Below, in pieces: positions 1-56,278 of a stretch of DNA of 56,278 nt; within the stretch, counting starts at the first letter, position 1; every line of letters begins with the position of its first letter. The position numbers and the translations under genes were made by a program. A model generated the notes under the pieces. The model searched no databases. It was given only the letters and a program-made list of their open reading frames with translations, and had not been told where the DNA came from. This DNA is from a virus, in the IMG/VR virus record IMGVR_UViG_3300008219_003867, positions 1-56,278 of that record. The stretch is one strand, 5' to 3'.

Positions 1-204
1 AATTCTTATAGAGGCAAAACTGTTTATTCTTTGAGAGTTAAATTTCTAGATGAGTTGATAAGAAAAGAAATGAACCAATTAGATAAGAGTAACCAAAGAC
101 CAATTAAAGAAATAGAATACAAAAATAGTAGCAGCATTGTTCCCAGTAAGCCCTACGGGAAACAAAGCAGGATATCTGAATTAAGGAAGCTAGACAATGA
201 GTGA
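1..204 (+). CDS. C-terminal end of an unidentified protein (5' truncated)
   Basis: Frame 1 is open from the window edge to TGA at 202-204, giving 67 codons. The tail of the protein is basic and polar (it contains IRKEMNQLDK and ends in RKLDNE). Its stop overlaps the ATG of the RecA-like gene at 197, the same overlapping style used by the genes downstream, so it is probably the upstream member of the same operon. No domain can be recognised from this fragment. Confidence 0.6.
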   Translation, partial: NSYRGKTVYSLRVKFLDELIRKEMNQLDKSNQRPIKEIEYKNSSSIVPSKPYGKQSRISELRKLDNE

Positions 205-1264
205 CGCAACATTAAAAGCAATTACAAAAAAGTATGGAAACATACTAATAAATGGAGCGCAGGTTTTTGAAGATCTAAAAGACATGAAGGTGATTCCCGT
301 AAGCCCAGCTTTGGATTACGCCCTTGGTGGTGGGTTTAGAGAGGGAACTTGGATTCAAATGATTGGAGATCCTAAATCTGGAAAAACCACCACGGCTTTG
401 CAATTTGCGGCCAATTGCCAAAAAGAAGAATATGGCGCAAGAGATATTTTTTACATTAATGTTGAGGGTAGATTAAGCACAAAAAACTTTGAGGGAATTG
501 AAGGATTGCAAGCAGACAAGATAACCGTAGTGCAGTCCGAAGAAGAACCCCTAAGCGCTGAACAATATCTTGGGGCGGTAGAAAAGCTAATTAAGTCATA
601 TCCCAATTGTGTTGTAATCATTGATTCAATCTCCAGCCTTATAGCCCAAAAAGATTTAGATGAAGAAGTTCGTGGCGATTACAGGCCCGGAGTCCCAAAG
701 ATTCTGTCTAATTTTTGTAAAAAGCTTAGTAGCGTTGTTCCCAAACAAAAGGCTATTATCATCATGGTCACACATTTTATAGCCAACACCGCTGGTATGG
801 GCAAAAAGAAGGTGGCAGACGGCGGCGTTAAGGTGAGGTATCAGGCAGATACGATTCTTGAGATAGCATGGATTCAAGCTTGGAAAGAGAAAAACGAAGG
901 TCGTCAAATAGGACAGGCCATGCACTGGAAGGTTATCACCTCTGCTCTTGGCGGCTTTGTTGGTGGCGAAGCAATTGGTTGGCTCAGATACGGCTTGGGG
1001 ATAGACAAGAAGCAAGAATTATTTGATCAAGCTAATGACTTCGATTTGATTTCTGCGGCTGGAGCGTGGTACACCTGCGACTTCCTTGTTGAAAACCCAA
1101 AACTAATTTCTAGACCCCTAAAGGAAAACAACATTGATCCCAAAGATAAAGAAAAGCTCACTAAGTTTGTTAAATTTCAAGGCCAACAAAAGATGCGCCA
1201 GTTTTTAGACGAAAATAAACTATGGGGCGCTCTTGAGAGTTCATTGAAGGAAATGTTATTTTGA
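197..1264 (+). CDS. uvsX: RecA/UvsX-like strand-exchange recombinase
   Basis: 355 aa. This is an ATP-dependent recombinase expected to form filaments on ssDNA and catalyse strand exchange in phage recombination-dependent replication and repair. Seen: Walker A GDPKSGKTT at residues 57-65, Walker B VVIID at 139-143, and a glycine/lysine-rich stretch GMGKKKVADGGVK around 203-215 where loop L2 of RecA lies. The length fits phage UvsX/RecA proteins and is close to bacterial RecA. ATG at 197 overlaps the preceding stop. The next genes (nuclease, possible mediator, helicase, primase) fit a T4-like recombination and replication block. The family call is firm; UvsX versus RecA subtype was not resolved. 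Confidence 0.9.
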   Translation: MSDATLKAITKKYGNILINGAQVFEDLKDMKVIPVSPALDYALGGGFREGTWIQMIGDPKSGKTTTALQFAANCQKEEYGARDIFYINVEGRLSTKNFEGIEGLQADKITVVQSEEEPLSAEQYLGAVEKLIKSYPNCVVIIDSISSLIAQKDLDEEVRGDYRPGVPKILSNFCKKLSSVVPKQKAIIIMVTHFIANTAGMGKKKVADGGVKVRYQADTILEIAWIQAWKEKNEGRQIGQAMHWKVITSALGGFVGGEAIGWLRYGLGIDKKQELFDQANDFDLISAAGAWYTCDFLVENPKLISRPLKENNIDPKDKEKLTKFVKFQGQQKMRQFLDENKLWGALESSLKEMLF

Positions 1265-1692
1265 GGGCAAAAGGTTTTGATGGCAGGGATCGAAATTGGA
1301 ACTTATCTAAGTGTGTCGTATCGGGGGATGACACTAGACCACGTTCCAATCTTCACATTCTTGCCAGAAAGGTCTTGCGAAAAGAATTCCCGTATGATAG
1401 AATCTTTGAGGAGGTTCCGCTTCCCGGTTCACACAAGCCATCAAGAAAATCTACTTTGTTCGTTGATTTCTTGATACCGTCAAGTTCTTTGGCGGTTGAG
1501 GTTCATGGGCGACAACACTTTGAGTTTGTCGCTCATTTTCATAGTGACATGCGGGGATTTAGAAAATCCAAAGCCAGAGACAGAGACAAGGTTAATTGGC
1601 TTGAAATAAATTCTATTGACCTTATCACATTAAGCTATTCGGAAACAGAAGATGAGTGGAGAAACAGAATTATCAATAGAGAAGCTGGATGA
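1261..1692 (+). CDS. Vsr/DUF559-like PD-(D/E)XK endonuclease
   Basis: 143 aa from a TTG start that overlaps the recombinase stop (TTGA). The core resembles Vsr-type nucleases: VDF with D69, then AVEVHGRQHF with E80, H82 and H86, then a basic helix (RKSKARDRDK) and a final hydrophobic strand (LITL). The same spacing (Asp, +11 Glu, +17 His-Phe) recurs in the protein encoded at 25872-26660, so the two are probably one family. Likely role: DNA nicking or cleavage in recombination, or a homing-type element. A shorter overlapping frame at 1277 was not used because it shows no domain. Confidence 0.6.
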   Translation: MRAKGFDGRDRNWNLSKCVVSGDDTRPRSNLHILARKVLRKEFPYDRIFEEVPLPGSHKPSRKSTLFVDFLIPSSSLAVEVHGRQHFEFVAHFHSDMRGFRKSKARDRDKVNWLEINSIDLITLSYSETEDEWRNRIINREAG

Positions 1693-2143
1693 CTTCATTC
1701 AGCAACTGGAAGATTATGTTGCTGGTGAAGGTGTCATAAGCGTAAAGCCCAATCCAGAGGTTGAGCAAATAATCAACCTTTCTGGGTTTGAGTTAAAATC
1801 TTTAACACCAGAGGAATGCTGCCAAAAAGCATTTGTTGTTCAGGGGTACTGTAGCTTTCTACAAAAGGTATACAACAAACATCTAGCCAAGTTTAAATGG
1901 TGCGAAGAGTTCATAAACCACGCAGTTGCAAAAAGATCTGAGAATTTTGATAAATATACCAAATGGGAAGTTAAGGTACACTCTGTAATAAGAGAAGATG
2001 ATTTCGTCCAAAAAGTTTGGAGGGTTAAGAGGTTTGCAGAAGGTAAAGTAACATTGCTTTCTGATTCCATAAGAGATATAAGAAGACAAGCAGACACATT
2101 ACTAGAACTAAGCAGGAAAAGAAAAAATGACACCTATAGATAA
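1652..2143 (+). CDS. Possible UvsY-like recombination mediator
   Basis: 163 aa, predicted mostly helical, with no catalytic motif. The C-terminal two thirds (residues about 57-158) has the layout of T4 UvsY as I recall it. There is a helix with YNKHLAKF, then FDKYTKWEVK (compare DRYEKSEMK in UvsY), then a long charged helix that ends in basic residues. UvsY loads UvsX onto SSB-coated ssDNA, and this gene sits two genes after the recombinase. The resemblance was judged by eye, and any small helical DNA-metabolism protein could look alike. ATG at 1652 overlaps the nuclease gene by 41 bases. Confidence 0.4.
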   Translation: MSGETELSIEKLDDFIQQLEDYVAGEGVISVKPNPEVEQIINLSGFELKSLTPEECCQKAFVVQGYCSFLQKVYNKHLAKFKWCEEFINHAVAKRSENFDKYTKWEVKVHSVIREDDFVQKVWRVKRFAEGKVTLLSDSIRDIRRQADTLLELSRKRKNDTYR

Positions 2144-2594
2144 AATTAAAGAAGGGATTCTTTGCAATGATATGGAACAAGTTATTCAAGGCTTTAAGCT
2201 TCTCACGGGAGAAGAAATCAGACCAGAAGGAAGAAAACCAGAAGGAAGAAAACCAGAAGGAGGAAAGCCAGAAGAGCCAATCGCAGAAAAAGCCGTGCAG
2301 TCACCAGTGCAGATGCGGTCGAAAGACTTAGATTTTTCTACAAAGCTAGAAGAAGATACTAACCACGGCAAGCGTGAACCAGTTAAGGCTCAAAAAAATC
2401 AATTTGTTGACGATGGTACGGAGGCGTTGGTTTCAGAAGATCCAGAACTGAAAACACCAAATGTTCCTTTAACGCAAAGGCGACCTCCAGCAAGCCTAGT
2501 TGAAGTAGTCTGCCATGTTTGCGGCGAGAAGGAAGAAATTAATGCTAAATACAAAGTTGGACAATTTCATCGCTGCGGTAAGTGTGTTGGCTAA
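2127..2594 (+). CDS. Small protein with a PEGRK repeat and C-terminal zinc ribbon
   Basis: 155 aa. Residues about 33-50 are a low-complexity PEGRK repeat encoded by a 15-bp tandem repeat. The middle is polar and probably disordered. The C-terminus has two CxxC knuckles (C129/C132 and C150/C153), which should bind one zinc. The stop TAA overlaps the helicase ATG at 2594. No family recognised. Its place between a possible mediator and the helicase suggests a DNA-binding or helicase-accessory role, but that is inference from position alone. Confidence 0.6.
   Translation: MTPIDKIKEGILCNDMEQVIQGFKLLTGEEIRPEGRKPEGRKPEGGKPEEPIAEKAVQSPVQMRSKDLDFSTKLEEDTNHGKREPVKAQKNQFVDDGTEALVSEDPELKTPNVPLTQRRPPASLVEVVCHVCGEKEEINAKYKVGQFHRCGKCVG
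2223..2276 (+). repeat. 15-bp in-frame tandem repeat
   Basis: The unit ccagaaggaagaaaa occurs twice exactly, a third time with two changes, and then as a 9-base partial copy. It encodes PEGRK-PEGRK-PEGGK-PEE inside the zinc-ribbon gene. Being a multiple of three, copy number can change by slippage without breaking the frame. Confidence 0.9.
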
Positions 2595-4087
2595 TGGCAG
2601 AGCAGATCGCAAACACAGCTTCTGAGCGTGCTGTCATAGCCGGTTTGGTAAAGCATGGATCGGAAGCTTTCATTGATGTTGATGACATCATAAGCGTGAG
2701 TGTATTTACGCTTGAAGAAAATCAAATATTATACGCCTGCCTAACAAAAATATTTGAAACTAACAATGAAGTAGATTTTCCATCAATACTAAGTGCAGCA
2801 AAAGATGTTGGCCTAGACGCAGCATTTGAAAATAGAATATCGCCTGAACACGTTAGGGCGATAATGAACCTAGACATTGCTATTGAGAATGTAAGAAACC
2901 ATGCAATTAAACTCAAAAAATTAGAAATAGCCAGAGACGTTCGGTTAACAGCAAAGCGCGTTATAACCAACATCATAGATGTTACCGGAGACGAAACCGT
3001 TGATCAAATCATTAGCATTGGAGAAAAACCGTTTTTTGAGTTGTCTTCCTCGCTAAACAACAAAATTGAAGACAAGCCAGTAATCATTAGCGAGGATATA
3101 GAAGAATACATAAACCACTTAATAGAAAATCCAGCAGAGATGCTTGGCATAAGTAGCGGTTTTCCAAGGTTTGATAAATCAATTGGGGGTGGGTTTAGAA
3201 GGAAGTGCGTAGACCTTATTGCTGCCAGACCCAAGGTTGGCAAAAGCATGTTTGCTGACAATGTAGCTTTGCACATTGCTGGCAAGCTCAAAATACCAGT
3301 TCTCATGCTCGACACAGAAATGTCTAAGGAAGATCACGTTAATCGCCTCTTGGCAAACTTAAGTGACATTGAGATTAATGAAATTGCTACTGGCGGTTTT
3401 TCTAAATCTAAAGGTGGAAAAGAACGTGTTACACAAGCAGCGGAGGAACTTAAAAGCATTCCATATGATTATATTACCATTGCAGGAAAATCATTTGAAG
3501 AAACCCTTTCAATTATGAGAAGGTGGATTGTTAAAAAGGTTGGCTTTGATGAAAACGGAAGAACCAACCCCTGTATGATTGTCTATGACTACTTAAAGCT
3601 CATGCACTCAGACCAAATGTCTGATGGGTTAAAAGAATTTCAAATTTTAGGATTTCAGATTACACAGCTTCACAACTTTGCTGTTCAGTATGACGTTCCC
3701 TGTCTCAGTTTTGTTCAATTAAATAGGGATGGAATCACAAAAGAATCGACCGATGTTGTTAGCGGTTCTGATCGCTTGATTTGGCTTTGCAGTAGCTTTA
3801 CTATTTTTAAGAGAAAGTCAGACGAAGAAACGGCAGAAGATAATGGAGAAAGTGGAAACAGAAAATTAGTACCCATCGTAGCTCGTCACGGCGGTGGGTT
3901 AGCCGATGAGTTTGATTATATTAATATGAGCATGAGGGGCGAGTACGGACGCATAGACGAAGGCTTCACTAAGTCCGAATACATTTTGGCTGGCAAAAAG
4001 AAAAAAGAAGGCTTTGATAATAATGTAAACAGTGGTGAAGAGGGGTTTGTTTTAGAAGAAGAGATAGACCCGGAGAAGCCATTTTGA
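2594..4087 (+). CDS. dnaB: DnaB/gp41-type replicative helicase
   Basis: 497 aa. Hexameric 5'-3' replicative helicase. Residues 1-110 form a DnaB-like N-terminal helical domain (SERAVIAGLVKHG...). The RecA-like motor has Walker A ARPKVGKSM at about 211-219, a conserved acidic LDTEMS motif at 239-244, and Walker B CMIVYDYLKLM. An in-frame GTG at 2582 is possible, but ATG at 2594 overlaps the upstream stop as TAATG and directly precedes the DnaB domain, so I chose it. The primase gene follows with an overlap, matching the usual helicase-primase pairing. The C-terminal 30 residues are acidic and poorly conserved in appearance. Confidence 0.88.
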   Translation: MAEQIANTASERAVIAGLVKHGSEAFIDVDDIISVSVFTLEENQILYACLTKIFETNNEVDFPSILSAAKDVGLDAAFENRISPEHVRAIMNLDIAIENVRNHAIKLKKLEIARDVRLTAKRVITNIIDVTGDETVDQIISIGEKPFFELSSSLNNKIEDKPVIISEDIEEYINHLIENPAEMLGISSGFPRFDKSIGGGFRRKCVDLIAARPKVGKSMFADNVALHIAGKLKIPVLMLDTEMSKEDHVNRLLANLSDIEINEIATGGFSKSKGGKERVTQAAEELKSIPYDYITIAGKSFEETLSIMRRWIVKKVGFDENGRTNPCMIVYDYLKLMHSDQMSDGLKEFQILGFQITQLHNFAVQYDVPCLSFVQLNRDGITKESTDVVSGSDRLIWLCSSFTIFKRKSDEETAEDNGESGNRKLVPIVARHGGGLADEFDYINMSMRGEYGRIDEGFTKSEYILAGKKKKEGFDNNVNSGEEGFVLEEEIDPEKPF

Positions 4088-5139
4088 AAAAACTTACAAC
4101 AAAAGAATTGAAGAAGCTGTCAGACAAGATTGCTCAAAACATAGTACCCATACTTGGGCAGTTTGGTGTTGAAATAAATGATTTTGAAGACTATATTTCT
4201 TGTTCCTGTCCAATACACAAAGGCGACAACCCAAATGCTTTTACCATGAACACAGACTTAGAGCATCCCTACTTTGGCTTATGGAAATGCTGGACACAGG
4301 GGTGTGAAGAAGACAATGTTAATACGCCAGTTGGGTTGATTAGATTGTTGCTATCAGATATAGAAGACAAAGAAGTTACGTTTGACCAAACGGTTCAATA
4401 TTGCATGAAGCTAGTTGAAACTAATTTTGAAGATTTAAACAAAGAGTCTGAAAACGTGAACTTTAGTACATTTTCTAAGTTTGAAAAAGCCCTACAAAGA
4501 CGAGAAAAAAATAAGGCCAACGGTGTTGAGCGAGACAAGGTTAGGGCTTCCCTAAAAAGACCGGCCAAGTATTATATAGAGAGGGGATATTCAAAAGAAG
4601 TTTTGGATGAATTTGATGTTGGGGTATGCTTGGATTCAACTAAACAAATGCGAAATAGAGTAGTTGCCCCCGTTTATGATGATGATTTTGAGCGCATGGT
4701 AGGATGCGTGGGCAGAGTCATGCATGAGAACTACAAGGGGAAAAAGTGGGTCAATTCAAAAAATTTTTACTCTGGAGCTTGGCTCTATGGGTATTGGTTA
4801 TCTCAAGACAAAATTCGTGAAAAAAGAACAGCAATTCTAGTCGAAGGACAAGGCGACGTTTGGAGACTTTGGGAAGCCGATATAAAGAACGTGGTTGGAA
4901 TGTTTGGGTCTGGTCTTACAGACACACAAATAAGAATTCTGGAAACGTCTGGAGCCTTTACGCTGGTGTTGCTAACAGACAACGATGAAGCGGGGAATAA
5001 GGCGAGAAATTCCATACGCAAAAAGTGCGAAAGAACATTTAATATTATTGAAATAGAACTTTCTACCAAAGACGTAGGCGACATGTCTGTCGAACAAATT
5101 AATCAAGAAATTAAGCCGCAGATAAAGGAGCATATATAA
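4084..5139 (+). CDS. dnaG: DnaG-type primase (zinc finger plus Toprim)
   Basis: 351 aa from a TTG start overlapping the helicase stop. It should synthesise RNA primers for the lagging strand with the helicase encoded just upstream. The N-terminal CHC2-like zinc site is C43, H46, C70 and C75. The Toprim domain has its glutamate in ILVEGQGDVW and acidic metal ligands in LLTDNDEAGN. Length and domain order suit small phage primases; a DnaG-style helicase-interaction domain is absent or reduced. The unusual C-x4-C spacing of the last zinc pair is visible. Confidence 0.85.
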   Translation: MKKLTTKELKKLSDKIAQNIVPILGQFGVEINDFEDYISCSCPIHKGDNPNAFTMNTDLEHPYFGLWKCWTQGCEEDNVNTPVGLIRLLLSDIEDKEVTFDQTVQYCMKLVETNFEDLNKESENVNFSTFSKFEKALQRREKNKANGVERDKVRASLKRPAKYYIERGYSKEVLDEFDVGVCLDSTKQMRNRVVAPVYDDDFERMVGCVGRVMHENYKGKKWVNSKNFYSGAWLYGYWLSQDKIREKRTAILVEGQGDVWRLWEADIKNVVGMFGSGLTDTQIRILETSGAFTLVLLTDNDEAGNKARNSIRKKCERTFNIIEIELSTKDVGDMSVEQINQEIKPQIKEHI

Positions 5140-5900
5140 TGACGAATATTTTAGGATTTTCTGGCGTTAAGCAAAGTGGAAAAACCACCTGCTGCAAATT
5201 TTTACATGGATACCAACTCAGGGTACATGACGTAGTTGAGAAATTTCTCATGGACGAAGAAGGCAACCTTATAGTAAATGCGATTCAGCTTGATGAAAAT
5301 GGAAAAGAGGTCGAAGGTCTTGGGTTTTTAGATATCGAAAGAAAAGACGCAGACTTTGTTGAATATGCAAATAGATCAATTTGGCCTTATGTTAGATCTT
5401 TTAGCTTCGCAGACCCGCTCAAGATTATTTCGATACAGTTGTTTGGATTAACTGAAGAGCAGTGCTATGGAACAGATGAGGAAAAGAACACGCCCATAAA
5501 TATTAAATGGGAAGATGTCCCTACGGGTGAGGATTCAGGGGGCTTTATGACGGCCAGAGAATTCTTGCAGTATTTTGGAACTGACATTTGCAGGAAAATC
5601 AAATCTAACATTTGGGTTGAGAGTTGTATTAACAGGATGCTAGAAAGCGGAACCGAGCTTGCAATTGTGCCAGACGTTCGCTTTCCAAACGAAGCAGACG
5701 CCATCAAGAAAGCCGGTGGTAAAGTTATTCGATTAACTAGGTCTCCATATGATGACCAGCACGAAAGCGAAACGGCATTAAATGATTATGAAGGATTTGA
5801 TCATGTGCTAGATAACGCAAACACCAACTTAGACGAAACCAACAGATCACTAATGGAAGTTTTGAGGGACTGGGGATGGTTGCAAACAAAAGGATCATAA
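5139..5900 (+). CDS. Deoxynucleoside monophosphate kinase (T4 gp1-like)
   Basis: 253 aa. Expected to phosphorylate dNMPs to dNDPs and so recycle nucleotides from host DNA breakdown. Seen: P-loop GVKQSGKTT at residues 8-16, and the block VPDVRFPNEADAI followed by GGKVIRLTR and the charged stretch DDQHESE, typical of phage dNMP kinases. ATG at 5139 overlaps the primase stop as TAATG. The insert around residues 30-70 (DEEGNLIVNAIQLDENGKEV) is typical of the phage family, where substrate specificity loops vary. Confidence 0.75.
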   Translation: MTNILGFSGVKQSGKTTCCKFLHGYQLRVHDVVEKFLMDEEGNLIVNAIQLDENGKEVEGLGFLDIERKDADFVEYANRSIWPYVRSFSFADPLKIISIQLFGLTEEQCYGTDEEKNTPINIKWEDVPTGEDSGGFMTAREFLQYFGTDICRKIKSNIWVESCINRMLESGTELAIVPDVRFPNEADAIKKAGGKVIRLTRSPYDDQHESETALNDYEGFDHVLDNANTNLDETNRSLMEVLRDWGWLQTKGS

Positions 5901-6439
5901 GCGTCCCTTGGGATTACTCAATGATAGAGCGCGCCCAAAAGAAAGCCAAAAAATTGGGAGCGATAAGAAATTCAATTCTCCGAGGGGGTGGAAACCTTGC
6001 GGGGTATTTGGGAGAAGAGGCCGTTGCGTCATACATTAATGCAGAAATTATTAGCTGCAATGACGGCGACGATAAATACAATTACGATATCTGGAAGGAC
6101 AAAACACGAATAGAAATAAAAACGAAAAGAAGAACAGTTCCACCTTTAGATTATTACGACGTGTCGGTTGCAAAGACCAGCAGACACCAAAGACCTGATT
6201 TATATATTTTTGCAAGCATTGAATTTGAAAACATGGCGATGGAAAATGGAAAACGTACCTATCGCGGCATCAAAAACATTTGGATTTTAGGGCAGGCAGA
6301 GCCTGAAGATTATTTTGCAAGAGCCAAGATTTGGCAAGCTGGAGATGTTGATATAACAAATGGATTTAAAACTCATGTAGATATGTATAACCTGCCCATA
6401 TCGGAAATAGAACCGCTAGATGATAATTTGTTACCATAG
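5876..6439 (+). CDS. PD-(D/E)XK nuclease-like protein
   Basis: 187 aa. The motif YDIWKDKTRIEIKTKRR contains D71 and E80-x-K82, the classic PD-(D/E)XK active-site spacing, with upstream GxxGE (YLGEEAV, around residue 44-50) that fits the family's first helix. Likely role: DNA or RNA cleavage in recombination, repair or host DNA breakdown. It overlaps its neighbours on both sides, another RecB/Cas4-like nuclease gene following. The motif supports nuclease chemistry; the substrate cannot be inferred. Confidence 0.55.
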   Translation: MVANKRIISVPWDYSMIERAQKKAKKLGAIRNSILRGGGNLAGYLGEEAVASYINAEIISCNDGDDKYNYDIWKDKTRIEIKTKRRTVPPLDYYDVSVAKTSRHQRPDLYIFASIEFENMAMENGKRTYRGIKNIWILGQAEPEDYFARAKIWQAGDVDITNGFKTHVDMYNLPISEIEPLDDNLLP

Positions 6440-7433
6440 AAGCAGCAGCATAGGAACCCTAGACTTCTGCGAACAAAAATTTTTCCTACAATACAATCTG
6501 TCTTTTAAAGATAAGACTAATAAAAAGGCTTTGATGGGTACAATTACTCATAAGGTAATGCAAACACTTGGCGATAAAAAAATCGCTATGGAAAAGGGTT
6601 TAGGCTTTGTAGAAGATGATGAAACAGGAAAGAAGCTATCTCTTGAAGAATGTGATAATATTGAGCTTCTTAATGACATAGCGTTTGATTACTACAGTTC
6701 GTCTTTTCCAGAAGTCAACATTACAGAGGCTGATCGCAGAGCTTGCAAAAGATGGGCAGATAAAGCGGTAGCTTATAACGACGGAGCGCTTGACCCTAGA
6801 AATCAAAACGTTTTTGCCACCGAGTTGTTCTTTGATTTTGAAATCAAAAAGCCTTGGGCGAAGTATTCTTATGAACTTGACGGGAAAACAATTGAAGGTT
6901 ATTTGGCAATCAAAGGAACCGTTGATCTTATAGTAGAACATTCGGATGGGTACTATGAAATAATAGATTACAAAACTGGAAAGAGAATAAACTGGGCAAC
7001 AGGAGAAGAGAAAACACACGAAAAACTACAAGGCGACACCCAGCTACTTTTGTATTATTACGCCTTGAAAAATATGTACCCAGACCGTGAATTTTCAATA
7101 AGCATTTACTACATAAATGACGGTGGTTTATTTTCGATGGCTTTTGATGAAGATGATTACGAAAAGGCAGAAGAGATACTTAAGAAAAAATTTGAACAGA
7201 TAAGAAACATACAGCATCCACGACTGCTTTCCAACAAAAATCTGCATTGGAAGTGTCAGAAGCTTTGCAAATTTAGCGAACCCTACAAAGACACAGGCAA
7301 AAGTTTATGCCAACACATACGTGATGAAGTCGTGAAAAAGGGCATAAACACAGTTGTTGAAGAATATGGAGATATTGACAAAATTACCACCTATGGCGAC
7401 GGCGGTGGTAGATTAGCGGATAAGAAAAAATGA
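6420..7433 (+). CDS. Cas4/RecB-like exonuclease with predicted Fe-S cysteines
   Basis: 337 aa, PD-(D/E)XK superfamily of the RecB/Cas4 type. Seen: H44 in GTITHKV, D169 in GTVDLIVEH, D183-x-K185 in EIIDYKTGK, and a downstream glutamine motif (GDTQLLLYYYAL). A cysteine near the N-terminus (C17) and a C-terminal cluster (CQKLCKF and SLCQH) match the four-cysteine Fe-S arrangement of Cas4 and AddB nucleases. Probable role: end resection for UvsX-driven recombination. There is no cas1 or array nearby, so CRISPR adaptation is unlikely. Confidence 0.7.
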   Translation: MIICYHRSSSIGTLDFCEQKFFLQYNLSFKDKTNKKALMGTITHKVMQTLGDKKIAMEKGLGFVEDDETGKKLSLEECDNIELLNDIAFDYYSSSFPEVNITEADRRACKRWADKAVAYNDGALDPRNQNVFATELFFDFEIKKPWAKYSYELDGKTIEGYLAIKGTVDLIVEHSDGYYEIIDYKTGKRINWATGEEKTHEKLQGDTQLLLYYYALKNMYPDREFSISIYYINDGGLFSMAFDEDDYEKAEEILKKKFEQIRNIQHPRLLSNKNLHWKCQKLCKFSEPYKDTGKSLCQHIRDEVVKKGINTVVEEYGDIDKITTYGDGGGRLADKKK

Positions 7434-9343
7434 ATTGGACACCATTACACCTGCACACACACTACAGCCTCTTAGACGGCCTCTCGAAGCCCTCACAGGT
7501 CGCCTCGCGCTGTTCGGGGTTGGGCTTTGAGTCCTGCGCCCTAACCGATCACGGCACCATATCGGGCGCTGTGGCCTTTACGCAAGCTTGTCGTTCTAAG
7601 AATATTAAGCCAATACTTGGATGCGAGTTCTACCTAAGCCCAGCCGATTGCACAATTAAGAACGAAGAAAATAGAAAGCTTAGTCATCTTTGCGTGTTGG
7701 CTAAAAACAAAAACGGTTGGAACAACTTAATCCAAGCTGTTTCAAAAAGCAACGATGAAGAAAACTTTTATTACAGACCTCGTCTTGATTTGAATACTCT
7801 TGGTCAATTTGCAGGTGGCGACTTGATTGCCTTTAGCGGCCATCTTGGAAGCGACTTGGCCAATGTTATATTTGCCGATGTAAAATCAGCCTACGCCGCC
7901 CCAACAGAAGAAGAAGCCAAGAGATACGTTCATCCAGAATGGGTGGAAAATGCTTTGTCTTTGGCGAATAAATATCGAGACATCTTTGGCAAAGAAAACT
8001 TCTTCATTGAAATACAAGCCATAGATCAAGAAAATTCTCCTGCCGCTAGCTTAGTTGCACAGGGGCTAAGATACATAGCGAAGAAATATGACTTTCAAAG
8101 CGTGGCTACAGCAGACTCTCACTATCCAGAAAAACAAGATGCTGGTGATCAATTACTACTGCTCTGCTCCGCTATGAAAACCACCCTGCGTGGGATCAAG
8201 AAAAAGCTACAAGAAAACAAAGACGTGGCTTTCGGTGGGTTTATGAAATCAAACAATTTTCATATTCCCTCACTTGAGGAAATACAGGCCGTTAATCAAC
8301 CACACGAAATTGCGGCCACTATGCAAATTGCTGAAATGTGTGAAGACTATGACATTCTTGGTCGCCCCATGCTTCCACAATTTACCTGTCCTGAAAATCA
8401 ATCAGAAGAAGAACACCTTCGCCATCTTTGCAGAGAGGGTTGGACAAATAGACTTGTCCCAACTGGAAAAGTTAATACTATAGAAACGAAGGAGCTATAC
8501 ACAGAGAGGGTAAAAAAAGAGCTTGACGTTATAAGCCAAGCCAACCTGTCTGGGTATTTTCTCATTGTTAGAGACATAGTTAATAGCGTTCATAAAAAGA
8601 GCTACATTCCGGGGCCGGGAAGAGGTTCTGCCGCTGGATGCTTAATTTCATACTTAGTGGGGATAACCCAAGTAGACCCAATTGAATATGGCCTAATCTT
8701 TGAAAGGTTTTATAACGCTGGTCGCAACACTGATGATCACATTTCCCTTCCCGACATTGATATTGACGTACCAGCTTCAAAACGAGACGATACCATAAAC
8801 TACATAAGAAATAAATACGGCCCAGAAAGAGTCGGTCAAATGGTCACATTTGGGAGGCTACAAGGACGCAGCGCCCTCAAAGAGGTTTTGCGCATGAATG
8901 AAGCTTGTGGTTTTGATGAAATGAACACAATCACAAAAAGCCTACCTCACGAACACGAAGTTTCTGACCAATTAGCGGAGATGGATGATCCATCGGTAAT
9001 CAAATGGACTCTGATGAACCAACCAGAAACACTAAGGGATTATTGTAGATTAAATGACGAGGGCCAATTAGAGGGCGATTATTCCAAACTCTTTGCTCAA
9101 GCAATGAGAATAGAGGGAACTTTTAAATCTCAGGGAAAACACGCAGCGGGCGTTGTTATATCTTCCCACAAGCTGGACGAGGTCTGCCCAATGGTTAGAG
9201 ACAAAAAGGGTTCTGAAAAAATAGCGGGAATGGAAATGAACGACCTTGAGTCTATGGGTCATGTAAAATTTGATATACTTGGAATTTCACTACTGGACAA
9301 AATTATGGGCGTAAGAGATCAACTTGAAAGCGAAAATGTCTAA
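7430..9343 (+). CDS. dnaE: DNA polymerase III alpha (DnaE), N-terminal half
   Basis: 637 aa. This half carries the PHP domain (LHLHTHYSLLDG at about 5-16, ALTDHG, CEFYLSP, TADSHY) and the polymerase palm. The palm includes GPGRGSAAG, the catalytic aspartates D442 and D444 in PDIDIDV, and the third one, D615, in VKFDILG. It stops shortly after D615, where E. coli DnaE continues into the fingers. The rest is encoded at 10221-11813. All three catalytic residues are here, but the fingers and OB fold are not, so activity should need both products. The PHP ligands look largely kept. ATG at 7430 overlaps the upstream stop. Confidence 0.88.
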   Translation: MNWTPLHLHTHYSLLDGLSKPSQVASRCSGLGFESCALTDHGTISGAVAFTQACRSKNIKPILGCEFYLSPADCTIKNEENRKLSHLCVLAKNKNGWNNLIQAVSKSNDEENFYYRPRLDLNTLGQFAGGDLIAFSGHLGSDLANVIFADVKSAYAAPTEEEAKRYVHPEWVENALSLANKYRDIFGKENFFIEIQAIDQENSPAASLVAQGLRYIAKKYDFQSVATADSHYPEKQDAGDQLLLLCSAMKTTLRGIKKKLQENKDVAFGGFMKSNNFHIPSLEEIQAVNQPHEIAATMQIAEMCEDYDILGRPMLPQFTCPENQSEEEHLRHLCREGWTNRLVPTGKVNTIETKELYTERVKKELDVISQANLSGYFLIVRDIVNSVHKKSYIPGPGRGSAAGCLISYLVGITQVDPIEYGLIFERFYNAGRNTDDHISLPDIDIDVPASKRDDTINYIRNKYGPERVGQMVTFGRLQGRSALKEVLRMNEACGFDEMNTITKSLPHEHEVSDQLAEMDDPSVIKWTLMNQPETLRDYCRLNDEGQLEGDYSKLFAQAMRIEGTFKSQGKHAAGVVISSHKLDEVCPMVRDKKGSEKIAGMEMNDLESMGHVKFDILGISLLDKIMGVRDQLESENV

Positions 9344-9560
9344 ACAGAATAAAAGCTACCGGCAAAACATCAAGAACGGAATCGAAGAGGGAAGATATAC
9401 GGAGTATAAGGGTCTTTCTATCTGTAGAATAAATGATTTTTATCCACTAATGAATGGAAAGATTAGATACCAAGTGCATTCATATTTTTTTAGTCAATTG
9501 TACGAAGACATTGATGATGCACTAGATAAATTTTTTGAAATAAGAAGGAAAATTAGATGA
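9336..9560 (+). CDS. Small unidentified protein between the dnaE halves
   Basis: 74 aa from ATG at 9336, which overlaps the stop of the first dnaE half; a TTG at 9324 is a less likely start. The N-terminus is basic (SKQNKSYRQNIKNG), the centre aromatic (YEYKGLSICRINDFYPLMNG-like in composition), and the C-terminus a charged helix (DDALDKFFEIRRKIR). No family recognised. It overlaps the exonuclease gene by ATGA coupling. A role in bridging the two polymerase halves or as an inserted passenger is possible but not shown. Confidence 0.55.
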   Translation: MSKQNKSYRQNIKNGIEEGRYTEYKGLSICRINDFYPLMNGKIRYQVHSYFFSQLYEDIDDALDKFFEIRRKIR

Positions 9561-10240
9561 ACTATAGAGACATAATTGTATTCGATTTCGAGACTGGCTC
9601 TCGCAATCCAGACAAGACACAGCCAGTTCAAATCGCCGCCGTAGCTATACACGGAAGAAAGCTAACTGTTCAACCAGAGGGATACTTTGAAAGTTTAATT
9701 CGTCCTATCTTAGACGACGAAGAAGCCATCGAAAAAGGGTTAGACCCAATAGAGGACGAGGCTCTCGCGGTAAACGGTAAAACAAGAAAAGAGCTAGCCA
9801 AAGCTCCCGCTGCTAGAACTGTTTGGAAAAAGTTTACCAACTTTGTCAACAGGTACAACTTTAAAGGCACTCCTTACTACGCACCGGTCGCCGCTGGATA
9901 CAACATAGTAGGATTCGACATGCCTATTGTTCAGCGAATGTGTGAAAAATATGGCCCGACTGACAAGAAAACAGGGAAGCAGACCCTGTTTAATAAAATC
10001 CACAGAGTTGATGTAATGGACAACGTTTGGATGTGGATGGAAAATAATGCCGATGTAAAATCTCTGAGCATGGATTCAATGCGTGATTTATTTGGAATAA
10101 GTAAAGAAAACGCCCATGATGCCCTGCAAGATGTCAAAGACACGGCAAATTTGATGATAGGCTTTATGAAGCTTCATAGACGTATTGCGCCAAAGATTAA
10201 ATTTGAAAAGGCTTTTGCAGATGGAAACCTCCACATTTGA
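9557..10240 (+). CDS. dnaQ: DnaQ-type 3'-5' exonuclease (DEDDh)
   Basis: 227 aa. Likely proofreading subunit of the phage polymerase. Exo I is FDFETG with D10 and E12, Exo II is GYNIVGFD, and Exo III has H187 and D192 in AHDALQDVKDT, so all DEDDh residues appear present. The gene lies exactly between the two dnaE halves and overlaps both neighbours, which ties its expression to them. It could instead act in DNA degradation, but location favours proofreading. Confidence 0.82.
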   Translation: MNYRDIIVFDFETGSRNPDKTQPVQIAAVAIHGRKLTVQPEGYFESLIRPILDDEEAIEKGLDPIEDEALAVNGKTRKELAKAPAARTVWKKFTNFVNRYNFKGTPYYAPVAAGYNIVGFDMPIVQRMCEKYGPTDKKTGKQTLFNKIHRVDVMDNVWMWMENNADVKSLSMDSMRDLFGISKENAHDALQDVKDTANLMIGFMKLHRRIAPKIKFEKAFADGNLHI

Positions 10241-11813
10241 TGTTCTCGATCTCGATTTTTACGACGAAAAAACTTGGGACTTAATATGCTCAGGAAAGAC
10301 GAAGGGTGTCTTTCAATTAGAAAGCAACCTTGGAAAGTCTTGGGCTAAACGTGTTAAACCTCGAAACATAGAAGAGCTTGCCGCTTTAGTTTCGATTATT
10401 AGACCGGGAACACTAAAGGCCATTCAGGATGGTAAGTCAATGACCCAAAGGTTTGTTGACCGAAAAAATCTTAAAGAAGAAATAACGTATCTTCACCCAT
10501 CCCTTGAGCCAATCTTAAAAGGAACCCAAGGGGTTCTCGTTTATCAAGAGCAGTCTATGAAAATTGCCCAGCAGCTTGCTGGTTTTGATCTTCAAGAAGC
10601 CGACAATCTTCGTAAAGCCATTGGTAAGAAAAAGGCAAACCTCATGGCTAAAGTAAAGAGGGCTTTCTTGCGGGGGGCTGTTAGTAAAGAAATACTTACA
10701 AAAGAAGAGGCCGAAGAAATCTTTAGCTGGATCGAAAAATCCAGTAGATACGCTTTCAATAAATCCCATGCTGTTTCTTATGCCATTTGTGCATATTGGA
10801 GCGCTTACGCTAAAACTCATTACCCTCTTGAGTTTTATTGCAACTACCTTCTTCATTCTTCTGGCAAGCCTGACCCACAACAAGAAGTAAAAGAGCTTGT
10901 TAATGATGCTAAAAATAGTGAAATTTACATAAGCCCTCCCTCAATACAGTCTATCAATGCTTTAACTGATATTATTGATCGCAAGATATATTTCGGTCTT
11001 CTTGACGTTAAGTCTGTAGGTATGAAGCAAATAGAAAAATTTAAAGATGAAATTAATGCCATAGAAAAACAAATAGGGAAAAAATTATCTGATTGGTCTT
11101 GGTATGAATTCCTTATATTGGTTTCTTCAAGGGTTAACTCAAGAATGCTTGTAGCATTAATATCAATTGGCTTTTTTGCCCACCTTCCAGAATCAAGAAA
11201 GCAAATGCTGGATGAATTTGATACTTGGGGAAGTCTAACAAAAAAAGAGCAAGAATGGGCTGTTAACAATTATAATAAGTATAAAGATCTTATAAGTTTA
11301 CTAAAAAAGATGTCGCCCACTAAAAAAGAGGGTGGCGCTGCTTTTAATACTAGAAGATCAGGAATAATATCCGATTTAGTAATTCACTGTGAAAATCCAT
11401 CACATTCAATGAAAGACGACCCAGAATGGGTCATAAGGACAGAAGAAAATTATCTTGGGGTTGCATTGACATACTCAAGGGTAGAAACCTACGACACAAA
11501 ACTCGCAAACACAACGATTAAAGAGTTTTTGAACGGTAAGAGAAACGGCGTTAAGATGGCCGTTACTATATCGGAAGTTAAAAAATATGTGACCAAAAAA
11601 GGAAAAATGAAGGGTGTCGAAATGGCATTTATGTGTGTTGAAGATCACACTGGTGCTTTGGATTCGATCACAGTTTTTTCGGAAAAGTGGAAAGAATATA
11701 AAAACATTTTATACGAAGGAAACAACGTAATATTAGTAGGCCAGAGTTCTAAAAGCAAACGATACCAAATAGACGACGGCATGATTGTAGACGACGTAAT
11801 AGAACTAAGTTGA
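10221..11813 (+). CDS. dnaE: DNA polymerase III alpha (DnaE), C-terminal half
   Basis: 530 aa from ATG 10221; a TTG at 10185 is in frame but lies deep in the exonuclease gene. It begins just before the DnaE fingers: GVFQLES, then SIIRPGT, QGVLVYQEQ, the FAGFDLQEADNLRKAIGKK-type block and FNKSHAVSYA. It ends with an OB-fold-like segment (EMAFMCVEDHTGALDSITVF). Added to the upstream half the total is 1167 aa, close to the 1160 aa of E. coli DnaE, and the join loses no conserved block. It should assemble with the PHP/palm half to form an active polymerase. Confidence 0.85.
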   Translation: METSTFDVLDLDFYDEKTWDLICSGKTKGVFQLESNLGKSWAKRVKPRNIEELAALVSIIRPGTLKAIQDGKSMTQRFVDRKNLKEEITYLHPSLEPILKGTQGVLVYQEQSMKIAQQLAGFDLQEADNLRKAIGKKKANLMAKVKRAFLRGAVSKEILTKEEAEEIFSWIEKSSRYAFNKSHAVSYAICAYWSAYAKTHYPLEFYCNYLLHSSGKPDPQQEVKELVNDAKNSEIYISPPSIQSINALTDIIDRKIYFGLLDVKSVGMKQIEKFKDEINAIEKQIGKKLSDWSWYEFLILVSSRVNSRMLVALISIGFFAHLPESRKQMLDEFDTWGSLTKKEQEWAVNNYNKYKDLISLLKKMSPTKKEGGAAFNTRRSGIISDLVIHCENPSHSMKDDPEWVIRTEENYLGVALTYSRVETYDTKLANTTIKEFLNGKRNGVKMAVTISEVKKYVTKKGKMKGVEMAFMCVEDHTGALDSITVFSEKWKEYKNILYEGNNVILVGQSSKSKRYQIDDGMIVDDVIELS

Positions 11814-11838
11814 CAAAAACTTCAGGCTTGCATACCAT
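11810..11838 (+). promoter_or_regulatory. Sigma70-like promoter candidate ahead of ssb and the sigma factor
   Basis: A perfect TTGACA (11810-11815) overlaps the dnaE stop. After exactly 17 bases comes TACCAT (11833-11838), four of six matches to TATAAT. The SSB start follows 40 bases later. This is one of only two real gaps in the plus-strand block, which supports a start of transcription here. Confidence 0.45.
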
Positions 11839-11877
11839 TCATTATCGGTTTTGAGTCTTATTGAAAAAAGGGAAAAA

Positions 11878-12237
11878 ATGGCTAACACTATTTCAAACTA
11901 TTGTCGTTTCATTGGAAGATTAACTGACACCCCAAAAATAGTAGACTTTGAGAACACGACTCTCTGCACGTTTACTTTGGCTGTTAGTGAGTACAGAAAA
12001 GAAAAAACAGGGGAAAAGAAAAAGAGTGTAAACTTTTTTGACTTTGAGGCGTGGGACTCAGGGGGAACAACAATATCAAAATATTGCCAAAAGGGGGATA
12101 TAATTGATTTAGTTGCCTCCGCAAGAAACAATTCTTGGACTGATAAAAATGGCAACAAAAGATTCTCAACAAAATTCAGGGTCAAAGAGTTCAAACTCTT
12201 CAACACCCAAGAAAGTCAAAAACAAGAAGCTAACTGA
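11878..12237 (+). CDS. ssb: Single-stranded DNA-binding protein
   Basis: 119 aa from ATG 11878, with AAGGGA just upstream; an in-frame TTG at 11851 would add nine residues not typical of SSB. OB-fold features of bacterial-type SSB are visible: ISNYCRFIGRLTDTP, then CTFTLAVSEYRK, VNFFDFEAWD and KGDIIDLVASARNNSW. It lacks a long acidic tail, and ends KQEAN rather than DDDIPF. It protects ssDNA in replication and is the normal partner of UvsX and its mediator. Its end overlaps the sigma-factor gene by 89 bases. Confidence 0.85.
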   Translation: MANTISNYCRFIGRLTDTPKIVDFENTTLCTFTLAVSEYRKEKTGEKKKSVNFFDFEAWDSGGTTISKYCQKGDIIDLVASARNNSWTDKNGNKRFSTKFRVKEFKLFNTQESQKQEAN

Positions 12238-12712
12238 TAATAAATCAGAGACACAAGAAGAGCTTGAAGAAAAGCTGATCCATGAAAACTATGGGTTGGT
12301 TGTTTCTCAAGCTCTTTGTTTTTTGGATGACAATAATTTTGAGGATTACATTCAGGCCGGTTTGATTGGCCTCCTCAAGGCCATTAGAACTTATGACGAA
12401 AACAAAGCTAAGTTCAGCACGTTTGCAAGTGTTTGTATAAGAAACGCAATTTCTACCCTGAACAAAAAAGTGAAAAAGCTTGGAAGCCAAAACCTTAGAG
12501 GCGTGCTAGAGCATGATAAAATTTATAATAGCAAAGAAAACATAGAGCATTATCTTCCAGATTTCTTGTCAGAAGAACACAAGTTTATAATAAAGCTTAA
12601 AATTCAGGGATATACAAATGCTGAAATAGGAAGTTTTATGTCATGTACAAAAAAAGATATAAAATGTAAAATAGAGATAATCATTAAACTGCTACAAGAA
12701 TATAACACATGA
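12149..12712 (+). CDS. Phage RNA polymerase sigma factor
   Basis: 187 aa from ATG 12149, inside the 3' end of ssb. Residues 1-35 are a polar Ser/Lys-rich tail. Region 2 spans about 48-103, with FEDYIQAGLIGLLKAI, then Y-D-E-N-K-A-K-F-S-T-F-A. A helix-turn-helix at about 143-183 fits region 4, with QGYTNAEIGSFM as its central part. Like T4 gp55 it should redirect host RNA polymerase, probably to late or middle promoters. Which promoters it reads cannot be decided from this window. Confidence 0.75.
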   Translation: MATKDSQQNSGSKSSNSSTPKKVKNKKLTDNKSETQEELEEKLIHENYGLVVSQALCFLDDNNFEDYIQAGLIGLLKAIRTYDENKAKFSTFASVCIRNAISTLNKKVKKLGSQNLRGVLEHDKIYNSKENIEHYLPDFLSEEHKFIIKLKIQGYTNAEIGSFMSCTKKDIKCKIEIIIKLLQEYNT

Positions 12713-14337
12713 GAAAAAAAAGAATACTTTTCTGCGGCGAAGCCACCTATTTGAATACTGGCTATGCTACATACATGCGTGAAGTAATGACTCGCCTGCA
12801 CGCTACAAATAAATATGAATTAGCAGAATTTGCTAGCTATGGAGATCATCAAGATCAAAGAATGTCTTCCGTACCTTGGACGTTCTATGGAAACATGCCA
12901 ACGACAGATGAAGAAAAAGAAAAGTATGAGTCTTTGCCAACAAATCAATTTGGCGAATATAAATTTGAATCTGTGTTGCTAAATTTTCTACCAGACATAG
13001 TTTGTGACATACGTGATTTTTGGATGTTTGAATACCAAGAGCGATCCCCCTTTAGGCCATATTTCCATTGGGTTATTATGCCAACCGTTGATGCAGCCCC
13101 ACAAAACGAACAATGGCTAGCTACATTTGCAAACGCTGACGGCGTATTTAACTACTCAGACTGGGGCCATGACATTCTAATGAATGAATCTAACGGCGTT
13201 ATAAAATGTCTAGGTAGCGCAGCCCCATCAGCCGACGCAGCTTACCAACCGGTTTCAGATAAGAAGCTACACAAGAAGAGTATGGGGTTTGATCCTAACA
13301 CAAAATTTGTTGGGACTGTAATGAGAAACCAAAGGAGAAAGCTCTTTCCAGACTTGTTTGAATCCTTCAGGATGTTTTTGGACAAAAGCAAAAGAAACGA
13401 TGTCTTGTTATATTGCCATACTAGCTATCCTGATTTGGGATGGGATATACCCAAGCTTCTCAATCGTTACAAACTTTCAAGCAAGGTTGTATTCACATAT
13501 GTGTGCAATGAATGCAAGAGTGCTTTTCCGTCTTTCTTTTCTGACGCAAGAAGAAAATGCCCAGAGTGTGGTAATTTTTCCGCTGGGCTGTCAAGCGTCC
13601 AAAAGGGTGTGTCCTATGAATATCTATCAAGAATAATGAATTTGTTTGATCTATATATACAATATGCAAACAGCGAAGGGTTTGGCTTACCACAAGTAGA
13701 AGCTGCCGCCTGCGGGGTTACTGTTGCTAGTGTTGACTATTCTGCAATGAGCAGCGTTATCAGAAAACTAGAAGGATACCCGATAAAAGTAAAAGCCCTA
13801 TACAACGAACTTGAAACAGGGTGCGACAGGGCTGTCCCAGATAACAGGTCTGCTGCTAATATAATGCACAGATTTTTTAAGCTAACCGAAGAAAAGCAAA
13901 ATAGTCTTGGGAAAAGATCTAGAAAAAACTTTGAGAAATATTACCAGTGGGACGACGCTGCAAAAAAATGGGGGGACTATTTTGATTCAATAGAATTAAG
14001 GCCAATTGGAGAAACTTGGAAGTCTCCCCCAAGAATTCACCAGCCAGCTAAAAAGGCTTCTGCTGGTTTATCCTCTTCGGAGTATGCTAGGTGGTTAATA
14101 ACAGAGGTTCTTGGAGAGCCAGAAAAACTAAATACTTATTTTGAATCAAGACTCATTAGGGACTTGAATTATGGGATGTATGTCGAAGGTACTGGCGAAT
14201 CGTACCTAAACGAAGATTCTTACAAATTCGTTAAGCCGGTGTTTGAGCCGTTTGGTGAAAATGAGTCGTATAATATGATGTTTAATCTATGTAATAGAAG
14301 AAACACATGGGAGTCAATTAGAAGGGACAGAGTATGA
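12709..14337 (+). CDS. GT4-like glycosyltransferase with an inserted zinc ribbon
   Basis: 542 aa. GT-B fold: an N-terminal Rossmann-type start (RILFCGEATYLNTGYATYM) and a C-terminal donor-binding motif SEGFGLPQVEAAACG with the E-x7-E pattern. Between them sit C266, C269, C284 and C287 in two CxxC pairs, a rubredoxin/zinc-ribbon-like insert rarely seen in this family. An extra C-terminal domain (about residues 440-542) has no recognised match. It is the first gene of the sugar cassette and overlaps the sigma-factor gene by ATGA. The sugar donor and acceptor are unknown. Confidence 0.7.
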   Translation: MRKKRILFCGEATYLNTGYATYMREVMTRLHATNKYELAEFASYGDHQDQRMSSVPWTFYGNMPTTDEEKEKYESLPTNQFGEYKFESVLLNFLPDIVCDIRDFWMFEYQERSPFRPYFHWVIMPTVDAAPQNEQWLATFANADGVFNYSDWGHDILMNESNGVIKCLGSAAPSADAAYQPVSDKKLHKKSMGFDPNTKFVGTVMRNQRRKLFPDLFESFRMFLDKSKRNDVLLYCHTSYPDLGWDIPKLLNRYKLSSKVVFTYVCNECKSAFPSFFSDARRKCPECGNFSAGLSSVQKGVSYEYLSRIMNLFDLYIQYANSEGFGLPQVEAAACGVTVASVDYSAMSSVIRKLEGYPIKVKALYNELETGCDRAVPDNRSAANIMHRFFKLTEEKQNSLGKRSRKNFEKYYQWDDAAKKWGDYFDSIELRPIGETWKSPPRIHQPAKKASAGLSSSEYARWLITEVLGEPEKLNTYFESRLIRDLNYGMYVEGTGESYLNEDSYKFVKPVFEPFGENESYNMMFNLCNRRNTWESIRRDRV

Positions 14338-15452
14338 AAGTCCTTTACGTGGGTTGTTACAGAGATGGTACAGGGTGGGGACAAGCCGCTACAGACTACA
14401 TACTAGCTATGGATTCAGTTGGTATTAATGTTGTTCCCCGTCCAGTAAAATTAAATCAAACACAAATTACCATCCCTAAACGAATTGCCGAACTGGAAGA
14501 GAAGAGCGGTTCAGGAGCATCTGTTTGTATACAGCATGTTTTGCCCCACATGATGGAATACAGTTCTAAGTTCGACAAGAATATAGGACTTTATGCTACG
14601 GAGACTAGTAATTTTATCGACTCTGGCTGGTCTAGAAAAATCAATATGATGGACGAAGCTTGGGTTATTAACAATCAAATGTTTCACGCCTCAAGAGAAA
14701 GCGGAGTAGAAGTTCCAATTAAAGTCGTTCCACATGCTTCCGATTTTTCAAAATTTGAAAGAGGGTATGACAAAACAAATTTTCCAAGCGCAGCGGGCAA
14801 CTTCGTTTTTTATACCATCGCAGATCTAAACAAAAGAAAAAACCTAGAAGCCTTCATAACAGCATTTCACGCTGAGTTTGACCCATCTGAACCAGTATCC
14901 ATACTAATTAAATCATCTAGGTATGGACTATCAGAAGAAGAGACAGCGTTAAAGATAAGAGATATTTGTAATGAGATTAAAATTGGGCTAAAGAAATTCC
15001 CCAGTATAAATGATTATAAAGAAGACCTTATAGTAACAAGCTTTATTAGTGAAGAGGACATATACAAGATTCACAACAGTTGCGACTGTTTTGTTATGCC
15101 AAGCTATGGGGAGGCTTGGTGTATACCGGCTTTTGATGCTATGGGATTTGGCAAAACTCCGATTTGCACCAACGTCGGGGGAATGGCCGATTTTATTGGC
15201 CACGGGGGATTTTTAATCGAGGGCGCAGAGGAACCAGTGTCTGGCATGCTGGAAACGTTTAACAATCTTTTTACTGGAAATGAACTTTGGACTTCCATCA
15301 ATATAAGAGAATTGATGAGTTGCATGAGACACGTTTACGAAAAGCGAGACGCATTGAATAAAATGCGACAAGAGGGACTCAAACAAGCCCACAAATACTC
15401 GCATAAGAACATTGGTAACTTAATAAAGGATCTGTTAAATGCCAATAGTTAG
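14334..15452 (+). CDS. GT4-like glycosyltransferase
   Basis: 372 aa, GT-B fold. The N-terminal part starts KVLYVGCYRDGTGWGQAA. The donor-binding part has YTIADLNKRKNLEAFI and the late motif PSYGEAWCIPAFDAMGFG followed by TNVGGMADFI. Full length for a GT4 enzyme. ATG overlaps the stop of the preceding glycosyltransferase, so the two are probably translated together. Confidence 0.75.
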   Translation: MKVLYVGCYRDGTGWGQAATDYILAMDSVGINVVPRPVKLNQTQITIPKRIAELEEKSGSGASVCIQHVLPHMMEYSSKFDKNIGLYATETSNFIDSGWSRKINMMDEAWVINNQMFHASRESGVEVPIKVVPHASDFSKFERGYDKTNFPSAAGNFVFYTIADLNKRKNLEAFITAFHAEFDPSEPVSILIKSSRYGLSEEETALKIRDICNEIKIGLKKFPSINDYKEDLIVTSFISEEDIYKIHNSCDCFVMPSYGEAWCIPAFDAMGFGKTPICTNVGGMADFIGHGGFLIEGAEEPVSGMLETFNNLFTGNELWTSINIRELMSCMRHVYEKRDALNKMRQEGLKQAHKYSHKNIGNLIKDLLNANS

Positions 15453-16458
15453 CCCCCTATCTTATATTATTAGAGCCGCCACTAGGAAGCCAACTGAGAA
15501 GTTAAATATTCTTACTTTCCCAACGCATGAGCGTTATGAAAGCATGCTGGCTAAAACTGGTCATAATTTCTATGCGTATAGGGCCGAGGGCATCAAGGAT
15601 TGGAATGAAACCTACGCCAAGCTTCCAGACAACTACCACCTTCTTGACCCAGAACTTGAGAGCAATCAAATTCCAGAATATATAGACTTTGATCTAGTTC
15701 TTTCCCAAAACAAGTTTGGTCAATTCCAAAAAGCCGTAGAGTTATCAAGCGTTTTACACCTGCCATTGGTCAGTTTAGAACACACTCTTCCAATGCCCCA
15801 ATGGGGCGAAGGCATGCTTGATCAACTTAGAAACATGAGAGGGCATGTAAACCTTTTTATATCCCAATACAGTATTAATGCTTGGGGGTGGGAAAGCAAA
15901 AACGACACCAAAGTAATTACCCACGGAATCGACACCGATTTGTTTTGCCCCAAAGAAGGAGAAAAAAGTGACGAGATTTTGTCCGTTGTCAACGATTGGA
16001 TAAACAGAGATTGGTGTTGTGGTTTTAGTATTTGGCAAAGGATAATCAACAATCTACCACATAAGGTTGTGGGAGATACTCCGGGGTTATCAAAACCAGC
16101 ACCCTCAACCGAAGAACTTGTGTCAAATTACCAAAACAGCAGGATATTTTTGAATACATCAACGATATCTCCCGTTCCAACGGCTTTAATGGAGGCTATG
16201 TCTTGCGGATGTGCCGTGGTTTCAACAGAAACCTGCATGATTCCAGAAGTTATAGAAAACGGAGTTAATGGCTTCATAACAAACGACGAAAAGCAAATGG
16301 AACAACATCTTGTTGACCTGTTAAACGATGAGGATATGGCAAAAGAAATCGGAGACAACGCAAGGAAGACAATAGTAAACAGATACTCAGCGGAAAAATT
16401 TGTAGATAAATGGCAACACATACTTTACACAGCATCAAATATAGTTTTTAAGGGATGA
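15439..16458 (+). CDS. GT4-like glycosyltransferase
   Basis: 339 aa. Seen: KVITHGIDTDLFCP (typical GT4 linker), FLNTSTISPVPTALMEAMSCGCAVVST with its conserved glutamate, and IPEVIENGVNGFI. The N-terminal acceptor domain looks shortened and begins with a hydrophobic stretch, but no clear membrane anchor. It overlaps the preceding gene by 14 bases. Confidence 0.75.
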   Translation: MPIVSPLSYIIRAATRKPTEKLNILTFPTHERYESMLAKTGHNFYAYRAEGIKDWNETYAKLPDNYHLLDPELESNQIPEYIDFDLVLSQNKFGQFQKAVELSSVLHLPLVSLEHTLPMPQWGEGMLDQLRNMRGHVNLFISQYSINAWGWESKNDTKVITHGIDTDLFCPKEGEKSDEILSVVNDWINRDWCCGFSIWQRIINNLPHKVVGDTPGLSKPAPSTEELVSNYQNSRIFLNTSTISPVPTALMEAMSCGCAVVSTETCMIPEVIENGVNGFITNDEKQMEQHLVDLLNDEDMAKEIGDNARKTIVNRYSAEKFVDKWQHILYTASNIVFKG

Positions 16459-16459
16459 C

Positions 16460-16924
16460 ATGAAGATTAGAATTACCGTTGGAGAAAAAGATAAGCTGAA
16501 TGGCTATGTCAATATAGATCCAATTACAAAGTTTGACGATCTATCTGTAGATGTTAGAGATATAAGCGAAGTAGTTTCAGATTCAGAATGTGTCGAACTT
16601 ATATCTGAAGATGTAATAGACTACCTTGAAAAAGAGCAGTCCATTCAAGCGTTGTCCGGGTGGATTAAAAAAATAAGGCACGGTGGCAAAATTATTGTAA
16701 CATCAGTAGACGCTTACGGGGTCGCAAAGTCTTTTTATAGAAAAGAAATAGACATAGCAACCTTTAACAAAATTATACATGGAAATTTTTTATCGTCTTG
16801 GGATGTTCGCCTTAGTCACACAACCATAGAAGAATTGTGTGAACTATTTGAAAGCAAGGGTCTGAAAATTACCAAAAAGCGCATCAACGGAATTAAACTA
16901 ATAGTAGAAGCTGAGAGATCCTAA
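16460..16924 (+). CDS. Degenerate SAM-methyltransferase-like protein
   Basis: 154 aa. The pattern GYVNIDP, then SVDVRDIS, a central GWIKKIRHGGKIIVTS (compare LRPGG in class I methyltransferases) and a final strand pair is that of short methyltransferase-like proteins in sugar clusters. The SAM-binding GxGxG motif I is missing because the N-terminus starts after it. It may be a non-catalytic relative or bind another nucleotide ligand. AAGGGA lies just before ATG 16460. Confidence 0.5.
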   Translation: MKIRITVGEKDKLNGYVNIDPITKFDDLSVDVRDISEVVSDSECVELISEDVIDYLEKEQSIQALSGWIKKIRHGGKIIVTSVDAYGVAKSFYRKEIDIATFNKIIHGNFLSSWDVRLSHTTIEELCELFESKGLKITKKRINGIKLIVEAERS

Positions 16925-17778
16925 TGAACGACCCTAATAAAATTAATGAGTGGGATGAGTCCACAATGAAAATAAACCAAGAGGGGCTATCTTCATTACC
17001 CGAACAGAAGTCGTTGTTAACTTCTTGCAAGGACTGCTGCTTTGCAGTAAAGAAGGGAAAAACTCAAACTGATTGTTTGCTTGGTAGGATTGATAAGTTC
17101 GAGGCGCAAAATATTGAAGTTGTCGGGGCAAAAGACGAAGAAGATAACAAATTTCTTATTTTAAAGGCTTGGTGTTCTGCTTATAGAAACGATATTTGGA
17201 AAACGGCACACAAAGACGAAGATTTAAAAGAAGCTCTGAATAACGAAATATACCCAAAGGTTAACTTTTTGATATTGGCCAAGGATGGTCTAAACGAAAT
17301 TGAAGTAACAGTTAATTCGATTTTGAACCAAGAAAAGTTCAAGGCTAAACAAATTATAATAGTCACTTGTGATGACGATATTTATTTTGAAGCCATACAA
17401 AAGTCAAGATCCCTCTTGGAAGATTCTGGCCTGCTCTTTAAAGTTCAGGGGGTAAGAGGCGACATACCCAACCTTGCTATTATAGATGAGGTTTTTGCGA
17501 ATTTTCATAATGGATTTTATAGCATTTTTGAATGTGGAAAAGAAGTGCCAAAAGATTTAATTTCTGTATTACATTCAGCCCTAAATGACAACCTTGAAAA
17601 GGTTGGTTATATAAAACCCTACGATGGAATTAATGGAATGACGGCTCAATGTGTTTTACATAAATTTTTATACGGAAACAAAGACATCACGCTAGAAGAA
17701 AAACTTATAGATGGCGAGGAAATGGACAAAACAGGTAAAGAAAACTCTCTTGTAAGAACATGGGATGAATTAAGATGA
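16924..17778 (+). CDS. GT2-like protein with an N-terminal cysteine cluster
   Basis: 284 aa. Residues about 35-85 carry CKDCCFAVKKGKTQTDCLLG and a later WCSAYR, a pattern suggesting a metal or Fe-S site. From about residue 112 a GT-A-like domain starts (KVNFLILAKDGLNEIEVTVNSIL), with a CDDD stretch near 150. The usual DxD metal motif downstream is not obvious, so activity is uncertain. Start ATG overlaps the preceding stop as TAATG. Confidence 0.5.
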   Translation: MNDPNKINEWDESTMKINQEGLSSLPEQKSLLTSCKDCCFAVKKGKTQTDCLLGRIDKFEAQNIEVVGAKDEEDNKFLILKAWCSAYRNDIWKTAHKDEDLKEALNNEIYPKVNFLILAKDGLNEIEVTVNSILNQEKFKAKQIIIVTCDDDIYFEAIQKSRSLLEDSGLLFKVQGVRGDIPNLAIIDEVFANFHNGFYSIFECGKEVPKDLISVLHSALNDNLEKVGYIKPYDGINGMTAQCVLHKFLYGNKDITLEEKLIDGEEMDKTGKENSLVRTWDELR

Positions 17779-18560
17779 AACTTCCTTTGGTTACTATATT
17801 AATAGCAAACTATAACGACGAAGAGTATTTGGACAGGGCAATAGAAAGCGCTGTAAATCAAGACTACCCCGGCCCGTTACAGATTTGCATTGTAGATGAT
17901 GGTTCTACTGATGGCTCTTGGGATGTTATTGTTCCCTACATAAACCACCCAGCCAAGGACGCCCATTCACATTTAGATGTAACGTTTTCCAGAGTTCTTG
18001 CTGGTAGGTTTGGAAACACTAAAGTAATAGCAATAAAAAATGAAAATAGCGGCCCAAGCCAAGCCAGAAACATTGGTATAGAATACACACTAAACGATAC
18101 TGATATTTATGCCATCTTAGATTCCGATGACGAAATGTATGAAAATAAAATATCGGAGTGTGTTCCGGTTTTTGAAAAAGGCGATGGGATGATCGGCGTT
18201 GTTTATGCCGACTACGATACTTTTCACACAAGCACCAAGAAAAGCATTAGAGAATACAAAGAACCGTTTAATAAAAAGCGACTAGTTCGTGAATGTATTG
18301 TTCATAGCGGATCTTTGATATCCAAGGAGGCTCTAGAAGCCGCCTACGAAGATACAGGATACTATGACAAAACAATGCGCACATGCGAAGACTATGACCT
18401 TTGGATGCGAATAAGTGAAAAATTTATTATAGCCCACGTTCCAAAATCATTAACAATGGTTAGGGTTACAGGAGATAACTCCTCTTTTATTGTCAACCAA
18501 GAAATTTGGCAAAAAAACTGGGCAAGGGTTATGCAAAAAGCGCAGGAAAGATATGCCTAA
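17775..18560 (+). CDS. GT2 family glycosyltransferase
   Basis: 261 aa, GT-A fold. Classic N-terminus PLVTILIANYNDEEYL, then IVDDGSTDGS (about 39-48), ENSGPSQARNIGIEY and the DSDDE metal motif near residue 116. The late acidic block TCEDYDLWMRI fits the catalytic-base region. It should transfer a sugar from a nucleotide donor in the cytoplasm. It overlaps the genes before and after. Confidence 0.85.
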   Translation: MKLPLVTILIANYNDEEYLDRAIESAVNQDYPGPLQICIVDDGSTDGSWDVIVPYINHPAKDAHSHLDVTFSRVLAGRFGNTKVIAIKNENSGPSQARNIGIEYTLNDTDIYAILDSDDEMYENKISECVPVFEKGDGMIGVVYADYDTFHTSTKKSIREYKEPFNKKRLVRECIVHSGSLISKEALEAAYEDTGYYDKTMRTCEDYDLWMRISEKFIIAHVPKSLTMVRVTGDNSSFIVNQEIWQKNWARVMQKAQERYA

Positions 18561-19260
18561 TAGGTTTACATCAGCAATTAAAAAAGAGGGTGCTGGAACA
18601 AGTCCTGATAACCCGCTAACAGTGATAATACCTGCGGCTGGAATCGGGCATAGGATGAAATCATATGGCCCAAAATGTTTGCTTAAGGCCAACCAAAAAG
18701 AAACAATATTACAAAAGGCAATATCCAACATAAAAAGAGAATATCCGCATTCTGATATTATTGTAATAGTTGGCTTTGAGTCTGACAAGGTAATGAAAAC
18801 CCTACCACATAACGTAAGAGTTATAGAAAATACCAAATACGAAGAAACAAACATAGTAGAAAGCATAAGGATCGGAATAAACGCATCGGCCAACAAAAAG
18901 CTGTTAATAATATATGGAGACTTGGTTTTTAATGTTTATTCAATAAGGAATCTAACATCAAGTGGATCATGCGTAGTAGTAGATTCCCAGTCTAGATTTA
19001 AAGATGAAGAGATTGGAGTCACTATTGTTAATGGCGACGTTACAAATTTTGCCTATGGACTTACAAGCAAATGGTGTCAAATAGCATATTTTGAAGACGC
19101 CCCTTTTGACGCATTAAAAGACCTATGTTCAGACAGAAGACGTAATAAACTGTATCCTTTTGAATTGTTTAACATCATTATTAATAGTGGAATTTCTATA
19201 AAAGCAAAAGAGCCAAAAGGGATGTTAATAAGAGAAGTAGATTCACTAAGGGATTTATAA
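18553..19260 (+). CDS. Sugar-1-phosphate nucleotidyltransferase-like protein
   Basis: 235 aa. The N-terminal motif IIPAAGIGHRMKSYGPKCLL is the NTP-transferase signature (G-x-G-x-R ... P-K), and LLIIYGDLVF supplies the metal-binding Asp. It should activate a sugar phosphate (or choline-like compound, as in LicC) to its nucleotide form for the transferases around it. ATG 18553 overlaps the preceding stop by eight bases; the open frame extends further upstream but without a domain. Confidence 0.7.
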   Translation: MPNRFTSAIKKEGAGTSPDNPLTVIIPAAGIGHRMKSYGPKCLLKANQKETILQKAISNIKREYPHSDIIVIVGFESDKVMKTLPHNVRVIENTKYEETNIVESIRIGINASANKKLLIIYGDLVFNVYSIRNLTSSGSCVVVDSQSRFKDEEIGVTIVNGDVTNFAYGLTSKWCQIAYFEDAPFDALKDLCSDRRRNKLYPFELFNIIINSGISIKAKEPKGMLIREVDSLRDL

Positions 19261-19421
19261 TGACGGCTTATTCAACTTACTGGGCGTATATAAACAATAA
19301 TTACAAATGGTACGCTTGGTATTATTTAGACGGAAAAGTTAAAATAAAGCTGGGGCCATTTTACACACAAGACGAAGCTCAAGAAGCGGTAGAACAATAT
19401 GAAAATCCTTATCTCAAGTGA
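19260..19421 (+). CDS. Tiny Trp/Tyr-rich protein
   Basis: 53 aa. ATG at 19260 overlaps the preceding stop (TAATG), and the stop at 19419 overlaps the next gene, so the frame fills the space between two genes exactly. The first 22 residues hold four Trp and six Tyr (YWAYINNNYKWYAWYY), followed by a helix (DEAQEAVEQYE). No family recognised. Coupling on both sides is the main support that it is translated. Confidence 0.5.
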   Translation: MTAYSTYWAYINNNYKWYAWYYLDGKVKIKLGPFYTQDEAQEAVEQYENPYLK

Positions 19422-20445
19422 CGGCCCCCACGCGCATTACTACATAAGAATGTCTTGGGGTAAAGTTTTTGCAGACTCAGGACATCAGGTAAGAATGTGG
19501 GAAATAAACCAAGAGTCTGCCTTTGATGCATTCGACGAGTTTGAACCAGATCTTTTTATGGGTCAAACATACAATTTAGATAAAGCGGTCTTTAAGTGTA
19601 TTAAAGAAAGACCCCATATGAAGGTTGTTTTGCGAGCCTCTGACTGGGGGGATATACAAGACGATATAGACCTTGATAAATATCCAATACTTGTAGCCCA
19701 AGAAGAAGAAAAGAAACTACTTGAAAAACTAAAGAAAGAAACCGGAAAACCAGATTTTGTTCACAATCATTACCATGACAACTGGATTAATCAGACGCAC
19801 GGCAAGTGGAACGATATAGGCATTAGGCCCGTTTCCCTAATGCATGCCGCTGATATATTTGACTTTTATCCCCAGCAAGCAGTAAACCTTCTTAAATGTG
19901 ACATAGGGTTTGTTGGTGGGTATTGGCCATACAAGGCTATTAACCTTGATAAGTATTTGATTAGTCTATGCAATCCAGTTGGCAAATATAATATAAAAAT
20001 ATTTAGCGGCTCTAGTTGGCCAGTATGTCAACATCTTGGAAAAATTGATAATAACAATGTCGGAGCTTTATTTTCATCTGCTACGGTTTGTCCAAATATA
20101 AGTGAACCACACTCTCAAGATTTTGGATATGATATAATTGAACGACCGTTTAAAATATTAATGAGCGGGGGTTTTTGCATATCTGACTATGTTGAGTCTA
20201 TGGCCAATGACGTATTTACTAATGATGAAATTCTTTTTGCAAAAACTCCTGAAGAATTTAAGCAATTAATTGATTTCTACATTAAAAATCCCGAAAAAAG
20301 AATGAAACACATAAAAGCTGGTTATGAACTAGTTGCACAAAACCATACCTATTTTCATAGAGTTGCTAAAATATTTTCAGAATTGGGTTTAAAGCGGGAA
20401 TCAGACCTTTGCGAGGAAACAATGATGAAACACTTTGGGGATTAA
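19399..20445 (+). CDS. CgeB-like glycosyltransferase
   Basis: 348 aa. Pattern of CgeB/glycosyl-transferase-1-2 proteins: ILISSDGPHAHYYIRMSWGKV, GFVGGYWPYK in the middle, then NISEPHSQDFGYDIIERPFK and LMSGGFCISDYV, with a final helix HTYFHRV. Such enzymes are GT-B transferases often found in phage and bacterial sugar clusters. ATG at 19399 lies within the small gene before it. Confidence 0.7.
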   Translation: MKILISSDGPHAHYYIRMSWGKVFADSGHQVRMWEINQESAFDAFDEFEPDLFMGQTYNLDKAVFKCIKERPHMKVVLRASDWGDIQDDIDLDKYPILVAQEEEKKLLEKLKKETGKPDFVHNHYHDNWINQTHGKWNDIGIRPVSLMHAADIFDFYPQQAVNLLKCDIGFVGGYWPYKAINLDKYLISLCNPVGKYNIKIFSGSSWPVCQHLGKIDNNNVGALFSSATVCPNISEPHSQDFGYDIIERPFKILMSGGFCISDYVESMANDVFTNDEILFAKTPEEFKQLIDFYIKNPEKRMKHIKAGYELVAQNHTYFHRVAKIFSELGLKRESDLCEETMMKHFGD

Positions 20446-20446
20446 A

Positions 20447-21400
20447 ATGACAGTTGTAATTACAGGTGGAAATGGGTTCGTTGGAAGAAACCTAATTAGA
20501 AAGCTATACAAAAATAAGCTTGTCTTTGGAGACATAATCAACATAAGCAGGAAAAACTTTGTCTCTCCTTTTGTAAGCCATTCGTACAGATGTGATTTAG
20601 GATTTACTGACGATTTTGATGCTCAGTTTGAATGTCTCAAATTCGTAATGAATAAGCATAGGCCGGAATATATATTTCATCTTGCTGGCAAGGCTACCGT
20701 TAAAATGGACGGAAACGAACCCTTCGAGATCATTCAAGACAACATCTTAAGCACACAGAAGGTTTGCCAGTGGTCGCCTAAAGACGCTAGGGTTGTTTTG
20801 GCTTCTTCCGTAATCGTTTATGGTGATTGGCTATTCAATCCTCCACCCTCTGGAGATCCTAGATACGAAGAATCCTACAAAACAGAACCAACTTCTATTT
20901 ACGGAATGACAAAGCAGGCTTCCGAAGGAATACTCAGGTATTACACCAGTATAGGAAAAATAAGCGGGGTGTCGGCTCGTATGTGCGCGACTGTTGGTCG
21001 TGGGTTAACCCACGGGGTTGTTTATGATTTTATTAAGAAGGTTCTAAATAACCCCACGCTAGAAGCTTTAGGAAGCAAGCCGGGGTCTACCAAGCCGTAT
21101 TGCTACATAAACGACTTAGTTGATGCTCTTATGATATTATCAATGAAGAAGGATGTTGATTTAGAATATAACATAGTTCCTGATGACGAAATTAGCATCG
21201 AAGAGGTTGCTAAATCAGTAATGATAGGCTTAGGTGTTTCTAAAGATATAGAATGGCTTGGGGATGCTGCCAATTGGAAAGGCGACAATAAATTAATTTC
21301 GGTTAATAACGACAGGCTAAAAAGCATCGGGTGGGTTCCGCGATATAATTCTAGGCAAGCGATTATACAAGCCGTTAAGGACTCAAGAATAAAAAGATGA
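20447..21400 (+). CDS. NAD-dependent epimerase/dehydratase (SDR)
   Basis: 317 aa from ATG 20447, two bases after the preceding stop. Extended SDR: the dinucleotide motif TGGNGFVGRN at the N-terminus, FHLAGKA, SSVIVYG and the catalytic pair in YGMTK. The family includes UDP-glucose 4-epimerase and GDP-mannose dehydratase. It should make or convert a nucleotide sugar for the cassette. Exact substrate unknown. Confidence 0.8.
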   Translation: MTVVITGGNGFVGRNLIRKLYKNKLVFGDIINISRKNFVSPFVSHSYRCDLGFTDDFDAQFECLKFVMNKHRPEYIFHLAGKATVKMDGNEPFEIIQDNILSTQKVCQWSPKDARVVLASSVIVYGDWLFNPPPSGDPRYEESYKTEPTSIYGMTKQASEGILRYYTSIGKISGVSARMCATVGRGLTHGVVYDFIKKVLNNPTLEALGSKPGSTKPYCYINDLVDALMILSMKKDVDLEYNIVPDDEISIEEVAKSVMIGLGVSKDIEWLGDAANWKGDNKLISVNNDRLKSIGWVPRYNSRQAIIQAVKDSRIKR

Positions 21401-22269
21401 AAATACTCTTCAATCCTCTAATGCCAATAGACCTCAATATGGCAAACATGGTGTCAGATTATCAATCCGACATGATATTTCATGGCTTGGTCAAAAATCT
21501 AGGAAAAAATGTTCATACAGATTATGATTTATGGTGGCATCATAAAAGCGAAAAAGAGAAAAACCCACAACGCTTTAGGGAAATTTGGGGCAAGGGTTTT
21601 ACCATGTATGGCCTTCTTGATAAAGAAGAGTACACGTATAGTTCTTCAGATGATGTAAATGCATATGACGCAGTAGTTATCCCCATACATCACACCATGA
21701 ACAAACAAGATGCATACTTGAAAAAGCTACTAGATTTTTTTATAGAAGCAGGATACGAAAAAAATCAGCTAATAGTTATAGACGGCTGGGATCAAGAATA
21801 CATAAATCAGGACTTGGCTGGCTTATGCACATATTACAAAAGAGAAATGAAAGATCACCATGAAGAGCATGCTTACCCAATTTCTTTTGCCATGCCTAAA
21901 GAAAAAATACGACAACTAGACGACTCAAAAAGAAACGTTGCCTTTGCTCCGTTAATACCGGTCAATCAATCTGTTGACCCCTCATACATGTCTACATATA
22001 TATATGGTACGGAAGAAAGCTATTATGATATGTACCAAACAGCCTATTTTTCATACACCTCAAAAAAGGGTGGCTGGGATACCCTCCGTCATTATGAAAT
22101 CATAGCTAATGGCTCTATTCCCTTTTTTGTTGATATAGAAAATTGTCCTAAGCACACGCTTTGGGATCTTCCGAAGAAGACTTTGTTGCAAGCAAGAAAC
22201 ATACTGGGAGGAAGGCCAAACCTTCAGAAGGGGTCTGGAGAGGTCAGGCGCTTCCTCACTGTGGGGTGA
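21397..22269 (+). CDS. Exostosin-like glycosyltransferase, frameshifted near its end
   Basis: 290 aa to the first stop. Characteristic late block YFSYTSKKGGWDTLRHYEIIANGSIPFF resembles exostosin-type transferases (shown here in parts: WDTLRHYEII and NGSIPFFVD). After about residue 267 the sequence turns basic and unlike a protein end. The expected C-terminal helix (DFHEILWQHYRDEIYVWL) is found in the next frame and runs to 22406, right up to the following start codon. A one-base shift in the 22200-22266 region would join them. Confidence 0.65.
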   Translation: MKILFNPLMPIDLNMANMVSDYQSDMIFHGLVKNLGKNVHTDYDLWWHHKSEKEKNPQRFREIWGKGFTMYGLLDKEEYTYSSSDDVNAYDAVVIPIHHTMNKQDAYLKKLLDFFIEAGYEKNQLIVIDGWDQEYINQDLAGLCTYYKREMKDHHEEHAYPISFAMPKEKIRQLDDSKRNVAFAPLIPVNQSVDPSYMSTYIYGTEESYYDMYQTAYFSYTSKKGGWDTLRHYEIIANGSIPFFVDIENCPKHTLWDLPKKTLLQARNILGGRPNLQKGSGEVRRFLTVG

Positions 22270-22406
22270 TTGCTAAAGACAAACCCGGAGAGCTTGAAGA
22301 CTTTCACGAAATTTTATGGCAACATTACAGAGATGAAATTTATGTTTGGTTAAATGACAGGGCGACAACAGAAGTGTTGGCCAGCTACGTTTTGGGGAAA
22401 ATATAA
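22200..22406 (+). pseudogene. Displaced C-terminal part of the exostosin-like transferase
   Basis: Frame -1 relative to the preceding gene. It encodes LEDFHEILWQHYRDEI and ATTEVLASYVLGKI, a helical ending typical of the family, and its TAA is fused to the ATG of the next gene (TAATG), the coupling used throughout this block. That overlap suggests the ancestral gene ended here. It has no plausible start of its own apart from a TTG at 22161. Confidence 0.55.
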
Positions 22407-23119
22407 TGTTTGGGATAAAAAAAGCGTACTGCCTGTGTTTAGACAAGAGGGAAGAGCATTGGGTTGATCTAAAGCAGCAGTGCGAATCCAAAGGATTGGA
22501 ATTTAATCGCTTTCTAGTTGGCGAGGGTAAAATTTTTGATTTGCAAGAGTATGACAAGATAGACATAGAAAACCCGCCTATTGACAACTGGGGATATGGT
22601 GGCCATGAAACAAACACAGAAGAAGAGATAAAGATAAAGAAAATAAAACACTGCAATGCATTTTTGTCACATCAGGCTATGGCAAAAAAAGCCCTAGAAG
22701 ATGGCGACGAAAAGGTTTTGTTTTTAGAAGATGATTCTTATTTTACCGAGAGGTTTGATCAAGTAGTTAGAAGAATAGCGCCTGAAATTGAAAAAATAAC
22801 CTACGACATGCTTTATTTAGCTTGGTGGATTGGGGATGAAGGCGATGAATTTAACGACCGCGTAGAAAAAATATGGGAAGAATCAGAGTCTATAGGAGTA
22901 GGAAAAGTAACTAGGGTTGGTGGATTGCACGGAGTTATAATTTCTAGAAAAATCTTAGACATCATAACTAGGTTAGAACCAATTAACCCCATAGACTCAC
23001 AGTTGTCTAAATTTTTTCACGATAAAATAGACTCACATTTTATTGCCCCCAAGATTATTCACGACAAAGGTATTTTCAGCGAATGTGAACAAAATATAGT
23101 GGTAAGAACAAAGCTATGA
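22406..23119 (+). CDS. GT25-like glycosyltransferase
   Basis: 237 aa. The start (AYCLCLDKREEHWVDLKQQC) and the block FLSHQAMAKKAL with VLFLEDD are those of glycosyltransferase family 25 (LPS-type and collagen-type galactosyl/glucosyltransferases), followed by GGLHGVIISRKI. The DD pair in LEDD should bind the metal. It is coupled to genes on both sides. Confidence 0.75.
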   Translation: MFGIKKAYCLCLDKREEHWVDLKQQCESKGLEFNRFLVGEGKIFDLQEYDKIDIENPPIDNWGYGGHETNTEEEIKIKKIKHCNAFLSHQAMAKKALEDGDEKVLFLEDDSYFTERFDQVVRRIAPEIEKITYDMLYLAWWIGDEGDEFNDRVEKIWEESESIGVGKVTRVGGLHGVIISRKILDIITRLEPINPIDSQLSKFFHDKIDSHFIAPKIIHDKGIFSECEQNIVVRTKL

Positions 23120-23466
23120 AAAAAATAAAGTCTTTTTTTGAAATAAATATTAGATCTGAAATGGCAGAGTGTGTTTCAATAAGACCGAGTAAGATTGAGG
23201 GAATTGGAATTTTTGCCAACGAAGACATTGAAGAATCAACAACTATTCAAAAAACACACTTCAACCACAAAGAACACGGATGGATAAACCTAATTCCAAA
23301 TAATAAATTTAATCACTCAAAGCTCAATGCTAATTGCATGCTGATAGAAAACAATCAATACAAAGAGCTTATTACTTTGAGGTCAATAAACAAGGACGAA
23401 GAAATTTTAGTTAACTATAATGACTGCCCAGAATTAGAACTTCCAGAAGAAGGATGGGTCGAATAA
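23116..23466 (+). CDS. SET-domain protein (putative lysine methyltransferase)
   Basis: 116 aa. Short SET domain: SKIEGIGIFANEDIE at residues 26-40 (compare GxGxFA), FNHSKLNANC at 65-74 (compare NHSCxPN), and LRSINKDEEILVNYN at 88-102 with Y101 at the place of the catalytic tyrosine. SET proteins transfer methyl from SAM to lysine. No pre- or post-SET zinc cluster is present. The target is unknown; host or virion proteins are both possible. It sits inside the sugar cassette, overlapping the GT25 gene. Confidence 0.65.
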   Translation: MKKIKSFFEINIRSEMAECVSIRPSKIEGIGIFANEDIEESTTIQKTHFNHKEHGWINLIPNNKFNHSKLNANCMLIENNQYKELITLRSINKDEEILVNYNDCPELELPEEGWVE

Positions 23467-23524
23467 CCTCAAGGCGGTTATTATATATAAGCACGTTAGA
23501 TCACGAAAAACAGGACACATAGCT
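23462..23524 (+). promoter_or_regulatory. Stem-loop and AT-rich gap before the second SDR gene
   Basis: A perfect 7-bp stem AATAACC/GGTTATT (23462-23468 and 23476-23482, loop of seven) overlaps the SET gene stop. It is followed by TATATATAA at 23483-23491, which could be a -10 or late-promoter-like element. AGGA (23513-23516) gives the ribosome site for the next gene. No U-run follows the stem, so termination is unlikely. Confidence 0.3.
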
Positions 23525-24460
23525 ATGGCAAAAATATTGGTTACAGGCGGCGGGGGGTATGTTGGAAACGTTCTTTGCCGACAGCTTCTTGATAAAGGAT
23601 ATCAGGTTAAGTGTTTGGACAACTTTAATAGAGGACAGTGTGATGCTATCATTCCACTGGCAACAAACCCAAACTTTGAGTTTGAATACGGAGACGTAAC
23701 TGTTTCTGCACAGATGAACGAAGCGGTTAAAGGGTGCGATGCGATTATCCATTTAGCGGCAATTGTAGGGTTTCCAGACTGCGCCGCCCAACCAGCATTA
23801 GCAGAGGTTGTTAACGTTGAAGGAACAATGAATGTTATCAATGCCAGAAACCTCTATTCTAAGAACGTACCGCTTGTTTATGCGTCCACAGGCAGCGTCT
23901 ACGGCAAGGTAGAGGGGATTTGCACAGAGGAGTCCCCACTAAACGCCGTGTCGCAGTACGGCGTAAATAAGCGCGTTGCAGAGGAAATGGTATCTAGCGA
24001 AGAAAACGCCGTTTCTTTCCGTTTTGCCACCGGATTTGGAGTTAGCCCATCAATGCGGGTGAACCTGCTTGTAAATGATTTTGTTTATCAGGCAGTTACA
24101 AATAAGATGCTCACTATTTTTCAGGCAGATTTTCGCAGAACCTTTATTCATGTTCGTGATATGGCTAAGGCTTTCACGATGGGGTTTGAAAATATGGGAA
24201 ACTGGAAGCACAAGGTTTATAACGCGGGGGCAAACCATCTCAATTGGACAAAAAGGGAGTTAGCGGAGTATGTTAAGGAGCATACTGGATGTTTTGTTCA
24301 TTATGAAGAAATTGGTGAAGATGCCGACCAAAGAGATTACGAAGTTAGTTATGATAAGCTAGATTCCGAAGGGTTCTCTTGCAGCGTAGACATGAAAACC
24401 GGTATACAAGAATTGATTAAGGTAACGCCTATTTTACAGATAAGGCATCAATATTCATGA
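23525..24460 (+). CDS. NAD-dependent epimerase/dehydratase (SDR)
   Basis: 311 aa. TGGGGYVGNVLCRQLL at residues 7-22 binds the dinucleotide; IHLAAIVG, YASTGSVYG and YGVNKRVAEE carry the catalytic Ser/Thr, Tyr and Lys. The C-terminal part gives substrate binding (HVRDMAKAF). All active-site residues appear present. It should convert a nucleotide sugar. This gene has its own leader, unlike most others in the block. Confidence 0.82.
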   Translation: MAKILVTGGGGYVGNVLCRQLLDKGYQVKCLDNFNRGQCDAIIPLATNPNFEFEYGDVTVSAQMNEAVKGCDAIIHLAAIVGFPDCAAQPALAEVVNVEGTMNVINARNLYSKNVPLVYASTGSVYGKVEGICTEESPLNAVSQYGVNKRVAEEMVSSEENAVSFRFATGFGVSPSMRVNLLVNDFVYQAVTNKMLTIFQADFRRTFIHVRDMAKAFTMGFENMGNWKHKVYNAGANHLNWTKRELAEYVKEHTGCFVHYEEIGEDADQRDYEVSYDKLDSEGFSCSVDMKTGIQELIKVTPILQIRHQYS

Positions 24461-25410
24461 TAGATATTAAAGGTTCGACAATTTTGGTAACGGGCGGTGA
24501 GGGCTTTCTCGGCACGGCAATATGCAAAAAGATCGCAGAAAAGGGAGCTACCCCACTTGTTTTGAAGCATAGGGAAGTAAATCTTCATGATCTTCAAGCA
24601 ACAATACACTTCTTGACTGCTCATAAACCAAGTTTTTGTATACACGCCGCTGGCTATAATGGGGGTATAGAATTTAACCGAATGTATCCAGCAGACATTC
24701 TCTACTCAAATACGGTCATGGGGCTAAATCTTCATCACGCATGTGAATACACCGGTGTTAAAAAAATCCTATCAATTATGACATCATGCGCTTATCCAGA
24801 CACGGGAATGGACGTACTAAAGGAAGAAACCTTTTGGGATGGCCTTCCCAACAAAACAATTAGAGCGCACGGTATTGCAAAAAGGATATTGCAAACAGCG
24901 TCGGAAGCGTATAATGATCAGTATGAGTTAAGTGCAGCCACTGTTTGTGTAACCAATCTATATGGGCCAAATGATACTTTTGATTTAGTTAGGACTAAAG
25001 TTGTTGGTGCGCTTATTAGAAAGTTTGTAGAAGCGAATATAGAAGAAAAAGACGAAGTTGAGTGCTGGGGAACGGGAAACCCAATGAGGGAATTTATGTA
25101 TGTTGACGACGCTGCCGAGGCGATTATTCAAGCCTTTCAAAGTTATCATGATTGTTCTCAACCATTAAACATTGGAACAGGAAAAGAAATCAGTATAAAA
25201 CAACTTGTTGACTATATTTCTAAAGCCGTTAATTATAAGGGAGAGGTACTTTGGAATACAGAAAAGCCAGATGGCCAAATGAAGAAACTTTTGGACACAA
25301 CCAGAATGAAAGACTTTGTAAAAATTACCCCGATAGATGTTGAAGAAGGCATTAAACATACCGTACAATGGTATAAAGCAAACAAAGAAGAGGCTGATGC
25401 AAAGAAATAA
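24457..25410 (+). CDS. GDP-L-fucose-synthase-like SDR with altered active site
   Basis: 317 aa. Strong likeness to GDP-L-fucose synthase: TGGEGFLGTA at 12-20, TSCAYPD at 109-115 (compare SSCIYP), VTNLYGPNDTF at 165-175 (compare PTNLYGPHDNF), and MREFMYVDDAAEA. Yet the catalytic tyrosine of Y-x3-K is H138 (AHGIAK, K142 kept), and the acid/base His of the synthase aligns with K181 (RTKVVGALIRKF). Cys111 is kept. It may be an altered epimerase or reductase, or inactive. Overlaps the preceding SDR by ATGA. Confidence 0.72.
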   Translation: MIDIKGSTILVTGGEGFLGTAICKKIAEKGATPLVLKHREVNLHDLQATIHFLTAHKPSFCIHAAGYNGGIEFNRMYPADILYSNTVMGLNLHHACEYTGVKKILSIMTSCAYPDTGMDVLKEETFWDGLPNKTIRAHGIAKRILQTASEAYNDQYELSAATVCVTNLYGPNDTFDLVRTKVVGALIRKFVEANIEEKDEVECWGTGNPMREFMYVDDAAEAIIQAFQSYHDCSQPLNIGTGKEISIKQLVDYISKAVNYKGEVLWNTEKPDGQMKKLLDTTRMKDFVKITPIDVEEGIKHTVQWYKANKEEADAKK

Positions 25411-25879
25411 CCAAATAGGGTTCTTGGTAGAAGACACATCTTCTAGTCAGCTATCATTTAATCTTATAAAAAATATAAACACCTACTTGGAAGACAAAAG
25501 CTGTGACTTTACAGTGTTTTTTGAAAACTCTTCCGCAAGTGTTCTAAACCCCAATTTTGCTTTGATGTCGATTAATGAAGTGTGGAGTTTTAATGGTGCA
25601 TTAATTGCAACAAATATTGCCACAGCAAGATCGCTTAGTAAATGCTTTGCGACTAAGAAAAAGTTTTTTTACGTTTGGGATATTGAGTGGACTAGAGAAA
25701 GAGTGAAATCTGTCACGCCTTATGAAATGACTGTTCAAGCTTTTTCAGACCCAGACATAAAATTGATAGCAAGGAGTGAGGATCACGCTAGGGCAATAGA
25801 AAACTATTGCAATAGAAAAATTACCGATATAGTAAATGATTTTAACATAGAAAAATTAGTGAGGATTACAAATGAGTAG
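25397..25879 (+). CDS. Unidentified protein at the end of the sugar cassette
   Basis: 160 aa from ATG 25397, overlapping the preceding stop. Alternating strands and helices (QIGFLVEDTS, WSFNGALIATN, KKFFYVWDIEW, IKLIARSEDHARAIENYC) look like one Rossmann-like half of a GT-B enzyme, but no catalytic signature is seen. It may be a degenerate or accessory glycosyltransferase. Function not recognised. Confidence 0.5.
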   Translation: MQRNNQIGFLVEDTSSSQLSFNLIKNINTYLEDKSCDFTVFFENSSASVLNPNFALMSINEVWSFNGALIATNIATARSLSKCFATKKKFFYVWDIEWTRERVKSVTPYEMTVQAFSDPDIKLIARSEDHARAIENYCNRKITDIVNDFNIEKLVRITNE

Positions 25880-26660
25880 CGCTTTTATTAACAAGTACAA
25901 AGAATATATCATAGAACAATATACTGAGGAAAAGAAAAGCACCTATGAAATAGCTCAGGAGCTTAAAACTTATCCCAATAAAATTCGTAGAACTTTAAAT
26001 ACCCTTGGGGTTCCGCTTAGAGACAAGAGTTTAGCGCAAACCGTTGCTATTAAAAGCGGCAGACATGAACACCCCACAAAGGGAAAGAGACGAACGGAAG
26101 CCGAAAAGGTTGCAATCAGTAATGGCATGGCCACGTACTGGGACAACATGGAAGACGAGGAACGAGAAAGGCGATCAGAGCTATCAAGAAAACAATGGGA
26201 AGAAATGTCCGAGGAAGAGAAGGCAAACCTTCGCAAATTGGCGGCTGAAGCTGTTCGTAGAGCAAGCAAAGAAGGCTCCAAAATTGAAAAATTTATACAT
26301 GAGGGGTTGACAAAGGCTGGATATGGGGTTATCTTTCATAAGCGAGGATTAGTAGCAAACGATAAATTGGAAGTTGATCTATTTGTTCCGGCCTTAAAAA
26401 CGGCCATTGAGATCGACGGGCCAGCCCACTTCTTACCAATTTGGGGTCAACAAAGCCTAGATAGACATATTCGCTCAGACGCTCAAAAGGCTGGGTTGCT
26501 TATCAATCGTGGATTTGTTATACTTCGGGTCAAGAATATTATTCGTAACCTCTCTCAGAAAAATATGAGAGACACGCTTAGTAGTATTATTGAGCAATTA
26601 GAAAAAATCGAAAAAGACTTTCCACCTATTACAAAACGACTTATTGAAATTGAAGCATAG
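25872..26660 (+). CDS. HTH/NUMOD-like plus Vsr-like endonuclease
   Basis: 262 aa. Residues 22-50 form a helix-turn-helix (STYEIAQELKTYPNKIRR), 64-90 look NUMOD3-like (HPTKGKRRTEAEKVAIS), 90-135 are a charged helical linker, and 140-230 are the nuclease. The latter has VDLFVPALKTAIEIDGPAHF with D169, E180 and H186, the spacing of the protein at 1261-1692. This architecture is that of homing-type endonucleases with Vsr-like catalytic domains, though a resident repair role is possible. Confidence 0.62.
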   Translation: MSSAFINKYKEYIIEQYTEEKKSTYEIAQELKTYPNKIRRTLNTLGVPLRDKSLAQTVAIKSGRHEHPTKGKRRTEAEKVAISNGMATYWDNMEDEERERRSELSRKQWEEMSEEEKANLRKLAAEAVRRASKEGSKIEKFIHEGLTKAGYGVIFHKRGLVANDKLEVDLFVPALKTAIEIDGPAHFLPIWGQQSLDRHIRSDAQKAGLLINRGFVILRVKNIIRNLSQKNMRDTLSSIIEQLEKIEKDFPPITKRLIEIEA

Positions 26661-27580
26661 TGTATAGCGAAAAAACAATAAAAGAGCTTAAACAAATTTT
26701 GGAAGAACATAATTGTGCCATTCCAAATGGCGCAAAGAAAAAAGATTTAGTTGATTTAGTGGAGGCTATCATGGCTAAGGACGAAGATTTTGTAACGATG
26801 CAAAACGCCGGTGCGGTAGATTTGTTTGAAGAAGTATTTGAAGAAGAACAAGAAACTGATGCCGCAGACAAAGAAGCTAGCCCCGCTGAAGATGAGGATA
26901 GACCCTCAATATTTAGCGATGAATGGGGTGAGTATGTAATGGCCCACTTTAAGCCTAATGAATTGGTGGATAGAAATCCCATATGCGCTGGCCTGCGAAG
27001 GGTTGCCGAGCTTTTACTTGGTGACATCATTGAGTCTGGCCCTTCGGAAGTTTTCCCAGCAACAGACACTAATGGCCCCGGCAGAGCTACTGTGGTTTTT
27101 AGCGTTACATTTAATTGGATGAACAGTGGCGTAGCTAAAACCTTTAAAGAGGTAGCAGACGTATGGCACGGCAATACTGATGATTTGTTTTGCGCACACC
27201 CCGTTGCCACGGCGTCCACTAGGGCAGAAGGCAGAGCCTTAAGAAAAGCTCTAAAGCTCAGGTGTCTTGCGGCAGAAGAGCTTGCCAAGAAAGACATCGT
27301 TGAGATTGTTCAACAGGCCGTTAAGCAGGCTCCTACATCCGGCGAATATGAATCTGACAAAAGAATTAGTAGTCAACAAATTCATTTCATAGACAATAGA
27401 TGCAACCAATTAGATATTGACGTTTTCTCCTTTATTAATATAGGAGAGGGTGAGTATTCAAACATCAATGATGTTAATAAAGACAGCGCCAAAAAGATGA
27501 TTAAAGTTCTAAATAGTTATCAAAATGGTGGTGAAATTCCCGATAAAATTAAAGGCTATAAGATAAACTGGAGAGAATAA
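26660..27580 (+). CDS. Possible Rad52/ERF-like annealing protein with SAP-like N-terminus
   Basis: 306 aa from a GTG start directly behind the preceding stop. Residues 5-38 look like a SAP/HeH DNA-binding helix pair (TIKELKQILEEHNCAIPNGA). Residues 55-82 are acidic. The core 85-215 has paired strands (RATVVFSVTFNW) followed by HPVATASTRAEGRALRKALK, reminiscent of the helix of Rad52/ERF annealases. The C-terminal 65 residues (SSQQIHFIDNRCNQL) resemble tails of phage recombinases. Role inferred: ssDNA annealing. The assignment is by pattern only. Confidence 0.4.
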   Translation: MYSEKTIKELKQILEEHNCAIPNGAKKKDLVDLVEAIMAKDEDFVTMQNAGAVDLFEEVFEEEQETDAADKEASPAEDEDRPSIFSDEWGEYVMAHFKPNELVDRNPICAGLRRVAELLLGDIIESGPSEVFPATDTNGPGRATVVFSVTFNWMNSGVAKTFKEVADVWHGNTDDLFCAHPVATASTRAEGRALRKALKLRCLAAEELAKKDIVEIVQQAVKQAPTSGEYESDKRISSQQIHFIDNRCNQLDIDVFSFINIGEGEYSNINDVNKDSAKKMIKVLNSYQNGGEIPDKIKGYKINWRE

Positions 27581-27909
27581 TGAAAGTTACTTATACTTCT
27601 GGAAGAACTAGCGTAGAAATTGAAGGCGACACACAGGTTGAAGTTTTTCAACAGTTGGCCAATTTCCAAGAAATTTTTGCAGAGAACATGTGCGGAAAGT
27701 GTGGAAGCGAAGATGTTCGTTTTCAAGTCCGAAATGTAGATGACAATCTATATCACGAAGCAAAGTGTACGGGTTGTAATGCCAAGCTTGCCTTTGGTGT
27801 CATGAAGAAGGGTGGAAGACTCTTCCCCAAGCGCAAGGACAAAGAGGGCAAGTGGCTTCCCGATGGCGGTTGGGTTAAATGGAACCCTGACACACAAAAA
27901 GAAGAATAA
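27580..27909 (+). CDS. Zinc-ribbon protein
   Basis: 109 aa. C38/C41 (MCGKCG) and C63/C66 (CTGCNAK) form one zinc ribbon. The N-terminal 30 residues form a strand-helix cap, and the C-terminus is rich in Trp, Lys and Gly (GGWVKWNPD). It is coupled by TAATG to the annealase-like gene and to the methyltransferase gene. Such small ribbons often bind ssDNA or partner proteins; the role here is unknown. Confidence 0.6.
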   Translation: MKVTYTSGRTSVEIEGDTQVEVFQQLANFQEIFAENMCGKCGSEDVRFQVRNVDDNLYHEAKCTGCNAKLAFGVMKKGGRLFPKRKDKEGKWLPDGGWVKWNPDTQKEE

Positions 27910-28559
27910 TGGTTGACATACTTAAGATGCAGGCTGAACAAGCGCGCTTGTTCAGAAATCAAAATCGTCAATTTAGAGAAGCCCTGTTTTCTTCTTTGGT
28001 GCATCTGAAACCAAAGTATTGCTTGGAAATAGGAACTCACATCGGTCAATCAACCGAGGTTTTTCAAAAATACTTTGATGAACACCAGCCTGATGGTGTT
28101 GTTGTCACTGTTGATATACATAAGTATAAAAACATTGAATCAAAGAATGTTAAACAGTTAATTGTTCACCCCCATGTTAACAATTCATCGGATTGGCATT
28201 ACGTCAAAAACGAAGAACTCCTTGATCATAACGTAGATTCGGTTGTAAAAAATACCGAATTAATAAAAGAGTCGATAAGGAATTTTTCTGCAAACCAATT
28301 TGATTTTTGTTTTCTAGACGGCGACCATCAAAGAGAGTCTGTTATTAAAGACTTTGCTATTTCAAGAAGTCTATTAAAAGAGCCTCAATACATATTGTTT
28401 GATGATACCGAGGACGATGGTGGTGGGCATGACTCTGTAGATGTATATAACGAAATTGTAGCCGAAGAAAAATATAACATCTACGATTTCTCTAAAGAAT
28501 GGAATGTCTATTGCGGCTGCGCTCTAATATGGAATAAAAAAACCCCGACAGTTCGGTGA
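27909..28559 (+). CDS. Class I SAM-dependent methyltransferase
   Basis: 216 aa. Motif I is CLEIGTHIGQS at residues 38-48; DFCFLDGDHQRESV later in the protein is the motif IV-like acidic block of the Methyltransf_24 group, followed by LFDDTEDDGGG. Such enzymes methylate sugars or small molecules, which could link it to the cassette upstream. Its last codons and stop lie inside the terminator hairpin of the convergent tail operon. Confidence 0.7.
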   Translation: MVDILKMQAEQARLFRNQNRQFREALFSSLVHLKPKYCLEIGTHIGQSTEVFQKYFDEHQPDGVVVTVDIHKYKNIESKNVKQLIVHPHVNNSSDWHYVKNEELLDHNVDSVVKNTELIKESIRNFSANQFDFCFLDGDHQRESVIKDFAISRSLLKEPQYILFDDTEDDGGGHDSVDVYNEIVAEEKYNIYDFSKEWNVYCGCALIWNKKTPTVR

Positions 28560-28575
28560 CACCAAACTGACGGGG
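28535..28575 (-). terminator. Intrinsic terminator of the tail operon
   Basis: Read on the minus strand, a 16-bp stem (28560-28575 with 28543-28558, 14 of 16 paired, starting CCCCG) is followed by seven U. It starts about 20 bases beyond the stop of the 236-aa gene. On the plus strand no U-run follows, so it works mainly for minus-strand RNA. Confidence 0.85.
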
Positions 28576-28593
28576 CTGGTAGAGCGATAATTA

Positions 28594-29304
28594 TTATAGA
28601 TATTCTAGCTCTACATATAACCCATACTGGGTCTTGCTTCCAATGCTATCCGGTGATGCCGATATTCCGACATACCAATCATGCTGATAGTATTGGCCTG
28701 TATTAGCAGATCCGTTGCCAGCGTATTGACCGCTTGGCCCCGGAGACTGCGCCAAGGGAACATAAATTCCACTACCACCGACCGTATTTGTACCGGCTGG
28801 TAATCTAGCAGACGGGTTCTTAGACCCGATATACGTTCCCTGTGCGTCTGATCCAGTATGTGATGCGCTTCCCCACCAAGTTGAATCGCCAGATCCTTCT
28901 ACGGAATATGAGACTGAGGGGTGTAGCATTTCTACAACCCTAGTAATAACTCCACTTGCGGGGAAATTTTTATTGTTTCTGTCAAATATCCTTAGCTTTG
29001 TATTTTGCGTTCTTACGGCGCTATCATTGCTAAATCTAACATTTAACGTAGCTTTTGAATTAGGAATAAACAGAAGTCCAGTGGCGGGAACAACCCCCGC
29101 AGCAAAAGACTTTGTGTCGGTAGAATATTTCATATTATTACCAGCACCACCATTGCTAGTGCCGTTACCGTCAGTAATAAATGTTGTGTCTTGCCAGTTG
29201 TTTAGTTGAACCGACTGCCCAAAAGATCCGCCAAAAAACCCCAGACCAGAGCCTGAGAGGTTATTTATGGAAGTGCTTCCAGCAAAGAAACTTATGGATG
29301 CCAT
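28594..29304 (-). CDS. Probable virion structural protein
   Basis: 236 aa, rich in Gly, Ser, Asn and Thr, free of cysteine, and predicted mostly beta. The N-terminus is SISFFAGSTSINNLSGSG. The segment TRVVEMLHPSVSYSVEG and the ending QYGLYVELEYL look like beta-sandwich structural proteins of tails or heads. It is the last gene of the tail operon, with its own strong ribosome site (AAGGAG, nine bases before ATG). No enzyme motif. Could be a minor capsid or decoration protein. Confidence 0.55.
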   Translation of the reverse strand: MASISFFAGSTSINNLSGSGLGFFGGSFGQSVQLNNWQDTTFITDGNGTSNGGAGNNMKYSTDTKSFAAGVVPATGLLFIPNSKATLNVRFSNDSAVRTQNTKLRIFDRNNKNFPASGVITRVVEMLHPSVSYSVEGSGDSTWWGSASHTGSDAQGTYIGSKNPSARLPAGTNTVGGSGIYVPLAQSPGPSGQYAGNGSANTGQYYQHDWYVGISASPDSIGSKTQYGLYVELEYL

Positions 29305-29313
29305 GTCTTAATC

Positions 29314-29343
29314 TCCTTAGAGCTTAAATTCTATATTATTATA
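29314..29343 (-). promoter_or_regulatory. Ribosome site and -10-like element before the 236-aa gene
   Basis: On the minus strand TATAAT (29338-29343) is followed by more AT-rich sequence and then AAGGAG (29314-29319) before ATG at 29304. No good -35 is seen 17 bases upstream. It may be a secondary promoter, possibly read by the phage sigma factor, which would let this gene be expressed more than the giant genes before it. Confidence 0.35.
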
Positions 29344-29348
29344 CACCA

Positions 29349-29966
29349 TTACTCGAAAAAGCCTTTTGTTTTATTTTGATTGGCTTCTTCTTTTTTATAG
29401 GGAAATAGCTTGTTTAACTTACTTTGCCTTTCCCTGCATCCGCAATCCTTATTGATAGCATCAAACACTGTATCTATGACCTTTTTAACGCCAGTGACCT
29501 TAGTTATTTTTGCTAAAGTATCTCCTAAACCTCTTGATTCGGACGGTATATCAGTATCGCCCATAAAAAATCCGGTATCTTTTTCTATTTTAAAAAATCC
29601 TGTTTGCTCCTGAACCTCGTTTTCTTCGCCTCCTCTGTAGCCTTTCGATACCATTATTTGATTTAATGGATCTTGCATTGGCCCCTCTCCGTTTTCCCAC
29701 ATTTCAAAATAGGCCATCCTATTTTTGCATAAGCCGTGTAGTGATTTACTTTTTATGCACTGGTGTCTATTACAAAATATACTTCCTGAACCTTCCTCCA
29801 TCTTGCATTGACAGGGCGTTGCTGGTGGTACATTTGGTTCGGGGTAATCCCTAACCTTTTTGCCCCCACTTATTACCTTGTCAAAAACTTGAGGCTTACT
29901 TCTTTTTGGATGTCTATTTTCTAAAGTGTTGACATCTTCCTGTTCACTGTTAAAAAAGCCCTTCAT
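29349..29966 (-). CDS. Cysteine-containing protein with GFF motifs
   Basis: 205 aa. Four GFF motifs: at the start (MKGFF), twice in the middle (TGFFKIEKDTGFF), and at the end (KGFFE). A Cys/His cluster at about 52-80 (CQC, FCNRHQC, LCK) and a late DCGCRERQSKLNKLFP block could bind metal. Charged and probably partly disordered otherwise. Located between the giant protein and the last structural gene, so probably a tail or virion-associated protein. Ribosome site AAGGAA overlaps the stop of the giant gene. Confidence 0.5.
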   Translation of the reverse strand: MKGFFNSEQEDVNTLENRHPKRSKPQVFDKVISGGKKVRDYPEPNVPPATPCQCKMEEGSGSIFCNRHQCIKSKSLHGLCKNRMAYFEMWENGEGPMQDPLNQIMVSKGYRGGEENEVQEQTGFFKIEKDTGFFMGDTDIPSESRGLGDTLAKITKVTGVKKVIDTVFDAINKDCGCRERQSKLNKLFPYKKEEANQNKTKGFFE

Positions 29967-29976
29967 TGTATTCCTT

Positions 29977-32900
29977 TTATTCGTGAATGTTTACGTGAAG
30001 TATCGAATTTCCGGGTATTCCATGAACTAATTCCATATCATTCAAATGCGGCCCCATGTAGTGATGCCAGCATTTGTCTGAGCATTTGTGGAAGTTCAGC
30101 GGCCCCTTATCATTGCAACATATCTGATCGAAATTCAAATAGAAGTCCATGCTTGTAGGCTTGTCGCTATTTCCTTGTCTACAATTATTTTCTGGTGGAG
30201 GATATCCTACTATTATATCAAATGCCCCACCGTGTCTACTCCATACCGCTCGCCAATTTGGATCTGCGTATTTATCATAATCTTTATTTTCTTTTATAGA
30301 AACGTCTACCTGCGGCGAGTATATAACACCCTTATGGTTTCTTGGAGAAAGACCAATGCCAACATCGTGACCCATTGCGATTGCTTCTGGGGAAGATAAG
30401 TTCGATAGCTTATCCATCATTGTTACGACATTCATCTTTCTTTCGTCCAATGAAATGCTTTGTGGAGCGCCTTTATAAACAAGTTCTCCACCACCAATTT
30501 CAGTGCAATGTTCTGGCGTGTAATAATCTCCCGCGATTGTTGGATTTACACATTCAAAATTATAAATAGCCGTTCCGGTTCTGCTTACCCCCCAATTGCC
30601 TCCTAACTCATCGCATTCTTGCTTGCTGGTTTTTGATCCAATCATCCCCTGTACATGACACACTCCAGCTAATGAATATTCAGCGCACTCATCAGCATTG
30701 TTTATGCCTCCTATGGGATTTCCAACAAACACACCACCGATGCGATCACATCGCTGCTTTGTGGCTGCTTCTTCTGTAACATTACCATCTTCAATTCTAT
30801 AACAAGTCCCTGCATCAGACCAGTAAGTACCTAAGCATGTTTTATATTCTTGTATAAAATGACAATTATCACTTATCGCACAAAGCTCATAAGCCTGACT
30901 ACTTTCTTGATTGGTGGGTTCGCCGCCTTCAGCAAAGCTATCGGGAATTTCTTGATCTAATCTTGAAAGGTCTATACACCTACTTCCACTGCTATCTTCT
31001 TCCCATGTATTAGAAGTGATGTCTCTGCACTCTTCTTCGGTCATGTCCACTTCTTCGTCATTCTCATCAAAACATTTCCCTACCTTAAGCCAAGCAGCCC
31101 CTCTTGTTGCGTTACACGCGACCGCTCCTAAAGATGATAAAGGAACAGAACTACCTGTGAAGCCACCGTCGTTGGTTACTCTTTTGGGCGTGTTTGATAA
31201 ATCAAACTCCCAATCCGTAGCAATACCGGCTGCTGGTGTTGGCTTATAGGCGTCTAGGTTTGACCTTAATTGACTAGCGTCATGAATTGTTAATTCCATT
31301 TCTTGATGAATGGCAAATTCATTTGCGGCTGTAATTTTACCGTACCAAGCCCACCCGTTTTCTTCACAGTCTTTTTGGTTGTCATATTCAGCATATTGAC
31401 AGCCTCGTTTTCTAGCAACGTAATTTCCATCAACTGGGCCAAGAGGACATTTCATCTCTCTTGTTTCTTTTCCTTCACTGTCAACAACAATAGTTTCCAC
31501 ACACTCGAAACATTGCCCCTGTGGAAAATCTTCACTCGGCGGCTCACATGGGTTTTGTAAGTAGAAACCGTTTAATCTACAACCAACAGGACAGCCTTCA
31601 ATAAAGCCCTCCTGTTTAAACCGTATCTCCTTGGGCTTTAAGTTTAGTGGATCTTCATATTCACCTTTATCATCTATTGTATTGTTTGCTTTTCCAACAA
31701 CCCATGTTCCACCAAACATTTCTTCACAAACATGCTTATCCCCGTTTCCTATTACGTCCTCTCCACTTGGGTCATCAAATATTTGAATCCATTGACCTTT
31801 AGGCTTAAAGACCAAGGGCAGCGCATCTTCCGCGCCGATAGCCATCGCCCTTTGATCGCTAGAGGCATCACAATCTGCTTTATTATTTATAATACCTTTA
31901 GTTAGGTCTTGGTCTATATGAACCCATTTTGAATTTATTATTTGGGTGTCAATGCATTCACCTTTATTACACTCATTTATGTCATCACCTTGTGACCCAG
32001 AGCAATAACCCATCCTTGCCCCCTTACAGGTTGCTGGATAAGCCACGCTTCCACTAATTACAAGCTTCTCAGCATCAGCTAAGTCATGAGGGTATTTTGT
32101 TGTAACTTTTGTATATAAGAACTGAGGAACCCAAAAATGCTTTGCTTTTTCACAATCCTTCTTGGTTTCGTAATAAGGATTGATGCAAGTTCCATCCGAA
32201 TCTGAATATACATTATCAAACCTGTCAATTTGAACAGGCTCAAAAGGCCATATCTCTGGTATGGGTGTACTCATTCCTCCTGCCATAGCCTCTTCTGTAA
32301 ATCTAAACATCCTATTTAGATTATCCATTGTTGGCATAGGCCCAACTCTTCCGGGTTGATTAAGGGAAAGAGCAGGGTCTTTTCTTAAGCTCTCCGTGGG
32401 TATACCCCCCAATAAAGGATTGGGTGAATGTGGGCCTCCTCTAGGCCACGGGCTATAGGCGGTTGAGTGCGTTTGATGATCGACAGGCCAAGGTTTTAAA
32501 CCATAAGGCTGCGGTAGATCGTACCTTAGCTTCATGTTCATATCAGTAAGCAAGCTCGCATTTGGCAAGCCATATGATGATCTATCATAGATTCTTAAGT
32601 GTCTATTCTTCCTTGGGTTTTTGGTTATAAGCGGTGCGATATTCGCAACCCTTATTTCCATAAACTGACACGCAGCGCCACCACGACCCCTGTCTCCATA
32701 TTGGTCAACTATTGGGTTGTCTCCGCGTGGAATACCTTGGTGGTTTGTGTAAACAATGTCTGTAGAACCGCTAGCCGACGTTGCTTTTTCGGTGCAGGTT
32801 CTGGCCCCGGTTATAATTGTGCCACCGGCTGGTAAGTATGGATTTCTGGATTTGTTATTTCTTGAGAAACTACCAAAAGTATCAAATTCAGCATCTGCTA

Positions 32901-35900
32901 ATTCTGCTAGACCAATACCAACGGGGGTTCCACTTTCATAATCACATCTTATGCCACCGTATGTTGGGGCGTAGGCTGGAACAACCAGCGTTCCTTCACC
33001 CGTTATAGGATTAACGTCTTTTATATAGTGAACAGTGAATTGTTCTGCTGGCTTTGATGGAAGGGGATCAAAACCGGTTGTGTTACATCTATGTGCAATA
33101 TCTCCACCTTGAGAGCAAGCAATAGCTCCGTTCCAAAGTGGCCCACTTATAAACAGGGCTTGATCCCTCCCCTTGTAGGTACAGCATTCTGTGCCGTGAC
33201 ACGGCCCCTTTGGGCCGCAATATTGATGCGTCATACACCTTCCTGCGAAGGCAAAGACTCTTTCTGTTATGGTTGGTTCTCCCGGTGGAGACAGTTCTGT
33301 GTCTGGGCCGTGTACACTTTTAATTAACTGTCTTTTAGATATACAGGGCAAGCCGGGAAAACAAGGTGGAGATCCAGAAATGCCGCTATCAACTCTTCCA
33401 ACCCTTAACCCCTCAGACCCTATGAAATCTGTAAATGTGCAGTTTGTTATTTCTGACCATATTTGAATACCATTATCTCTATAGTTGGTGCTTCCCTGTG
33501 GCCCAAAACCACCATCAACAACGTCGCCACTATTATAAGCGGCTATTGATGGTATAGAGTTTCCACAGCCCATTACCACCCTAATAAAATGCCCATCATT
33601 GGTTGCAGTTGGCGGTTTTACATTTCTATGCTGAAACAAACGATTTTTATCACGTTTTCCGGTATGAGGGACGCCGGTTTCCCTAGCTTCTCCATCAATC
33701 AATATTCCCCACATCCCCATTTGAGGCATATCGCATCCATCACAGTCAGCATTGACGGCAACAATTTCTGTTGGAGAAATATAATCAACATCTGGAACCG
33801 TTGGCCCAGTTGCTCTACAATGTACAGGCCAGTGGAACCTATGTACCCCAAAGCCGTTGTCTGTTGCTTCGCATTGTTTTAAACCAACCTCATTCATTAA
33901 CGTCCATTCTGATCGCCACACAACCCCATCATATTCTAATGGCACGTCAAGCGTCCCAAGGCCGGGGCATGTTGAGTCGTATGGCTGAACAGAATTTCCT
34001 AAATCATAACAGGATTCATCAGCATCTGTCGTTATTCGTGTAGGCCCACAACCACCAGCCCCGCTTTTCCATTCTTCGGTGTTAGCATCACAGTCTGATT
34101 CTACTGTGCCGTCTTTTCTTCCTCTTCCGGCTCCTAATCCTTTTTCTACCCATGTGGAAGTAGCTGAAGCTTTACAGGCTTGTTCACCAAGGCCGTTCCT
34201 TACACCGAATTCATCTACACAATGAGCAAGGGTGTAACACCCGCCAGCATTGTTTACTCCCACATCTCCGTCTTCGTTCACGTCTCCATTGAAATCACAG
34301 CTTCCCAGCTTGCCTTCGTCGTATACATATTCACCTTCATATTCATACGGGACATTGTGTGGGAAACAAGCACAAGGTTCAAAATGCCAATCAACCCCAA
34401 CTTCTTGCCCATAGGGATCAAATAGCTTACTACAGGTTGCCTTTACGTTTCCGACATGTTCAACATCTCCTACTTTTACGTCTTTTGACCCACAAGCTCC
34501 AATGTGGAATCTCACATCTTGACACTTTGGATAAGGAAAATTGCGATTTAGAAGTCTATTATCATGCTCGTTTACGGTTCTTTCACACAGGGTAGTATCT
34601 TCACAGCAGTTATTTCCTGCATAATCCAATAACCCCATTTCTCTCGATTTTACATTTCCGGTTTCTGCATGAGTTTTTATCTTGTGTCTGGAACTATATA
34701 CGTCTGAGCATCTTCTACAATTTGTAGTTCCAGCAACGTTAAGGCGTGTTCTAATGAACATATCACAACTTTGTGGATTTGGTAGTGGCGTAAATGTACC
34801 CCCTTTATTGTCTACGCAATCATCTTGCCTATAGGCAACAAGCAATTCTCCGTCCCTATGACAGTGACCAAAAGTTATACCACCTTTCCATGTATAAACT
34901 GGGCCAAGACAGTCTTGCTCGGACACATTAACAGTCTCACCAGTTGACGTTAATACACATTTTCCGGGGGAGGTGTCAATAAACTCACTTTCACAAACAG
35001 CAACATCTCCACCCATCCAGCCCATATCACACCCATGATGTGCATCGCTACAACAATAGCCATCATGACTTGCTTTTCCCGTTACATCACTAATCTTAAC
35101 TGAGTCATCTGCCGTTGGTGCATCACAAGGATCCATTCTGCAACCAATATGATTTAATATTTCAGTTGGTTGATCTATAATTGTTGCAGTAAGGCTTCTA
35201 GGCATAAAATGATCACAACATACGGGACATATGCCCTTTTGTTCAATTTGTACATAGTAATCGTTTGCTCTTTCTTCCCATTTATATCCCGGCCCACCCC
35301 ATCCGAACCTGTACATTGAGTCTAGTTCTGCTTGGCTAAGGTGGCCTACATAACCAGCTTCTACACCAACGTCTCCATTTGCAGCGTGACCCCAATAGAT
35401 AAAATCACCAGTGAATGGACACACTTTCCAAACACCCACCGCTGGCTTTCCTTTGCTGCCTCCTTCAATTGCTCCACCAGTCATTAGCTCATTACTGGAT
35501 TTAAAGTCGTTTTGAATCCAGCAGCCTTTAAAAGCGTTTAAATCATCGCCATCTTTTAAGGCTTCAGTATCAACACATTCAGCATATTGTGTCTTGGCAT
35601 ATCCAGCTTTCCAAGTTCCACCCATACGAGTGCATTGGTCTTCGCTACTTGCACCAATATCATCGCCATTAAAGTCTAAACACTTGCCATTTCTTTTTTG
35701 GCACTGTTGTTCTACTTTATCAAAGTCCTTAGCATTATTTATAATTGATTTATGATTGTCTCTGTTGGCATCAATGTCATAGCACTGGTTCACATATTCT
35801 TGATTTCCGTCTGTGTAACCTTTATCGGGGTAAAAACGCCTGAAGGTTTTGGCAAGCAGGACGCACTCGTCTCTTGTAAACATAGACTTATCAATACCAA

Positions 35901-38900
35901 AATGATTGTCTATAATTGTGCAAATTCCAAAGGTGGAACATCTGTCTGCCGCTCCTTCTGCGCCTGACCAATTTCCATTTGTCCACGTCAGCGGCGCTCC
36001 ATCCTTATTGTATCCCGTGCATTCATGTTGTTTTAGTGTTTCAACTTTAAGATCGTTTGCATAGCAGGCAAACGCTGTGCAATCGAGTTGTGTTTTGTTG
36101 TTTTGCGAATCTATGTCGCACTCACCTTCGGTCAGTCCATAATTATTAACCCAGCGATAATTGGTAAGTTCTACGTCTTCTAGGCACATTGCCTTCGTGG
36201 TTAGATCAACTACAATATTGTCTTCGCTATTTACACAGTATTCTTTCTTTTCAAAGGGTTCAATGTAAGGGAGGCCAACATGTCTATCGTCATTAGTCTC
36301 TGCTGTTACAACAGACCACTTAGGCTCTGTAACAACTGCCTCATAGGGATAGCCAGCATTTTTTACGCAAACCATCCTACTTTCGTCTGGACATTCTGTA
36401 GTATCTAAATTTGTTTTGTTTTGTATTGTTCCATCAACTGGATGTTTATCGCATGTGAATAAATCAAAAGTATCAAGTGTTACATTTTTAGCTACAAAAG
36501 CCTGCATCGGAGGGGGGTCTTTTCCTAGTATGCGTTCCCCCTCACAAGCATAAAACTTGTCGGAATCGCAAAAGGTTGAAAAGGTGTTTCCTACTTTACC
36601 ATCCCATGTTGATCCACACCCCATCTGGCTTTCTGGATTTTCCCACAGGTAATTTACACACGTTCCGTTGCCAGCGACATCGAGGCAGCACGCAAATTTT
36701 TCTCCATCACATGTTTCTCCAGCAGAGAAGTCAAAAGAAGGATGTTTTACAAACCCCTCTGGGCAAGTACCATCCGAGTTTTTCGGCGCGCATTTATCTT
36801 TAGAGGCTTCGCATGAACCCCCATCAATGCATTCAGACCCGTCTGCTCTTTTATCTTTACATGATCCTAATGTACAGCCCTGCCTGTCTAGTCCCGGTAT
36901 TTCATTGCCATTTTTATCCATACATACTGAATCTTTAGGGCATACAGAATCTGGCCACATTGGTTGTTCACAATCGTCCTCACACTGGTTGTATATCTTC
37001 TCTTCCCACTGGGTTTCTTGCCACTCTCCTGTAGTCATAACATTGGCGGCAAAATTGCCAGCGACATTGGAAATATTAACAAGGTCGCCATCTTTTAGCA
37101 GGTGGTTTCTAGAGGTGATTCTAATTGGACTATCATTGCTAGCATACTGAATCCTTCTTTGTTGAGAAGTTCCCAAGCAATGGTCGTTAACATAGCTGAC
37201 CATCTCACCCTTGGGGAAAAGCCCAGTGTGATGCCAATAAGTCATGGAGTTGCCTACCTCTGACCCTCCAGTCCCCAACAACCCCGGCTTTGCCCCCCAT
37301 ATAACTTCTATCCCTGCCGCGTCTCCGACTGTATAACAGTCTTCTTCGGTATCAACCAAAGGCACTTCTTCGCCAAAGATGTCAAGTTCCGGTATATACG
37401 CAAAACAGGCAGGCTTTTTAAAGCCGCCTTCTATTTGGCTTAGATCGGTAAATCCTGTACTTAAAGGCCCATCAACTCTCACCCTAACTACTTCGTTTTC
37501 TCTTGCTGGATAAGTATTTCCTTGACCACCAACAGTCCCCACCTGCTTCCCTAAAACAATGTCTATAAGGTCTTCCGGTATATCTTCAACAATCGAACAC
37601 TCTTCATTCAATAGTCTATCAGGATGTATGTTGCAGCCCTCTGACCATGTGCCACCAGCACATGTGTTGCTCATTTCGCATTCGCATTCAACTTTATTAG
37701 TCGCTTCTCTCCATATGCATTCTTCCTCTCCTGACCAATTGCCCTGTCTCCATACATACAATTTAGATAAACAGGAAGCGATGTTAAAGTCTCTAATAAG
37801 TTTTTGACCGATCCATTTACCACCAGCCCTTGCGCAATCTTCTTCATTATCGTGTCCTCCTCTGTCGCAGTAGTATTCATGATATTCCTTTCCACCGGTG
37901 TCATAACATTGGAATTTTTCGCATTCTTCCCTTGAACTGTTTGCTCCCGCATTAATATCACATATGGGTGGCTTTATAACTTCTGATAAATTGGTACATA
38001 TTTGTTCTGAGCATTCTTCAGTCCATTCGCAACAAAATTTAGTCGCCGCCCCAGCGTCCGTGTCCGCTTCTAAACAATCACCATCGTAAAATGTGCCGTC
38101 TTCTTTTATGCAACTACTTGCGCTACCGCAGCCACCCTTAGATATTGGCTCGCACTCTCGACAACTTGGATCGTTTACTGTGGCATCGTATGGAACCCAC
38201 CCAACCCACATGGCTCCATTTCCGTAACCACAATCACCCCTTCTCAGGAAGCCAACATGACTATCAACATAGTCGAGTGCCGCCTGAGCTATTCTTTCAC
38301 AATGACCTCCCGGCTTAACGCTAAAAGTACCATCTCTACCAACATTAAGTTCATCCCACGCGGTAAAATCGTGATACATGAAATAATCTATGCCGTAATT
38401 CCAAAACCAATGACCACCACCATTTCTATGGCCCAATTTGTGATCTACGCACCCCTGCCAATATCTTTTGTCAGAAACGGCTTGCTGGAAGGGCTTGGCC
38501 CTATTTTGCTTTTCTTCGGAGGGCTTAAAGGGTTGTGGTTGTATATTGAACCCGTGAAGAACCTCTGCCCCCTTAGCGTTGGCAAGCCGTCTAAATTCTT
38601 TACCAGATGCATAATAAACATACTGATCGCAACCAAGGCCACCTTGACCACCATCTTCTATTCCATCCCAGTTTGCGTCTGGATTCATGCACCATTCAGG
38701 ATACTGGGTTGAAAAAGGTATTCCGGGGAAACCTCCTGAAATATTCCCAGCCCCAGCGACGGCATTGTCCATTGCTCCAACTTTTGCGGCAATATTGGTT
38801 GCGGGGTTTCCGTACTCATACGCTCCCATTCTCTCATCCCACATTGGTTCTGGCTCTTTCCAGCCAGATCTTAATTGGGTTTCACTTTTCAGTGTTAGAT

Positions 38901-41409
38901 TAAAGTTAGAGCAGTTTAAGAATTGATCTACCGGAAGATATAGAACTACTTCTTCGCCGCATGTTGTATCAAAGTAATTGTCCGCTTGTCCTATTAATTG
39001 ACTGGGGTCTGGTCTTTTCTTGCCTTCTTCCATGCAAGAACCCCAGAAATTGCACGGCCTAATGACAATAGTCCAATAGCTTTCGGTGTCTGGAAAGAAT
39101 ATTTGCCTGTCAAATTGATTTCCGATAGAGGTGCAACCTGCCCCTCGAAGATCTCCAATAAAGCCAGAGTTCGCACTTGGGGATAGAATCACTTCTGAAT
39201 AAGGGGTGAAGCACACCGTATTTTTTCTTGTGTTGGCAGCGCCCCCTGAAATTTGAGGGGTGTGGAAAGGATGAGATTGATCTAAGATGGTGCCGCCACA
39301 ACAAGACCTTCTTTCGTATTCCCAATCAACCCAATCGTTGGGCATCCATACATTGTGATACCATATTCCATCCGCTGCTTCGCAGCCGCGTTTTGATGAA
39401 TAGGAAGTCCAGCTTCCCCCCTTCCAAACCTCTCCTGTTGCGTTGCAATACGCTTCGGTGTTATCTAATTTAACACCATCCTTATAGCAGGCTAGTGCTT
39501 CACAGGCGGGCTGTGTCGTATTATTTTCAGGATCTAAGCTACATTCGCCAGCAGCAAAGTCTTCTCCGTCAGAGTTTTTGCATTTAGCCTTTTCATTTCC
39601 AAGGTGTTCTAGACAGTTTCCTTTACTTCCATGTACCCATACCGTTCCACTTGGGGCGTCTCGTTCATGAACGTTTTCGCAGTCCTTTTTATTTTCGCAA
39701 CAAGGCTCTATCCATGTTTCAGCATCCGAATCTCTACACTCTTGTTCTGTCATTGCTCCCGGTGGAACTTTATGCCCTATCTCATCAAGGCAGTAGCCAT
39801 CCGATTCATATGGCGTTTCTTCTACCCATTCGGCTCCATCAATAGCGAGGCAATTAGTTTTAGTATATACTTTTTTACTGCCCCAGTTTCCATTTGTCCA
39901 AAGCTCTCCGGTTCCCGTACAAGACCCTTCATCTTTTCCTGTTTTAACATCGTTTGAATAGCAGGCCAACTCTGTACAGTCTTCTTCTGTTGTGTTGTTA
40001 TCGGTATCTATATCGCAAATGCCAGCCTCTTTAGTACAGGAACCTTTTACTGCACAATAGGGTGATAATGGAGTTCCAGATAGATCCGCTATACCAGAAA
40101 CGCCTGTTTCTTCGGGAGGGTAGCAAGCGCCAAAACCTTCACATTCGCTCTTATCATCATAGAGCCAAGTTTCTGCCTCGCTTTCGCCAGTCCAAGTCCC
40201 TCCAGCGGCTGAACAGCTTTCTGGGTTGTCATAACCTCCATCAATGCTGCATCCAAAGTGTTCGCAGTCTTCTTTATTCCTTTTTGATGTATCGGTACAC
40301 TCTTGCCGTATTCTTTTTCCTGTGGCTGAATTTCTACACCAAGGACGTTTCTTTATTGGCACAGCCCCATCTTCTATACATCCACCCTCTCTAGCGCCGA
40401 CATCTGAATAAGTAATCTCTGCATCTGCAACATTTTCAGCTACTTCTTCGTCTGTTCCATTTTGTATGCTATAACCAACAAGAAGATTGTCTTCGTCTAT
40501 TTTTATTCTTTTTTCTGCTACTTTTATGTTCATGCGAGCAGAAGCAACGTTTGCAGAAAATTGCGTCTGTTGTACTTCAGTACCAATTAAATCTTCAACA
40601 GGATCTCTATCTGTTACATCGTTGTTTGTCCAATCAGGCTCATATTGATTCCAATAAGCGTCTGGCCCATGTACAGCCTTACATGAAGGATCGTCTTGAA
40701 TGGCCCCGCTAAACTCTTGTAGTACACCATCCCCATTAAAACAAGCCGTATATAGCCCTACCTTCTTTGAAGACTTTAGCATTTCAGTGCCGTCAGTAGG
40801 AAGGGTTTCATTATACCCTTTTGGTACTAACCAAGTGTCTACACCCCTTCTTGGCCACACATCTCCAGTCAAAGCCTTGTCGTATTTATATTCATCTCTT
40901 GGAGCGAAGCCGTCTCCTACCTGATAACTACTATCTAATTCTTTATATTTATTATTAGCATGGTGGCATTCGGATGGTTTTCCATTTGGAAGGGTGCTTA
41001 CTTTACATGGATCGCAGGCATAATCGAGAACCCCATCTGCATTGTGGGAACAGCACCTACTACCTCTCCAAGCGCCTCTAGAATATTTAAGATGATAGAC
41101 TTCACCTACGCCACTTTCAATATCGCTTCTGGCTTCCCACCTGCCATCTGGTGTTCTAAGTATTGTAACGGCTATCTCAGGAGGAAGGGTGCATTTATGG
41201 CCTGCTAGATTGCTACACCCTGTGTCTATACAACCACACCCCTCTGTGCAGAACCTCCCCTTCCTCCTGTCTTGTAAAGAAAGGGGGTCATCTTGAGGTA
41301 CTTCATCCGAAACATCTGGCATCCATGATGGCATGCCAGTGCGTTCATTTTTAAGGGATGTACTATAACGAGGGTTATAGGTTGTGTCCCAAGGGTCGCC
41401 TATTGCCAT
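29977..41409 (-). CDS. Giant cysteine-rich tail-associated protein (3810 aa)
   Basis: 3810 aa, with well over 100 cysteines by eye and many Trp, Asp and Gly. Most of it is a chain of modules of the form C-x-D/N-x-x-G ... T-x2-E/D-C-x3-6-G-G/x-x-W, for example CLDFNGDDIG followed by DQCTRMGGTW, interrupted by longer globular stretches. Four longer copies (about 50 aa) carry D-I/L-D-x2-N-N-x-T or a variant. A dockerin-like calcium loop (DFNGDVNEDGDVG) lies near 34.3 kb. There is no signal peptide or membrane segment. Position in the tail operon suggests a fibre, adhesin or baseplate part; disulfides would form only outside the cytoplasm. Its 1-base overlap with the 604-aa gene implies coupled translation. 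Confidence 0.7.
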   Translation of the reverse strand: MAIGDPWDTTYNPRYSTSLKNERTGMPSWMPDVSDEVPQDDPLSLQDRRKGRFCTEGCGCIDTGCSNLAGHKCTLPPEIAVTILRTPDGRWEARSDIESGVGEVYHLKYSRGAWRGSRCCSHNADGVLDYACDPCKVSTLPNGKPSECHHANNKYKELDSSYQVGDGFAPRDEYKYDKALTGDVWPRRGVDTWLVPKGYNETLPTDGTEMLKSSKKVGLYTACFNGDGVLQEFSGAIQDDPSCKAVHGPDAYWNQYEPDWTNNDVTDRDPVEDLIGTEVQQTQFSANVASARMNIKVAEKRIKIDEDNLLVGYSIQNGTDEEVAENVADAEITYSDVGAREGGCIEDGAVPIKKRPWCRNSATGKRIRQECTDTSKRNKEDCEHFGCSIDGGYDNPESCSAAGGTWTGESEAETWLYDDKSECEGFGACYPPEETGVSGIADLSGTPLSPYCAVKGSCTKEAGICDIDTDNNTTEEDCTELACYSNDVKTGKDEGSCTGTGELWTNGNWGSKKVYTKTNCLAIDGAEWVEETPYESDGYCLDEIGHKVPPGAMTEQECRDSDAETWIEPCCENKKDCENVHERDAPSGTVWVHGSKGNCLEHLGNEKAKCKNSDGEDFAAGECSLDPENNTTQPACEALACYKDGVKLDNTEAYCNATGEVWKGGSWTSYSSKRGCEAADGIWYHNVWMPNDWVDWEYERRSCCGGTILDQSHPFHTPQISGGAANTRKNTVCFTPYSEVILSPSANSGFIGDLRGAGCTSIGNQFDRQIFFPDTESYWTIVIRPCNFWGSCMEEGKKRPDPSQLIGQADNYFDTTCGEEVVLYLPVDQFLNCSNFNLTLKSETQLRSGWKEPEPMWDERMGAYEYGNPATNIAAKVGAMDNAVAGAGNISGGFPGIPFSTQYPEWCMNPDANWDGIEDGGQGGLGCDQYVYYASGKEFRRLANAKGAEVLHGFNIQPQPFKPSEEKQNRAKPFQQAVSDKRYWQGCVDHKLGHRNGGGHWFWNYGIDYFMYHDFTAWDELNVGRDGTFSVKPGGHCERIAQAALDYVDSHVGFLRRGDCGYGNGAMWVGWVPYDATVNDPSCRECEPISKGGCGSASSCIKEDGTFYDGDCLEADTDAGAATKFCCEWTEECSEQICTNLSEVIKPPICDINAGANSSREECEKFQCYDTGGKEYHEYYCDRGGHDNEEDCARAGGKWIGQKLIRDFNIASCLSKLYVWRQGNWSGEEECIWREATNKVECECEMSNTCAGGTWSEGCNIHPDRLLNEECSIVEDIPEDLIDIVLGKQVGTVGGQGNTYPARENEVVRVRVDGPLSTGFTDLSQIEGGFKKPACFAYIPELDIFGEEVPLVDTEEDCYTVGDAAGIEVIWGAKPGLLGTGGSEVGNSMTYWHHTGLFPKGEMVSYVNDHCLGTSQQRRIQYASNDSPIRITSRNHLLKDGDLVNISNVAGNFAANVMTTGEWQETQWEEKIYNQCEDDCEQPMWPDSVCPKDSVCMDKNGNEIPGLDRQGCTLGSCKDKRADGSECIDGGSCEASKDKCAPKNSDGTCPEGFVKHPSFDFSAGETCDGEKFACCLDVAGNGTCVNYLWENPESQMGCGSTWDGKVGNTFSTFCDSDKFYACEGERILGKDPPPMQAFVAKNVTLDTFDLFTCDKHPVDGTIQNKTNLDTTECPDESRMVCVKNAGYPYEAVVTEPKWSVVTAETNDDRHVGLPYIEPFEKKEYCVNSEDNIVVDLTTKAMCLEDVELTNYRWVNNYGLTEGECDIDSQNNKTQLDCTAFACYANDLKVETLKQHECTGYNKDGAPLTWTNGNWSGAEGAADRCSTFGICTIIDNHFGIDKSMFTRDECVLLAKTFRRFYPDKGYTDGNQEYVNQCYDIDANRDNHKSIINNAKDFDKVEQQCQKRNGKCLDFNGDDIGASSEDQCTRMGGTWKAGYAKTQYAECVDTEALKDGDDLNAFKGCWIQNDFKSSNELMTGGAIEGGSKGKPAVGVWKVCPFTGDFIYWGHAANGDVGVEAGYVGHLSQAELDSMYRFGWGGPGYKWEERANDYYVQIEQKGICPVCCDHFMPRSLTATIIDQPTEILNHIGCRMDPCDAPTADDSVKISDVTGKASHDGYCCSDAHHGCDMGWMGGDVAVCESEFIDTSPGKCVLTSTGETVNVSEQDCLGPVYTWKGGITFGHCHRDGELLVAYRQDDCVDNKGGTFTPLPNPQSCDMFIRTRLNVAGTTNCRRCSDVYSSRHKIKTHAETGNVKSREMGLLDYAGNNCCEDTTLCERTVNEHDNRLLNRNFPYPKCQDVRFHIGACGSKDVKVGDVEHVGNVKATCSKLFDPYGQEVGVDWHFEPCACFPHNVPYEYEGEYVYDEGKLGSCDFNGDVNEDGDVGVNNAGGCYTLAHCVDEFGVRNGLGEQACKASATSTWVEKGLGAGRGRKDGTVESDCDANTEEWKSGAGGCGPTRITTDADESCYDLGNSVQPYDSTCPGLGTLDVPLEYDGVVWRSEWTLMNEVGLKQCEATDNGFGVHRFHWPVHCRATGPTVPDVDYISPTEIVAVNADCDGCDMPQMGMWGILIDGEARETGVPHTGKRDKNRLFQHRNVKPPTATNDGHFIRVVMGCGNSIPSIAAYNSGDVVDGGFGPQGSTNYRDNGIQIWSEITNCTFTDFIGSEGLRVGRVDSGISGSPPCFPGLPCISKRQLIKSVHGPDTELSPPGEPTITERVFAFAGRCMTHQYCGPKGPCHGTECCTYKGRDQALFISGPLWNGAIACSQGGDIAHRCNTTGFDPLPSKPAEQFTVHYIKDVNPITGEGTLVVPAYAPTYGGIRCDYESGTPVGIGLAELADAEFDTFGSFSRNNKSRNPYLPAGGTIITGARTCTEKATSASGSTDIVYTNHQGIPRGDNPIVDQYGDRGRGGAACQFMEIRVANIAPLITKNPRKNRHLRIYDRSSYGLPNASLLTDMNMKLRYDLPQPYGLKPWPVDHQTHSTAYSPWPRGGPHSPNPLLGGIPTESLRKDPALSLNQPGRVGPMPTMDNLNRMFRFTEEAMAGGMSTPIPEIWPFEPVQIDRFDNVYSDSDGTCINPYYETKKDCEKAKHFWVPQFLYTKVTTKYPHDLADAEKLVISGSVAYPATCKGARMGYCSGSQGDDINECNKGECIDTQIINSKWVHIDQDLTKGIINNKADCDASSDQRAMAIGAEDALPLVFKPKGQWIQIFDDPSGEDVIGNGDKHVCEEMFGGTWVVGKANNTIDDKGEYEDPLNLKPKEIRFKQEGFIEGCPVGCRLNGFYLQNPCEPPSEDFPQGQCFECVETIVVDSEGKETREMKCPLGPVDGNYVARKRGCQYAEYDNQKDCEENGWAWYGKITAANEFAIHQEMELTIHDASQLRSNLDAYKPTPAAGIATDWEFDLSNTPKRVTNDGGFTGSSVPLSSLGAVACNATRGAAWLKVGKCFDENDEEVDMTEEECRDITSNTWEEDSSGSRCIDLSRLDQEIPDSFAEGGEPTNQESSQAYELCAISDNCHFIQEYKTCLGTYWSDAGTCYRIEDGNVTEEAATKQRCDRIGGVFVGNPIGGINNADECAEYSLAGVCHVQGMIGSKTSKQECDELGGNWGVSRTGTAIYNFECVNPTIAGDYYTPEHCTEIGGGELVYKGAPQSISLDERKMNVVTMMDKLSNLSSPEAIAMGHDVGIGLSPRNHKGVIYSPQVDVSIKENKDYDKYADPNWRAVWSRHGGAFDIIVGYPPPENNCRQGNSDKPTSMDFYLNFDQICCNDKGPLNFHKCSDKCWHHYMGPHLNDMELVHGIPGNSILHVNIHE
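35968..36126 (-). repeat. Long Cys module, copy C
   Basis: Encodes GECDIDSQNNKTQLDC, then ACYANDLK and a CTGYNKDG/TWTNGNW ending. Same design as copies at 39883-40023 and 39409-39549 in this gene, with a longer spacer before the final W. Contains an N-K-T triplet before the second cysteine. Confidence 0.75.
37804..37972 (-). repeat. Long Cys module, divergent copy D
   Basis: Encodes PICDINAGANSSREEC, then QCYDTGGKE and an ending GGHDNEEDCARAGGKW. It keeps CDI, the second cysteine, the CY pair and the final GG-x-W, but has diverged elsewhere. N-S-S precedes the second cysteine. Confidence 0.65.
39409..39549 (-). repeat. Long Cys module, copy B
   Basis: 141 bases encoding GECSLDPENNTTQPAC, ACYKDGVK and ATGEVWKGGSW. 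Same length as copy A, which lies 474 bases away in the same frame, so the two probably arose by duplication. N-T-T precedes the second cysteine. Confidence 0.8.
39883..40023 (-). repeat. Long Cys module, copy A
   Basis: 141 bases encoding GICDIDTDNNTTEEDC, ACYSNDVK and GTGELWTNGNW. The best-preserved copy and the closest to copy C at its GNW ending. N-T-T precedes the second cysteine. Confidence 0.8.
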
Positions 41410-43223
41410 TATAGTCCTGCTGTTTGTGGATAGTCATCATCAGGCCCGCAGTCTTCTGCCGTAGCAAATCCTTGGGCGAAGAATTTTTTAGAACAAGCGG
41501 CCATCTCACCTCTATCGCATCCTGCATGTGAAAGAATTTCCATTCCGTAAAACTCCGCTTGCAATATTATATGGACAGGTATTGCTTCTTTTACTGTTAC
41601 TGTAGTTCCAGAAGTTTGACCACAACTAGGATCAATCATTCGTTCATATTCATAAACTATTCTCTTACCAGTATCATAACTGAAAAACGCATCCCCTACC
41701 ATTAAGCCTTGACCTAGAGGATTTTCGATAAATATCTTTTCGTACATCATAGCCTTTGCATGCTGCGTCCAAGTTTTATCTTCACCAATTTTTCTGTTAA
41801 CAAACTCTTTTTCTCCAAAATAACTAGAACCCCATCCATGACACGGGTTTCCAGCCCTTCTTGATCCGGGCGCTCCACCTTGTACCTTTCTAAACTTATC
41901 AGTACATTCAGTAAGCGTGTTTGGCTTGCCAACCACTTCATCAATTGGCCTTAATATGATAGCATCATAAAAGGGTGCGCATCCATCTTTAAAATCTGAA
42001 CAAGCAGTTAGGTGTCCCAAAGTTCTACATCTACCGCACCAGTTGTGGTCTTCTGGGTCGTATATTTCAATATCTGGATAGTATATACTTGTTGGAAAAT
42101 ACGAAGTGTGTGTGCAATCATGTGTTGGGCATGGGTTTCTGTAAAGCCTTCCCGGTGCATTTACATTTCCACCAACACCAAAGTTGAATGAATTATTTCC
42201 ATCTAGACCAGCTTGTGGCAATATACACTTAGTAGCCTTAGATAAATATATACCGTTGTGTTTACCACCAACCCAAACCTTTCTTTGGTGATCCCATCTT
42301 AAATCAACAGGCCCAACCTTCCATTGGTCAGGTCTTCTCATGTGGACTGGTATAAAGTGCTTATGGTCTTCTTGCATACCAGACACGCTTTTTGCCTGCA
42401 TCGGGGGTGGAACATATCGCTGTCTTCCATAATTCGCAGCCCCCGGCTCATTATGCCTATACTCAGCATCGAATCTAAGGTTGGGAACCGGGTTTTCATA
42501 TATATCATAGCCCCAACCAGCCATTACCATTGGCCCCCTAAGTCCTATTGGCCTTGCGGTGTTTTTTTGTTTTGTTGGAGCATCAACCAGCGTTGCAACG
42601 TCTGTTGAAAACCCACCACCAACAGCCACCTGACTTGGATTTGTGAGTGTCTCGTTTTTATTAAGCCGCGCAATGAAGTGACCAGAAGCAAACGGATTTA
42701 AAGATATAGACGTAATAAAAGCTGGCCCCGGAGCGTTGACACCTAGATCTTCATGTTGTCCAACTTCCTTAAAAGCAACGCGGTCATCAACACCGCCTTC
42801 TTTAGCTGTGCTATAAGGTCTTTCAAAAGCTGGAAATCCGGTATCATCTAATGGTCTATTTAAGTCTGAGTCTTTACCGCCGTCGTTTCTTACTTTGAAA
42901 GCTGTGTCATAAGGCACAAACAAACCATCTAAAGACATGCCCGCAGATTTTTTCCAAGAGTCATCCCCTCCAAATTGAGACATATAGGTAACCGCTGGGC
43001 TTGTCATGGTTGTTGCGGTGGAGTCCAATATTTTCATTGCCCCCCCACCCTCAACCGGATGATTATCCCAATACATAACCTTATTTTGACCATCTCTAGC
43101 AACAAGATTAGCATTAACGCTATACATACTTGATAGCATCAGATGGCTATAATCAGCTAAGTCGGTCTTTTCTCTATCTTCTGCGCCGCCTTGACCAGCG
43201 TATGTTATTTGGTTTCCAGCCAT
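41409..43223 (-). CDS. Tail-associated structural protein (604 aa)
   Basis: 604 aa. Beta-rich with conserved-looking blocks (PGPAFITSISLNPFASGHFIA in part, GPMVMAGWGYDIYENPVP in part, KWKVGPVDLRWD-like composition). A Cys/His cluster at about residues 368-420 (CPTHDCTHT, WCGRCRTLGHLTAC, GC) may bind zinc or form disulfides. No enzyme motif was found. Genes before and after are joined by TAATG. Likely part of the baseplate or fibre assembly with the giant neighbours. Confidence 0.55.
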   Translation of the reverse strand: MAGNQITYAGQGGAEDREKTDLADYSHLMLSSMYSVNANLVARDGQNKVMYWDNHPVEGGGAMKILDSTATTMTSPAVTYMSQFGGDDSWKKSAGMSLDGLFVPYDTAFKVRNDGGKDSDLNRPLDDTGFPAFERPYSTAKEGGVDDRVAFKEVGQHEDLGVNAPGPAFITSISLNPFASGHFIARLNKNETLTNPSQVAVGGGFSTDVATLVDAPTKQKNTARPIGLRGPMVMAGWGYDIYENPVPNLRFDAEYRHNEPGAANYGRQRYVPPPMQAKSVSGMQEDHKHFIPVHMRRPDQWKVGPVDLRWDHQRKVWVGGKHNGIYLSKATKCILPQAGLDGNNSFNFGVGGNVNAPGRLYRNPCPTHDCTHTSYFPTSIYYPDIEIYDPEDHNWCGRCRTLGHLTACSDFKDGCAPFYDAIILRPIDEVVGKPNTLTECTDKFRKVQGGAPGSRRAGNPCHGWGSSYFGEKEFVNRKIGEDKTWTQHAKAMMYEKIFIENPLGQGLMVGDAFFSYDTGKRIVYEYERMIDPSCGQTSGTTVTVKEAIPVHIILQAEFYGMEILSHAGCDRGEMAACSKKFFAQGFATAEDCGPDDDYPQTAGL

Positions 43224-46200
43224 TATGATTTACCTGTTTGATATTGATCTATTCCACGTTTTGTTCTTTTAATTTGCTCTTCTGTTCTTGCAAGATTGGC
43301 AAGAAGATCTCTCTGGCTTTTTCTTATTCTGTCTTCATATGTTTTTGTTAGATCTCCAAATTTTCTGTTTGTAGTAAAGTTATAGGTTGTTGTTAAACCT
43401 CCAGTTCCTATCTGAACACTAACGTCTGTGATATACGGCCCTTTTACTATTTCACCAGCAGCGTTTGTGTATGTTAATTGCGTCCCAAAAGCATAAGCTG
43501 GTATTCCCGTTAATTGAATATTTCCGGTTTCTTGAGTTCTATTTTGAGCCTTGCCAATTGTAGATTTGACCCTTGCCATAGCAGCTTTTCCCATTTCCTT
43601 TTCCCCACCAAAAGCTGCTGGATGGAACGCTTCATCTATTTGGAAATCGGGTTTTCCAAAGTCCCAACCTGCGGCCCAAGCCCCCCACCTATAGTGTCTA
43701 CTTTGTTGAGGAACGGCTGCATGCCAAGGTTTATATACAGCCGCCTTAAAAGAACCCTTCTTCATATCAGGCGCAACACTACTATTAGCAATGATCCTAG
43801 CACCCCAAGCCACAATGTTTTGTTTTGCTATACTCAGGGGATCCCAGCCCATTAACCATGCCTGCAACAAGCTGTTTGCATTTTTAGCATTTAATAAAGG
43901 CACGCACATGTGGTTCTTCTCGCCACCCACAGAATCATGTAGCTTTTTAGATTCATCCGTTTGTGAATAAAGAGCGGCTGCTGGAAGTGTTACCAGCGCG
44001 TATGGTTTATATGCAGCGTAATCAGTTAATATTTCTTTAGGGAATGCTCCAGTTATTCCCTTTGTTACCACGGGTCTTTCGTTTAATACTCTTTGTGTAC
44101 TTTGGTTCGCGTTTGTTATTGCGTCTGCGACTGGATCTCCGGTATTTACATCTTTTGGTGGTTTTGGCCCAACCACTGCAATTGTTGCTAAATCTTCTAG
44201 TTCAGCAGCGGTTTCACCCCCCTTGGGGAGTTCCATAGGACTACCAGCTAAATATTTTTTATACTGAAGCTCATGGTGAACTTCCCAATCTGGCCTCTCT
44301 GTTAGCCAGTGTGTTTTTGGGTCTATTTGTGTAGGCACAAATACCTTGCCGCCCCAGTTATCGTGAGGGCCAGCATTAAATGTCGTCTGGTAAAAACTTT
44401 CTGCATCAAAAGCACTAAAACTCACGGGTACGGCATTTCCAGAGAATCTTTGCCATTCTTTTTCTGGGAATATAACAAAGGATTTTAAATTTCCGTCATC
44501 AGTCCAAAAGTTCATGTTTTGTGGATAGCCAGCGTTAACAGCTTTTGACTCTTGACTACCAAAGTTATATTCTATATCCCCTCCGGGCCATCCAGCAGTT
44601 GCAACTTCCCATCTATTAATTTCTTGGATTGGCTCAATCCATATATCTCCGTTGATTATTTCACATGTGTATTTGTCGGGGCTTACTCCATTTGTACATC
44701 TTCCAACGCCCATTTTGTGGAACCACTCGCTTTGTAGGCCGTGTGTACCCCAATCAAAACCAGCATCTTCGCAACCACCTTTACCCTTATAGCTTGGGTT
44801 TGTACATGTTACGGTTGATGGTGGATTAAAAGGAAGCGGCACTAAATACTTTCTTCCGTAGAATTGGGTAGCGACATGTGCAACCTTTTTATACGCAAGG
44901 TCTACCATCATGCTCGTTTTCTCATACACTGACATGACAGTATTCGTACTAGGATCTCCACATGGCTCACCAACAGTCGCCTTTGCTTTTCCGGGGGAGG
45001 GCTTGGTGCTAGGAACATGCACTCCCCTTCCAGCAAACCCAGTTAAAGCATTTGCCGCATCTACATGCGCCCCGCTCATTCCACCTTCTATGATAACATC
45101 GTCTTCCGTTGGACACCAATCTCCCCAATAGTTTCCGGGGACTGGATTTTGATAATACATGTGGCAGGGAAGGTACGGCTGAAGCTCTCTCATAAAATAC
45201 AGCCAAGATTCTTTACTAGCCGCAGCATGTCTTAATTCTGTTACTGTTGCATAATGGAAGTCTTGGAATTGCTCGCCGGGATCATTATGTTCTGGTTTGG
45301 GGCCACCATAATAATCAACTTGTCCTAAATCTATAGGAATGGTTGAAGTTCTACATTTTAGAGGCAAGCCTCTTCCGCTCTTAAGATCTACGGGTGCGTA
45401 GACCATCCTCCCTCTTGTTTCAAGATCCTTATCGGTAGCTGGACTACCCTTTTGGTAACATTCTCTTGGGTCGTTGGTTGGGCCACCATCACCATCTCCC
45501 GGCGGGCCTTGATCTTCTGTATCTTCTACACCCTCGTTTTCTTCAATCGAGAACATATGGCAGTCGCCTTTTAGTCTCTGTCTTGTTTTTACATATCCCG
45601 GTGCTGGAATATCTTCTGGCGCTAATTCTATGCCATAGTATGGGTCTTTAAGTGCGTAGCCAAGAGAGGCTCCAGCGGCGTCGGTAGCATTATCTGGAAA
45701 TACGTTTTCAGGAATATTTTTCCATTCGGCTTCGCCGGGGTATTTTTCTTCACAGTCTTTATATGTTACCGCATCGGTTCTACTACCGTCTGGGAACACC
45801 AAGCCTGTCGGTGTTGTAATTTTCGTTGTAGCTATACAGCCATGTTGCCAATCAAATCTAAAAGTAAGAGCTATGCATTCATCTGAATAAAGACCGCCAC
45901 CGCTTTCATAGTCATTTTCATCTCCTTTTACCCAATTTCCCCCGGATGGTTTCCACGCTTCTCCAGCGCCTGTACAATCAGCCTGTACTTTGCCGAAAGC
46001 TCCAGCACACTGCGCTGTGTGACAATCTGTCTCGGTAGGGTTATCTTCAGTATTAATATCACAATGATCACTCTCTGCTATGTCGCCATTTTTGTTAATT
46101 CTAAAAGAGTCTCTTATTACTTCGGGGGTAAGCATTTTTCCACCATCCACACAGTCTTGCGCGCTTTGCACCATATGGACGGTTCCGTTGGCTAGGTTTG

Positions 46201-49200
46201 ATGACCATTTATCGTGATCTTTTGTGGCGGGGTCACCTCTAACATAGGACGTGCTAGTGACTGTATCCTCGAAGTCTCTTGTATAGAATGCTACTAACCT
46301 ACCTCCCCCTTCTGCCACTGGTGGGTCTGCTGGATCACCGTTAGCATCCACTTCAACCTTAAAACATCCAAACTGACATCCCCATGCGCTATGAGCTATA
46401 TTATTTCCTGAGCCAGCTAGCGTACCGAGTTCATCGGTTATGTCTCCACCATCAGGATCACGACACGCATTCCACGCCACACAGTGGGGTCTAAATTTAT
46501 ATAAGCCCTTATCAGTCAGTCTTATTGTCGCACAGTCTGATTCTGCGCCACTTTTTTCGACGTTACATTCGCATATATTTGGCATGTTCTCCCAGTCTGT
46601 TTGTGCAGCCCCAGTGTCAGGATCTTCGCATATGCCAAGTGCTGGATTCCACCACTCTATTCCACTAAAAACACCTTCTACTGGATTAAAGTCTCTATAA
46701 GGGTCATCATCCCAAGCGAAGCCTTTAATTGGCTTACCTTCAACAGTATTGTCTACTATATCAAGGAGTGGATTGGTTGCTTCAATAGCCTGCGGAGTCT
46801 CAGACTGCCATGAGTAGTCTTCTCCCAATGCTTCACAAGCTTGTTTGTCTGCTGGTTGGGGTGTGACTACAACAGGCCCAGAGACTTTGTTTTCTGTACA
46901 TTCACCATGCAAGCTCTTGTTAGCTCCACCTTCCGTGTGTTCATATTCGATATAACCCCAGCATGGGAATATATCTAAATAGCCAGAATCGCGCGAATAT
47001 ATGGCCTCCCATTCTCCACCACCTGCTGAACATGAGTCTTCATCCCCCGCCTTTCCCCAAGTATTTCCACCATTAACACAATCTCCTTTGTTTACATCGC
47101 CTGTGTTTCCTCCAGAGTCGTTACTACAATATTCATCTTCTGGAGTATTACCAGAAAAAGCACAAGCCCCAGCATCCGCTTGGTGCAAAGAACCCACCCT
47201 ATTAAACTGAAATGGGTCTGCTTCGTCGTTTGTAGGGCCAGAATAATCTTGAGGCCAATACCAAGGCAGGTAATCATCATTACTAACAGAGGGGAGGTTT
47301 TGCTCAAAATCTGGAAAAAGCAAAGGATCGGTTTCTCCAACTTTTCCATAAGGATTCCAACCAAGATCCGTCCCGTCTAAAAAGGTGTCTTTTGGTGTGT
47401 CTTGGTTTGTAAGAGTAACCCCATCTATTTCTACATTAGGTAGGTATTCTGTTAATATAGAGTCTTTGCCCTCTGTTGGTGCTGGATTGCTCCCTGTTGT
47501 ATTAACCTCTTTCCATATGTTTGTTGCATCTTCAGCAAGACATGCTGGCTCATCTACCATGCCCAATACTTCATCGTCGGAAGTGTCAAAGCATTTGTAG
47601 CCTCTTGTTGATTTATCTAAATACTTGTTACTTGTCGCATTATAGAATAGCTCTTTTCTAAGCCTTCTATCGCCAATGGGTGTAACGCCTACAACCCTTG
47701 TTCTAGGCCCACCCAATAAAATCTTGCCCTCTATTGGATCAGTAAACTCATATCCAAGAGTTGAACTAACAAGCGTGGGATTATTTTCCACGTCTATAAA
47801 CGGGCCTTCTGGTGGTACTTTTTGAGATAGATCTACAGCATCGCTTAAAGCATCCTTGTCTATAGTTACGTTTCTGGGGACAATAACAACCTTGATAATA
47901 CCCGAATAATTTTTTATTAGTTCATAGTCTTCCGGGTTAACAAAGTTTTCGTCAACTAGCTTTTTTGTTATTGGCTCCAGCATTACATAAAAATCAGAGG
48001 CCGCAACTTCACAAACTTGTTGTATTATTGCAAGGAGAGACATCGAATCTCCGGGGACTCGATAATCGGATGGCACAAAACCCGATGTTCCATCTATGTC
48101 GCCACTGTGGTCTTTATGGGTGAGTTTAAGAAATTGTTCCAAATCTACTAAATACCTATGTGCAGAACGACTAGGGTCATCGGTATTGAAATCATCGAAT
48201 GGTTCTTTGTATATCTCTGCGAAGGGTGCTTTAACATCCAAGAACCTAGTATCTACAGAATAGGTCATTGGGCCACCAAAAGGCTCTTGCTTATCTGTGT
48301 ATGTTCTGACTGTACCCTTTAACATTTCTCTTAGGGCTGGAAGTATACCAAATGCATGCTTCCCTCCATTTTCTACCATCTCGCCGCCATGATTATCAAT
48401 GCAATCTTCTGTTTTTTCGTCTTCGTTGTTTCCTACGGTATCAACCACTGCGCCATTTTTAACACAGTTTGTGCTTGACCAATCTGTATTAAAGTTTCTA
48501 TCGGGAACATTCCAAAGCATTCCAGATTCTGTTCTATCGGATTTATTAAAGCCGTGATGTTCGTAATACCCATAGACATTTAATATGTTGTAATATCCAT
48601 TCCAACCCTCTTCGTATGCTCTTGTGCTATCTACCACTTTGTAAAAGTCGCTAGGTGAAACCCTAGACGCAAACCCATTTAGGATAACCGTAGTGTTTTC
48701 TAAAACGGTTCGGGGGTCTGCTACGCTTACAGAATAGGTTAGCCCAGACGTAGAAAACCTCTTTTCGTATTTGGTCATTATGCCCGGAAATGAGAACGCT
48801 TTGGGACAATTTCTCTCAAGGACACAATCCGCATCTATATCCTTGCCGTCATAATAATGGAAGAAAACAGGCTCCCCCGGATCTGGCATGTAGGCTATAT
48901 CTCCAAACGTTGAATATATATGCCCCATTCCAGTTTCAGGATTTCCCGGTTCAGCCCCGCCTGTTGAGTCAATGGAGTATTTCTCTAACAGCCCTACTGG
49001 AAAAGCGTCTGGACTCCAGCTATGATAACCTTCTGTTATAGCATCCCTAGTTCCAGAAGGCGTTAAAAATGACTTTGTATTAAATTCATCCTTGACTAGG
49101 TTTACAGTTAAACTTGATCCATTTCCGTTAAACCCTAGATTTGAACTCCAGTCCATGATGGACATGCCCAAAAAGGTTTGCTGAAAAATACCCAATTCTA

Positions 49201-49327
49201 TTGTCTTATAGTCATGTAGCGTTGAGTTATATTCATCCCACTTACCTCCAGCCGCTATACACTTGTCCTTAGTGTCGTTTGTCGCTGGATCTTTACTACA
49301 TCTAAATTCTTTTTTATGACTAGTCAT
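43223..49327 (-). CDS. Large tail hub/tip-like protein (2034 aa)
   Basis: 2034 aa. The first 600 residues look like a tail-tip or baseplate-hub core: GIFQQTFLGMSIMDWSS, PGEPVFFHYYDG, SFPGIMTKYEKRFS and GLTYSVSVADPRTVLEN, then VILNGF. Cys...Cys...W modules interrupt the chain, one at the extreme N-terminus (RCSKDPATNDTKDKCIAAGG), several from about 760 to 1170, including a long module at 45932-46072, and more later. The C-terminus (about 1940-2034) ends in a charged helix (RKSQRDLLANLARTEEQIKR). Probably binds the tail end and carries receptor- or assembly-related domains. Confidence 0.6.
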   Translation of the reverse strand: MTSHKKEFRCSKDPATNDTKDKCIAAGGKWDEYNSTLHDYKTIELGIFQQTFLGMSIMDWSSNLGFNGNGSSLTVNLVKDEFNTKSFLTPSGTRDAITEGYHSWSPDAFPVGLLEKYSIDSTGGAEPGNPETGMGHIYSTFGDIAYMPDPGEPVFFHYYDGKDIDADCVLERNCPKAFSFPGIMTKYEKRFSTSGLTYSVSVADPRTVLENTTVILNGFASRVSPSDFYKVVDSTRAYEEGWNGYYNILNVYGYYEHHGFNKSDRTESGMLWNVPDRNFNTDWSSTNCVKNGAVVDTVGNNEDEKTEDCIDNHGGEMVENGGKHAFGILPALREMLKGTVRTYTDKQEPFGGPMTYSVDTRFLDVKAPFAEIYKEPFDDFNTDDPSRSAHRYLVDLEQFLKLTHKDHSGDIDGTSGFVPSDYRVPGDSMSLLAIIQQVCEVAASDFYVMLEPITKKLVDENFVNPEDYELIKNYSGIIKVVIVPRNVTIDKDALSDAVDLSQKVPPEGPFIDVENNPTLVSSTLGYEFTDPIEGKILLGGPRTRVVGVTPIGDRRLRKELFYNATSNKYLDKSTRGYKCFDTSDDEVLGMVDEPACLAEDATNIWKEVNTTGSNPAPTEGKDSILTEYLPNVEIDGVTLTNQDTPKDTFLDGTDLGWNPYGKVGETDPLLFPDFEQNLPSVSNDDYLPWYWPQDYSGPTNDEADPFQFNRVGSLHQADAGACAFSGNTPEDEYCSNDSGGNTGDVNKGDCVNGGNTWGKAGDEDSCSAGGGEWEAIYSRDSGYLDIFPCWGYIEYEHTEGGANKSLHGECTENKVSGPVVVTPQPADKQACEALGEDYSWQSETPQAIEATNPLLDIVDNTVEGKPIKGFAWDDDPYRDFNPVEGVFSGIEWWNPALGICEDPDTGAAQTDWENMPNICECNVEKSGAESDCATIRLTDKGLYKFRPHCVAWNACRDPDGGDITDELGTLAGSGNNIAHSAWGCQFGCFKVEVDANGDPADPPVAEGGGRLVAFYTRDFEDTVTSTSYVRGDPATKDHDKWSSNLANGTVHMVQSAQDCVDGGKMLTPEVIRDSFRINKNGDIAESDHCDINTEDNPTETDCHTAQCAGAFGKVQADCTGAGEAWKPSGGNWVKGDENDYESGGGLYSDECIALTFRFDWQHGCIATTKITTPTGLVFPDGSRTDAVTYKDCEEKYPGEAEWKNIPENVFPDNATDAAGASLGYALKDPYYGIELAPEDIPAPGYVKTRQRLKGDCHMFSIEENEGVEDTEDQGPPGDGDGGPTNDPRECYQKGSPATDKDLETRGRMVYAPVDLKSGRGLPLKCRTSTIPIDLGQVDYYGGPKPEHNDPGEQFQDFHYATVTELRHAAASKESWLYFMRELQPYLPCHMYYQNPVPGNYWGDWCPTEDDVIIEGGMSGAHVDAANALTGFAGRGVHVPSTKPSPGKAKATVGEPCGDPSTNTVMSVYEKTSMMVDLAYKKVAHVATQFYGRKYLVPLPFNPPSTVTCTNPSYKGKGGCEDAGFDWGTHGLQSEWFHKMGVGRCTNGVSPDKYTCEIINGDIWIEPIQEINRWEVATAGWPGGDIEYNFGSQESKAVNAGYPQNMNFWTDDGNLKSFVIFPEKEWQRFSGNAVPVSFSAFDAESFYQTTFNAGPHDNWGGKVFVPTQIDPKTHWLTERPDWEVHHELQYKKYLAGSPMELPKGGETAAELEDLATIAVVGPKPPKDVNTGDPVADAITNANQSTQRVLNERPVVTKGITGAFPKEILTDYAAYKPYALVTLPAAALYSQTDESKKLHDSVGGEKNHMCVPLLNAKNANSLLQAWLMGWDPLSIAKQNIVAWGARIIANSSVAPDMKKGSFKAAVYKPWHAAVPQQSRHYRWGAWAAGWDFGKPDFQIDEAFHPAAFGGEKEMGKAAMARVKSTIGKAQNRTQETGNIQLTGIPAYAFGTQLTYTNAAGEIVKGPYITDVSVQIGTGGLTTTYNFTTNRKFGDLTKTYEDRIRKSQRDLLANLARTEEQIKRTKRGIDQYQTGKS
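45932..46072 (-). repeat. Long Cys module, copy E (in the 2034-aa protein)
   Basis: Encodes SDHCDINTEDNPTETDC, QCAGAFGK and GAGEAWKPSGGNW. It is the same design and length as copies A and B of the 3810-aa gene but lies in a different gene, showing the module is shared between proteins. Here N-P-T replaces N-T-T. Confidence 0.75.
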
Positions 49328-51684
49328 TAGAACTCCTGCCCCGGATATGGTTCGCCCTGTCCATCGTCTTGCGCGCTAGTCCAAGTTTCACCCGCTGTTA
49401 CACAAGCCGCCTTGTCTGCAATAGTCGGGTCACTACATGTTCCATAAGTTCCAGCAGGATCAGCGAATACATAATCGCCAGATGGGAATGCATAAGGATC
49501 GTTTATTTCATAAATCCAACTTAGACTAAAGCTCCAGTCTCCTGTTTTTGGGTTCCAGCTTTCCTGCGGTGGGTTTACAAATCTTTTATGCACTCTTTTT
49601 GGGGAGTTTGGCCCAGTTAAGAGGTAGGTTTTTGGATCAAATGAATCAATTAGTTTCTTAATTGCAGTTGCTTGTATCATTTTTGTTCCCGCCCCCGTGT
49701 GCGTGGGGTTAGCATTTGGATCCCAAGTTCCCCCTACGGCTGGGTCTTCACAATCTACTTGTGTTGTTATTGCAACAGAAGTGACAGGGTGAAACTCAAC
49801 ACTACATGCTCCTAAAGGTGAACCAGCCAAAGCACTCCCCGGCTTTGCCAATACAAAATCGGGTGAATAATCAGCAAGAGTTAATCTTAATCTTGTATTT
49901 ACATAGTTAGGATTTGGTACAAACTTCATGAAAGCCCCAGTGGTGTCTTTTGTTGCCTCACACTTTAACTTACTTCCGACATCTCTTATTTGATTGTAGG
50001 CATCTACACATATCTCTGCCCTATTAACATCAAAGTTAGCGCTGATAGAGAAATCTCTCTGCCATTGTGTTTGTGTATTAATAGATTGTAATACGGGGCC
50101 AACCCTTCTACCTAGAACAGTGTGTGTCGCTATCACCTGACCGGGATATGTATCGTTTACACTCCAGTCTTCTGTTCTTACATAAGGTATGTATTTACCA
50201 GTAGCTGAATCTTTAGTCGTAAAACTCACATTGTATGTAATGGTTCCATTTCCGGGCTGCTCAGTAACGCTCTTTGATTGTGGAACTGGGTTGACTTTGA
50301 AAGTGTCGTATTCTGGAAGATCATTTAACATTTCAGCAACGGTAACGAATAAAAACGGCATTATTTTTTCATAATGTTCAACTGCATTTTGCCACTTACT
50401 ATTTTTAACACCACCGCCGCCTTCGTAGTCAAATACTCTATCTGTACCAGAGGCGTCTCTATGTATAAGCCTATCTTCATTACCGGCGGCACCCACGGCT
50501 ACAGTATCGGCATTATCACCCAAGCCTTCTATAGTACCGTTTACACTAATGGTTACACTACCATCTCCCTCTGACTCTTCGCTAATACTAAAGTCCATAG
50601 TCTCCATAGCTTTAGCGGCAGACGGGGCTAAATGCCAAGTTTCTGTTACATTAAAACTGCCTTGATTTATATCTACGTTTGATATTCTTTTGTAATTAAA
50701 AGCAACGTATTGCTTTAGGGGGTCTGGTTCAGTGTCTGGAACGGGAAAATTCATTGAGAACAGATGAACATCATCAGCGTCCATGTCTCCCGGTGCCGCT
50801 ACGCCAGCATCTGGGCGGGCGGCAGTAAATTCGTCATCATCTTTTCCAAATAGATAATGGTTACCATATTCCATTTTGTCATATAGATATCCCCTAGCTT
50901 GTTGCCAAGCCCTACCATTTGGAGCATAGACTGTACTCCAATTATCGTCGGGGTCTACTCCTTCAGCTTTTCCGCTTCTAAGAAATTTATTTCTTCCGGT
51001 GGCTGACATGGTTCTTGTTATTGTAAATAGCTTTTTGCTGTTTACTAATTCGCCCTTAAAGTCGGCGGCTTTTGGGTTTCCAGCATCATCTACTGCTTCT
51101 CCACCATCTATTTGATGTCTCGTATAGAGTTGTTTATCAAGCTCTTCTACACCCCACGTTTCAGTAGCAGATTTAATAAGCCAGTTTTCAAACAACTCAA
51201 AGTCGTCAGCATCAATTGGAACATCGTTAGCACCAAACAAGACGTTTGTTGAAAGATTAACTGTATATGGCATTTTGTATGGATCTCCGGGGTCATGCCC
51301 CGGCAAATCAACACTCTCTACAGTTACATAGCAAGATATACCTTGAGGGTTCCCAAGCATGGGGGAATCAATTGTCATAAGCTGACCGTCGTTGTCTTTA
51401 CTGAAAAGGTTCATTAAAGCCTTTGTCTTATTCAATAAAGATTGATGCCATTCGTTATCGGTAAAAGCATAAAATAGATCAAAACCAGCCCCCTGAATGA
51501 ATGCACCGTTGGCCTTGGGGGAGCCTCTATCGGCAACTAATGTACCACTAAGCTGTATACTGTACGAAACCCCAAGGATTTCACCGGTGCCGTCCTTATC
51601 GTAATTTTTTGAGATACTTACAAACGGAGCCGGAATCAAATGATTTCTTTGATGTGTTACTCTTCTACTAAAATATACTGGCAT
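49327..51684 (-). CDS. Tail structural protein (785 aa)
   Basis: 785 aa. The start (PVYFSRRVTHQRNHLIPAPF) and the long beta-rich body (SYSIQLSGTLVADRGS, MPYTVNLSTNVLFG, TYNVSFTTKDSATG) resemble tail-tube-proximal or distal-tail proteins. Two Cys modules are inserted late: CSVEFHPVTS...DCEDPAVGGTW (about 660-690) and CSDPTIADKAACVTAGETW near the end. Overlaps by one base on both sides. The module insertions lie where loops would be expected. Confidence 0.55.
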   Translation of the reverse strand: MPVYFSRRVTHQRNHLIPAPFVSISKNYDKDGTGEILGVSYSIQLSGTLVADRGSPKANGAFIQGAGFDLFYAFTDNEWHQSLLNKTKALMNLFSKDNDGQLMTIDSPMLGNPQGISCYVTVESVDLPGHDPGDPYKMPYTVNLSTNVLFGANDVPIDADDFELFENWLIKSATETWGVEELDKQLYTRHQIDGGEAVDDAGNPKAADFKGELVNSKKLFTITRTMSATGRNKFLRSGKAEGVDPDDNWSTVYAPNGRAWQQARGYLYDKMEYGNHYLFGKDDDEFTAARPDAGVAAPGDMDADDVHLFSMNFPVPDTEPDPLKQYVAFNYKRISNVDINQGSFNVTETWHLAPSAAKAMETMDFSISEESEGDGSVTISVNGTIEGLGDNADTVAVGAAGNEDRLIHRDASGTDRVFDYEGGGGVKNSKWQNAVEHYEKIMPFLFVTVAEMLNDLPEYDTFKVNPVPQSKSVTEQPGNGTITYNVSFTTKDSATGKYIPYVRTEDWSVNDTYPGQVIATHTVLGRRVGPVLQSINTQTQWQRDFSISANFDVNRAEICVDAYNQIRDVGSKLKCEATKDTTGAFMKFVPNPNYVNTRLRLTLADYSPDFVLAKPGSALAGSPLGACSVEFHPVTSVAITTQVDCEDPAVGGTWDPNANPTHTGAGTKMIQATAIKKLIDSFDPKTYLLTGPNSPKRVHKRFVNPPQESWNPKTGDWSFSLSWIYEINDPYAFPSGDYVFADPAGTYGTCSDPTIADKAACVTAGETWTSAQDDGQGEPYPGQEF

Positions 51685-54600
51685 TATTCATAGCCTCTCG
51701 TTGATAAATTAAATGTTTTAGTACCAGATCCTAAAATATTGGGCATTACCAAATTCAAAGAAGATGGATCTACCCCGCCAGCAAAATCTGTTTTACTCAT
51801 GCCTGTCCCTGAAGGGTCTTCTAAAATAATAGCTGTATTACCGTGAGCGCCAGTAACAACCTGTTTTATCGTCACTACCCCTTCCCCGTTAGAAGTAGCG
51901 ATTAATTTAGAATTAGCGTTTAAGCAAGTTGCTAAATTATCGGCAGTTGCCCAACTATCGCTCCCCTCCGCTTCCCAAGTTGGGGAATTTGTGTCGGTGG
52001 TTGTAGTGGTGTCTTCTGAAACTGTAGCTGTTATTACAGTTCCATCAGTCGCAGTAATAGTAATATAATGAGGGATTGTTCCCGACAAGTATTGCGACGC
52101 ATAAACAGTAACTGTACCCGTTGCTTGTGTTCCAACGTTTCCTAAGAACCCATGTCCTTTCGTAAATAGAGATGTGTTTTCATTTCTAATAATTCCCGGT
52201 AAAGCCTTTATATATGATACGCCATAAAACTCCTTTTGCTTCACAAACATATTCATTATTCCGCTTGGGGTATAAGCTAACGGCCCTCTTGCAAACAAGC
52301 TTGTTGTCTTAATTTTAGGTTCAGCAACTTGCAAGTATAAAGGTATGTCACCAACCGGTTGTCTACCCCTAATATATAAAAGTCTATTTGCAACTTGCAG
52401 TGGCGCTTTTGTGTTTGGCATAACCAAAATCATGTCCCCTGAAGGAACACCAAAGCCCGGACTACCCAACATATGTAGAGGTAATATCTTTTGCGATCTT
52501 GGGAATGATAACTCTGCACCTTTAGTTTCCAACCGAAGCGACGGTGAGGATAACCCTGTAAACCTTTTTTGCTTCAAAAACAAAGGCATCGTAGACTTAA
52601 ATGCACCAGCAGTTGTGTAAAGATTCATAGACGACAGCGGGATTCCACCACCAGTAAAGTCTGTTTTACTCATGCCTTTTCCCGAAGGATCTTCTAAAAC
52701 AATAACTGTATCACCACCGGGGCCAGCAACCTGCTTTATCGTCACCACTCCCGCTCCGTTGGAGGTAGCGGTTAGTTTAGAATTGGCATTTAAACAGGTT
52801 GCTAAATTATCGGCGGTTGCCCAGCTATCACTCCCCTCCTTTTCCCAAGTTGGAGAATCTGTATCAGTGGTCGTAGTAGTATCTTCTGAGACCGTGGCCG
52901 TTATTACAGTTCCATCGGTAGTGGTAATCCTAACATAATGAGGGATTGTTCCGTCTAAGTATTGCGATGCATAAATAGTAACCGTACCCGTTGCTTGCTG
53001 TTCATACTTCATTGCTATTGCAGCATTAGCAAACAAGAACCCACTAGCTGTATCCCCCATGCTTGTCTGAGGGTCGTGGTTTAATGTAAGGTTAAGAGCT
53101 TGATCAGCAGTTCCAACGTCAACAAACATATTCATTATGCCACTTGACAAGGTTGGTGAACCACCAAAAGAATACATTGTCAAGCTTCTGTCACCAGTAA
53201 CCTGAGCAACCACATTCCCATCAATATCCGTGACCGAATGACCCTTTATTACTCCAGCCTCCGTTAATCCGGTCATAGTGTTATACTTAGCCAGAGTGTC
53301 AAAACCACTAAAGCTTAGTTTGCTTGAATAAATCTTAAATTCAGCATCGTATGGCAGATCAGATTTTGGATACTTAACAGAAATCTCTAATTGATGATCA
53401 TCAAAATCATTCTTAAAAGACGGGTTTCCATCTCTGTAATAAGACTCATATTCTAATGGGTGTGCAATTGATAAAAGTCTTTTAGAACCAGATGGAACAG
53501 ACACGCCAGAAGGGTGCCAATAAAGATTTTTTCTAGTTAGTTGTTTATCTTTATGAACAATCCTTGCTGACAAGTCTGCACCACTTGGATGATTAGTTGA
53601 GTGTTCTACCCATAAATCAACTGACAGATCTGTTAACTGATGAAATCTCGTAGGTAGTTCTGTTAAATCAAAAGTTAAAACAGAGGATATCGCATAGTCA
53701 GCCTGCCCCCACAGGGTCTTATCAAATGCTCCACCCCTTACCCCATCAGGATTCAACCTTCCAACCACCCCGGAATCTACAACAAATTCCACATAGTTAT
53801 TATTCAGAGCGTCTATGCCGGTGTCACCAAAAGAAGTTCCAGATAGCCCGCTGTCACCGGTTGGGGTGACTTTTGCATTAAAAATAAGATCTGTTATGTT
53901 GAAAGTGCCATCATGGAAAGCCTTAATTTTTGAGCCTTCTAGACTTTTTGAAGAAATTCCCGCTTCATCAATCCATCCGGTAAACCCTCTTTCTGCAATA
54001 GCAAATTCTCTTTTACCTAAAGTTACATTTGTGTTTGCGGCTCCCTTCTTTTGTCTAATAAATGGGGCAGACTCTCCCTCTTGTTTTCCATTAACATATA
54101 TTTTAAGTTTTGAGTCCCCAGATGCATACACTCCGACTATGTGGGTTGGGTATGGATAATCCTCAAACCGCCTTGTTGTTTTTGCGTATACAGGAGTATT
54201 CACTCCAGAGACTTCATGGTCTGATCTAATATAATAAGATCCATCAAAATCACACCCAAGGACAAACTGTGCTGGGTTTTCTTTGTGTTGACCAATTATA
54301 ACTGTTCCAGTAACGTCACCACTAGGAAGAACCTTAGCGTATACTGAATATCCTGTACTGGTAGATAAATCAACACCGCTTCCGGCATTAACAAAGGAGC
54401 GATCAGAAAGGAATAAGCTTCTTTGTTGTATGGCTTCTCTTCCTACTGGGCCTATTAGCGCTCCAGCTTTTTCCCATTTAGCAAATCCTACATTGTCTCC
54501 TGTGCCAGACGTGCCTGAAGATGAGCTTCCTCCTACACATGGTTTACTTGTCGTGTCCCCCATAAAGCCTCCGGGGACTGTTGGGGCGTCTGCACATTGA

Positions 54601-55031
54601 CAGCCCTCAACGCAGAAGGTTGCGTAAAGATCCCACTCTGCACCACTCCACATCCAAAGGCAGTCTTGTTCGTCACACTCACTTACTGTGCCGTCGTCTG
54701 ATGTGCCTTTACCCGTGCTTACGGTAACTACTGGAGAGCCAGCGTACATTCCGCTACCTTCTAGCGGCATCCAAGCTTTGTCAAAACTGTCTATAAAGGT
54801 TCTGTTGTATTGGCCGCGCCAGTACCCATATTCTCGATTAGTACCGCTTGGTATAACGTCTCTAGACCCAGCGAACTCTACAGCACCCATCATAACAAGG
54901 CCGATAGAGTTAGTTTCTCCCGGCTTGTGTAGAGTTCCTACTGTGTGAGCTAAAGAACCTAAAGTGGCCGTGCCTTCCCTGACCCAGAAAGCTGTCGCCT
55001 TTAAGCTTGCATATCCTTGGTGTGTTGCCAT
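51684..55031 (-). CDS. Large tail protein with LamG-like domain and beta mini-repeats (1115 aa)
   Basis: 1115 aa. Residues about 90-170 hold cysteines including FCVEGCQCAD. Residues about 185-385 form a LamG/concanavalin-like domain (GYSVYAKVLPSGDVTGTVIIG, KIYVNGKQEG, GWIDEAGISS). The C-terminal half has two near-identical copies of a Thr-rich domain of about 115 aa and many short beta units such as GIMNMFV, SLFARG, MPLFLK and IPLYLQV. These features suit a fibre or receptor-binding protein. It follows the tape-measure-like gene directly. Confidence 0.65.
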   Translation of the reverse strand: MATHQGYASLKATAFWVREGTATLGSLAHTVGTLHKPGETNSIGLVMMGAVEFAGSRDVIPSGTNREYGYWRGQYNRTFIDSFDKAWMPLEGSGMYAGSPVVTVSTGKGTSDDGTVSECDEQDCLWMWSGAEWDLYATFCVEGCQCADAPTVPGGFMGDTTSKPCVGGSSSSGTSGTGDNVGFAKWEKAGALIGPVGREAIQQRSLFLSDRSFVNAGSGVDLSTSTGYSVYAKVLPSGDVTGTVIIGQHKENPAQFVLGCDFDGSYYIRSDHEVSGVNTPVYAKTTRRFEDYPYPTHIVGVYASGDSKLKIYVNGKQEGESAPFIRQKKGAANTNVTLGKREFAIAERGFTGWIDEAGISSKSLEGSKIKAFHDGTFNITDLIFNAKVTPTGDSGLSGTSFGDTGIDALNNNYVEFVVDSGVVGRLNPDGVRGGAFDKTLWGQADYAISSVLTFDLTELPTRFHQLTDLSVDLWVEHSTNHPSGADLSARIVHKDKQLTRKNLYWHPSGVSVPSGSKRLLSIAHPLEYESYYRDGNPSFKNDFDDHQLEISVKYPKSDLPYDAEFKIYSSKLSFSGFDTLAKYNTMTGLTEAGVIKGHSVTDIDGNVVAQVTGDRSLTMYSFGGSPTLSSGIMNMFVDVGTADQALNLTLNHDPQTSMGDTASGFLFANAAIAMKYEQQATGTVTIYASQYLDGTIPHYVRITTTDGTVITATVSEDTTTTTDTDSPTWEKEGSDSWATADNLATCLNANSKLTATSNGAGVVTIKQVAGPGGDTVIVLEDPSGKGMSKTDFTGGGIPLSSMNLYTTAGAFKSTMPLFLKQKRFTGLSSPSLRLETKGAELSFPRSQKILPLHMLGSPGFGVPSGDMILVMPNTKAPLQVANRLLYIRGRQPVGDIPLYLQVAEPKIKTTSLFARGPLAYTPSGIMNMFVKQKEFYGVSYIKALPGIIRNENTSLFTKGHGFLGNVGTQATGTVTVYASQYLSGTIPHYITITATDGTVITATVSEDTTTTTDTNSPTWEAEGSDSWATADNLATCLNANSKLIATSNGEGVVTIKQVVTGAHGNTAIILEDPSGTGMSKTDFAGGVDPSSLNLVMPNILGSGTKTFNLSTRGYE
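51778..52127 (-). repeat. Duplicated Thr-rich domain, C-terminal copy
   Basis: About 350 bases matching 52651-52997 with a net 3-base indel. Encodes ATGTVTVYASQYLSGTIP through GMSKTDFAGG. Both copies keep EDTTTTTDT and SWATADNLATCLNANSKL. Confidence 0.85.
52651..52997 (-). repeat. Duplicated Thr-rich domain, internal copy
   Basis: Counterpart of 51778-52127, 870-873 bases away in the same frame. Encodes ATGTVTIYASQYLDGTIP through GMSKTDFTGG. Differences are mainly third-base or conservative, so the duplication is recent or kept uniform by recombination. Confidence 0.85.
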
Positions 55032-55034
55032 TTT

Positions 55035-56278
55035 TTAATCCCCGCCATTGCCTGCCGGTTTCGCTTGATTGTTTCCTTCGGCAAAATCTAAATTACCATC
55101 AAGGTTTCCACCAGCGCTCTTCATATGTTTGACGAAGTTCTTAATACCCGTGTTTACTTTACTTACAACCACTTGTGTGAATGCATCTTTAGCGTCTTCA
55201 AATACTTCTGATCCTTTTATCTGAACAACCATTTCAACCTTGCCGGTCACTTCCATTTTAACTGGACTGGCTAGCGCTTTTGATAGTTCAGTTGCGCTTG
55301 TAGAAAATAGAGCTACGCTTTCACCAAAAGCTTTAGTGTCAAACATTCCAAGCGCGCCATCTTCTGCCTCGGCACCACCAGCAGCAGCAGCCGCTAATGT
55401 AATAAGCGCATCCTTAGCCTGCTCTAATAGGGTTATTTTCTTTTGATCTCTTTCGGCTGGATCTCCTTGGTCTACTTTTTCTCCCCCTACCAATTGACTC
55501 CATCCAGCTACAGCAGACTTCTTAAGAAAGCCCATCATGCTAAATTGGGTTGCCTCTACCGCGCCTTCGCTCTTTTGCATGTCTTCATTCCTTCTTTCCT
55601 CGGGCGTCAATGCGTTCCGACGCCGCAACTCAGCAAGTTTGTCATCACGTTGTTGCTGTACTTGTATGGGATCGTATCCTTCTTCCCTCATTTTTATCAG
55701 TTCTAGTTCTTTTTGCCGCGCTATTGCATCTGTATATGCTTGTTCCTTATCATCTGCGACTCTTGCCGCATCCAATGGTCGATGGATGTCCCTTTTAGTA
55801 GTTAGGTATTTTTCTACGTTAAAGCGTTCTTCACGCCCTCCGAATTGAAATGTTTCTTCGCCTCTTTCCTTTGCAATCAATGCCGCCCTCGTCATGGTCA
55901 TCGTGTCGGCCACCACTTGTTCAGCCCGCCGGTTCGCTTCTTTTTCCCATGACAACCCAGCCGTTTTTTCAGTGCTTCCACGCGCCCCGCCTGCACCTCC
56001 CATCGACGGCATCCCCGGCATCCCCGGTATGACTCCACCCATCGCCATCCCAGCAGCGCCCTTCATTCCGGCTAACATAGCAATAAGGACTTTTTCTACG
56101 TGTTTGTCATGAGTATAGATACTGCCCGGATTAGTCGCTTGGTGGTAATATTTCGCTGCTGCGGCTTCGTTTTTGTCTTCTACTGCGTCTGCATATTCCG
56201 ATAGAAGATCTTGCATTCCTTTAAAGTCCGTAGTCCCTGCAAGTGCTTTTGCTCTTTGATCAAAGGTTTTTCCTTCTG
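55035..56278 (-). CDS. Tape-measure-like protein, C-terminal part (5' end outside the window)
   Basis: At least 414 codons; the frame is open to the window edge, and an ATG at 56214-56216 is probably internal. A Gly/Met/Pro stretch (GVIPGMPGMPSMGGAGG) is followed by long charged helices (about residues 130-230 from that ATG) and an Ala-rich helix. The end, with KMEVTGKVEMVVQIKG and KNFVKHMKSAGG, resembles the C-termini of tape-measure proteins of large phages. It is the first gene here of the tail operon, where a tape measure usually precedes tip genes. Confidence 0.55.
   Translation of the reverse strand, partial: EGKTFDQRAKALAGTTDFKGMQDLLSEYADAVEDKNEAAAAKYYHQATNPGSIYTHDKHVEKVLIAMLAGMKGAAGMAMGGVIPGMPGMPSMGGAGGARGSTEKTAGLSWEKEANRRAEQVVADTMTMTRAALIAKERGEETFQFGGREERFNVEKYLTTKRDIHRPLDAARVADDKEQAYTDAIARQKELELIKMREEGYDPIQVQQQRDDKLAELRRRNALTPEERRNEDMQKSEGAVEATQFSMMGFLKKSAVAGWSQLVGGEKVDQGDPAERDQKKITLLEQAKDALITLAAAAAGGAEAEDGALGMFDTKAFGESVALFSTSATELSKALASPVKMEVTGKVEMVVQIKGSEVFEDAKDAFTQVVVSKVNTGIKNFVKHMKSAGGNLDGNLDFAEGNNQAKPAGNGGD

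Follow-up and report, generated by a model that had tools for sequence, protein, structure and literature searches.

We report that three tail-region proteins encoded in the window, i.e. the entire 56,278-nucleotide stretch of viral DNA analysed here, contain a small Cys/Trp module which recurs above chance, is predicted to adopt a compact fold matching a segment of T4 gp8, is present or absent at homologous sites of related proteins, has been copied within its own boundaries, and occurs in a broad range of proteins. We consider it likely that this module is a mobile micro-domain, probably closed by a disulfide, which would stiffen loops exposed on virion and secreted proteins and whose copies would share common descent.

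Results

The giant protein and its neighbours are arranged in the window as follows.

29977..41409, (-) strand: giant tail-region protein of 3810 aa with 197 Cys (5.2%); ∼15 modules can be called, embedded in a core that is Cys-rich and conserved
41409..43223, (-) strand: 604-aa protein flanked by the giant and the 2034-aa protein, well conserved, modules looked for and none found; used to find the related contigs G001-G006
43223..49327, (-) strand: 2034-aa tail-region protein, 4 callable modules
49327..51684, (-) strand: 785-aa tail-region protein, 2 modules

Profile-based combined calling yields 21 modules in the three module-bearing proteins: the giant has 15 of these, the 2034-aa protein 4 and the 785-aa protein 2. 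Of the strict motif end T..xC-x(2-5)-GG-x-W, the giant has four instances, against a shuffle mean of 0.06 and with none of 500 shuffles attaining that count; the 2034-aa protein has two (shuffle mean 0.03) and the 785-aa protein one (shuffle mean 0.00; attained by 2 of 500 shuffles). A module profile built from 16 seeds and run with a threshold of at least 4 bits on the proteins of seven phages returned 62 matches, compared with 0 for reversed and 0.5 for shuffled sequences, and a separate module count gave 84 versus 0 in the control sequence. The module noticed in the initial annotation is thus real and exceeds chance in all three proteins, including the two shorter ones to which it had been extended. 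Its abundance was overstated, however: 'dozens' of units of the form C-D-x-x-G...T-x2-E-C...GG-x-W had been claimed, and only about seven meet the strict end of the motif. Nor do modules 'fill' the 3810-aa protein, in which 115 of the 197 Cys are conserved across all five full-length giants compared and only 30 fall into insert columns of their alignment.

The individual sites are listed below, in the order of the 785-aa protein, the 2034-aa protein and the giant.

49381..49437, (-) strand: compact module CSDPTIADKAACVTAGETW, 785-aa protein 750-768; found in the window and G001 alone; strand-helix-strand in the model
49723..49815, (-) strand: module 624-654 of the 785-aa protein; G003, G004 and G005 have a clean gap here
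49238..49300, (-) strand: compact module CSKDPATNDTKDKCIAAGGKW, 2034-aa protein 10-30; also present in G001 and G003; no call in G004 or G005
47057..47128, (-) strand: module 734-757 of the 2034-aa protein
45932..46063, (-) strand: long four-Cys module 1089-1132 of the 2034-aa protein; window and G001 only, cleanly absent from G003-G006
44750..44806, (-) strand: compact module CTNPSYKGKGGCEDAGFDW, 2034-aa protein 1508-1526; the sole site occupied in every homologue
40192..40251, (-) strand: module 387-406 of the giant
39883..40017, (-) strand: long module 465-509 of the giant, 45 aa; copy related to 1764-1814
39712..39792, (-) strand: module 540-566 of the giant
39409..39543, (-) strand: long module 623-667 of the giant, 45 aa
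37813..37962, (-) strand: composite long and short module 1150-1199 of the giant, within the 78-aa insert 1148-1225, which has 6 Cys and no counterpart in any other giant
36151..36237, (-) strand: module 1725-1753 of the giant
35968..36120, (-) strand: long module 1764-1814 of the giant, 51 aa
35611..35682, (-) strand: module 1910-1933 of the giant, CLDFNGDDIGASSEDQCTRMGGTW
34888..34959, (-) strand: module 2151-2174 of the giant, CLGPVYTW subtype; site empty in every other giant
32131..32187, (-) strand: compact module 3075-3093 of the giant, CINPYYETKKDCEKAKHFW
31345..31401, (-) strand: compact module 3337-3355 of the giant, CQYAEYDNQKDCEENGWAW
31003..31074, (-) strand: module 3446-3469 of the giant; gap in G001
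30727..30804, (-) strand: module 3536-3561 of the giant
30592..30660, (-) strand: module 3584-3606 of the giant; gap in G002, G003, G005 and G006

A long version does occur in two genes, as initially noted, although not at equal length (45 or 51 aa in the giant versus 44 aa in the 2034-aa protein).

The relatives G001-G006 are six related IMG/VR contigs, to which a broader search based on the 604-aa alignment added none. When module sites were compared across the window phage and these six, just 1 of 35 proved to be occupied in every homologue and many were clean gaps in other homologues. The initially proposed check thereby comes out positive: homologous proteins are without units at matching sites. 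The suggested movement of the units gains support from copying that stops at module boundaries, inside a single gene as well as between separate genes: the giant's modules at 465 and 1764 agree at 95 of 135 nt (70%) and both flanks at 34%, while in G003 a module of the 2034-aa homologue matches one of the giant at 49 of 72 nt (68%), with flanks at 35% and 29%. The giant of G006 contains two 90-aa Cys inserts sharing 71% identity over 274 nt (E 1e-31).

The compact form has the consensus C-[ST]-[DN]-P-x-[YF]-x5-C-x3-G-x2-W. As had been proposed, the structure of a single unit was predicted, and the AlphaFold model of the 750-768 region of the 785-aa protein shows, with confidence (mean pLDDT 83.7), a micro-fold made up of a strand (4-6), a helix (14-19) and a second strand (24-26). 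Its best PDB match is the crystal structure of the T4 baseplate wedge protein gp8 (1n7z; 0.8 Å over 26 residues, TM 0.76, probability 0.99), a match for which the Foldseek E-value, owing to the very small size of the unit, is only 0.33, and which has to be read knowing that AlphaFold was trained on PDB entries including gp8. Separate sequence searches likewise return gp8 (E 0.0004 and 0.0011), and the compact window modules align with it without gaps, with Cys-x10-Cys and the Trp 7 residues past the second Cys. The Cys spacing of the longer window modules is wider than the compact C-x10-C, and a profile of the longer form found no match in the PDB. Weak Foldseek similarity of the module model to loops of voltage-gated channels was also seen; sequence searches give no support to channel turret loops as homologues, and this likeness is probably convergent. 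Modelled over its full length, the 785-aa protein (pLDDT 53) shows weak, at most suggestive fold likeness to tail-tube and baseplate proteins (E 0.095 for the best Foldseek match), on which we do not rely.

In T4, the module occupies residues 142-162 of gp8 (C-x10-C-x3-GG-x-W, strand-helix-strand), and each of the nine gp8 homologues examined has one copy; a gp8 homologue is also present in the Klebsiella phage structure 9f4a. Residues 331-350 of T4 gp10, in its domain 3 (Pfam PF22670), carry C331-x10-C342-x3-GG-x-W, and this module is found in 8 of 9 Straboviridae examined, being absent in Vibrio phage VH7D.

Since the short modules lie beyond the sensitivity of tblastn, degenerate DNA patterns were used in its place. 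An exact DNA pattern has 8 viral and 13 genome matches, all of them modules in open frames, part of their likeness being demanded by the pattern itself; reversed, the pattern gives 1 match in the viral set, versus 8 forward. Against the INPHARED phage set, neither whole-protein searches with the 785-aa and 604-aa proteins nor a query made of the concatenated modules gave a match. The initial view of mobile units of tail proteins is supported and at the same time too narrow: apart from T4 gp8 and gp10, the compact form is present in unrelated viral neck proteins, a subtilase (whose catalytic domain match spans the module) and pseudopilins, its bacterial carriers being scattered secreted proteins. 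T4-type neck proteins carry it; T4 gp13 and gp14 do not. In surveys of 297 and 279 genomes from two phyla, the compact pattern was found in the seed genomes only, and the compact form is rare in cells. The module hence combines the two features of a mobile virion domain: homologous sites may have or lack it, and it turns up in proteins unrelated to one another.

Pfam, PHROGs and NCBIfam contain no family matching the module above curated cut-off, in agreement with the initial impression that no named family fits; the match obtained is to the unnamed gp8 segment, which looks like the same unit. PF22670 and phrog_977 give only weak matches on the module. Those of PF22670 coincide with the module or adjoin it in L030, L034 and the 2034-aa protein of the window, and are below the PF22670 cut-off. 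EGF-like or other named Cys-rich domains receive no Pfam support. No description of the motif, or of a mobile Cys unit in phage tails, was found in the open-access literature.

Discussion

Rickettsia palindromic elements and MITEs are in-frame insertions in many genes, and the modules might likewise constitute a mobile element at the DNA level, the peptide being a by-product. In-frame insertion across many unrelated genes and DNA identity ending at the module edges are what such an element would produce. However, at 19 module edges neither inverted repeats (mean 5.3, versus 5.5 in the control) nor direct repeats (5.2 versus 5.0) are in excess, no near-identical DNA copies exist (self-comparison gives only short matches of 70-86%), and the conserved features are Cys, Gly and Trp at the protein level. 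Given the absence of edge repeats and of near-identical copies, we reject this explanation as very improbable. Independent convergence, with a short C-x10-C-x6-W loop being easily invented and the phage, T4 and bacterial copies unrelated, appears rather unlikely: the motif is indeed very short (19 residues, few fixed positions), sporadic in cellular genomes and weakly reminiscent of the channel loops, but related spacing and the S-D/N-P-x-Y and E-x2-G positions recur beyond Cys and Trp, copies within one phage lineage are related, and the DNA-pattern matches, whose similarity is partly imposed, all read as modules in open frames.

It is likewise improbable that the Cys belong to larger Cys-rich domains or cross-link subunits, the module being their recognisable fragment. 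While the 115 Cys conserved among the giants would fit, as would the tails of phage Milano, locked by inter-subunit disulfides (PMC10811340), a lone module is predicted to be compact, modules reside in otherwise Cys-poor proteins (viral L064 and L027 with 3 and 4 Cys, cellular L042 with 3 Cys), and they appear and vanish as units. Finally, fast turnover in probably exposed tail proteins, with position and number varying between relatives, could indicate binding units, e.g. receptor- or glycan-binding loops under diversifying selection, and not braces; we regard this as quite unlikely, as modules are also found in neck proteins and are conserved in the T4 baseplate wedge, neither of which binds receptors.

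For the mobile micro-domain that we favour, a module of ∼19-30 residues would comprise a short strand with the first Cys, a short helix with the second, and a last strand starting at the near-invariant Trp. The two Cys would most likely form one internal disulfide on which the Trp may pack, and the unit thus closed would sit in, and brace, an exposed loop of an unrelated fold. In the window lineage, modules of the giant and of the proteins next to it would turn over through in-frame copying by recombination and through loss; the long four-Cys form may represent an extended version. The most likely job of the module would be to stiffen and protect loops exposed on virion proteins, and on secreted proteins of cells, once these are released into an oxidising environment; we infer this bracing of loops, as well as a shared ancestry of the viral and cellular copies.

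Mobile Ig-like domains are optional in unrelated phage virion proteins, as is the module, although their fold is unrelated and they span ∼90 aa. T4 gp8 differs from the window proteins in having a single fixed copy, and literature treating its segment as a separate mobile unit was not found; PF22670, in turn, describes a larger domain of 122 positions and is not a module model. Both the gp8 site and the sole universal site of the window lineage look like fixed, not mobile, parts. The Cys-rich tail and baseplate of phage Milano are stabilised by disulfides (PMC10811340), resembling those that the window modules would form; the bonds described in the available text of that report join subunits, and no repeated module appears there.

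It is tempting, albeit tentative, to speculate that an ancestral disulfide micro-domain of ∼20 residues spread horizontally among phages, bacteria and archaea as a general loop clip, with T4 gp8 and gp10 possibly retaining fixed copies and the window lineage actively multiplying it. A single ancestral micro-domain, if true, would rank among the smallest mobile protein domains. The module provides a name-worthy unit for sequence left unlabelled by three curated family libraries, connects giant tail proteins from phages that are uncultured with the T4 baseplate, which is the best studied, and brings a solved structure to a module being copied between genes. This opens to testing both the spread of very small domains and the reasons for which optional cysteine loops are found in phage virions.

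Carrier proteins and their modules

The module is a two-cysteine unit of about 19-30 residues that ends in GG-x-W or alike (compact form C-[ST]-[DN]-P-x-[YF]-x5-C-x3-G-x2-W), and long four-cysteine variants also occur. The window, 56,278 nt long, is a single virus record of IMG/VR. Replication genes (UvsX-like recombinase, DnaB helicase, primase, DNA polymerase) occupy the left half of the window on the plus strand and a run of large genes the right half on the minus strand, where the three carrier ORFs were confirmed as initially annotated (modules by combined calling):

29977-41409, minus strand, giant protein of 3810 aa, 15 modules
43223-49327, minus strand, 2034-aa protein, 4 modules
49327-51684, minus strand, 785-aa protein, 2 modules

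The 604-aa protein encoded at 41409-43223, inside the span first ascribed to the modules, has none. None of the carriers has a significant match in Pfam or PHROGs. In the related contig G005 the counterpart run comes after a tape-measure-like protein of 2455 aa that has no Cys, and a gene recognised as tail fibre lies still further upstream; the label ‘tail proteins’ is therefore fair by gene position. Elsewhere in the window, a DnaE-like DNA polymerase lies in two ORFs (7430-11813; phrog_405 profile positions 42-615 and 614-1075), between which sits a separate exonuclease-subunit ORF (9557-10240, phrog_192); three glycosyltransferase-like genes (phrog_2170) follow one another at 12709-16458; and the 1115-aa protein at 51684-55031 contains two similar segments (residues about 675-790 and 975-1090), the first with a sub-threshold DUF7489 match.

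In each of the three carriers the strict motif core is more frequent than in shuffled sequences of equal composition, and a seed profile at ≥4 bits yields 62 matches in the proteins of the seven phages versus 0 reversed and 0.5 shuffled. Modules are thus present in each carrier, as the initial annotation proposed, but few fit its literal motif: in most, the first half varies and the end is degenerate. Since 115 of the giant's 197 Cys recur in every one of the five full-length giants compared, with just 30 in insert columns, the modules do not, as had been claimed, fill this protein: it is a conserved Cys-rich protein additionally bearing modules. Its conserved core (29977-41409; the 115 common Cys) is itself an undescribed Cys-rich protein.

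Occupancy in relatives

Searches with the 785-aa and 604-aa proteins recovered six related contigs (G001-G006), and a profile search found no relatives beyond these. In alignments of homologues the modules appear as clean insertions, and only one of the 35 sites bearing a callable module somewhere holds a module in every homologue that covers the site:

2034-aa protein, 1508-1526: sole universally occupied site
785-aa protein, 750-768: module called in the window and G001 only
785-aa protein, 624-654: module in an insert existing in the window and G001 only
2034-aa protein, 1089-1132: long module, likewise window and G001 only
Giant, 1148-1225: 78-aa insert with 6 Cys, absent from every other giant
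Giant, 2151-2174: module; no other giant has one at that site

Relationship to T4 gp8 and gp10

A profile of 21 modules, none of them from T4, matched residues 142-162 of T4 gp8 in the PDB (E 0.0004) as well as the gp8 homologue in 9f4a (E 0.018), and a 61-row profile also recovers the gp8 match. The gp8 module is present in all nine T4-like phages examined; T4 gp10 contains C331-x10-C342-x3-GG-x-W, found in eight of the nine and lacking in Vibrio phage VH7D. AlphaFold, which was trained on PDB structures, predicts for one window module (49360-49452; 61-row alignment, mean pLDDT 83.7) a strand (4-6), a helix (14-19) and a strand (24-26). Foldseek ranks T4 gp8 first among 350,542 chains for this model (0.8 Å over 26 columns, TM 0.76, probability 0.99; the weak E-value of 0.33 reflects the small size of the unit) and a Klebsiella phage homologue of gp8 second. 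Predicted fold and sequence searches nevertheless agree on gp8, and the sequence searches also on the residues within it. Weak Foldseek matches of the model to Cav3 and Nav channel chains (probability 0.07-0.33) have no sequence support, and this likeness is probably convergent.

Distribution in viruses and cells

The exact compact-form DNA pattern matched 8 viral stretches and 13 genome contigs, all of which read as modules in open frames; the reversed pattern matched one viral stretch, which is not a module. A looser pattern matched 22 viral stretches, three with internal stops and evidently due to chance. The carriers are unrelated. They include T4-type neck proteins of the viral stretch L030 (PF11649, E 1.8e-38; head-tail adaptor, E 1e-31), the module being absent from T4 gp13 and gp14; a subtilase whose catalytic-domain match extends across the module; and proteins with pseudopilin N-termini. 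By record titles, the cellular matches span many bacterial lineages and one Woesearchaeota archaeon, although individual assignments may be wrong since all thirteen are metagenome-assembled genomes. Two surveys show that, within a phylum, few genomes have the compact form. Compact modules are arrayed in tandem at L060:2918-8314 (51 Cys), L033:595-4206 (31 Cys) and L046:6586-7971 (26 Cys), the last in a protein with a pseudopilin-like N-terminus.

Copying of modules

The long modules of the giant at residues 465-509 and 1764-1814 are identical at 95 of 135 nt (70%), versus 34% in both 90-nt flanks; their amino-acid identity is 56%, higher than the 44% between the 1764 copies of the window and G001, and G001 has no long module matching the 465 copy at its site. 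Copying between genes is seen in the relative G003, where a module in the 2034-aa homologue is 68% identical in nucleotides to one in the giant, versus 35% and 29% in the flanks. The giant of G006 (L025) has two Cys-rich inserts of about 90 aa (residues 907-996 and 2753-2843; 71% identical over 274 nt) that are absent from other giants. The duplicated unit and the module thus coincide. The G006 insert is of a different type, and a third look-alike lies near residues 24-110. Neither inverted nor direct repeats are in excess at the edges of 19 window modules, and no near-identical DNA copies of modules were found; the likely route is therefore ordinary recombination and duplication rather than a transposon.

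Proposed role

Neither the two Cys nor the Trp vary in the 61-row alignment, and the natural reading is a single internal disulfide against which the Trp would pack. Such a disulfide-closed micro-domain would tolerate insertion into loops, and virion and secreted proteins finish in oxidising surroundings, which suits the carriers. Stiffening of exposed loops is the likeliest function; a ligand-binding unit or an inter-subunit lock is possible. Neither a curated family naming the module (Pfam, PHROGs, NCBIfam) nor a description in open-access publications was found. Its fold is not new, since T4 gp8 contains a copy whose structure is solved; what appears to be new is the recognition of the module as a recurring, mobile unit.
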